This document shows, piece after piece, positions 1 through 33,127 of a DNA stretch of 33,127 bases. A program made the translations under genes and the position numbers. The notes beneath the pieces are model-generated. The model did no database searches. It was not told where the DNA came from and saw nothing but the letters and a program-made list of their open reading frames with translations. Every line of letters begins with the position of its first letter. Position 1 is the stretch's first letter. The stretch is from Dactylosporangium siamense (GTDB lineage Bacteria > Actinomycetota > Actinomycetes > Mycobacteriales > Micromonosporaceae), in NCBI RefSeq assembly GCF_016862795.1, contig NZ_BONQ01000153.1:1-33127 (forward strand), read 5' to 3'.

Positions 1-507
1 GGGGTCACCACCGACCGACCGCAGGTTAAAAAACAAGCTCAGACGCCGTACACCAACCAGGCTTCCGTCCGGCGCACCACAGCCACGAGCTGTCATGATC
101 GCTTGATCACCTCGATGCGAACCACCCGCCAGACGGATCGGCGGGGTTCCGTACGTCGTCAGACGGCCTTGGCCGACCTAACTCAGCCGGGCTCGGCTGC
201 GTCAGTTGCTGCACTTCGCTACCCCGGAGCCCTGCGCGTGTCTACGCATACGCTTCCGGAGAGCGCGTAGCTCTCTAGCAGCTGTAGTCCTCTGAGCAGC
301 GCAAATGTTGTCGGTAGTCCTCAGATGGGCATGTACTTCGGCGCCTATCACGGTGCCGCTGCGTCGGGCCAAACGAAAGGTCATCCGAGAGCCGCCGAAG
401 GCGCAGCGGGTAAATGTGCGCTACCCGTGTATAAGCGCAAAGACGGCGGCTACATCAGCGGTCGGCCGTCAGTACGTGCTAGTCCTTCCTAGCCACCTTC
501 CGAGAGC
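1..507. other. Non-coding stretch downstream of the nuclease-like gene
   Basis: I see no credible gene here. The possible reading frames lack ribosome-binding sites, and one of them runs antisense into the end of the neighbouring gene. Composition is as low in GC as that gene, so it probably belongs to the same imported block. No clear terminator hairpin with a T tract was found after the stop codon at 508. Confidence 0.5.
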
Positions 508-1980
508 CTACTCACTAGCCCGACTGGCGGACTCCTTGGGAAGAGCATCGATCCTTTCGACTTCGATCGTCATCCCGCTCGCCTCGCTTGCCAACTCTGC
601 TTCTTCCTTCAAGCTGCGCCAGCGTAGGCGCATTGCAGGCGTCTCTGAATCACGTATCGCCAAGAAGATCGCATGCTTCACGCGAAGGCCCTCCATGTAC
701 TGGGGCGTCTGAACGCGCAGTCCCTCCCAGAATCTCCCGTGTGTGAGCTTCTTCATTTCGAGTACAACACGAATACGGTGGTCGCCGGTAAAAGCAAAAT
801 CAACGGGCCCGCGACCCGTCTCAACCTCACGATCGACCAGAACGCCAGCTGACTCACAGTATGCGTCGACCATACCCATTAGAAGAAGCTGCATATTTGT
901 CTCAAGGACAGCTTGACCCCCACGGTACACCTTCTCGCCATCTCGCAGTTCAACAAGGTGCGGAGCATCGGTCCAGAAGACCCTCCAGCCACCTTGCTTC
1001 TCTGCCCAATGCCTTACGCGCCCGACTATGGTGCGCACGAATTCGAGTAGGCCTTCGGGTGACTCGATTCGAATACTGGTAGTGAAAGGCTGGGCGAGAA
1101 CGGCATCTCGGGCGACCCGCTGCCATCGCACGTAGAGTCTGGGGTCGACATCAACGTCGTAGGGTTCCGACCCCGTTTCCTCCTGCTGCTGAACCCATTG
1201 CCGGACAGCTTCTGGATGCTTTCGCGCAGCAGCTATGATATCGGCCTTACGGACATTACGCGAGATGGTAAAATTGAGGTCGTCGCGCAGGGTTGCGTCG
1301 ATGTGGTCGTACCAGTCGCCCGCATTGATCGTTGGCAGCTCGCGCAGGAATCGCTTAGGCACTAGAATAATTGGCTTACCATTTGCCGGAGCGATTGGCA
1401 ATGAATGAGTGGCCGACAGCCAGCGCTGCCTCAGCGAGTCGAATTTACTGTGTGGCACCTCCACGAGGCGCGTCGGAATCTGAAATTCCTCAGCAATCCT
1501 CTGAGTGAAGGAGATTAGCTTCGGCTTCAATAGGTTGCACGTCACGTCGGAGATGCGGTCCCTATTGATACCCTCTACTAGAATTCCCAGTTCCTCGAAG
1601 TGCTGAATATCATCCAATCCCCGCGCAATCGCTTCACCCATGGCCTCGACGATTAGCCTCGCAAGGATGGGGCCCGACCCAGAGCCGTCCGCGCTGCCAC
1701 TTGCGTAGCCAAGTCGGAACTCCTTGGGCTCCGGAAACTCCATCAAAGCGAGAGTCCGCCGGTAATATTGATGCGTCTTCTTCAGCCCGCTCCCCGCAAG
1801 GAGTTCGAAGGCATCGTGAAAGTACGAAGTAATTTGGTTATGTGCTAGTCGCCATTCCTCTTCGTCGTCTTCGAAGATAAGGAACGGATCAACAAACAAG
1901 AGCGTGTCCAGCTCCAGGATGGGGTCAAACCACTCGTAGTTTTCGGAGTACTCGATGCCGAACGCTTCGCTGAAGTACAT
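508..1980 (-). CDS. PD-(D/E)XK nuclease-like protein, candidate defence protein
   Basis: I do not recognise a named family. The 490-aa protein has a long N-terminal region with an acidic, hydrophobic opening (LDTLLFVDPFLIF, near residues 25-37) and a C-terminal part that reads as a PD-(D/E)XK nuclease core. That core has a helix before it, GRGPVDF with Asp near 394, then VVLEMKK with Glu 408 and Lys 410, and a following QTPQYMEG (Q/Y motif) near 425-431. This D, ExK, QxxxY order is known from RecB-like and restriction-type nucleases. There is no signal peptide or membrane segment, so it should act in the cytoplasm on nucleic acid. I chose the ATG at 1980 because GAGG lies 8-9 nt upstream; the ATG three codons earlier has no usable site. 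GC is far lower than in the neighbours, including codons ending in A or T, which indicates recent transfer. It is a single gene with no helicase, methylase or ATPase partner in view. An anti-phage role is inference from fold and island context. Confidence 0.7.
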   Translation of the reverse strand: MYFSEAFGIEYSENYEWFDPILELDTLLFVDPFLIFEDDEEEWRLAHNQITSYFHDAFELLAGSGLKKTHQYYRRTLALMEFPEPKEFRLGYASGSADGSGSGPILARLIVEAMGEAIARGLDDIQHFEELGILVEGINRDRISDVTCNLLKPKLISFTQRIAEEFQIPTRLVEVPHSKFDSLRQRWLSATHSLPIAPANGKPIILVPKRFLRELPTINAGDWYDHIDATLRDDLNFTISRNVRKADIIAAARKHPEAVRQWVQQQEETGSEPYDVDVDPRLYVRWQRVARDAVLAQPFTTSIRIESPEGLLEFVRTIVGRVRHWAEKQGGWRVFWTDAPHLVELRDGEKVYRGGQAVLETNMQLLLMGMVDAYCESAGVLVDREVETGRGPVDFAFTGDHRIRVVLEMKKLTHGRFWEGLRVQTPQYMEGLRVKHAIFLAIRDSETPAMRLRWRSLKEEAELASEASGMTIEVERIDALPKESASRASE

Positions 1981-3201
1981 GCGCGTCATCCTCAGAGCAG
2001 CGACCGGGGCGATAGGCGGAAAGCTCGCCGGGTTGAGCTATAGACATAGTGGCAGCTAGTTACGCATGTGTCTACACAAGGTCAGGTAGAGCGATTGGGA
2101 ACTCCAACGTCAAGGCGGCATTGACGTCGGAACGGCGGGCGGGGCGGCGCGTACACCCTTAAAGGCAGGCCACCGGCCTGCCCGCCCTCACTGCCGCCCG
2201 AAGGGTCGCAGATGCTCCGGGGTCCAGGGCGGCCCGCAGGGCCGTCGCTTGCGACGCGAAGCGCGCTGACCTTGGAGGAGCGGCCTGGCACACTCCACGC
2301 CGCCCCACCCGCCGCGTCACGTCCGGCGCCGGCGGCCCCAACTCCGCACCCCGCGCCAGCCGATGGGCGTCGGCCTGGTCGCTAGCGAGCGTCGGCGTGA
2401 GCTGGCGGTCAGGCGCCCAAGCGGCGGCGCGTGCGGCCCGTTTCGGGCCGCCTTGATCCCGTACGGAAGTTTCGGCGCATGCCGCAGTTCGTCGTACGCC
2501 CGACGCCTCACCCAGGGCGACCGACGCCCCCGGCATTCTCGGGTGAGCACTTTCCATACGTCTTCAAGGCGGCCCGCAAGCGGGCCGCTCGCGCAGCTCG
2601 GGGCACCCCGCGCCTTGCCGCTTCGCTCCCGGCGCGGGGGCCCCGGCCGCGCGGAAGTCCCGGCAGACACACAGAAGCCCCGGCACTCTCACCACGAGAG
2701 ACCGGGGCAACTTCAGCGTGATCACGCCCTACACATCGACTCCAGCGACAACCCGCCGGCGGGCCATGATGCCTGCGGCAGCCCGCGTCGCCGTGACGCG
2801 CCGTCGCGCCGTGCCGGTCCGTGCGGGTCACCGTCTTGCCGCCGGCGGGCAGGGCTTCCAGCCGCTGCACCCGGATCTGTGCCTCCGGCGGCCAGGGCTA
2901 CGCGCCCGTGGACCGCGACGAGCCGGGAAGCCCGGGGTGGCTCCGAGCCCTCCCGTCGCGCACCGGAGGCAGCCATGCCGCACCACCGAGGCGCCAGCGT
3001 CCGCGAAGAACGACCGGCCCGTACGTCATGGCGCCTCGGCGGCACAGCATGACCGGGCAGAGCCTGCGCAACGGGAAGCCTCTCCGGGTCAGACCCATGT
3101 TGCGGTGCAACCTTGAAAACAGAATCGCTGTCCGTGCACGAGCAGGGGAAACTGTCGTACCCAACGGTTATCGTCAATGTCATTACGGTGGGGAGGACCG
3201 G
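1981..3201. other. 1.2-kb hairpin-rich region without a credible gene
   Basis: Many overlapping open frames exist on both strands, but none has a ribosome-binding site with a recognisable protein. The region holds a TGTGT-AG-ACACA type inverted repeat at 2067-2078, upstream of the nuclease-like gene, and several GC palindromes, for example CGGCCCG-TTT-CGGGCCG near 2440 and GCGGCCCGC-AA-GCGGGCCGC near 2570. It also holds the terminator-like hairpin and repeat copy described at 2677-2874. It looks like decayed accessory DNA. Confidence 0.5.
2677..2874. repeat. Island copy of a two-copy gene-end/terminator repeat
   Basis: The copy begins with a hairpin: GCCCCGG 2677-2683, CTCTC 2686-2690, loop ACCAC, GAGAG 2696-2700, CCGGGGC 2702-2708. 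It ends with a 67-bp block (2808-2874) that matches 5834-5900 with four mismatches. Read on the minus strand, the block encodes RLEALPAGGKTVTRTDRHG and the hairpin then follows with a TTCTGTGTGT tail, as if this were the 3' end and terminator of a lost gene. The partner copy is at 5701-5900. Confidence 0.6.
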
Positions 3202-3822
3202 ATGGATGACAACGCGCACCGGGCACGGTTCGCCAACGCCGGCGCGTCGCTGGGGGAGTGGCTCAGCCCGATCGGCTTCTCGTCCGCCACCGCCAGTGAC
3301 GTGACCTCGCGGTTGACCGCCGAGGTCGAACGATGGGCCGAGCACTACGGATTCGCCTGCGCAGCCGAGGGGCCGGTCCAGTACTACCGCGAAGGGCTGT
3401 TCGGACCGCGCTGGACCAACGGCTACATCGACGTCGTCGGCATGCGACCGACCGGGCTGAGGCTCGCGGTCGAGATCGACAGGACCGACAAGCTCCGGTC
3501 GCTCACTAAGCTCGCCAGTAGCGCCGCCGACGGGGCGGTCGCCATCTGGCTGCGCTGGTGCCACGCGACGTCCATCCTGATGCCGCCCGGCGTGGCCGCA
3601 GTCGACTTCCGGGTGCACCGCTACTACACGACCAGCGGGCCCCGGTACAAGCGACCGCCACACCTGAAGTGGCCCGCGCCGCCGGCCGAGCTGACCCAGC
3701 CGCCCCGGCTGACCTACCAGCCCGCCCTGTTCGACATCCCTCCGACCGCCGACCAGCCCCGGCGCAAGCGACCGGACGAGGCCGATCCGCCGGCGCGACC
3801 GAGACGCTATCCCGCCGCCTGA
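3202..3822 (+). CDS. Hypothetical 206-aa protein, possible restriction-endonuclease-like fold
   Basis: I do not recognise the family. The start at 3202 is supported by GGGAGGA at 3191-3197. The centre has an acidic helix (Glu45 in EVERWAEHYG), then a strand with Asp77 (GYIDVVG), then LAVEIDRTDK with Glu91 and Asp93. This order resembles a PD-(D/E)XK core in which the usual Lys of ExK is Asp; Arg94 or Lys97 could substitute. The last 50 residues are rich in Pro, Arg and Lys and probably disordered. There is no signal peptide or membrane segment. The gene lies just inside the island boundary, 158 bp before the tRNA-Val remnant, and is GC-rich unlike the other island gene, so the two may have different origins. 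The nuclease suggestion is weak. Confidence 0.6.
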   Translation: MDDNAHRARFANAGASLGEWLSPIGFSSATASDVTSRLTAEVERWAEHYGFACAAEGPVQYYREGLFGPRWTNGYIDVVGMRPTGLRLAVEIDRTDKLRSLTKLASSAADGAVAIWLRWCHATSILMPPGVAAVDFRVHRYYTTSGPRYKRPPHLKWPAPPAELTQPPRLTYQPALFDIPPTADQPRRKRPDEADPPARPRRYPAA

Positions 3823-3854
3823 CCCGCCTCGGGCGCTGCCAAGCGCGTTCCGTT

Positions 3855-3882
3855 CTGGGAGAAATCTGGGAGACGATCTTGC
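3855..3882. repeat. Direct repeats CTGGGAGA near the att site
   Basis: CTGGGAGA occurs at 3855-3862 and 3866-3873, a spacing of 11 bp or one helical turn, about 110 bp inside the tRNA-derived att site. The second copy extends to a 17-mer (3866-3882) that recurs with two differences on the other side of the att at 4227-4243. Arm-type integrase or excisionase binding sites look like this, but no protein in the window supports the assignment. Confidence 0.35.
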
Positions 3883-3980
3883 GTTTTGCCCCCTCGGGCA
3901 CCTCCGCAGACCGACAGGCACCAAGGCAGTGAGCAGCGAAAACGCGATCAGCGCCAGATAGATCAACCATGTTGACCTTG

Positions 3981-4022
3981 TTGACACGGAAGAGGTCACT
4001 GGTTCAAACCCAGTATCGCCCA
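3981..4022 (+). other. Attachment site: duplicated 3' half of tRNA-Val(GAC)
   Basis: The sequence folds as the anticodon-to-3' part of a tRNA. It has loop TTGACAC with anticodon GAC, 3' anticodon strand GGAAG, variable loop AGGTC, T stem and loop ACTGG-TTCAAAC-CCAGT (3998-4014), acceptor strand ATCGCCC (4015-4021) and discriminator A 4022. The matching 5' half (acceptor GGGCGAT and D arm) is absent in the 75 bp upstream, so this is not a functional tRNA gene. It is the duplicated att core left by integration into tRNA-Val. The hairpin that follows is where a tRNA terminator would be. Confidence 0.8.
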
Positions 4023-4030
4023 CGTTCCTG

Positions 4031-4058
4031 AACGGCCCCTGCTCACGCAGGGGCCGTT
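4031..4058 (+). terminator. Terminator hairpin after the tRNA-Val remnant
   Basis: There is a perfect 11-bp stem, AACGGCCCCTG (4031-4041) with CAGGGGCCGTT (4048-4058), and a 6-nt loop CTCACG. No T tract follows, which is common in actinomycete terminators. Its place right after the acceptor strand fits the native tRNA-Val terminator on the chromosomal side. Confidence 0.75.
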
Positions 4059-4121
4059 CGCCGTTGGAACGTGGATTTCTCGCGCAGCCTTCGGCTGCTC
4101 CAGGCGGGGGGTTCCCACCCC
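4048..4121. repeat. att-flank repeat, copy 1
   Basis: The sequence from the second arm of the terminator to 4121 recurs with few changes at 5927-5996. It contains small hairpins (GCAGCC-TTC-GGCTGC) and a G-run. The recurrence is about 1.9 kb away in the same orientation. Confidence 0.65.
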
Positions 4122-4648
4122 GCACCCCCATGCTTCGGCTTCGCCTCGCACCTGGGTTGATCAGCACTCGGGTTGGCAACAGCGCCGTTCTTTATGGTTG
4201 GACGCCATTGTTCGTGCTCCTGACCCCTGGGAGAGGATCTTGGCCGTTCTCACGCCTTCTTCCGCAGCGGCCGGTCGAGCACGGCGACCGGTGATCTGGG
4301 CCGCATTTCGGCCAGGCGGCCGGAGGGCGACACGCCCCGGCGGATGATCCGCGAGACGCGACCTGGCCGGCTCGTCCGTCGAGCCCTACGAAGAGTGGGC
4401 TGGTCAGTGGCCTGAACTCCAGCGCGCTCGCTTCTTCCCGCCCGGCTCCGACCAGCGGTCGCGGGCTGTGGGACGTCCGGATCGGGCACGCGACCACGCG
4501 GCCGCCCGGGTGGGCGGACGCGTGGTCGAGGATGCGCGGAGAGGTGGCTGCCCGTCAGGGCGCCCACCAACCGAGGAAAGCGGAACTCCGCACGGCGCCG
4601 GGTTGCCCGACCTAGGGGTCGCCGGCACTTGAGACCAGGTGGAGTCGG
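4122..4648. other. Chromosome-side non-coding stretch with motif copy
   Basis: No gene can be supported. Several minus-strand frames are open but carry no recognisable protein or ribosome-binding site. The 17-mer at 4227-4243 is a near copy of 3866-3882 inside the island. The rest has ordinary high GC and may be remnants of older insertions. Confidence 0.45.
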
Positions 4649-5317
4649 TCAGGTCCGGAAGCGGCGGGCGACCAGAACGATTCCACTGCCGAGCAGGATC
4701 AGGGCAGATCCAGCAAGTACCAGGAAAAAGATGTTGGTGCCGGTGACGGGCAGCGCGGGCGCGGCCGACGAAGACGCAGACACCGACGGAGACGGAGACG
4801 GTGACGGAGACGCGGATGCCGACGGCGGTGGCTCAGAGGCGCAGTCAAGCGCACGTGCGACGTACAGTCCGTTGTTCAGGTAAGCCAGAAAGGCGTCGAC
4901 GGTGCCGTCATCGAGCGCCTTTTGCCCGGCCGTCTTCACATTGGCGCCGGCGGCCGTCATCGTCTGGTTCACCGCGACCCGCAGGTCTGTTGACCAGGTC
5001 GTCTGCAGGTTCGTCTTGAGGAACGCGCGGAGACCGTCCGCGGCGCCGTCCAGCTGCTGCTGCATTTTGCCAGGCAAAGTGGTCAACGAGTCGGCGGTCG
5101 CCGCGGCCAGGATCTGGTTGGCCAGCACCCGCACATCGGTGTTGGAGGCGGTGTCCAGGTCGATGGTGACAAGCTCGCGGATATCCTTGTACACCTTGCG
5201 CTCGGCCGTTTGGCACGCCTTGTCCAGCCCGGGCGATCCGGCTTGAGCCACCGCCGGTGCCGCCGGGATCAGAAAGGCCAGCGCCATCAGGACGCCGGCC
5301 GGGATCTTCCATCGCAT
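4649..5317 (-). CDS. ALF-repeat cell-wall protein with LPVTG sortase signal
   Basis: This 222-aa protein is predicted to be exported and covalently attached to peptidoglycan. It has a signal peptide (residues 1 to about 25, ending AVAQA). Two or three short ALF-type leucine/alanine repeats follow (about 55-150, each with an NTDVRVLANQIL or STDLRVAVNQTM type start). Then come a Ser/Pro stalk (161-187), LPVTG at 189-193, a hydrophobic segment (196-217) and the basic tail ARRFRT. This is the full layout of a sortase substrate. I took the ATG at 5317 because GGGGAGA lies about 10 nt upstream and the signal peptide starts cleanly there; a TTG nine codons earlier is possible. No sortase gene lies nearby, so a housekeeping sortase must act in trans. 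Two Cys (35 and 159) may form a disulfide. Binding partner and function are unknown. Confidence 0.85.
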   Translation of the reverse strand: MRWKIPAGVLMALAFLIPAAPAVAQAGSPGLDKACQTAERKVYKDIRELVTIDLDTASNTDVRVLANQILAAATADSLTTLPGKMQQQLDGAADGLRAFLKTNLQTTWSTDLRVAVNQTMTAAGANVKTAGQKALDDGTVDAFLAYLNNGLYVARALDCASEPPPSASASPSPSPSPSVSASSSAAPALPVTGTNIFFLVLAGSALILLGSGIVLVARRFRT

Positions 5318-5412
5318 GTGACTTTTTCTCCCCGCTTCAGTCAACGCGCGGAGACACTACCGTCAATGGACGGAAAAGGAAGACCGGGGATCCCAACCGG
5401 AGTCGAGGTGAC

Positions 5413-5613
5413 TCAGTGAGCCCGCTCGGGTGGGAAGTCGTCGGGGAAGGCCGCGTTGACGGCTGCCGCCGGGATGCGGTCGTGCTCGTGGGCCCAGGTG
5501 CCGGCCAGGTGGAGCACGGGCTCAGGTCCGTCGTCGGTGACGAAGGTTTGGCTCGGTAGAGGGCCGACCCGGCCAGTTGCGCCGAACGCTGCCAGGACGT
5601 CGAGCGCCTCCAT
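5413..5613 (-). CDS. Small hypothetical protein, 66 aa
   Basis: I do not recognise it. The gene has a strong AGGAGG 9 nt before its ATG at 5613, good evidence that it is translated. The protein opens with MEALDVLAAFGATGRVG and continues with a soluble, mixed sequence with two Trp/His-rich turns (LAGTWAHEHDRIPAAA). It has no signal peptide, Cys pair or membrane segment. It follows the repeat-rich region at 5701-5996, which lies upstream of its start, and precedes the ALF protein gene on the same strand by about 95 bp, so the two could be co-transcribed. A role cannot be given. Confidence 0.6.
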   Translation of the reverse strand: MEALDVLAAFGATGRVGPLPSQTFVTDDGPEPVLHLAGTWAHEHDRIPAAAVNAAFPDDFPPERAH

Positions 5614-5700
5614 GTGTCTCAACCTCCTGCGGTAACCGCCTTCCCGGCTCAGCAGGCTACGCGACCCCGGCTGTGCACGAGGCCCGGCGGACACGCCGAA

Positions 5701-5900
5701 GCCCCGGCCATCCTCACCACGAGGAGACCGGGGCCGGACCCGCGCTGTCACACGCCGTGCATCAACTCCAGCTGCGCATCGCGACGGACCGTGACGCTGG
5801 GGGCCGGCCACGGTGCCATGCCGCGCCCGTTGCGCCGTGCCGGTCCGTGCGGGTCGCCGTCTTGCCTCCGGCGGGCAGGGCCTCCGGCCGCTGCACCCGG
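5701..5900. repeat. Chromosome-side copy of the gene-end/terminator repeat
   Basis: This is the partner of 2677-2874. The hairpin is GCCCCGG 5701-5707, TCCTC 5711-5715, loop ACCAC, GAGGA 5721-5725, CCGGGGC 5728-5734. The loop is identical to the other copy, while two stem base pairs differ on both sides so that pairing is kept. The 67-bp block 5834-5900 matches 2808-2874 at 63 positions and still reads RPEALPAGGKTATRTDRHG on the minus strand. Confidence 0.6.
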
Positions 5901-5926
5901 GGGTGGATGCCTCTGGCCGGCCGGGG

Positions 5927-5996
5927 CAGGGGCCGTTCGCCGTTCGGAACGTGGATTCCTCGCGCAGCCTGCGGCTGCCCAGGCGGGGGGCCACCC
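5927..5996. repeat. att-flank repeat, copy 2
   Basis: This is a near copy of 4048-4121: CAGGGGCCGTTCGCCGTT, then GGAACGTGGATTCCTCGCG, then the GCAGCC hairpin and the G-run. No tRNA piece precedes it, and the terminator's first arm is missing. It directly follows the other repeat copy, so elements that lie apart on the island side are joined here. Confidence 0.6.
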
Positions 5997-6018
5997 ATGG
6001 ATGGCTGGCTGCCGCTGG

Positions 6019-6552
6019 TTAGTCGTACGGGTATGCGTCGCCCGAGCCCTGGACGACGGAGCTGCCGTAGATTTGGGTGATCGCCGAGACCCGTACCTTG
6101 TGGACGTCGGCCTGGTTCAGCGGGGGCAGGGCCGGTTCGGCGGGGAAGAACCGTTTGGAGTTCGTGGTCGGGCAGTATGCGAGGGTCGTCGCGGAACCGA
6201 GCGACGTGCCGTTGTATCTGAACGCCTCGATTTTGATCCAGCCGCAGATGCGGGCGGCGTTCGTCAGGGAAAAGACCCCGAACACGGACGGCGCGTAGGT
6301 GCGCGTCGTGCTGTTGGCATTCCATCTGATCTGAGCGCCGGGCGCGAGGAACTGGGTGGTGAAGGGCTCGAGGACCAGGCCGAGGTCGATGATCCCGTTG
6401 TCGATCAGGACGTGATCGGTCTCTCCGCTCGCGTGGGCAGGTCCGGCCGTGGCGATCAGGCCGGCAACGGTGGTGGCGCCCACGACCGCCATGGCGATTG
6501 CTCGGCGGGCTGCGATGCCGCGGAAGTGGGTGAGTTGGGACGCGATGGACAT
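6019..6552 (-). CDS. Secreted protein of unknown function, 177 aa
   Basis: The protein has a long N-region with paired Arg (GIAARRA), a hydrophobic core and an AHA cleavage site near residue 41, so it is exported. The mature part (about 136 aa) begins SGETDHVLIDNG and has the look of a small beta-sandwich: alternating hydrophobics, one Cys pair (ICGWI and AYCPT) likely bridged, and no membrane anchor. I do not recognise a family. The start ATG at 6552 has GGAGA 7-8 nt upstream. It is monocistronic, with about 360 bp before the next gene. Three 11-bp-spaced GTTAGC repeats lie 120-150 bp upstream and may control it. Confidence 0.75.
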   Translation of the reverse strand: MSIASQLTHFRGIAARRAIAMAVVGATTVAGLIATAGPAHASGETDHVLIDNGIIDLGLVLEPFTTQFLAPGAQIRWNANSTTRTYAPSVFGVFSLTNAARICGWIKIEAFRYNGTSLGSATTLAYCPTTNSKRFFPAEPALPPLNQADVHKVRVSAITQIYGSSVVQGSGDAYPYD

Positions 6553-6912
6553 GTGCGTTCTCCTGTCATGGAGCCGGGTGTACCGGTGGGCGGATCGGAG
6601 CGGACGTTGATGGGCCTCCGCTACCCGCGGCTGATCGCTGAAAGGCCGCTGCGTCGATCCTCGATCCGGGTCGTTAGCGGGCCGTTAGCGGACCGTTAGC
6701 CAGCGCACCGGACGCCATCCGGGGTCGGGATACCGTCGTTGTCTGGACCGCGTCGAGGTTGATCGGTACGCGCACGAGCGCAACTTCGCTGTGCGCAGAG
6801 TTCCGCCTCACCGGTCGAGCAGTCCCGAAGATCTTCTCCGTGGCGACCGCTCCGTGGAGCACTCCTGGGCGCGCATCGTGCGGTGGCTGACGGCCAATAC
6901 GCCGGGACACGC
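6553..6912. other. Intergenic region upstream of the secreted-protein gene
   Basis: No gene is supported. It should hold the promoter for the gene ending at 6019 and the 3' end of the transcript from the 43-aa gene. The one distinct element is the direct repeat at 6673-6700. Confidence 0.45.
6673..6700. promoter_or_regulatory. Three GTTAGC direct repeats at 11-bp pitch
   Basis: GTTAGC occurs at 6673, 6684 and 6695, each followed by a G/C-rich spacer, an exact 11-bp period. Direct repeats on one helical face are typical of OmpR/PhoB- and SARP-type regulators. The position, 120-150 bp before the start at 6552, fits an activator site. No regulator of that type is in the window. Confidence 0.4.
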
Positions 6913-7044
6913 TCAGTCGGAGTTCTCCCAGGCACCGGACAGCCAGAAGAGCAGCATGGACCCGAGTCCGCCGATCACGAACCAGACAACCGCTGCCCGC
7001 AGCACCTTGGAGATGCTGGGCGGAGGGTGTACGTGCTTGGCCAC
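6913..7044 (-). CDS. Small single-pass membrane protein, 43 aa
   Basis: From GTG at 7044 the frame reads MAKHVHPPPSISKVLRAA, then a hydrophobic segment (about residues 18-36, VVWFVIGGLGSMLLFW), and ends GAWENSD before TGA. A His/Pro-rich head and one membrane helix are clear. The start lies 7 nt after the stop of the diguanylate-cyclase-like gene (7052), and an AGGA sits at the junction, so the two are probably translationally coupled. Function unknown. The reading is supported by the hydrophobic helix and the coupling, not by homology. Confidence 0.55.
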   Translation of the reverse strand: MAKHVHPPPSISKVLRAAVVWFVIGGLGSMLLFWLSGAWENSD

Positions 7045-7051
7045 CGCCGCA

Positions 7052-7723
7052 TCATTCCTCACGAGTCGACGTGCATGCGGGATGCCGTACGTACATCACG
7101 GAGCGGCCCTTGCCGGAGGTTTTAGCGCGGTACATGGCGGCGTCGGCGGCGCGCACAATGTCGTCGACGTCGGCGTCGGGGTCGTTGAGGGCGACGCCGA
7201 CGCTCGCGGTGACCGTGACGGTGGTGCCGTCGACGTCGATGGGGCGTTCGATCGCGCGGACGACGCGGTCGGCGGCGATCCGCACGTCGGAGCGGGACGC
7301 GAGGTGCTCGGCGACGACCGCGAACTCGTCGCCGCCGAAACGGGCGACGGTGTCGCTGCTGCGCAGGCGGGCCACCAGGCAGTCGGACTGGGCGCCGACC
7401 GAGACGGCCAGGTCGCCGACGGTGTCCCGGTACCGTTCCACCTGGTCGGTGACGGCGGCGGCGAGGTCGTCGGCGTAGCGGTCCGTCAGGCGTCCGGCGT
7501 GGCGCTGCTCCACCTGCTCGACGGTGACCGCGCCGCCGGCGGTGATGCCGAGGCCGGCCGCCAGCACGGCGGTGACCAGTGCGAACCCGGCCCAGCGGCG
7601 GCGCCGGGCGTTCCGACCCGGGTCCGGTGCCACGTCCAGACCGATCGGCTGGGGCGGGTCGAAGTCCAGGCTTTCCGGGGGCGGCAGTCTACGAGCACCG
7701 CCCGTCCGCGGTGGTAGTCTCAT
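7052..7723 (-). pseudogene. Internally deleted GGDEF protein (degenerate diguanylate cyclase)
   Basis: The frame is open for 223 aa. It has a basic cytoplasmic head, a membrane helix (44-66), the opening of a CHASE-like sensor (TVEQVEQRHAGRLTDRY ... VERYRDTVGDLAVSVGAQSD, to about 114) and then abruptly the second half of a GGDEF domain (RLRSSDTVARFGGDEFAVV, motif at 130-134, to the C-terminal AMYRAKTSGKGR). Missing are the rest of the sensor, any second membrane helix and the first half of the GGDEF domain (LTGLxNR and the metal/GTP-binding DxDxFKxxND part). The breakpoint is near residue 115 and keeps the frame. The product cannot be a normal cyclase, and the topology would place GGDEF on the wrong face unless the helix flips. 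GGAGGA lies 8 nt before ATG 7723. Expression may remain for the downstream small protein. Confidence 0.7.
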
Positions 7724-7965
7724 CGGGCCGTTCCTCCGGTGCTTTCCGGTGCCGCCCGGCGCCGCTCGCACCCTCGGCGGGCATCGAGCCGCCAGCCGGC
7801 GCACCTGGCAGAACGGGCCGACGCATCCAAAGGTGCCGACGTCCGGGGAAGCGCATGACTTTCGCGTCCCGGCCGCCGATCATGCAAGGTGTCGGCGCAG
7901 CGGCCGGTCCGGGCAGCGGCACGGCAACGACGGGGCGAGCATCTGAAGGAGGAGCGTTTCCGGTA

Positions 7966-8601
7966 ATGGCCGACACCACGTTGTGCACGTTCGCGGAGCT
8001 CGAGTTCCTGCTCCGCTCCGCCGCCGGGCCGCACGGCGAGCGCACCGCCGGCATGGACGCCGTCCGGCGCCGGCTCGGCCTGCAACCCGAGGCGGCCACC
8101 GACATCGTCACCGCCGCCGGGGTCGCGTCGCTGCTCGCCCGCGGGCTGTGCACCGACGCGGGCGGCAGCGTCGTGCCCGGCCCGCTCGTGCTCGGTGCCG
8201 TCGCCGCCCTGTCGACCCTGCACACGACGACCGAGGCGGCCGGCTCCGCCGGCGACCGCACCCTGGTGATGCACCTGTTCAGCGGCACCGCGGCGGGCCT
8301 CGCCGCGTATCCGGGGCCGTTCGGGCTCTACGGCGTCGAGGCCATCGACCCGGCCGAGCCGCTGGCGGCGCCACTGGCCCGGTTCGTCGACCGCTGCACC
8401 GCCGGCGACGGTGAGGCCGCCGTCGCGATCAGGTCCGGCTCCGGCGACGACCCCGAGGTGCAGCTCGCGATCGCCCGCGCCGCCGACGGCACCTGGGTGC
8501 TGTCCGATGGTTCCCCGCAGGACGCGGTGCCGTCCAGCCGCGACGGCGTCGTCGCCGCCCTGGTCGAGCGTTTCGGCGCCCCCGTCGCGGCGGGTGCCTG
8601 A
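7966..8601 (+). CDS. Hypothetical 211-aa protein co-encoded with a PP2C phosphatase
   Basis: I do not recognise the family. The protein is soluble and Ala/Gly-rich, with an alpha-helical N-terminal third (LCTFAELEFLLRSAAG, then MDAVRRRLGL) and a second half of alternating strands (RTLVMHLFSGTAAGLAAYPG, AVAIRSGSGDDPEVQLAIA, GTWVLSDGS). AAGGAGGAG at 7946-7954 precedes the ATG at 7966 by about 12 nt, a little long. Its stop overlaps the next ATG (TGATG at 8599-8603), so it is coupled to the phosphatase gene. An Hsp70-like gene follows. The context suggests a part in a Ser/Thr phosphorylation circuit, possibly as target or adaptor, but this is inference only. Confidence 0.7.
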   Translation: MADTTLCTFAELEFLLRSAAGPHGERTAGMDAVRRRLGLQPEAATDIVTAAGVASLLARGLCTDAGGSVVPGPLVLGAVAALSTLHTTTEAAGSAGDRTLVMHLFSGTAAGLAAYPGPFGLYGVEAIDPAEPLAAPLARFVDRCTAGDGEAAVAIRSGSGDDPEVQLAIARAADGTWVLSDGSPQDAVPSSRDGVVAALVERFGAPVAAGA

Positions 8602-9416
8602 TGGCGGCCGTCCGGGCCGGCGCGGCCAGCGACGTCGGCCGGGTCCGCCGGCGCAACGAGGACAGCGCGCTCGTCGCCGACGGGGTCTTCGCGGTCGCTG
8701 ACGGCATGGGCGGCCACGCCGCCGGTGACATCGCCAGCGAGCTCGCCGTCGAGGCGCTGCGGCGGCTCGCCATCCGGCCCGACCGGACCCCGCAGGACGT
8801 CCACGACGAGATCGCCCGCGCCAACGCCGACATCCTCGCCTCCGCGGTCGAGCATCCGGTCCGCACCGGCATGGGCACCACCCTCACCGGGATCAGCCTC
8901 GTGCTCGACGGCGGCGTGGAGCGGTGGGCCGTGTTCAACGTCGGCGACTCCCGGGTGTACCGGTTCGTCGGCGGCGTCCTCACGCAGCTCACCGTCGATC
9001 ACACCGCCCCGGAGAGCGTCACCCGGCGGCGCGGGGTGATCACCCGGGCGCTCGGCACCCGGCCCGCCCCGGACGCGGACCTGTGGGTCCTGCCGCCGGT
9101 GCCGGGGGAGCGGTTCGTGGTCTGCTCCGACGGGCTGTCCCTCGAGCTCACCGACGACGAGATCGCCGACGTCCTGCGGGCCGAGCCGGCCGCGCAGGCC
9201 GCCGCGGACCTCCTCGTGCGCCGGGCCGTGCTCGCCGGTGGCCGCGACAACGTCACCGCCGTCGTCGTCGACCACCTCGCCACCGCCGGGGCGGACACCG
9301 GCACCTACACCCGCGGCGCCCACGCCGCCCCCGAGGACGAGGACACCGACCCGGGCATCGTCGTCCACCCGGGCGTCGACACCGACCCGCTCGGCATCCC
9401 CGCAGGCCCCGGCTGA
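8601..9416 (+). CDS. PP2C-family protein serine/threonine phosphatase
   Basis: This metal-dependent phosphatase removes phosphate from Ser/Thr of proteins phosphorylated by the Hanks-type kinases common in actinomycetes. All core motifs are visible: SDVGRVRRRNEDS near the N-terminus, VADGMGGHAAGDIAS, GMGTTLTG, VFNVGDSRVYRF followed by LTVDHT, VITRALGT, FVVCSDGLS and GGRDNVTAVVV. The metal Asp residues are therefore present. At 271 aa it is a catalytic domain plus a 40-residue acidic tail, without the membrane helix of PstP, so it acts in the cytoplasm. It overlaps the upstream gene by one base and is followed, after a 19-bp tandem repeat that begins within its last codons, by an Hsp70-like gene. 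No kinase lies in the window. Confidence 0.92.
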   Translation: MAAVRAGAASDVGRVRRRNEDSALVADGVFAVADGMGGHAAGDIASELAVEALRRLAIRPDRTPQDVHDEIARANADILASAVEHPVRTGMGTTLTGISLVLDGGVERWAVFNVGDSRVYRFVGGVLTQLTVDHTAPESVTRRRGVITRALGTRPAPDADLWVLPPVPGERFVVCSDGLSLELTDDEIADVLRAEPAAQAAADLLVRRAVLAGGRDNVTAVVVDHLATAGADTGTYTRGAHAAPEDEDTDPGIVVHPGVDTDPLGIPAGPG

Positions 9417-9535
9417 CGGTGCAGGCCCCGGCTGACGCTGCAGGCCCCGGCTGACGGTGCAGGCCCCGGCGGGCGCCGCAGGCTCCGGCGGGCGCCGCAG
9501 GCTCCGGCGGGCGCCGCAGGCTCCGGGGCTGACGT
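9403..9535. repeat. 19-bp tandem array spanning the PP2C stop codon
   Basis: Six full units and a partial seventh: 9403-9421, 9422-9440, 9441-9459, 9460-9478, 9479-9497, 9498-9516, then a decaying copy. Units 1-3 read CAGGCCCCGGCTGACGGTG (unit 2 differs at one base). Units 4-6 end GGCGGGCGCCG instead. Unit 1 contains the TGA stop (9414-9416), and the later units fill most of the 147-bp gap to the next gene. Confidence 0.9.
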
Positions 9536-9563
9536 GTGCGCCGCCTGCTGTCAGGATCGTGCG

Positions 9564-11330
9564 ATGCACCTCGGCATCGACTTCGGTACGTCCAGCACGA
9601 CCGCGGTCCTGACCGGTGAGGACGGGGCGGTGACGCCCCTGCTGTTCGACGGCTCGCCGCTGCTGCCGTCGGCGGTCCACCTCGACGCCGCCAGCGGTGT
9701 CCTCGCGGTCGGCGGTGCCGCCGTGCGGGGCGGGACGGCCGACCCGGACCGCTACGAGCCCAACCCGAAGCTGCGCGCCGCCGACGTCGCCGTGACGCTC
9801 GGCGGCACCGGCGTGCCCGTCGAGCACCTGTTCGCCGCGGTCCTGTGGGCCGTGCACGCCGAGGCGCTGCGGGCCACCGGCGGGGTCCCGCCCCTTGAGG
9901 TGGCCCTGACCCATCCGGTGCTCTGGGACGCCCACCACCGCGGGACGCTGCTCACCGCCGCGTCGATGGCCGGGCTGCCGGCCGCCAGGCTCGTGCCGTC
10001 CCCGGTCGCGGTCGCCTGCACGCTGCTCGGACGGCTGCGGGTGCCGCTCGCCGAGGGGCAGTGCCTCGTCGTGTACGAGCTGGGCGCCGGCCCCTTCGAG
10101 GCCACCGTGGTGCGCTCCACCGCCGCCGGCCCGCAGGTCGTCGCGGCCGCCGGGCTCGCCGGCACCGGTGGCCTCGACGTCGACGCGGCGATCGCGGCCC
10201 ACCTCCTGGCCGTGGCACCCGCCGGCGCGCGGCTCGACCCGGGGCAGCGGCGGTGGCTGACGGAGCAGGCCCGGCTCGCGAAGGAGCTGCTGGGTGCCGG
10301 GACGCCCGCCGTCGTGCCCGTCGCCGGCCGGGGTGAGGTGACCCTGACCCCGGAGGACCTGGACCGCGTCGCGACCCCACTGGTGCGTCCCACCGCCGAG
10401 CTGACGCTGCGGGTGATGCGCGACGCCGGCGTCGACGCGCGGTCGGTCGCCGGGGTGTACCTCGCCGGCGGGGGCACCCGGATGCCGCTCGTCGCGACCC
10501 TGCTGCACCGCGTCGTCGGCATCCCGCCGGTCGCGGCCGACCAGCCGGAGCTCCTCGCCGCCGAGGGCAGCGTCGCGGTCCTGGCGGCGCCGCATCCGCC
10601 CGCCGCGCCGCCGCACCCGCACACCGTGCCGGCCCGGAGCGTGCCGGACGGGGACGGGGCCGGGCCGGACGGGGCCGGGCCGGACGGGGCCGGGCCGGAC
10701 GGGGGAGATGGCGGGCACCTGTGGCACTGGCTGCCGGAGCGCGCCGCGGTGATCTCGGGGCGGACGTGGCTGGACGCGCCGTTCCACCCGCTGCAGCTCG
10801 GCCTGCCGTCCGGCCACGGCTGGACGATCCGGGCCAGGTTCGCCGAGCCGGAGCACACCGTGTTCCTCAGCCGTGGTGGTGGCCCGCTGCTGTTCCGCAG
10901 TGTCGACGGGCTCGCCGCGTACCTGCTGCGCGACGGCGACCACGAGCTCGCCGAGCTTGACGGCTGGCCGGCGGCCCGGGACCTGTTCGTGTCGCTCGTG
11001 CGCGAGGCCGGCGACGAGGACGAGGTCGACCTGGACCTGGTGCAGTACAACCTCGGCTTCCCGCCGCAGCAGTGGATGCCGGACCTGCTGGCCGCCGCCC
11101 GGGACGTCGCCGTCGACCTGGCCGAGGCGTACGACCTGCACGACATCATCGCGCTCCTCGCCGACGGGAGCCTCCTCGACGGCGTCGACGACCTGCTGCG
11201 CGACGCCGAACGGGCCCTCGTCGGCCGGTCCGCCCGGCGGCGCCTGGACGCCGTCGACGCCGACGCGGTCCGCTGGGACTGGCACGCGATCGTCACCCGG
11301 CTCGACGGGATCGCCGCCTGGGCCGACTGA
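9564..11330 (+). CDS. Hsp70-like ATPase with a non-canonical C-terminal domain
   Basis: The first 345 residues are an Hsp70/actin-type nucleotide-binding domain: LGIDFGTSSTTAVL (phosphate-1 loop, residues 3-16), a phosphate-2-like stretch YELGAGPFEATVV in which the usual DLGGGT is degenerate, and the adenosine motif VYLAGGGTRMPLV. A GAGPD-repeat linker (about 362-383, 15-bp DNA repeat) leads to a 200-residue C-terminal part that is not the Hsp70 peptide-binding domain. This part contains EHTVFLSRGGGPLLFRSVDGLAAYLL and ends in an acidic helical region. I do not know its function. Start ATG 9564 has AGGA 7 nt upstream. The gene follows a phosphatase on the same strand, and ATPase activity may be weak given the altered loop. 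Length 588 aa. Confidence 0.85.
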   Translation: MHLGIDFGTSSTTAVLTGEDGAVTPLLFDGSPLLPSAVHLDAASGVLAVGGAAVRGGTADPDRYEPNPKLRAADVAVTLGGTGVPVEHLFAAVLWAVHAEALRATGGVPPLEVALTHPVLWDAHHRGTLLTAASMAGLPAARLVPSPVAVACTLLGRLRVPLAEGQCLVVYELGAGPFEATVVRSTAAGPQVVAAAGLAGTGGLDVDAAIAAHLLAVAPAGARLDPGQRRWLTEQARLAKELLGAGTPAVVPVAGRGEVTLTPEDLDRVATPLVRPTAELTLRVMRDAGVDARSVAGVYLAGGGTRMPLVATLLHRVVGIPPVAADQPELLAAEGSVAVLAAPHPPAAPPHPHTVPARSVPDGDGAGPDGAGPDGAGPDGGDGGHLWHWLPERAAVISGRTWLDAPFHPLQLGLPSGHGWTIRARFAEPEHTVFLSRGGGPLLFRSVDGLAAYLLRDGDHELAELDGWPAARDLFVSLVREAGDEDEVDLDLVQYNLGFPPQQWMPDLLAAARDVAVDLAEAYDLHDIIALLADGSLLDGVDDLLRDAERALVGRSARRRLDAVDADAVRWDWHAIVTRLDGIAAWAD

Positions 11331-11340
11331 GCACAGCGGG

Positions 11341-11374
11341 CGAGCAGCTCAGCGGGGCGAGCAGCTCAGCGGGG
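11341..11374. repeat. 17-bp tandem duplication at the GntR stop codon
   Basis: CGAGCAGCTCAGCGGGG is present twice (11341-11357, 11358-11374), with a degenerate fragment before it. The second unit contains TCA 11366-11368, the complement of the GntR gene's TGA. The array lies between convergent genes. Confidence 0.85.
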
Positions 11375-11803
11375 CCAGTGCAGGCCGAACCGGTCGGCGG
11401 GGTGGATCTCCTCCGCCTCGCCGGTGCGCACCACCAGGACCGGTACCCCCTCGGCGAGGCCGAACCGTTCCCGCTCCCGCGGGGTCGGCATCCGCGCCGA
11501 CACGACCCCGCCGGGCGGGACGGGGTGGACCTCGGCGGGGCCGCCGAGGATGCCGCCGGGCGGGCCGCCGGGGTCGCGGGCCGGCCGGGCGGTCACCGGG
11601 CCGACCCGGATCGACTTGTCGGGGGCGAGGAACAACAGGCCCTCCCGGCGCAGCACGGCGATGCCCTTGAGCGCCGTGTCGCGGCCGACGTCGTGCTCGT
11701 GGGCGAGCGTGGCGGCGCTGGGCACCACAGCTCCGGGTGGCAGGGTCCCGGCCATGATCTGGGCCCGGAGTGCGTCGGCGACACGCTCGTACCGTGGCGG
11801 CAT
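11366..11803 (-). CDS. GntR-family transcriptional regulator, short form
   Basis: A winged helix-turn-helix fills residues 1-70 (YERVADALRAQIMAGTLPPG, then DVGRDTALKGIAVLRREGLL), as in HutC-type GntR regulators. The effector part is short: after a Pro/Gly linker only about 45 residues remain (PTPRERERFGLAEGVPVLVVRTG), like the opening strands of a UTRA domain, so ligand sensing is minimal or absent. At 145 aa it is about 100 residues shorter than usual. The ATG at 11803 has no clear ribosome-binding site. A perfect palindrome lies 9-26 bp upstream, which suggests autorepression. Targets beyond itself are unknown; the convergent Hsp70-like gene is not an obvious one. Confidence 0.85.
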   Translation of the reverse strand: MPPRYERVADALRAQIMAGTLPPGAVVPSAATLAHEHDVGRDTALKGIAVLRREGLLFLAPDKSIRVGPVTARPARDPGGPPGGILGGPAEVHPVPPGGVVSARMPTPRERERFGLAEGVPVLVVRTGEAEEIHPADRFGLHWPR

Positions 11804-11811
11804 CCGGAAAC

Positions 11812-11829
11812 TGTAGCCACTTGGCTACA
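11812..11829. promoter_or_regulatory. Palindromic operator before the GntR gene
   Basis: TGTAGCCA-CT-TGGCTACA is a perfect inverted repeat with 8-bp arms and a 2-bp centre. It ends 9 bp before the GntR start codon and lies in the 40-bp gap to the TetR gene's stop, so it most likely covers the GntR promoter. Confidence 0.65.
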
Positions 11830-11843
11830 CGGGGCGGAAGGTC

Positions 11844-12452
11844 TCAGGCGGTCGTGGCGCCCAGGGCGCGGAACGCGAAGTCGGTGACCTGCTCCGCCGC
11901 CCGGGTCGCGCCGGCGTCGTCCTGGGCCGCGTCCGGCGCCATCCGCTCCTGGAACGCGGCCGACAGCGCCGCCGTGATCGTCCGCGCGTCGGCGTCCGGG
12001 TCGGCCCACGGCAGGGACCCGTCGGCGCGGCCCCGCTCGAGGATCGCCGCGACCGCCGCGTGGTGGGCGGCGGACATCCGCGCCCGCTCGGCGGTGTAGC
12101 CGGCCGTGCCCATCAGCTCGCCGCACGACATCACCAGGACCCGCCGGCGGCGCTGGCTGCCGGCGGTCAGCGACAGGAGCCCGAAGATCCAGGCCCGCAA
12201 CGCCTCCGGCGGGGTCGGCGCGGCGTCGGCGGCCGCCGTCAGCTCGGCGTGGACGCGGTCGCTGTCGCGGCGGAACATCGCCAGCAGCAGCGCGTCCTTG
12301 GAGTCGAAGTGGCGGTAGAACGCCCTGGTGGAAAGGCCTGCGGCGGCGAGCACGCCGGTGACGGACAGGCCGCCCCCGCCGGTGTCGACCAGGCAGCGGT
12401 GCGCGGCCTCGATGATCCGCGAACGCTCGCCGGTGTCTGCGGTCACGGACAT
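11844..12452 (-). CDS. TetR-family transcriptional regulator
   Basis: The N-terminus has the TetR helix-turn-helix (RSRIIEAAHRCLVDTGGGGLSVTGVLAAAGLSTRAFYRHFDSKDALLLAMF is the full domain, about residues 10-60; the recognition helix is STRAFYRHF). The rest (about 140 residues) is the helical ligand-binding and dimer domain and is not diagnostic. 202 aa, normal length, cytoplasmic. It is divergent from the FhuF-like gene with 50 bp between the starts, so it probably controls that gene, itself, or both. No clear palindrome was found in the short gap. The ligand is unknown. Confidence 0.88.
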   Translation of the reverse strand: MSVTADTGERSRIIEAAHRCLVDTGGGGLSVTGVLAAAGLSTRAFYRHFDSKDALLLAMFRRDSDRVHAELTAAADAAPTPPEALRAWIFGLLSLTAGSQRRRRVLVMSCGELMGTAGYTAERARMSAAHHAAVAAILERGRADGSLPWADPDADARTITAALSAAFQERMAPDAAQDDAGATRAAEQVTDFAFRALGATTA

Positions 12453-12490
12453 CAGCCCATGCTATCGGGGGCAGGTCCCGGAGCCGGGAA

Positions 12491-12503
12491 TAGGCTGCTG
12501 CGG
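12491..12503 (+). promoter_or_regulatory. Likely leaderless promoter of the FhuF-like gene
   Basis: TAGGCT (12491-12496) fits the actinomycete -10 form TANNNT and lies 6 nt before the GTG start. No Shine-Dalgarno sequence is present. Transcription starting at the GTG would give a leaderless mRNA. Confidence 0.5.
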
Positions 12504-13144
12504 TGAATCCGTACTTCGTGTGGGAGGACCTCACGGCCGGCGCAGAGGCCGGCACTGGCTGGCGGCCGTTCACCGACCTCCTCGATCCGGCCGTCGCCGC
12601 CGAACGGGTCGGGGTCGCGCGGGACACCCTCGTCACGATGTTCGGGCTCGACCCCGCCACGGTGCCGGTGCGGGTGGTCGCGTCGGTGACGTTCCTCGGG
12701 GTGGCGTCGCGGCTGCTCGCGCCGCCGCTGGTCGAGCCCAGGTTCCCGGCGCCGGGGCAGCTGTTCTGGAAACCGGTCGCCGGCGGGCCGTGGCCGATGG
12801 CGTGCACGGTGGCCGCCGCCGGCGGGGGCGCTGACGGGGGGACCGGCCAGTTCCGCGACCGGATCCTGCTCGGGCTGGTCGCCCCGCTGCTCGCCGTGTT
12901 CCAGGCGGAGTTCCGGCTCTCCCCGAAGGTGCTGTGGGGCAACGTCAGCTCGGCCCTGGCGGGCGCCGCCGGCCAGCTCGACGACCCGGCCGTCTGGGCG
13001 ACGGTCGCCGAGCTGCTCGGTGTCGCGCCCCTCGCCGGCACGGCGGACCTGCACGGCCGGGCGCTGCGCCGCCGCAACTGCTGCCTGTACTACCGGATCC
13101 CCGGCGGCGGCACCTGCGGCGACTGCGTCCTGCGCCGCCCCTGA
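12503..13144 (+). CDS. FhuF-like (2Fe-2S) ferric-siderophore reductase
   Basis: The C-terminus carries the FhuF cluster motif: Cys193-Cys194, ten residues, Cys205-x2-Cys208 (NCCLYYRIPGGGTCGDC), known to bind an unusual 2Fe-2S centre that reduces iron in imported siderophores. The upstream 190 residues have the expected layout, including the GNVSSALAGAA region before the cluster. 213 aa, cytoplasmic, no signal peptide. GTG 12503 is chosen because a -10-like TAGGCT precedes it by 6 nt and the sequence starts with the conserved region. The divergent TetR gene may regulate it. No siderophore transporter lies nearby. Confidence 0.8.
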   Translation: MNPYFVWEDLTAGAEAGTGWRPFTDLLDPAVAAERVGVARDTLVTMFGLDPATVPVRVVASVTFLGVASRLLAPPLVEPRFPAPGQLFWKPVAGGPWPMACTVAAAGGGADGGTGQFRDRILLGLVAPLLAVFQAEFRLSPKVLWGNVSSALAGAAGQLDDPAVWATVAELLGVAPLAGTADLHGRALRRRNCCLYYRIPGGGTCGDCVLRRP

Positions 13145-13240
13145 CCGCTCAGGACTGCGCCGCCGCTGACCGCTCAGGACTGCGCCGCCGCTGACCGCTC
13201 AGGACTGCGCCGCCACTGACCGCTCAGGTCTGCGCCGCCG
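13130..13240. repeat. 25-bp tandem array holding the stops of two convergent genes
   Basis: Four full 25-bp units (13130, 13155, 13180, 13205) and a partial fifth. Each unit is CTGCGCCGCC, two or three bases, then TGACCGCTCAGGA. Every unit has TGA on the plus strand and TCA (TGA on the minus strand) 4 nt later. Unit 1 supplies the stop of the FhuF-like gene and unit 4 supplies the stop of the anti-sigma gene. Confidence 0.9.
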
Positions 13241-13928
13241 TCCCCAGCAGGTGGCCGTCGTGGTCGGAGATGGTGACCTTGTCGACGTTCGGCAGCTGGA
13301 TCGAGCTGGCCCCGGTCACCCGGGCCGAGGCGGACGTGGTCCGGCCCCAGCACGCCGCCTGCTCCTCCTGGCCGCCGCGGCCGACCACCCGCAGCACGAA
13401 CGGCCCGTCACCCGGCAGGCCGCTGAGCTCCAGGGCCACCGACACACCCCACTGCCGCGGGGTCAGCGTCGCCCGGCCGGACAGCGCGCTGCCGGCGGCG
13501 GCGACGAACTGCACGACGGTGCCGACCGGCGCGCTCGAACCCGGCGCCGACGGCGCGGCCTGCGTGGTCCGGGCCGGCGTCCGCGGCGCGGACCGCGACC
13601 ACACGACCGAACCCGCGACGGCCAGGGCGACCACCGCGACGGCGACCCCCACCAGGATCCGGGCCCGCCGCCGGACCGGCGGCCGGACCCGCCGGGCCCG
13701 GCGGAGCAGCGCGTCGACGCCGTCGCGGGTCGGCGACTCGAGGACCGCCGCGGGCACGTCACCGGGCAACCGCTGCAGCAGCTCCGGCACCGGCGCGAGC
13801 CGGTCGACCTCGGCGCGGCAGTCCGGGCAGCCGCTCAGGTGCGCGTCGACCCTGACCTGGTCGGTCTCGTCCAGCCCGCCCAGCACGTACCCGCCGAGCA
13901 GTGGGCGCACCGAGTCGTGTTCGCTCAC
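13224..13928 (-). CDS. Zinc-finger anti-sigma factor with RskA-like outer domain
   Basis: The protein holds the partner ECF sigma factor at the membrane and releases it on a signal, usually by proteolysis. The N-terminus has the anti-sigma zinc finger HxxxCxxC (His30, Cys34, Cys37 in DAHLSGCPDC). A helical and basic stretch is followed by one membrane helix (about 90-110) and an outer domain of about 120 residues like that of anti-sigma-K (TPRQWGVSVALELSGLPGDG, HLLGTAA end). 234 aa, normal. The GTG start at 13928 overlaps the sigma stop (GTGA), so the two are coupled. No site-1 protease gene is nearby. The signal is unknown; the RskA type often responds to oxidative or redox stress. Confidence 0.88.
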   Translation of the reverse strand: MSEHDSVRPLLGGYVLGGLDETDQVRVDAHLSGCPDCRAEVDRLAPVPELLQRLPGDVPAAVLESPTRDGVDALLRRARRVRPPVRRRARILVGVAVAVVALAVAGSVVWSRSAPRTPARTTQAAPSAPGSSAPVGTVVQFVAAAGSALSGRATLTPRQWGVSVALELSGLPGDGPFVLRVVGRGGQEEQAACWGRTTSASARVTGASSIQLPNVDKVTISDHDGHLLGTAAQT

Positions 13929-14434
13929 CGCAGCACCCCCATCTCCTCGAACACCGCGCGCAGCGCCCGGACCGCGTAATAGGCGCGGGACTTGACCGTG
14001 CCCTCCGGCACGGACAGCCGGCGGGCGGTGTCGGCGACGGTACGCCCGTCGTAGTACACGGACTCCACAACCTGCCGGTGCTCGACCGACAGCCGGTCCA
14101 GGGCGGCGCGGACCAGCCAGCCCTCCACGAGCTCGTCGACGTTGTCGGCGTCGGCGACCGCGGCGATCGCGTCCGGGTCGTCGACCAGCCGCGGCCGCCG
14201 CTGCTCCGCCCGCCACGCGTTGCTGACCACGTTGCGCGCGATCGTCAGCAGATACGCGCGGGTGGTGTCACGGCTGACGTCGATCCGCCCGATGTGCCTC
14301 CAGGCCCGCAGGAGCGTCTCCTGGACGAGGTCCTCGGCACGGTGGCGGTCGCGTTCATACCGCGAGACGAAGCCGAGCAGCACACCGTAGTGCTCGGTGT
14401 ACAGCGCGGTCATCAGCTCCTCGTCCCTGGTCAA
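13925..14434 (-). CDS. ECF (sigma-70 family) RNA polymerase sigma factor
   Basis: Region 2 is near the N-terminus ([55 protein letters not shown]) and region 4 is at the C-terminus ([44 protein letters not shown]). 169 aa, typical of the SigK/SigL/SigM-type ECF groups. The start is TTG 14434: GAGGAG ends 6 nt upstream, while the next ATG (codon 8) is too close to its only site. It overlaps the anti-sigma gene by 4 nt. Autoregulation is usual for the group, but I could not name a clear -35/-10 pair. The divergent chemoreceptor gene starts about 150 bp away and could share this control. Confidence 0.92.
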
Positions 14435-14580
14435 CCGGGTCTCCTCACATGCGGATCCTGCCGTGGTCTACCCCACCAGACGGTTGCGGGTTCAACCACC
14501 CGGGAGGCCGGGACTTTTCCACAACTCCGGCACCGCCCGTCCGATGTGTCACCCGGGCGGTGTACCGACAGGGGGAGCGC

Positions 14581-16188
14581 ATGCACGTGCTACGTCGGAT
14601 GCGGCTGGCGGTGCGGCTCGCCGTGTGTTTCGCCGCGGTCGGGGTGCTGTTCAGCACCGGCATCGTCGTCGGCGCGCGGGCGCTCGGTGACCAGTCGACA
14701 TCGGTCGAGCACCTGCGCCGGCTGATGGCGCTCATGCACCAGGTCGACGAGCAGAAGTACTACGACGCGGACATCTCCGGCTGGCAGCTCGCGTACGCCT
14801 GGGACACGTACCGGCTCAAGGACCCGAAGGCCGCCGTCGCGCCCACCTCGGACAACCGGGCCGGGTTCCTCGCCGACAAGGCCGTCCTGCAGACCCTGCT
14901 CCGCGACACGCGCACCGCCGACATGACCGCGGCGGAACGGGCGATCTTCGAGGAGCTCAGGACGCTGTGGGAGTCGTACTGGACCTACGACGACCAGATC
15001 GCCGGCCTCTTCGGGCAGGGCCGCATCGACGACGCGAACGCGGTCATCCTCGGCCCGTCGTTCGAGATCTACGTGAAGATCGTCGAGCAGACCAACGCGC
15101 TCATCGCCCAGGTCACCGCCCGGGCCTCCGCCGCCGCCGTGGACGCGCACACGGCCGCGAACCGGGCCCGGGCCACGATGACGGTCCTCGGCGTCGCCGC
15201 CGCGCTCGTCGCGGCCCTGCTGATCTGGGCGCTGACCCGCAGCCTCACCGTGCCGCTGCGCCGCCTCGACCACGCGCTGCGCCGGCTGTCCGGCAAGGAC
15301 CTCACCGCGACCGTGGCCGACCCGGCCCGCGACGAGGTGGGCGCGATGGCGGCCTCCTACGACGAGGCGGTCACCGGCCTGCGGCGGACCCTCACGGACC
15401 TGTCGGCCGGCGCCCGCGAGCTCACCGGCGCCTCCACCGCGGCGGCGGCCGCCGGCCACGCGATCGCCGACGGTGCGGCGCAGGCCGACACGCAGGCCGC
15501 GAGCGTCACCGACACCGCCGACGTGGTCTCCCAGAACGTGCAGACCGTCGCGGCGGGCGCCGAGCAGATGGGCGCCTCGATCTCGGAGATCGCCCGCAAC
15601 GCCGCCGACGCCGCCGGGGTCGCGATGACGGCGGTGACGGCCGCCGAGACCACCCACGCGACGATCGGCCGGCTCGGCACCGCCTCGGCCGAGATCGAGG
15701 ACGTGGTCAAGCTGATCACGTCGATCGCCGGCCAGACGAACCTTCTGGCGCTCAACGCCACGATCGAGGCGGCCCGCGCCGGCGACGCGGGCCGCGGCTT
15801 CGCCGTCGTCGCCAACGAGGTCAAGGACCTCGCCCAGGAGACGTCCCGGGCGACGGAGAGCATCGCCCAGCGCGTCGCCGCCATCCAGCAGGGCACCGGC
15901 GACGCGGTCACCGCGATCTCCGAGATCGGCGCGATCATCGCCCAGATCAGCGACTACCAGACGACGATCGCCTCCGCGGTCGAGGAGCAGTCGGCCACGA
16001 CCGCGGAGATGACCCGCAACGTGGCCGAGGCCGCCGACGGCACGGCCCGCATCGCCACGTCGATCGCCGCAGTCGCCTCGGCGACGGCGGGCAGCCGCGC
16101 CGGCGCGGACGAGGCGAACCGCAGCGCGGAGGAACTGCGGGCCCTGGCCGACCGGCTGCACCACGCCGTCTCTGAGTTCACTGTGTGA
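14581..16188 (+). CDS. Methyl-accepting chemotaxis-type receptor
   Basis: This is a 535-aa transmembrane receptor. It has TM1 (about 11-33), a helical 4HB-type outer domain of 165 residues ([21 protein letters not shown] onward), TM2 (about 200-219), HAMP (220-270) and a long cytoplasmic coiled coil. The conserved hairpin tip [17 protein letters not shown] and [11 protein letters not shown] is at about 384-415, where CheA and CheW bind in other bacteria. GGGGGAG precedes ATG 14581. No CheA, CheW, CheR or flagellar gene is in the window, so partners must be elsewhere or the receptor serves a non-chemotaxis role. Tyr/Trp-rich patches in the outer domain ([12 protein letters not shown]) may form the ligand site; the ligand is unknown. 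Confidence 0.92.
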
Positions 16189-16234
16189 GGACGTTCACGG
16201 TCTGCGGACGTTCACCGTCTGATCAGGTCAGGTC
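16176..16234. repeat. 17-bp array at the receptor stop plus CAGGT repeats
   Basis: Three degenerate 17-bp units start with GTTCAC at 16176, 16193 and 16210. Unit 1 contains the TGA stop 16186-16188. The array runs into CAGGT-CAGGT (16224-16233), which carries the TCA (16228-16230) of the convergent YcnI-like gene's stop. Confidence 0.8.
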
Positions 16235-16941
16235 CCGGACTGCGGACGCGCGCGGCGGAACGCGAGGACCGCGACGACCAGGCCGGCGAGACCCAGGACG
16301 AGCCCCGCGACGCCGAGCCCGACCGCGGTGCCGTCACCGCCGTCGTCCTTCGCCGCGACCGCTGGCGCGGCACCGGTGGGCGCCGCGGTGGCGGCCGCGT
16401 CGGCCTTCTTGGTGAGCTTCAGGACCGGGGCCGGGTGCTCGGCCTCCGCGCCGGCGGCGGGCTCGTCGATCCAGCGGACGACCTCACCGCCGGAGTACGT
16501 CTGCAGCGCCTTGAACACGATCTTGTCGACGGCCGGCAGCGGGCCGAGCGACACGTCGAACTCCTGGAACTGGTGCGGCTTGATCTCCGCACCCGCCGAC
16601 GCCGTCCAGGTGATCTTCGAGACGGCGTCGGTGATCTCGCCGTCGTCGGTCTTGATCGGCGTCGCGAGCTTGCTGTTCTCGGCGACCGCGGTCCAGCCCT
16701 GGATCGGTTTGAGCGACACGGACGCGATCGGGGTGTCGGTCGGCAGCGCGATCTCGAGCTTGGTGGTGGAGGCGTCGTCGCGCTCGTTCGGCACCCGGAA
16801 CGTCACCTTCGTGTAGCCGCCCTGCGTGGCGGTGCCCGGGTTGACGGTGACGTGGGCGGAGGCGACGGCGGGGAAGGCGAGTGCCGCGGCGGCGGCCGCG
16901 GTCACGGCGACACCCGCGCGGACCACATGGGTCAGGCGCAT
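16228..16941 (-). CDS. YcnI-like copper-binding exported protein (DUF1775)
   Basis: A signal peptide (1-29) ends VASA, so the mature chain starts HVTVNPGTA, the hallmark of YcnI proteins. There the N-terminal His and nearby residues bind copper at the outer membrane face. The domain runs to about residue 165 (YTKVTFRVPNERDDA, IQGWTAVAE, WIDEP, all typical). It is followed by an Ala/Pro linker and one C-terminal membrane helix (about 206-228) with a basic tail, which anchors it. 237 aa from ATG 16941 (AGAGGA 11 nt upstream; an earlier GTG would add 12 residues that spoil the signal peptide). Usual neighbours are copper-trafficking genes (CopC/CopD, Sco). None lies next to it, though the exported protein at 32445 has a similar mature N-terminal His. 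Confidence 0.85.
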   Translation of the reverse strand: MRLTHVVRAGVAVTAAAAAALAFPAVASAHVTVNPGTATQGGYTKVTFRVPNERDDASTTKLEIALPTDTPIASVSLKPIQGWTAVAENSKLATPIKTDDGEITDAVSKITWTASAGAEIKPHQFQEFDVSLGPLPAVDKIVFKALQTYSGGEVVRWIDEPAAGAEAEHPAPVLKLTKKADAAATAAPTGAAPAVAAKDDGGDGTAVGLGVAGLVLGLAGLVVAVLAFRRARPQSGT

Positions 16942-17036
16942 GATGCGGGCTGTCCTCTCGGAAGACGGGAACTGCACGGTCTGCGGGTAGTCGCCGCGGG
17001 CCGCCGGAAAGTTCCCGCCGGTTCCGGAAAACCGGT

Positions 17037-17051
17037 CAGGTCAGGTCAGGT
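17037..17051. repeat. CAGGT triplicate over the VKOR stop codon
   Basis: Three copies of the 5-mer CAGGT (17037-17051) overlap the last two codons and the TGA of the VKOR-family gene (TCA 17041-17043). The same 5-mer is repeated at the stop of the neighbouring YcnI-like gene (16224-16233). Confidence 0.75.
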
Positions 17052-17517
17052 CGGCCGGGTCCGCGTAGGCGGTGCCGAGCGCCGTCACCGCGAACAGGCC
17101 GACGGCCAGGACGTGCACCGCCGTGCACCACAGGCAGATCGCGTCCAGGATGAACAGCTCCGCGAAGACGAGCCACGCGACGAACAGCACCCCGACCGCC
17201 GCGAACGCGAGCCGGGCGAGCCGGACGTCCCGGCGCGGGGTGCGCCACAGCGGTGCCAGGGCCACCATGGCCGCGAAGTACAGCAGGCCCAGGACCGCGA
17301 CCGGCACGCCGAACAGGGTGGACTGCTCGCTGGTGGTGACCTTCAGGCAGTTCAACGCGCCGGTGTCCGGGCACGCGAGGGTGGTCGAGGACGTGTAGTG
17401 CTCGATCGTCAGGTACACCGACACGGCCAGGCCGACGACGGACAGCACCAGTGACACGGGCGGCACCCACCGCTGGACCAGGGAGTCGGCGATCGGGTTG
17501 ACGGCGGTCTCGGTCAT
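17041..17517 (-). CDS. Vitamin K epoxide reductase family protein (disulfide regenerator)
   Basis: Bacterial VKOR proteins re-oxidise a DsbA-type partner and pass electrons to menaquinone. This 158-aa membrane protein has four or five helices, the active-site pair Cys128-x2-Cys131 (AICLWCTAVH) at the end of a late helix, and the loop pair Cys49/Cys57 (ACPDTGALNC), which shuttles electrons. All four catalytic Cys are present. It has no fused thioredoxin domain; that function is probably supplied by the adjacent upstream gene, whose stop is 2 nt before this ATG. The stop lies in a CAGGT repeat. Confidence 0.9.
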   Translation of the reverse strand: MTETAVNPIADSLVQRWVPPVSLVLSVVGLAVSVYLTIEHYTSSTTLACPDTGALNCLKVTTSEQSTLFGVPVAVLGLLYFAAMVALAPLWRTPRRDVRLARLAFAAVGVLFVAWLVFAELFILDAICLWCTAVHVLAVGLFAVTALGTAYADPADLT

Positions 17518-17519
17518 CC

Positions 17520-18449
17520 TCAGACCTTTCCCTGGAAGGCGGTCGCGGCCGGGGTGGTGCAGACGTTCGCCGGCTTGCCGCCGGTGATCTTGCACAGCAC
17601 GGCGGTGATCGCGTTGGCGTTGCCGGCGATCGCCTTGGTGATCTCGCTGTTCGGGTCGGCCAGGGCCGCCGTGACCTGCTCCGCGGTCATGCCGGCGAGC
17701 AGCTGCGGGCTGAACGACGCCCCGCCGGCGACGGCCTGGTTGGCGAAGTCGATGAACGGGATCGACCCGGCGGACTTCGCGTCGACGTACGGCGGGGCGT
17801 TGAACTTCTGCACCAGCTGCGCCTGCTGCGCCGTCAACTGGTCCAGCGGCGTGTACGAGCCGCCCTTGCGGGTCCGGCTGCTGGTCTCCACGCCCTGGAA
17901 CGTGAGCACGTCGCTGGTGTAGGTGGAACCGTGGAACGACACCGTCGGCGTGTTCGGGTACACGTCGTCCGACGCCGAGGCGGTGATCGTCAGCCCGCTG
18001 AACGTGCCGAATCGGGACAGGGCCACCACGACCGGCCAGCGCTGCGCGGCGCAGAACGGGCAGTACTCGGCGCCGACATACAGCACGAGCGGCTTGCCCC
18101 CGTCGGTGAGCACCTCCTGGCCGCTGATCGCCTTCGGCAGCGTCGCGGCGGAGCCGGGGCCGGCGGCGGAGCCGGTGCCGACCTGGTCGAGCACCGACGG
18201 CGGCACCGAGGTCAGCTGGGCGACGATCGCCGCGGCGGCCGCGCCGGTGGGGAACGGCGAGGCCGGCTCGCCGCCGCCGCCCCCGCCCGCCCCGCCGAGC
18301 TTCGCCACGATCATGACGGCGAACACGACCAGGACCGTGGCGATCGCGGCCGTCGCCCGGCGCATCCGGCCCTTCCTGGCCGTCGTCCGCTCCTGGATCA
18401 TCCGCATGCGTCGCGCGTACTCGCGCGAGTCCCGCTGGCGCTTCGACAC
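17520..18449 (-). CDS. DUF929 membrane-anchored thioredoxin-like protein
   Basis: A basic head (residues 1-30), one membrane helix (31-50), a Gly-rich linker and a large outer domain. The domain carries Cys130-Pro-Phe-Cys133 in [16 protein letters not shown], a DsbA/DsbG-type active site, and a late Cys pair (VLCKITGG and NVCTTP). DUF929 proteins are archaeal and actinobacterial thiol oxidoreductases. The pairing with VKOR two bases downstream makes a complete two-gene oxidative folding unit outside the membrane. The start is uncertain: GTG 18449 follows a G-run, and an ATG 13-15 codons later is also possible. 309 aa. Confidence 0.85.
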
Positions 18450-18670
18450 GCGCAACCCCCACTCGTCTGCCTGGTTAGTCGTACGGGAGCACCCACAGGT
18501 TCCCTGCGTCGCCGACTTTAGGCGGACGGCCTGCCGTCGCACTGGGTCGAAGGTCCCGCCACGCCGGGTAGGACGGCAGATCTTGCGCGGGCCGGTGCGC
18601 GGGTGCACTGTGGCATGTCGGCACCCGGAGAACTGACCCAGAGCACGGATGCGAGGGGCGAACCCACATC
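18450..18670. other. Divergent promoter region with a 17-mer shared with 6015-6031
   Basis: This gap separates the DUF929 gene and the cyclase-family gene. It contains CTGGTTAGTCGTACGGG at 18471-18487, identical to 6015-6031, where it covers the stop codon of the secreted-protein gene. No open frame here is convincing, and no clear promoter boxes were identified. Confidence 0.4.
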
Positions 18671-19510
18671 ATGCAGCGACGACACCTTCTGACAGCGGCC
18701 GCGACCGGTGCGGTGGCCGGTGCCGCCGGACTGGCCGGCAGCGCGGCGGCCGCCGAGAGCGGCAGTGGAAGCGGGGCGGGACAGTTGAAGCCCGGCAAGA
18801 CCCGGTTGATCAGCCTGTCGCACGTGAACGACCCGGCGAAGACCAACATCTACCCCGGCGACCCGGCGTTCGAGCTGGAGACCATCGCCACCATCGAGGA
18901 GGACGGCTACTACCTGCAGTTCGTCCGGGAGGGCGAGGCCACCGGCACCCACTGGGGCGCGCCCGGCCACTTCAACGCCGGTGAACCCCTGGCCGACGAC
19001 CTCGACCCCAACGACCTGTTCCTGCCCGCGGTCAAGATCGACGTGCGGGACAAGTGCGCCCGCAACGCCGACTACGCGCTGACCGTCGACGACGTCAAGC
19101 AGTGGGAGCGCCGGCACGGCCGGATCCCGGACGAGTCGATGATCATCATGTGGACCGGCTGGGAGTACAAGTGGGGCACTGACGCCTTCCCGAACCTCGA
19201 CGCCGACGGGGTCCTGCACCAGCCGGGCTTCGCGCCGCAGACCGTCCAGTGGTTCATCGACACCGGCCGGATCGGCCGCAACGGCGGCACCGGCATCGAC
19301 ACGTTCGGCCCCGACCTCGGCACCGACCCGGAGTTCCTGGCGTCGCTGCTGGTCTACCAGCGGCACCGGATCAGCCTGGAGATCCTCGCCAACCTCGCCA
19401 AGTTCCCGACCACCGGCGCCTCGATCCTCTGCGGCGGCTTCATCAACGCCAAGGGCTCCGGGTCCACGGCGCTCATCTACGGCGTGATCCCGCCCGGCGT
19501 GCACGTCTGA
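18671..19510 (+). CDS. Tat-exported cyclase-family (kynurenine-formamidase-like) hydrolase
   Basis: The N-terminus (QRRHLLTAAATGAVAGAAGLAGSAAAA) is a twin-arginine-type signal, so the folded enzyme is exported. The mature part fits the cyclase/KynB-like fold: ISLSHVNDPAKTNIYPGDP near 47-65, the metal motif region EATGTHWGAPGHF (His94, His100), and a C-terminal ASILCGGFINAKGSGSTALIYGVIPPG. In classic members the motif is HxGTHxDxPxH. Here the first His is Glu/Ala and the Asp is Gly96, so metal binding must differ, or activity is lost. 279 aa. The ATG at 18671 has only a weak GAGGGG upstream. Substrate unknown. It is divergent from the DUF929/VKOR pair, and a peptidase gene follows 35 bp later. 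Confidence 0.8.
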   Translation: MQRRHLLTAAATGAVAGAAGLAGSAAAAESGSGSGAGQLKPGKTRLISLSHVNDPAKTNIYPGDPAFELETIATIEEDGYYLQFVREGEATGTHWGAPGHFNAGEPLADDLDPNDLFLPAVKIDVRDKCARNADYALTVDDVKQWERRHGRIPDESMIIMWTGWEYKWGTDAFPNLDADGVLHQPGFAPQTVQWFIDTGRIGRNGGTGIDTFGPDLGTDPEFLASLLVYQRHRISLEILANLAKFPTTGASILCGGFINAKGSGSTALIYGVIPPGVHV

Positions 19511-19545
19511 GTTTCCGTCAAGTCGCGCCTCCGGGTGCCGATGCG

Positions 19546-20079
19546 GTGCGTGTGGAAGGCATCACCGGCATCGCCACCCGGATGGCAGAGATCCGTCACC
19601 AGCTCGCCGCGTTCCGCCCGCCGGCCGCGCCCGTGGCGGACGACGCCGCCGCGTTCGCCGGGGCGCTGACGGCCGCGACCGGTGTGTCCGAGGCGACGCT
19701 GAAGAAGACCTATGACAACGGCCGCATCCCGGCCTCCGCGCTCACCGAGATCGGCGCGACCGGTCACCGGCTCGCCGCGCCCGCCGCGACCGCCATGGAG
19801 GGCCTGCTGCGCAAGGCACAGGCGGACGGGGTCACGATCGGCATCACCGACTCGTACCGCGGCTACGAGGAGCAGGTCGACCTCGCCCGCCGAAAGGGCC
19901 TCTACGCGCAGGGCGGCCTCGCCGCGGCGCCCGGCACCAGCGACCACGGCTGGGGCATGGCCGTCGACCTCGACCTCGACGCGAAGGCGCAGGCCTGGAT
20001 GCGGGCCAACGCGGGACGGTTCGGCTTCACGGAGAACACCCCGCGCGAGCCGTGGCACTGGAAGTTCGCCGGCTCCTGA
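19546..20079 (+). CDS. M15-family D-Ala-D-Ala carboxypeptidase-like protein
   Basis: Residues 85-177 are a VanY/M15B peptidase domain: ITDSYRGYEEQ, then SDHGWGMAVDLD with zinc ligands His134 and Asp141, and PREPWHWKF with His171. Such enzymes trim the last D-Ala of peptidoglycan stem peptides. The N-terminal 80 residues (IATRMAEIRHQLAAF, FAGALTAATGVSE) are helical and resemble linker/partner regions of actinobacterial wall hydrolases. No signal peptide is seen from either GTG (19546 or 19552), which is odd for a wall enzyme: it may use another route, or the true start may differ. The gene lies 35 bp after the cyclase gene and is probably co-transcribed with it. 177 aa. Confidence 0.8.
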   Translation: MRVEGITGIATRMAEIRHQLAAFRPPAAPVADDAAAFAGALTAATGVSEATLKKTYDNGRIPASALTEIGATGHRLAAPAATAMEGLLRKAQADGVTIGITDSYRGYEEQVDLARRKGLYAQGGLAAAPGTSDHGWGMAVDLDLDAKAQAWMRANAGRFGFTENTPREPWHWKFAGS

Positions 20080-20095
20080 CTGTCCCGCCCCCCGC

Positions 20096-20108
20096 TAGGC
20101 TGCGGGGA
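20096..20108 (+). promoter_or_regulatory. Likely leaderless promoter before 20108
   Basis: TAGGCT (20096-20101), then 6 nt, then the ATG, with no Shine-Dalgarno sequence. It has the same layout as at 12491 and 20578. Confidence 0.5.
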
Positions 20109-20563
20109 TGTTGGTGTCGTCGCTGCTCACCGTGCACCTGGTCCTGGCCGCGATGTGGTGCGGGTCGATGGGCTACAGCCTGCTCGTGGTCCAGCCGAAG
20201 GTCGCCCGGTTCGGGTTCGACGACGACCGGCTCGAGGACTTCCTCACGCTGCTCGCCCAGGGCAACCGGTGGAAGGTCGTGCCGATCATCGCGGCGCTCC
20301 TGGTCACCGGCGCGGGCGTCGCGGCGCTCACCGGCGGCGGCGTCCGGCTGACGTTTCTCGGGGTGTTGGTGGTGTACGGCGCAGCCGCCGCCGTGTTCGC
20401 CGACGTTTCGTGGCGGCACTGGCCGGCGCGGGTGTTCGCGCTGCCCGAGGAGCGCCCGGCGCTGCGGCACGGCCTGCGCGTGCGGGCGTGGACGATGCTG
20501 GTCCTCGTCGGGACCGCGTTCGCCGCCGCGCTGCTGGCCGTGACGTCGCGCGGGCAGTGGTGA
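20108..20563 (+). CDS. Four-helix membrane protein of unknown function
   Basis: 151 aa with four membrane helices (about 3-25, 57-77, 80-98, 127-146). The first opens VHLVLAAMWCGSMGYSLLVVQP, a His/Cys-containing pattern seen in CopD-like and related small membrane proteins. A cytoplasmic or outer loop contains the acidic FDDDRLEDFL. I cannot assign a family with confidence. The start is set by a -10-like TAGGCT 6 nt upstream, so the mRNA is probably leaderless. The next gene has its own similar promoter, so the two need not form an operon. Confidence 0.65.
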   Translation: MLVSSLLTVHLVLAAMWCGSMGYSLLVVQPKVARFGFDDDRLEDFLTLLAQGNRWKVVPIIAALLVTGAGVAALTGGGVRLTFLGVLVVYGAAAAVFADVSWRHWPARVFALPEERPALRHGLRVRAWTMLVLVGTAFAAALLAVTSRGQW

Positions 20564-20577
20564 CCCGGCGACGCTGT

Positions 20578-20590
20578 TAGGGTGCCCTGA
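20578..20590 (+). promoter_or_regulatory. Likely leaderless promoter before 20590
   Basis: TAGGGT (20578-20583), then 6 nt, then the ATG. No Shine-Dalgarno sequence precedes the start. The box lies just after the stop of the upstream gene. Confidence 0.5.
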
Positions 20591-21426
20591 TGTATCCCGC
20601 ACCCGCCCGCCCTGGGTTCGGCTGGAAGCTGCTGCAGAGCTGGTGGGTCCTCATCTCGATCGTGGGGATCGGCTGCCTCAGCGGCGCCGGCTTCGTCCTC
20701 ATCGGGCTGCGGGCCCGCAAGCCCGGCTGGTGGGGCACCGGCGTGGCGTACATGGTGGTCGAGACCGCGCTGTTCGTCGCCTCCGACCGGGTGTTGTCGG
20801 GCACCCCCGAGCACCTGGACGACACCATCGTCACGGCGTGGGGCGTGCTGTGGCTCGTCAGCATCGTGCACTCGTTCGTGCTCAACGTGTTCTGGCTGCG
20901 CTGGCGGGAGCAGCGCTACCTGGCCACCCAGCCGCAGCCGTTCGGCGTCCCGGCCGCGTACGGTTCGCCGGCGGTGCCGTTCGGCTCGCCGGTCGCCCCC
21001 GCGTCGGCGGTGCCCTACTCGGGCGCGCCGTACCAGAGCCCGCCGCCGGTGGGTCCGCCCGCCACCGGGTCGATCGGGTTCCCGGCCCAGTGCCAGCCGC
21101 CGACGGCCGGGCACGTGCCGCAGCAGTACCCGTCGCAGCCGTCGTCGCTGCAGTTCCCGGCCGCGACGACGGGATCCACCACGCCGTGGCCGGCGCCGAC
21201 GCCGTGGACGCCGAACGGCCCGGTCGACGTGAACATCGCCGACGCCGCGCAGTTCAGCACCCTGGAGGCCTTCGACGCGGCCCGGGTCGCCCACGTGCTG
21301 TCGGAGCGGCAGCGTCGCGGCGGCTACACCAGCCTGGCGGAGTTCGCCGCGACCGCACAGCTGACGCCGTATCAGTTCGAACGGATCCAGCACCGCCTGG
21401 CGCTGTCCCCGCCGCGCCGGTTCTAG
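20590..21426 (+). CDS. Membrane protein with Pro-rich linker and ComEA-like HhH tail
   Basis: 278 aa in three parts. Residues 1-105 hold three membrane helices (about 14-37, 45-65, 80-103) and a WLRWREQRYL amphipathic exit. Residues 110-210 are a Pro/Ala/Ser/Gln-rich flexible linker. Residues 215-272 read as a helix-hairpin-helix of the ComEA type: VDVNIADAAQFSTLEAFDAARVAHVL, RRGGYTSLAEFAA, ending in a second helix pair. In ComEA this motif binds DNA, but here the GxGxx hairpin turn is replaced by EAFD, so DNA binding is doubtful. Topology would leave the tail on the cytoplasmic side if the N-terminus is outside. No competence genes are nearby. The stop codon overlaps that of the convergent lutC (shared CTAG at 21423-21426). 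Confidence 0.65.
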   Translation: MYPAPARPGFGWKLLQSWWVLISIVGIGCLSGAGFVLIGLRARKPGWWGTGVAYMVVETALFVASDRVLSGTPEHLDDTIVTAWGVLWLVSIVHSFVLNVFWLRWREQRYLATQPQPFGVPAAYGSPAVPFGSPVAPASAVPYSGAPYQSPPPVGPPATGSIGFPAQCQPPTAGHVPQQYPSQPSSLQFPAATTGSTTPWPAPTPWTPNGPVDVNIADAAQFSTLEAFDAARVAHVLSERQRRGGYTSLAEFAATAQLTPYQFERIQHRLALSPPRRF

Positions 21427-22052
21427 CGCACGAGCAGGACCACGAGGGTGCGCGGGCCGTGCACGCCCTCGACCCGGTTGAGCTCGATGTCGCTGGTCGC
21501 CGACGGCCCGCTGATCAGCGTCAGCGGGCGGGTCGGGGTCAGCCGCACGAGCAGATCCGGCACCGACTGCACGACCTGGTCGGCGCGGACCACGCAGAAG
21601 TGCCGGTCCGGCACCAGCGTGATCGCCCGGCGGCCCTGGTCGGGGCCGCCGTCCAGGGCGATCGTGCCCGTCTCCGCGCACGCCGCCGCACACGCCGTGA
21701 CCACCCCCGCGAAGCTGTCGAGGTCGCGGGGTCCGAGGGTGCCGTCGTCGACCGTGACGTCAGCACCGGGGAGCCAGCCGTCGGGCAGCCCCGGCGGGGC
21801 GATCAGCCGGCCGCCCGCGGGCATGCCGGCGTCCAGCGCGGTGCGCAGGTCGCCGGCCAGGCCCTCGGCGGTCGTGGTGATCACGGTCGCCTTGTAGTCG
21901 ACGAGGCGGTCGACCAGCAGCTCGAGCAGCTCGGGGGAGCCGGCCGGGACGGTCCCGGCGCGCCGGTAGTCGCGGGGGACCTCCGGCACCACCGGGTCCG
22001 GGCCGAGGGCGGAGCGGATCCGGGCCAGCACCGCGTCCCGCGCGTCACTCAT
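21423..22052 (-). CDS. lutC: LutC, LUD-domain protein of lactate oxidation
   Basis: This is the third subunit of the LutABC system that oxidises L-lactate to pyruvate. The 209-aa protein is a single LUD domain: ARIRSALGPDPVVPEVPRDYR at the N-terminus, ACAETGTIALDGGPDQGRRAITLVPDRHFCVV in the centre, and LISGPSATSDIELNRVEGVHGPRTLVVLLV at the C-terminus, where the SATSDIE region is a family hallmark. Its ATG (22052) overlaps the lutB stop by 4 nt (ATGA). It is the last gene of the operon and ends inside the CTAG shared with the convergent gene. Cytoplasmic. Confidence 0.92.
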   Translation of the reverse strand: MSDARDAVLARIRSALGPDPVVPEVPRDYRRAGTVPAGSPELLELLVDRLVDYKATVITTTAEGLAGDLRTALDAGMPAGGRLIAPPGLPDGWLPGADVTVDDGTLGPRDLDSFAGVVTACAAACAETGTIALDGGPDQGRRAITLVPDRHFCVVRADQVVQSVPDLLVRLTPTRPLTLISGPSATSDIELNRVEGVHGPRTLVVLLVR

Positions 22053-23593
22053 CGGTCCTCCTCGGCGGAAACGGGCGGCGCGGGCGGTTTGGGCGGCGCG
22101 GGCGGTTTGGGCGGTGCGGGCGGTTTGGGTGCTTCGGGGCGGGTGCGCCACCACTCGCGGAACGTCTGCCCCGGCGGGCGGGGCAGGTCGCGGCTCGCCG
22201 TCCACGCCGACAGCGGCGGCGGCAACGCCGTGATCCGGTCGGCGCGGCGGCCGAGGAGCCGGCCGAGCCGCATCAGCCGCTCCCCGCCGCGGAACCTCGC
22301 GGGCTTCGCCATCACCCACGCCATCGCCGCCATCGCGACGGCCTCCGCGGACGGCACCGGCCGCGCGGCCCGCTCCTCGACGTGCCGGGCCCGCAGGTGC
22401 ACCAGCATCGCCGGGATGTCGATGCGCACGGGACACGCGTCGAAGCACGCGCCGCAGAGGCTGGACGCGTACGGCAGCGAGGCGTTGTCCTCGACCCCGG
22501 TGAGCTGCGGGCTGAGCACGGCGCCGATCGGGCCCGGGTACACGGAGCCGTAGGCGTGCCCGCCGGTGCGCTCGTACACGGGGCAGACGTTGAGGCAGGC
22601 ACTGCACCGGATGCAGTGCAGCGCGGACCGGCCCCGCTCGTCGGACAGCACGGCGGTGCGGCCGTTGTCGAGCAGGACGAGATGGAAGTCCTGCGGGCCG
22701 TCGCCGGGGGTGACCCCGGTCCACAGCGACGTGTACGGGTTCATCCGCTCGCCCGTCGAGGAGCGCGGCAGCAGCTGCAGGAACACCTCGAGGTCGGTCC
22801 AGGCCGGCACGACCTTCTCGATACCCATGACAGTGATCAGGGTCTGCGGCAGGGTCAGGCACATCCGGCCGTTGCCCTCGGACTCGACGACCGCGAGGGT
22901 GCCGGACTCGGCGACCGCGAAGTTCGCCCCGGACACCGCGACCCGCGCGGTCAGGAACTTCTCGCGCAGATACGCCCGGGCGGCCATGGCCAGGTCGCGC
23001 GGCTCGTCCGACAGGTCGCCCACGCCGGGCATGGTGCGGCGGAAGATGTCGCGGATCTCGGTGCGGTTGCGGTGGATGGCCGGGACCAGGATGTGCGACG
23101 GCTTGTCGTCGCCGAGCTGCACGATGAGCTCCGCGAGGTCGGTCTCCCAGGCGGTGACCCCGCCCTCGGCCAGGGCCTCGTTGAGCCCGATCTCCTGGGT
23201 GGCCATCGACTTGACCTTGACGACCTCGTCGGCGCCGGCGGCCCGGACCAGGCCGAGCACGATCGCGTTGGCCTCGGTGGCGTCGCGGGCCCAGTGCACG
23301 GTGCCACCCCGGGCGGTGACCTGCTCCTCCAGCTGGGTCAGCAGCTCGGGCAGGCGGGCCATGGTCGCGGCCTTGACCGCCTCGCCCGCGAGGCGCAGCT
23401 CCTCCCAGTCGGGGACCTCGCCGACGACGGCGGCACGCTTCCCGCGGATCGTGCGGGTGGCGTGGCCGAGGTTGCGCCGCAGCTGCCCGTTGCCGAGCGC
23501 GGTGCGGGCGGCGTCGGGGAACGGCTCGTCACCCCGGAGGGCGCCGACACCGCGCGGTGCGTACACCGGCATCCCGAGAAATGTCGAGGTCAT
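22049..23593 (-). CDS. lutB: LutB, iron-sulfur subunit with LUD domain
   Basis: 514 aa. The N-terminal two-thirds is a LUD domain (VKVKSMATQEIGLNEAL, HRNRTEIRDIF, AVAESGTLAVVESEGNGRM). Two 4Fe-4S ferredoxin motifs follow (CIRCSACLNVCPVY near 325-340 and CGACFDACPVRID near 375-390), then a C-terminal extension. It is the electron-carrying core of LutABC. The last 40 residues hold three PPAPPKP-type repeats (18-bp DNA repeat, 22070-22125) just before the end, which standard LutB lacks. ATG 23593 overlaps the lutA stop (ATGA), as does its own stop with lutC, so all three are translationally coupled. Confidence 0.93.
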   Translation of the reverse strand: MTSTFLGMPVYAPRGVGALRGDEPFPDAARTALGNGQLRRNLGHATRTIRGKRAAVVGEVPDWEELRLAGEAVKAATMARLPELLTQLEEQVTARGGTVHWARDATEANAIVLGLVRAAGADEVVKVKSMATQEIGLNEALAEGGVTAWETDLAELIVQLGDDKPSHILVPAIHRNRTEIRDIFRRTMPGVGDLSDEPRDLAMAARAYLREKFLTARVAVSGANFAVAESGTLAVVESEGNGRMCLTLPQTLITVMGIEKVVPAWTDLEVFLQLLPRSSTGERMNPYTSLWTGVTPGDGPQDFHLVLLDNGRTAVLSDERGRSALHCIRCSACLNVCPVYERTGGHAYGSVYPGPIGAVLSPQLTGVEDNASLPYASSLCGACFDACPVRIDIPAMLVHLRARHVEERAARPVPSAEAVAMAAMAWVMAKPARFRGGERLMRLGRLLGRRADRITALPPPLSAWTASRDLPRPPGQTFREWWRTRPEAPKPPAPPKPPAPPKPPAPPVSAEEDR

Positions 23594-24327
23594 GTCGCCG
23601 CCAGGATCTCGGCGAGGTGCACCGGCCGGGCCACCGCACCGGCATCGGCGGTCAGCCGGGACAGGCCACCGCCCATGTGCATCAGGCAGGACGAGTCGCC
23701 GGCGGACACGACGTCGGCGCCGGTGGACAGCACGTTGCGGAGCTTGTCGCTGAGCATCGCCGCGGACGTGTCGGCGTTCTTCAGCGCGAACGTGCCACCG
23801 AAACCGCAGCACTGGTCGGCGCCGGGCAGCTCGACCAGGTCGATGCCCTTGACGGCCCGCAGCAGCCGCAGCGGACGGTCGGCGACCCGCAGCATGCGCA
23901 GCGAGTGACAGGTCGGGTGGTAGGTGACCCGGTGCGGGTAATGCGCGCCGACGTCGGTGACGCCGAGGACGTCGACGAGGAACTCCGACAGCTCGTAGGT
24001 GCGCGCGCCCACCTCCTCGGCCCGGTGCGACAGGGCGACCCGCCCGGCGCGGCGGGCGACGGCGGCGTGCTGGTGGCGGATCGAGCCGACGCACGAGCCG
24101 GACGGCGCGACGATCGCCTCGAACCCGGCGAAGGTGTCGACCTGGTGCTCGACGAGCTTCACGGCCTCACGCTGATAGCCGGTGTTGATGTGCATCTGGC
24201 CGCAGCAGGTCTGGGCCTCGGGGAAGACCACCTCATGCCCGAGCCGCTCCAGCAGCTCGACCGTGGCCCGGCCGACCTGCGGGAACATCGCATCGGCGAG
24301 GCAGGTCACGAACAGTGCCACACGCAT
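23590..24327 (-). CDS. lutA: LutA, cysteine-rich CCG-domain subunit
   Basis: 245 aa with two CCG domains, as in LutA and the GlcF/HdrB subunits: TCCGQMHINTGY (Cys41, Cys42) and DQCCGFGGTFALK (Cys173, Cys174). It also has single Cys at 9, 79 and 140 (VTCLAD, GSCVGS, HPTCHSL) that complete the cluster sites. It acts with LutB and LutC to oxidise L-lactate. The start ATG 24327 comes 3 nt after the LacI-type gene's stop, so the operon begins with the regulator. Cytoplasmic. Confidence 0.93.
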   Translation of the reverse strand: MRVALFVTCLADAMFPQVGRATVELLERLGHEVVFPEAQTCCGQMHINTGYQREAVKLVEHQVDTFAGFEAIVAPSGSCVGSIRHQHAAVARRAGRVALSHRAEEVGARTYELSEFLVDVLGVTDVGAHYPHRVTYHPTCHSLRMLRVADRPLRLLRAVKGIDLVELPGADQCCGFGGTFALKNADTSAAMLSDKLRNVLSTGADVVSAGDSSCLMHMGGGLSRLTADAGAVARPVHLAEILAAT

Positions 24328-24330
24328 TGA

Positions 24331-25353
24331 TCACCGCCCAATTCTTCGGGGCCGGCGGGTGCGGGGCCGGCCACTCGACTCGCGGACGATCAGCTCCGGC
24401 TGGAACACCACGTGCCGGTGTTCGTGCCGCCCGTCGTCCTCGATCTCCTCGAGCAGCAGGGCCGTGGCGGTGCGACCGAGCTGTTCCCGAGGCTGACGCA
24501 CGGAGGATAGCGGCACCGCGGCCGCGGCGGCGAACTCGATGTCGTCATATCCCACGATCGCCACGTCCTGCGGCACGCGGATGCCCCGCTGGGTCAGGCC
24601 CTGCAGGACACCGAGCGCGACGAGGTCGTTGGCGCAGAACACCGCGGTCGCGTCGTCGATCTCGGCCGCGGCGGCGCGGCCGGCGGCGACGGTGAGGTTG
24701 GCGGTGGAGACCACGGACAGCTCGGCGCGGCCCTGGACCGCCTCGACGATCCCGGCGTGCCGGTCGCGGACCTGGGTGACCGTGGCGGGCCCGCCGACGA
24801 ACGTGATCCGCTCGTGGCCCTGCTCGACGAGGTGCTCGCCGGCGAGGCGCCCGCCGAGCAGGTCGTCGACGGCGACGGAGCAGCGGCTGTGCCGGCCCGA
24901 GCCGCGGTCGACGAGGACGACCGGGGTGCCGCGCTGGATGAGCAGCTCGAGGCGCGAGTTCGGCGACTCGTCGACGGGCGTGATGAGCACACCGCGGACC
25001 CGCTGCTCCTCGAGGAGGTCGAGGTGGCGCTGCTCCCGGCCGGCGTCCTCGCCGCTGTTGCAGACCACGACCATCACGCCGTGCTCCTCGGCGGCCGCCT
25101 CCGCGCCGCGGACCACGTCGGTGAAGAACGGGTTGGTCACGTCGAGCACGACGAGGGCGATCTGCCGGCTGTGCCCGGCGCGCAGCTGCCGGGCCGAGTC
25201 GTTGCGCACATAACCCAGCTCGGTGATGGCGTCCAGGACCCGTTGCCGGGTCGAGGAGGCGACCAGCTCGGGCCGGTTGAGCACGTTGCTGACGGTGCCG
25301 ATGGAGACGCCCGCGCGGCGGGCCACCTCCTTGATGCCGGTCGTGTTGGACAT
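24331..25353 (-). CDS. LacI-family regulator of the lut operon
   Basis: 340 aa. The N-terminal HTH is complete (IKEVARRAGVSIGTVSNVLNRPELVASSTRQRVLDAI, with the hinge helix RQLRAG). The periplasmic-binding-like domain follows (ALVVLDVTNPFFTDVVRGAE, DDLLGGRLAGEHLVEQGHERITFVGGP, AVFCANDLVALGVLQGL, VAIVGYDDIEFA). It lies 3 nt before lutA on the same strand, so it most likely represses its own operon. Upstream are the palindrome TGAAACGTTTCA (25435-25446) and a second inverted repeat nearer the start (25374-25389). The inducer is not visible. Lactate operons in other bacteria often use GntR/LldR regulators; a LacI type suggests a sugar or sugar-derived signal, for example deoxy-sugar breakdown that yields lactate. 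Confidence 0.88.
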   Translation of the reverse strand: MSNTTGIKEVARRAGVSIGTVSNVLNRPELVASSTRQRVLDAITELGYVRNDSARQLRAGHSRQIALVVLDVTNPFFTDVVRGAEAAAEEHGVMVVVCNSGEDAGREQRHLDLLEEQRVRGVLITPVDESPNSRLELLIQRGTPVVLVDRGSGRHSRCSVAVDDLLGGRLAGEHLVEQGHERITFVGGPATVTQVRDRHAGIVEAVQGRAELSVVSTANLTVAAGRAAAAEIDDATAVFCANDLVALGVLQGLTQRGIRVPQDVAIVGYDDIEFAAAAAVPLSSVRQPREQLGRTATALLLEEIEDDGRHEHRHVVFQPELIVRESSGRPRTRRPRRIGR

Positions 25354-25373
25354 CGGTCTCCCGGGATTGCCTG

Positions 25374-25389
25374 AAGCGTGTCAACGCTT
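25374..25389. promoter_or_regulatory. Second inverted repeat upstream of lacI
   Basis: AAGCGT-GTCA-ACGCTT has 6-bp arms and a 4-bp centre, 21 bp before the start codon. It overlaps a TGAAGCG half like that of the operator further up, so it may be a second, weaker LacI-type site over the promoter. Confidence 0.45.
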
Positions 25390-25434
25390 GGAGCACTGTG
25401 CCACATGTGTCGAACCGTCACTGTAGCCACAGCA

Positions 25435-25446
25435 TGAAACGTTTCA
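25435..25446. promoter_or_regulatory. LacI-type operator TGAAACGTTTCA
   Basis: A perfect 12-bp palindrome with the central CG pair that LacI hinge helices bind, 82 bp upstream of the lacI-type start and 76 bp upstream of the divergent lipoprotein start. It may control both directions. Confidence 0.7.
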
Positions 25447-25506
25447 CAATAGTGGCACACGCCGCCCGGCACCGGCCGGAGGGCAGCGCGGCACCGCCCG
25501 GACGGC

Positions 25507-25522
25507 TAGGGTCGGACAACTG
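25507..25522 (+). promoter_or_regulatory. Likely promoter of the lipoprotein gene
   Basis: TAGGGT (25507-25512) lies 9 nt before the GTG. There is no Shine-Dalgarno sequence, so the mRNA may be leaderless or nearly so. Confidence 0.4.
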
Positions 25523-26361
25523 TGAAGCGTCTCCTCCTCCTGGCTGTTGTCCTGCTGAACGCCGGCGCGTGCGCGCCCGGGTCGCCCGACCTGCCCGCGG
25601 AGGAGCCCGCGCACCAGGTGAAGTTCGAGGTCAGCGGCACCGGCAGCGCCAACGAGGACGTGCGGATCGAGTTCTCGGCCGGCCGCGGCGCCGCGACCGG
25701 CACGGCCACCGCGCCGGGTGCGTCACCGGCCTGGTCGACGACGGTCACCTCCGAGGCCGGGGTGTCGACGCTGCTGCTGGGCGCCTCCGCCGCCAGCTCC
25801 GACCTCAGCTTCAAACTGACCTGCGTCATCAGCGTCGACGGCGTCGAGGTGCTCTGGAACCGGGGCCCCTACAGCTGCAGCGCCTCGTTCGAGCTGCGCA
25901 ACCTGGCCTCGGCGAAGGCAGCCGCGGCCGCGAAGTCGCCGTCGTCCCCTTCGCTGGTGACTCCCTCAGTGCCGGCCTCGGCCGCGGCGCCGCCGGCCGG
26001 GTGCCGGTTCGTGGCCGCCGCGGACCTGTCGGACCTGGTGTCCCGGCTGGCGCGGGTCGCCAAGCCGGTCCAGTCGACCAGCGGCACCGAGACGAGCTGC
26101 CGATACGTCATCGACGCCCAGTCGACCAGCGTCCTCGTCGAGTGGGCTCCCGGGAAGCAGGCGGAGCCGCTGCCGGGGACGCCGCGCGAGCCGGGCGTCG
26201 CCGAACCCGCGTACTTCTCGGACCAGGGCATGTTCCAGCAGCTGCAGGTCCAGCGGAAGCAGGGCCTGTGCACGATCACCGTGCAACGCGGCCAGCTCGA
26301 CCTCGACGCCCGCAAGCTCGCCGTCGAGGTCTACGCGTTGGCCCGCCCCAACCTGCCCTGA
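25522..26361 (+). CDS. Lipoprotein with MmpS-like and C-terminal Cys domains
   Basis: 279 aa. The signal peptide ends in the lipobox LNAGAC (Cys17), so the protein is lipid-anchored outside the membrane. Residues 30-130 resemble MmpS-type beta-sandwich domains (VKFEVSGTGSANEDVRIEFSAG, SDLSFKLTCVISVDGVEV, with Cys in TCVI and YSCS). An Ala/Ser/Pro linker leads to a second domain (about 165-279) with two Cys pairs (GCRFV, SCRYVID, LCTITV) and a YFSDQGMF centre like the DUF3558/DUF2020-type lipoprotein domains. MmpS proteins assist MmpL transporters, but no MmpL is present here, so the name is structural only. GTG start with a -10-like box. The stop lies at the head of a 14-bp tandem array. Confidence 0.7.
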   Translation: MKRLLLLAVVLLNAGACAPGSPDLPAEEPAHQVKFEVSGTGSANEDVRIEFSAGRGAATGTATAPGASPAWSTTVTSEAGVSTLLLGASAASSDLSFKLTCVISVDGVEVLWNRGPYSCSASFELRNLASAKAAAAAKSPSSPSLVTPSVPASAAAPPAGCRFVAAADLSDLVSRLARVAKPVQSTSGTETSCRYVIDAQSTSVLVEWAPGKQAEPLPGTPREPGVAEPAYFSDQGMFQQLQVQRKQGLCTITVQRGQLDLDARKLAVEVYALARPNLP

Positions 26362-26367
26362 CCGCTC

Positions 26368-26465
26368 GGTCCGCGCCGCTTGGTCCGCGCCGCTCGGTCC
26401 GCGCCGCTCGGTCCGCGCCGCTCGGTCCGCGCCGCTCGGTCCGCGCCGCTCGGTCCGCGCCGCTC
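26368..26465. repeat. 14-bp tandem array between convergent genes
   Basis: Seven units of GGTCCGCGCCGCTC (starts 26368, 26382, 26396, 26410, 26424, 26438, 26452; one base differs in the first). They fill the whole gap between the lipoprotein's TGA (26359-26361) and the HD-domain gene. The next copy has TCAGTCC in place of TCGGTCC, and that TCA (26464-26466) is the HD gene's stop. Confidence 0.92.
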
Positions 26466-27024
26466 AGTCCACCGGAAAGGCGGCCTGGAACGCCAGGCGG
26501 GCGTCGGCGTCTTCGGCGACGCGGGTCAGCTCGTCGTCGAGGACCAGGAACGCCTCCCACGGCTCGCGCCCGCCGCCGAGCAGCGCCGCGACCCGCTGCT
26601 CCAGGCCGTCCACCCGCTTGCCCTTCCACACCTTGTCGGCGAGCGTCACCAGGAGCTCCTCCGCGGTCGCGTCCGGCCGCTCCCACTGGCCGTGCGTCGC
26701 CGCGAACCTGGCCAGGTCCCCGTGGTCACGCAGCAGGTCCGCGCCGGTGGCCTCGTGCGCGCTGCCGGGCTCCGACAGCTCCCGCCGGTGCACGGCCTTG
26801 CCGATGTCGTGCGTCGCCGCGCCGAACAGCACCGCCGCCCGGTCCACCACCAGCCCCGGCGCCGCCTCCGCCAGCCAGTCCAGCAGCTGCGCGGCGACGT
26901 CGTGCACGAGCCGCAGGTGCGCGACCAGCCTCGGCGGCGCGTCCACCCGGCGCAGGACCGCCACCACCTCCGGCGGCAGCGGCCGCGGTCCGGGCTCGGC
27001 CAGCGCCCGCTCGAACGCGCTCAC
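26464..27024 (-). CDS. HD-domain protein
   Basis: 186 aa. A metal-binding HD domain is visible: His41 in RLVHDVAAQLL and the central His72-Asp73 in LFGAATHDIGKAVH, then GADLLRDHGDLARFAATHG and LLVTLADKVWKGKR, whose Asp completes the site. HD proteins are phosphohydrolases for nucleotides or similar substrates; the substrate here is not visible. The GTG start at 27024 overlaps the stop of the phosphopantetheinyl transferase gene (GTGA), so it is translated with that gene. Cytoplasmic. Its stop codon is the last, diverged unit of the 14-bp tandem array. Confidence 0.85.
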   Translation of the reverse strand: MSAFERALAEPGPRPLPPEVVAVLRRVDAPPRLVAHLRLVHDVAAQLLDWLAEAAPGLVVDRAAVLFGAATHDIGKAVHRRELSEPGSAHEATGADLLRDHGDLARFAATHGQWERPDATAEELLVTLADKVWKGKRVDGLEQRVAALLGGGREPWEAFLVLDDELTRVAEDADARLAFQAAFPVD

Positions 27025-27668
27025 CGCTCCACGTGCCCGGCGGTGCGGACCAGGTCCGGCTCGGCGGCGAACCGGCCGCGGAACACCTCCGGCGCGCCCG
27101 GCGACCCGGCCAGCTTCTCCGGCAGGATCGCCGCCTCGAACGTGCCCCCCGCCACGTCGATGGTCAGCCTGGCGTCGTGGAAGTCGAGCCAGGTCCCCAT
27201 GATCGGCGACCACATCTTGAACACCGTCTCCTTGGCGCTGAAGTGCACCGCCGGCCACCACGGCTCGTCCGGCCGGGCCGCGCACCAGGCGATCTCCTCC
27301 GGCAGCAGGATCGACGGCAGGATGTCGGCCGGCAGCACCGTGCGGCGCTCGGCGTCGATCCCGACCGCGCGCAGGTCCGGCACCTGGGCGACGGCGACGG
27401 CGCAGTAGCCCTTGGTGTGGGTGATGCTCCCGGTCGTCCCCGCCGGCCAGATCGGCGCCCGGCTCGGCGCCGACAGCACCGGCTGGCCGTGGATCCCGAC
27501 CTGTGCGAGGGCCCGCCGCGCACAGACCCGCCCCGCGGTGAACTCGCGCCGCCGGCCCTCGACCGCCCGCGGCGACAGGTGCACCGCCTCGTCGGGCAGC
27601 AGGGCACCGGTCCAGTCGTCGTCCCCGGCGACCTCGACCACCACGAACTCCGGCAACAGGTCACGCAC
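27021..27668 (-). CDS. 4'-phosphopantetheinyl transferase (Sfp/EntD type)
   Basis: The enzyme activates carrier proteins of fatty acid, polyketide or non-ribosomal peptide pathways by adding the phosphopantetheine arm from CoA. The signature motifs are FTAGRVCARRAL (44-54), SITHTKGYCAVAVA (81-94), VGIDAE with Mg ligands Asp105 and Glu107, and FSAKETVFK with Lys146 and Glu147. 215 aa, full length for the EntD-like group. No carrier protein, polyketide or peptide synthase is in the window, so it is a stand-alone enzyme serving clusters elsewhere. GTG 27668 overlaps the end of the membrane-protein gene by 8 nt, and its own stop overlaps the HD gene. Confidence 0.92.
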   Translation of the reverse strand: MRDLLPEFVVVEVAGDDDWTGALLPDEAVHLSPRAVEGRRREFTAGRVCARRALAQVGIHGQPVLSAPSRAPIWPAGTTGSITHTKGYCAVAVAQVPDLRAVGIDAERRTVLPADILPSILLPEEIAWCAARPDEPWWPAVHFSAKETVFKMWSPIMGTWLDFHDARLTIDVAGGTFEAAILPEKLAGSPGAPEVFRGRFAAEPDLVRTAGHVER

Positions 27669-28704
27669 GAGCGGGAACCCTACCTCCGGCGGCCAGGGTG
27701 CCGAGGACGGCGCCGGCCAGGGCGTTGAGGACGACGACGCCGGCCCACAGCTCCTCCGACCACGCCACGCCCAGCGACGTCTGCACGCCGATCAGGTGGG
27801 TGGTCCAGACCAGCAGCGGGAGCAGCGCGCCGACCGCGACCGGGACCAGGTGCGGGTGCCGCACCGCGACCCAGCGCACGGCCACGTCGGCGACGACGGC
27901 GCCGGCCAGAGGCCACAGCTGCGCGGCGAGGTTCTCGAAGTCGTTGAAGACGCCGTTGGGGACTGAGGCGGCGGCGACGACGACCGTGAGGAGGCCGGCC
28001 GGGATCCGGCCGAGCCGGGTCCACACGAACAGGGCGGCGGTGACGACCAACGTGGTGAAGGTCAGGTGCTGTGCGAGCCCGAACGCCTGCCCGTTGCCAT
28101 ACCCGTCGAACGCGGCGGGCGCGTCGATGAACGGCGACAGGTAGTTGAGGAAGAAGGCGGCGATGCCGACCGCGCTCAGCGTGCTCAGCAGGACCGGCAG
28201 GTCGCCGGCGATCGGGAGGCGCGACGGCTGGGCCTCGGCCGCGCGGCGGGCCGCGGCGGCGCGGACCGGGGTCGTGATCATCAGCATGCCGGCGGTCAGC
28301 AGCAGCAGATGCGGCGGGCTGAGCAGGGCCTCGAGGTCGACCTCGATGCCGAGCAGCGTGTGCCAGGCCATGTCGACGGCGCCGCCGACGGCGAAGAGGA
28401 CGGCGCCGAGCAGGCCGAGCCCGTAGCCGGCGGGGACCCAGTCCTGGACGGGGCCGGCCGGGCGGCCGCGCCACAGGCTCGCCGGGACCAGGGCGACGGC
28501 GAGCGCCGCGTAGCCGCTGTAGAGCACGCCGTGCCACGGGGTGAAGAACGTCTCCAGCTCCGGCACGTGCGAGTGGGCCCAGCCGTCGAGGTAGAGCCCG
28601 CCGGTGAGCCACAGCGTGGCGAGCGCGACGGCCAGGTCCCGGCGCGAGGTCGACACCGGCCGGTCGGGGGCGGTCGTCGCGTGCGGAGCGGTGGTGGTCG
28701 CCAT
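27661..28704 (-). CDS. Polytopic membrane protein of unknown function
   Basis: 347 aa with about nine membrane helices, starting near residue 24 (LAVALATLWLTGGLYLDGWAH). Charged or polar residues in and near the helices (YLDGWAHSHVPELETFFTPWH, VDMAWHTLLGIEVDLEAL, SPPHLLLLTAGM, AQHLTFTTLV) recall His/Asp-rich transmembrane enzymes or transporters. I do not recognise the family. The start ATG 28704 has AGGA about 8 nt upstream; an ATG six codons earlier is possible. It lies between an FAD oxidoreductase and the phosphopantetheinyl transferase on the same strand, and overlaps the latter. Confidence 0.65.
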   Translation of the reverse strand: MATTTAPHATTAPDRPVSTSRRDLAVALATLWLTGGLYLDGWAHSHVPELETFFTPWHGVLYSGYAALAVALVPASLWRGRPAGPVQDWVPAGYGLGLLGAVLFAVGGAVDMAWHTLLGIEVDLEALLSPPHLLLLTAGMLMITTPVRAAAARRAAEAQPSRLPIAGDLPVLLSTLSAVGIAAFFLNYLSPFIDAPAAFDGYGNGQAFGLAQHLTFTTLVVTAALFVWTRLGRIPAGLLTVVVAAASVPNGVFNDFENLAAQLWPLAGAVVADVAVRWVAVRHPHLVPVAVGALLPLLVWTTHLIGVQTSLGVAWSEELWAGVVVLNALAGAVLGTLAAGGRVPARA

Positions 28705-28777
28705 GGATCGATCCTGACGCATCGACGGAGGCGAGGCGACCCCGTCCGGCGGAAATGCACGCGACGAGATGCGTCGA

Positions 28778-30208
28778 CTACGTTGCGTCAGGGATGCTGG
28801 CGCCCTGTGCGCGCAGGACCCGCTGGACGTGCGCCGCCGGGATCTCGCGCGGCGGCTTGCCGACCCGGGCCGACAGGGCCGCGCACACGCCCGCGGCCTG
28901 GCCGGTCGCCATCGAGATGGGCATGATGCGATACGAGCTGTGCGCCACGTGGTCGCCGGAGATGCAGCGCCCCGCGACGAGCAGCCGGTCCACGTCACGG
29001 GGCAGCAGCGTCCGCAGCGGGATGTCGTAGGACGTGCCCTGCGGCAGCCGGCGCAGGATCGTGCCCGGGCCGTTCGGGTTGTGGATGTCGACCGGATACG
29101 CGCCGCGCGCCACCACGTCCGGAAACTTCCGCGCGTCGAGGACGTCCTGGCCGGTGAGCTGGTAGTCGCCGAGCACCCGGCGGGTCTCCCGCACGCCGAC
29201 CTGCACGCCGCTCTGGATCACGTACGAGGACTCGAACCCGGGCACGCGGGTCCGCAGGAACCGGGCGATGCTGTCCAGCTGGCGGTGCATCGCCAGCTCG
29301 GCCCGGGTCAGGTCCCACACGCTGACGCCGAGGCCGCCGAAGCGGGTCGAGTTGACCGACACCTCGCCCTCGTGCGGGGTGGCGAAGAACAGCACGTCCT
29401 CCCGCGGCAGGTCCAGCTCGCCCGCGTCGCGCGCCTCCCGGATCAGGTCCCACAGGCCGTGCACGCCCTTCCACTGGTCGGGGTGCTCGCGGACGTACTC
29501 GGCGAAGCCCTCCCGCCGAAGGTCGCCGATCCGGAACATCAGCGTCATCGGCTGGGTCAGCCCGTCCTCGGGGCGGCCCACCTCGTAGGGGGCGCCCGCC
29601 GACGCGGCCAGGTCACCGTCGCCGGTGCAGTCCACGACGACGTCGGCGTCGATCACGACGGGGCCGGACTTCGTCTCGAACACCACGCGGGAGGCGTCGG
29701 GCAGCGCGATGAGGTCGGAGGCGAACGCGTGCAGCAGCAGCTTCACGCCGGCGCCGCCGAGCATGTCGTACGTGACGAGCTTGAACGTCTCCGGGTCGAA
29801 CGGGACCGTGTATCCCGTCTCCTTCGCCGGCGTGATCGCGCCACCGGCCCGGACCAGGCGGTCCAGCAGCATCCACAGCACCCCGGCGACGACCGGCTCG
29901 CCCTCGCCGTGGTCGGTGGGCAGCAGCCGGCTGTCGTCGCCGCCGACCGCCTGCTTGATCTCGTTGTGGAAGCTCATCAGCGGCATGACGAGGGCCGCGG
30001 TGGCGTTGCCGCCGAGGAACCCGTACCGCTCGACCAGCACGACGTCGGCGCCGGCGGCCGCCGCGCCCATCGCCGCCCCGAACCCGGCCGGGCCGCCACC
30101 GACCACCAGGACCTCGGTGTGCCCGCCGTGCTCCGCCGTCCTCGGCGGCAGGTGCACCCGTTGCGTGCTGCCCGGCCGGCCCAGCGCGGTGCTGTCCGGT
30201 GGGTTCAT
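28778..30208 (-). CDS. FAD-dependent oxidoreductase (FAD_oxidored type)
   Basis: 476 aa. The dinucleotide motif is EVLVVGGGPAGFGAAMGAAAAGADVVLVER (GGGPAG at 37-42, with the Glu of LVER closing it). Then come RYGFLGGNATAALVMP, a marker of this subfamily, VVDCTGDGDLAASAGA, and the C-terminal FAD site RLLVAGRCISGDHVAHSS, MPISMATGQAAGVCAAL. The substrate is unknown. Cytoplasmic. It is second in a minus-strand operon after a polysaccharide pyruvyl transferase, with a duplicated 20-bp junction between them (see 30205-30244). A 73-bp gap separates it from the next gene. Confidence 0.88.
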   Translation of the reverse strand: MNPPDSTALGRPGSTQRVHLPPRTAEHGGHTEVLVVGGGPAGFGAAMGAAAAGADVVLVERYGFLGGNATAALVMPLMSFHNEIKQAVGGDDSRLLPTDHGEGEPVVAGVLWMLLDRLVRAGGAITPAKETGYTVPFDPETFKLVTYDMLGGAGVKLLLHAFASDLIALPDASRVVFETKSGPVVIDADVVVDCTGDGDLAASAGAPYEVGRPEDGLTQPMTLMFRIGDLRREGFAEYVREHPDQWKGVHGLWDLIREARDAGELDLPREDVLFFATPHEGEVSVNSTRFGGLGVSVWDLTRAELAMHRQLDSIARFLRTRVPGFESSYVIQSGVQVGVRETRRVLGDYQLTGQDVLDARKFPDVVARGAYPVDIHNPNGPGTILRRLPQGTSYDIPLRTLLPRDVDRLLVAGRCISGDHVAHSSYRIMPISMATGQAAGVCAALSARVGKPPREIPAAHVQRVLRAQGASIPDAT

Positions 30209-30244
30209 GCCGCGACCTTCGTCGTCATGCCGCGACCTTCGTCC
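30205..30244. repeat. 20-bp duplication of a stop/start junction
   Basis: TCATGCCGCGACCTTCGTCG occurs at 30205-30224 and again, with one change, at 30225-30244. On the minus strand each copy ends GCATGA. The upstream copy provides the TGA of the pyruvyl transferase (30227-30225), the downstream copy the ATG of the FAD oxidoreductase (30208-30206). Confidence 0.9.
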
Positions 30245-31337
30245 GGTCGAGCTGCGCGCCGAGGCGCCGGCCGGTCTCCGTGGCCCGCTGCTTCAGGGCC
30301 GCGACCCGCGACGCGGTCTCCTCCAGGCGCTGCGGCCGTTCGTCCCACAACCGGTCGACCTGGGCGAGCAGCGGCCCGGCGGCCTCGCGGACCACGCCGC
30401 GCGGCACCGGCGCGCCGATGCGCTGGGCGAAGTCGAAGACCTTCCCCGCATACGGCAGCGCCAGCAGCGGCACCCCGGCGAGGGCGGCGAACATCAGGAA
30501 GTGCAGCCGCATGCCGACGGCCAGGTCCAGGTGTTTCATCAGGTCCAGGATCTGCCCCGGCCGGAACTCGCCGTGCAGGACCCGGCAGTGCTCCGCCGCC
30601 GTCATCCGGGACAGGACCGCGTGGGCGTGGCGGATGTCGGAGCGTTCCATCGGCACGAACAGCAGCGCCGCGTCGAGCCGATGCACGATGAAGTCGCCGA
30701 CGTGGGCGAGGAGCTGGTGGTACCCGTCGGCGTCGAGGTGCTGCGCGGCCCGGCCCGGCTCGCGGACGCTCATGCCGACCACCCGGCGGCCGGCCGGCAG
30801 CGAGTCACGCAGCAGGCCGGCGTCGAACTCCTCCGGGGCCAGCAGCAGCGCCGGGTCGGCGGTGACGGACACCCGGCAGGTCACCCCCGCCTCCTCGAGC
30901 GCGACCTTGGACTCCTCGTCCCGGACGGTCACCTCGACCGCCTGGGCGAGGACGTCGCGCGCCATCGCGCAGTCGATCTCCTCGGTGAGCGGGCCGGCGC
31001 CCAGGGCGTATCCGAAGACCGGCACCCGCTGCTCCTGCGCGGTGCGCACCACGCGCAGATACCGGCGCGCCTCCGTGTCGTACAGGATGCCGCCGCCCCC
31101 GAGGACCAGCAGGTCCAGGCGCTGCAGCTCGGCCGCGGTCCGGTCCCGGCTGACGCCCTCCCACGGCGCGACCTCGACGTCCGGGTGCGCGTCGGCGGTG
31201 TGCTCCGGCTCGCGGGAGAACACCAGCACGTCCACGTCCGGCCGCCTGGCCCGCAGGTCGGCGAGGATACTCGTCAGGATCGCCTCGTCGCCGAGATTGC
31301 AACCGCCGTACGAGCCGAGGACGCCCACTCTTGTCAT
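30225..31337 (-). CDS. Polysaccharide pyruvyl transferase family protein
   Basis: 370 aa of the CsaB/WcaK type, which moves pyruvate from PEP onto surface-polymer sugars as a ketal. The GT-B-like layout is visible: RVGVLGSYGGCNLGDEAILTSIL at the N-terminus, LLVLGGGGILYD near 80, VFGYALGAGPL, VTVRDEESKVALEEAG, VTADPALLL, and in the second half VVGMSVREPG, FVPME, MKHLDLAVGMRLHFLMFAALAGVPLLALPYAGKV. Cytoplasmic. It is the first gene of the operon running to 26464 and diverges from the potassium channel gene with 83 bp between starts. The ATG 31337 has no strong ribosome-binding site that I can point to. Confidence 0.88.
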   Translation of the reverse strand: MTRVGVLGSYGGCNLGDEAILTSILADLRARRPDVDVLVFSREPEHTADAHPDVEVAPWEGVSRDRTAAELQRLDLLVLGGGGILYDTEARRYLRVVRTAQEQRVPVFGYALGAGPLTEEIDCAMARDVLAQAVEVTVRDEESKVALEEAGVTCRVSVTADPALLLAPEEFDAGLLRDSLPAGRRVVGMSVREPGRAAQHLDADGYHQLLAHVGDFIVHRLDAALLFVPMERSDIRHAHAVLSRMTAAEHCRVLHGEFRPGQILDLMKHLDLAVGMRLHFLMFAALAGVPLLALPYAGKVFDFAQRIGAPVPRGVVREAAGPLLAQVDRLWDERPQRLEETASRVAALKQRATETGRRLGAQLDRTKVAA

Positions 31338-31420
31338 CGTCGCCCGCTACCCAGCAGGCGTCGGGTCATACGTTGCCCGTATGGTGGGTTTCGACCATTC
31401 GGCAACCGTGGGCGGGGCAC

Positions 31421-32437
31421 GTGATCCAGTTTCCGGCTGTGCGGCGGGGCCCGCTGCGGGCGATCAGCGCGCGGCTCGGTTTCGCGGTGCTGCTCGTCTC
31501 CTCGATCGTCGCAGTCATCTTCGTCGACCGGGGCGGCTACCGGGACGTCAACGAGGACGGACTCACCCTCCTCGACTGCTTCTACTACGCGGTTGTCACC
31601 CTGTCGACCACCGGATACGGCGACATCACGCCGGTGTCGGAGTCGGCCCGCCTCGCCAACATCCTGATCATCACCCCGGCCCGCGTGCTGTTCCTGATCA
31701 TCCTGGTCGGCACCACCCTGGAAGTCCTGACCGAGCAGTACCGCACCAACCTCAGGTTGCAGCGGTGGAGGAAACGCGTGAAGAACCACGTCATCGTCTG
31801 CGGCTACGGCACCAAGGGCCGGGCGGCGGTCGGCACCCTGCTGGAGAACGGCCTGGACAAGGCCCAGGTGGTCGTGGTCGAGAGCCAGTCCGCCGCCGCG
31901 CGTCAGGCCCAGGCCGACGGCCTGGTCGTGGTCGAGGGCTCCGCGACCCGTTCGACGGTGCTCAAGGAGGCCCGGGTCGAGGACGCCAAGGCGATCATCA
32001 TCGCGACCGACAGCGACGACGCGTCGGTCCTGGTCACGCTCACGGTCCGGCAGCTGACCGCGGGCAAGGTCTCGATCATCGCGGCGGCCCGCGAGGCGGA
32101 GAACGCGCCGCTGCTGCGCCAGTCCGGCGCCCACCACGTCATCGTGTCCTCCGCCACCGCTGGCCGGCTGCTGGGCCTGTCCACGACCGCGCCGCCGCTC
32201 ATCGAGGTCGTCGAGGACCTCCTCACCCCCGGGCAGGGGATGGCCCTGGCGATGCGCTCCGCCCGCCGGGACGAGGTCGGCTCGGCGCCACGGGACCTCT
32301 CGGAGCTGGTCATCGCGCTGTTCCGGCGGGGCAAGGTGCTGTCGCTCGCCGACCCCGAGGGCACCACGATCCAGACCGGCGACATGGTCGTCTATGTGCG
32401 CGACGACCGCCCGCAGGCCGCCCCGGCGATGCCGTGA
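31421..32437 (+). CDS. Two-TM potassium channel with RCK (TrkA-N) domain
   Basis: 338 aa. TM1 (about 18-36), pore helix and selectivity filter TLSTTGYGDITP (TTGYGD at 63-68), TM2 (80-103), then a cytoplasmic RCK module starting KNHVIVCGYGTKGRAAV (Rossmann nucleotide site, 122-137) and a TrkA-C-like end (LSELVIALFRRGKVLSL, IQTGDMVVYV). This is the MthK/Kch-type ligand-gated K+ channel plan. GTG 31421 is chosen because the basic pre-TM1 segment starts there; upstream codons give an unlikely sequence. The downstream gene starts 8 nt after its stop. Confidence 0.92.
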   Translation: MIQFPAVRRGPLRAISARLGFAVLLVSSIVAVIFVDRGGYRDVNEDGLTLLDCFYYAVVTLSTTGYGDITPVSESARLANILIITPARVLFLIILVGTTLEVLTEQYRTNLRLQRWRKRVKNHVIVCGYGTKGRAAVGTLLENGLDKAQVVVVESQSAAARQAQADGLVVVEGSATRSTVLKEARVEDAKAIIIATDSDDASVLVTLTVRQLTAGKVSIIAAAREAENAPLLRQSGAHHVIVSSATAGRLLGLSTTAPPLIEVVEDLLTPGQGMALAMRSARRDEVGSAPRDLSELVIALFRRGKVLSLADPEGTTIQTGDMVVYVRDDRPQAAPAMP

Positions 32438-32444
32438 GCCGCTG

Positions 32445-33053
32445 GTGAGGCGGTTCGTCGTTGTGGCGGCGGTACTGCTGGCAGTGCTGGGCCTGGCTTC
32501 GCCCGCCGCCGCCCATGGTGGCGCGTCGGTCACCATCCACTCCGACGGCCGTGGCTCTGTGTGGATCACCGCCCAGTGGCAGGACGGCCACCCCATCAAC
32601 GAGCCGACCCCGGTGACCCTGACCGCGACGCCCGCGGCGGGCGGGTCGGCGGTGACCGCCGGAGCGAAGCTCACGCAGACCGGTGACGAGCGCGGCACGC
32701 AGACGTGGAGCGGCGTGCTGCCGCCCGGGTCGTGGCGGGTCGCGATCGACCTCGGCGCCCCCGTCGAGGGGCACTGCCAGGCGCTGGTCCCGGCGGTCTC
32801 CGGCGCAGAGACCGGCACACAGTCCGGCACACAGACCGGCACGCAGACCGGCACGGGGGCCGGCACCCCGCAGCCGGTCGAGGTGGCGTGCCTGATCCCG
32901 GCGACCGCCGCGACGGCCCCGGCCGGCGACGCGCCGGCTGGGTCATCGGGGGCGGGCAGCCTCGCCCCGCTCTGGGTGACCCTGGGTGTGCTGCTGATCG
33001 CCGGCCTGGTGGTGGCCGAGGTGATCCGCCGCCGCAAGCACCGGCAGAGGTAG
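32445..33053 (+). CDS. Exported membrane-anchored protein with mature N-terminal His
   Basis: 202 aa. A signal peptide (1-23) ends PAAA, giving a mature start HGGASVTIHSDGRGS, a His-first layout like CopC, YcnI and YtkA-type proteins. A single beta-sandwich-like domain (VWITAQWQDGHPINEPTPVTLTATPA, to about 115) contains two Cys (GHCQALV, VACLIP) separated by a GTQTGT repeat. A linker and one C-terminal membrane helix (about 170-193) with a basic tail anchor it. Copper or other metal binding is a suggestion only. GTG 32445, 8 nt after the potassium channel stop, likely co-transcribed. The stop TAG lies in the first unit of a 17-bp tandem array that runs to the window end. Confidence 0.7.
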   Translation: MRRFVVVAAVLLAVLGLASPAAAHGGASVTIHSDGRGSVWITAQWQDGHPINEPTPVTLTATPAAGGSAVTAGAKLTQTGDERGTQTWSGVLPPGSWRVAIDLGAPVEGHCQALVPAVSGAETGTQSGTQTGTQTGTGAGTPQPVEVACLIPATAATAPAGDAPAGSSGAGSLAPLWVTLGVLLIAGLVVAEVIRRRKHRQR

Positions 33054-33127
33054 CGTGCCGGCAGACGTAGCGCGCCGGCAGACGTAGCGCGCCGGCAGAC
33101 GTAGCGCGCCGGCAGACGTAGCGCGCC
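33040..33127. repeat. 17-bp tandem array spanning a stop codon
   Basis: A diverged first unit (33040-33056) holds the last codons and TAG stop (33051-33053). Exact units GCCGGCAGACGTAGCGC follow at 33057, 33074, 33091 and 33108, then the array runs off the window. Each unit keeps TAG. Confidence 0.92.

What the first reader, a model, noticed from the sequence alone, without database searches (positions are those of the whole stretch)
9403..33127. Short tandem arrays sit on stop codons of many unrelated genes
Seen directly: arrays at 9403 (19 bp), 11341 (17), 13130 (25), 16176 (17), 17037 (5), 26368 (14), 30205 (20) and 33040 (17). In almost every case one unit contains a gene's stop codon and the copies extend outside the gene. 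Unit sequence and length differ from locus to locus, so this is not one mobile repeat but a repeated process acting at stop-codon regions of unrelated genes. Inference: slippage or end-processing at gene ends, perhaps linked to transcription termination or R-loops, with a possible role as insulators or back-up stops. I know of no named system that does this.
Basis: partly seen in the sequence, partly recalled or inferred. Interest (0 to 1): 0.8.

Follow-up and report, generated by a model that had tools for sequence, protein, structure and literature searches.

The report
Tandem arrays spared at gene ends
Short head-to-tail DNA repeats really do sit on the stop codons of many genes in this soil bacterium, but the likeliest reason is that such repeats arise widely and survive mainly where they break neither a reading frame nor a gene's front end, so a special stop-codon machinery is not needed for most of them.

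Summary
The window is one contig of a draft Dactylosporangium genome (12.7 Mb). In 2.0 Mb of that genome, 57 of 125 tandem arrays that reach outside genes cover a stop codon and 2 cover only a start codon. Dinucleotide shuffles of 1128 junctions give 1-3 arrays against 91 real ones.

The stop itself is probably not the target. Arrays inside genes have units divisible by three (208 of 221; in the window 9 of 9, against 0 of 8 reaching outside genes). Convergent gaps wide enough to offer both placements show no stop excess (13 on, 14 beside; P 0.49-0.80). Same-direction gaps keep one (13 against 7; P 0.002-0.015). Stop triplets are kept in later copies no better than other triplets (75 of 96 against 1208 of 1567), so back-up stops are unsupported. 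Of 23 comparisons with sister species one shows an array on the stop, with an unrelated unit.

Best reading: frequent short-homology tandem duplication, filtered by selection. Borg elements of archaea show much the same in print. Open: why actinomycetes make so many, and the rest at same-direction gene ends.

The parts
9400..9526 (+). 19-bp array (6.7 copies, also scored as 38 bp) beginning 17 bp before the end of the PP2C-like gene; the stop 9414-9416 lies in copy 1
   Evidence: absent at the orthologous gene end in the 5 relatives compared
11334..11375 (.). 17-bp array (2.5 copies) in a 35-bp gap between convergent genes; contains the stop of the minus-strand GntR gene (11366-11368)
13130..13240 (.). 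25-bp array (4.4 copies) that covers both stops of a convergent pair (FhuF-like 13142-13144, zf-HC2 13224-13226); a 10-bp sequence at both ends of the array lies in the conserved C-termini of both genes and is the likely seed of the duplication
   Evidence: no array at this junction in the 6 Dactylosporangium relatives compared
16176..16222 (+). 17-bp array (2.8 copies) with the stop of the chemotaxis-receptor-like gene (16186-16188) in copy 1; copy 2 has no stop there, the partial copy 3 has TGA again
17034..17052 (-). 5-bp array (3.8 copies) over the stop of the VKOR-family gene (17041-17043); low score, may be chance. D. vinaceum has an unrelated 18-bp array at the same gene end
26362..26470 (.). 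14-bp array (7.8 copies) filling a convergent gap; only the last copy carries the stop of the minus gene (26464-26466), the others have TCG or TTG there
30205..30243 (-). 20-bp perfect two-copy array over the stop of the polysaccharide pyruvyl transferase gene (30225-30227) and the start of the following FAD-oxidoreductase gene
33041..33127 (+). 17-bp array (at least 5.1 copies) with the stop 33051-33053 in copy 1; cut by the contig end, so its true length is unknown
10652..10704 (+). 15-bp array wholly inside the HSP70-like gene: an in-frame counterpart of the arrays at gene ends
22073..22129 (-). 18-bp array wholly inside the 3' part of the LUD-domain gene: in-frame counterpart
32799..32854 (+). 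12/24-bp array wholly inside the gene that ends at 33053: in-frame counterpart

Best explanation
Short tandem duplications (unit 11-27 bp in 82 of 125 arrays) arise often and in all parts of this actinomycete genome, by slippage or misalignment between short direct repeats, and then change copy number by further slippage. Selection removes those that break something. Inside genes nearly only units divisible by three survive. In front of genes few survive. A duplication whose first copy contains the stop codon leaves the upstream protein unchanged, and the sequence between convergent genes is largely free, so any unit length can survive there. The concentration on stop codons is thus mainly a pattern of survival in a gene-dense genome whose convergent gaps have a median of 33 bp, not of targeting. 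Shown: the positional pattern, the reading-frame filter, the absence of stop preference in convergent gaps, absence of the arrays at most of the orthologous gene ends examined, no special conservation of stops in later copies. Inferred: slippage as the mutational step, selection as the cause, and neutrality of the arrays.
For: Units of arrays inside genes are divisible by three in 208 of 221 in the own genome, 38 of 39 in Nonomuraea, and 7 of 7, 26 of 26 and 24 of 25 in three further actinomycete sets; in the window 9 of 9, against 0 of 8 for arrays reaching outside genes. Array density per 10 kb of possible start positions: convergent junctions 31.4 on a stop, 15.3 at 0-20 bp, 17.3 at 20-40 bp; tandem interiors 1.1-3.5; divergent gaps 1.3 (1.6 Mb). 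Uniform-placement model for convergent gaps up to 150 bp: 19 observed on a stop, 17.5 expected, P 0.34; up to 100 bp 18 against 15.3, P 0.16. The stop lies within the first unit in 59 of 63 cases, at positions compatible with uniform (KS P 0.32). Stop triplet kept in later copies 75 of 96, other triplets 1208 of 1567. Short-homology seeds: 11 of 19 exact two-copy arrays have at least 4 further matching bases, 3.5% expected for blunt duplication; at 13130-13240 the two ends of the array code for conserved C-termini of two genes. At four orthologous gene ends in 5 or 6 relatives (23 comparisons) one carries an array on the stop, D. vinaceum with an unrelated unit.
Against: A plain uniform model over all gaps is rejected: convergent 24 observed on a stop against 12.1 expected (P 7e-5; gaps up to 300 bp 23 against 15.9, P 0.009), and tandem 21 against 4.6-6.9 (P 2e-7 to 4e-11). 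Long gaps may hold missed genes and promoters, but I did not show this. Neutrality is inferred from the absence of signals, not measured. Extra matching bases could also be worn third copies rather than seeds.
Confidence: 0.75

Rival explanations
1. A mutational process tied to gene 3' ends (transcription termination, R-loops, head-on transcription or ribosome release) generates tandem duplications preferentially around stop codons.
For: In tandem gaps array density falls from 15.8 per 10 kb on the stop to 3.5 in the next 20 bp; the local test leaves an excess, 13 against 7, P 0.002-0.015. Array density is highest in convergent gaps. Arrays inside genes are about 1.7 times as dense in the last 60 bp as 480-960 bp from the stop (164 against 98 per Mb).
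Against: No excess on stops in convergent gaps of 60, 100 or 200 bp and more: P 0.25-0.80 over five sets, 0.21-0.45 in the own genome, although such gaps have a stop on both sides. The rise inside genes is modest and the ends of proteins are also more tolerant. Short direct repeats are no richer at stops than in gene middles or convergent gaps.
Confidence: 0.14
2. The arrays are kept by selection as back-up stop codons, insulators or transcription terminators.
For: Many units carry a stop for one or both strands. Length of the rnc-fpg array in M. tuberculosis correlates with expression of the gene behind it (PMC2734929, passages), so some arrays can have effects.
Against: Stop triplets are conserved among copies no better than the rest of the unit (75 of 96 against 1208 of 1567). 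Only 15 of 57 unit lengths are divisible by three, so most extra stops are out of frame. Arrays fold no better than non-array convergent junctions (-0.377 against -0.417 kcal/mol per base), though slightly better than their own shuffles (-0.347). At 26362-26470 only the last copy holds the stop.
Confidence: 0.05
3. Frame-breaking duplications arise inside the last codons and create a new, premature stop within the array, so the stop sits there by construction.
For: Units not divisible by three read all frames within three copies, and most units here are of that kind.
Against: The stop lies in the first unit in 59 of 63 cases, where the frame is not yet shifted. C-termini of the window genes at 9416, 13144 and 13224 end within a few residues of those in D. 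aurantiacum.
Confidence: 0.03
4. Assembly artefact of a draft short-read genome.
For: The window ends inside an array, and 7 of 38 contig ends held have an array within 60 bp, so arrays and assembly breaks go together.
Against: The same pattern, at 39 stop arrays per 1000 genes, is in a Nonomuraea record of 11.85 Mb described as complete, and the D. vinaceum example comes from a record titled complete genome. Breaks at arrays suggest that long arrays are under-counted.
Confidence: 0.02

Closest known systems
Tandem repeats of Borg elements (PMC9879509; abstract and passages seen)
   Same: Many unrelated units, recent and independent origin; units inside genes divisible by three; about half of the regions intergenic or with the first unit within or partly within gene ends; flanking partial repeats suspected as seeds.
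   Different: Borgs are A-rich archaeal extrachromosomal elements and their units are reported as perfectly repeated; here units are 72.5% G+C and matches run from 73% to 100%, on bacterial contigs, and controls for stop placement were run.
Mycobacterial VNTR loci, e.g. VNTR3239/ETR-F between rnc and fpg (PMC2734929; passages seen)
   Same: Tandem arrays in an actinobacterium between the stop of one gene and the start of the next; present in the M. tuberculosis complex, while the gap is only a few bases in the other mycobacteria of that study.
   Different: Copy-number variation between strains is documented there and could not be tested here.
MIRU elements of mycobacteria (named in PMC2734929; their stop/start overlap is recalled, not read)
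   Same: Located at gene junctions; the 30205 array duplicates a stop/start junction in a similar way.
   Different: MIRUs are 40-100 bp units scattered over 41 places and named as one kind; here the units differ from place to place.
Satellites in prokaryotes (PMC6749651; passages seen)
   Same: Tandem repeats listed in actinobacteria such as Streptomyces coelicolor and Amycolatopsis mediterranei; most families have units that are multiples of 3.
   Different: The family list there holds repeats over 30 nt, and the term 'stop codon' does not occur in the main text.

Membership tests
Minisatellite/VNTR-type tandem arrays | Head-to-tail copies of a short unit beyond chance | tested here: met
   91 arrays against 1-3 in shuffles
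Minisatellite/VNTR-type tandem arrays | Copy number variable between strains | not testable with these tools
   No conspecific genome among the 7 of the genus; the best other match to 12503-13928 is 79% identical
Borg-type tandem repeats | Units inside genes divisible by three, those outside not | tested here: met
   208 of 221 inside genes; 15 of 57 stop arrays and 28 of 66 interior arrays
Borg-type tandem repeats | Flanking partial repeats | tested here: met
   11 of 19 exact two-copy arrays have at least 4 extra matching bases, 3.5% expected
Borg-type tandem repeats | A-enriched units, perfect copies, Borg replicon | tested here: not met
   Units 72.5% G+C, matches from 73% to 100%, bacterial contigs
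MIRU (one dispersed repeat family) | The same 40-100 bp unit at many loci | tested here: not met
   Units of 7 to 91 bp, different at each place listed
Stop-codon-targeted process | Preference for the stop over adjacent equally free positions | tested here: inconclusive
   Convergent gaps: none (P 0.25-0.80, five sets); tandem gaps: 13 against 7, P 0.002-0.015, shrinking to 5 against 2, P 0.03-0.08

The most novel reading that the evidence does not exclude
In addition to survival, duplications are made more often across the ends of coding sequences than just beyond them, at least where genes follow one another in the same direction, which would mean that translation or transcription termination is mutagenic in actinomycetes.
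Probability: 0.15. Interest if true: 0.7.

Novelty: new member of a known kind. Interest (0 to 1): 0.33.

Why it matters
It turns an apparent gene-end system into a natural record of how often short tandem duplications occur and which of them selection lets live: reading-frame filter inside genes, near exclusion in front of genes, free passage at stops. It also shows a large difference between lineages worth explaining: 171 and 217 arrays per Mb in Dactylosporangium and Nonomuraea against 13 in a Methylorubrum megaplasmid of 66% G+C and 7 in E. coli (that is 4 arrays in 300 kb of Methylorubrum, and 1 in 150 kb of E. coli). If it holds, actinomycete gene ends are a supply of typing markers and an assay for slippage in bacteria in which MutS was not found (30 of 31 genomes).

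Tried and rejected
Rejected: one mobile repeat. Units differ from place to place. A search of the own genome with 9300-9700 found its own place and 25 further matches, 24 in the HSP70-like coding part and one at query 63-96, just before the array; none covers the array. Only 40 of 598 candidates were scored, and this was done for one array of eight. Rejected: known RNA elements (no Rfam match in the window). Rejected: intrinsic terminators at arrays (2 terminator-like sites in 9300-17200, neither at one of the five arrays there; the other three arrays were not scanned). Rejected: frameshift-made stops, back-up stops, hairpins (see rivals).

Considered and left open: lack of MutS as the cause of abundance. 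MutS_V is found in 1 of 31, NucS in 31 of 31 and Ku in 29 of 31 genomes (own and relatives), and NucS is reported unable to correct indels (PMC8228993, passages including the abstract). But MutS is recalled to act on loops of only a few bases, so it does not obviously explain 17-bp units. G+C content and end joining are confounded with it.

Led nowhere: period length as a signature. Unit 17 is commonest (11 of 125 arrays), but medians do not differ between own genome and Nonomuraea (20 and 22.5, P 0.94). Sister species gave few stop arrays (4 of 373 genes in four genomes; 0 of 59 genes in four further loci), too few to prove that the own genome differs.

Literature searches for a prior report; one search failed; one for NucS. 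Only the open-licence library was searched.
Full report
What was checked. The window is the whole of contig C153 of a draft genome of 12.7 Mb in 296 contigs. Its best relatives by one protein are Dactylosporangium species (sp. AC04546, D. fulvum, D. vinaceum, D. aurantiacum, and further down D. sucinum). Of the 20 proteins sent to Pfam, 17 matched a family; of the 13 genes flanking the eight arrays 11 matched. The gene caller is my own (a fifth-order, three-periodic Markov model trained on the genome itself), as no standard one was at hand, so starts in particular are approximate.

Is it genome-wide? In 2.025 Mb of the genome (1788 called genes) Tandem Repeats Finder at score 50 gives 125 arrays that reach outside genes. 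57 of these cover a stop codon (5 of the 57 also cover a start) and 2 cover only a start. Arrays wholly in genes number 221. In three dinucleotide shuffles of 1128 junctions 3, 1 and 2 arrays were found, against 91 in the real ones.

Why stops? Three things have to be separated: how dense genes are, where a duplication can survive, and where duplications are made. First, convergent gaps have a median of 33 bp, so anything lying in them is near a stop. Second, of 221 arrays inside genes 208 have units divisible by three; in the window it is 9 of 9 inside genes and 0 of 8 reaching outside. Units of 14, 17, 20 or 25 bp are therefore presumably made but removed inside genes, and the stop region is the first place where they are harmless, because the first copy keeps the stop. 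The stop lies within the first unit in 59 of 63 cases, spread evenly over it (KS P 0.32). Third, arrays are rare in front of genes: 2 start-only arrays of 125 and 12 in divergent gaps.

Does anything remain for the stop itself? A uniform model over all gaps says yes: convergent 24 observed on a stop, 12.1 expected, P 7e-5; gaps up to 300 bp 23 against 15.9, P 0.009; tandem 21 observed, 4.6 to 6.9 expected (on the 1.6 Mb then held). But with convergent gaps limited to 150 bp it is 19 against 17.5 (P 0.34) and to 100 bp 18 against 15.3 (P 0.16). In convergent gaps there is no excess: five sets (own genome, Nonomuraea, and Actinoplanes-group, Actinomadura and Streptosporangiaceae loci) 13 on and 14 beside, P 0.49 or 0.80; own genome 9 and 6, P 0.21 or 0.43; wider limits give P 0.23-0.56. 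In tandem gaps an excess stays: five sets 13 on and 7 beside, P 0.0018 or 0.015; own genome 9 and 2, P 0.0008 or 0.004; with wider protection of the next gene's front 5 against 2 and 4 against 1, P 0.03-0.08. The numbers are small, the sets differ in size, and tandem gaps hold promoters and terminators that I could not map. I read this as survival with a rest that is not explained; that rest is the novel case.

Do the arrays do anything at stops? If extra stops were useful, the stop triplet would be kept in later copies better than the rest of the unit. It is not: 75 of 96 against 1208 of 1567 in 37 gapless arrays (arrays with indels were left out). Only 15 of 57 stop arrays have units divisible by three. 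Arrays are not better hairpins than other convergent junctions. At 26362 only the last copy has the stop, and at 16176 copy 2 lacks it.

How do they start? Of 19 exact two-copy arrays with unit 13 or longer, 11 have at least 4 further matching bases, against 3.5% for blunt duplications placed at random (30 of the 125 arrays passed the filters for unit length, gaps and an exact copy). At 13130-13240 the same 10 bases stand at both ends of the array. At the left end they code for the C-terminus of the FhuF-like protein, at the right end for that of the zf-HC2 protein, and both C-termini are similar in D. aurantiacum, which has no array (read by eye). This is what a duplication seeded by a chance direct repeat should look like. 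The step itself (slippage, or end joining by short homology) is inferred.

How old are they? At four orthologous gene ends compared with 5 or 6 relatives each, 23 comparisons, one shows an array on the compared stop: D. vinaceum has two copies of an 18-bp unit at the VKOR gene end where this genome has a 5-bp array of low score. At junction D five relatives show low-scoring repeats nearby: four are 21-bp repeats inside the YcnI-like gene, and in D. aurantiacum a 10-bp two-copy one begins just inside that gene's end without covering its stop. So arrays look recent and made anew. The other four window arrays were not compared.

How wide is it? Stop arrays per 1000 genes: own genome 31.9, Nonomuraea 39.0 (9 of 231), Actinoplanes-group loci 47.6 (6 of 126), Actinomadura loci 13.5 (3 of 222), Streptosporangiaceae loci 10.4 (3 of 288), Methylorubrum megaplasmid 4.4 (1 of 229). 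E. coli 0 of 127. Smaller sets: Micromonospora 0 of 42, Catellatospora/Asanoa 1 of 39, Streptomycetaceae 0 of 56, Pseudonocardiales 0 of 42, other Dactylosporangium loci 0 of 59. Four sister Dactylosporangium samples gave 2, 0, 0 and 2 in 87, 101, 87 and 98 genes; three of the same family and one of the same order gave 1, 1, 1 and 2 in 78, 74, 66 and 98 genes. So the pattern is patchy outside the two large samples, with wide error. All arrays together: 171 and 217 per Mb in the two large actinomycete samples, 13 and 7 in Methylorubrum and E. coli. The cause of this difference is not known; see Tried and rejected for MutS, NucS and Ku.

What is known. The closest description is of Borg elements (PMC9879509, abstract and passages): recent independent arrays, units inside genes divisible by three, about half of the regions intergenic or with the first unit in gene ends, partial repeats suspected as seeds. 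Mycobacterial VNTR3239 lies between the rnc stop and the fpg start and is confined to the M. tuberculosis complex among the species compared there (PMC2734929, passages). I found no paper describing the stop-codon pattern in actinomycetes in the listings; only an open-licence library was searched.

Verdict. Interest is moderate to low: a known kind of repeat, a clear selective reason, a real open question about why some actinomycetes carry so many, and a residual signal at same-direction gene ends.

Noticed in passing
window 33041-33127; own-genome contig ends: The window ends inside an array, and 7 of 38 contig ends held have a tandem array within 60 bp, so assembly breaks often fall at arrays and long arrays are probably under-counted.
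   Followed up: partly
window 1-2000: G+C is 57% against 69-78% in the other 2-kb steps, with a 493-aa minus-strand ORF at 508-1989 that matches no NCBIfam model; possibly acquired DNA.
   Followed up: no
L094 (D. fulvum) about 14890-14970: Beside the YcnI gene end D. fulvum has what looks by eye like a long inverted repeat instead of an array, perhaps a terminator or a small mobile element.
   Followed up: no
window 30205-30243: A perfect 20-bp duplication copies a stop/start overlap between two co-directional genes, so that the called genes no longer overlap.
   Followed up: partly
window 8601-11330: A PP2C-like gene is followed by a HSP70-like gene; the pairing, kept in D. aurantiacum, was not pursued.
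   Followed up: no
G007 C1:5993272-5995289: The one genome among 31 with MutS_V matches has two of them side by side.
   Followed up: no
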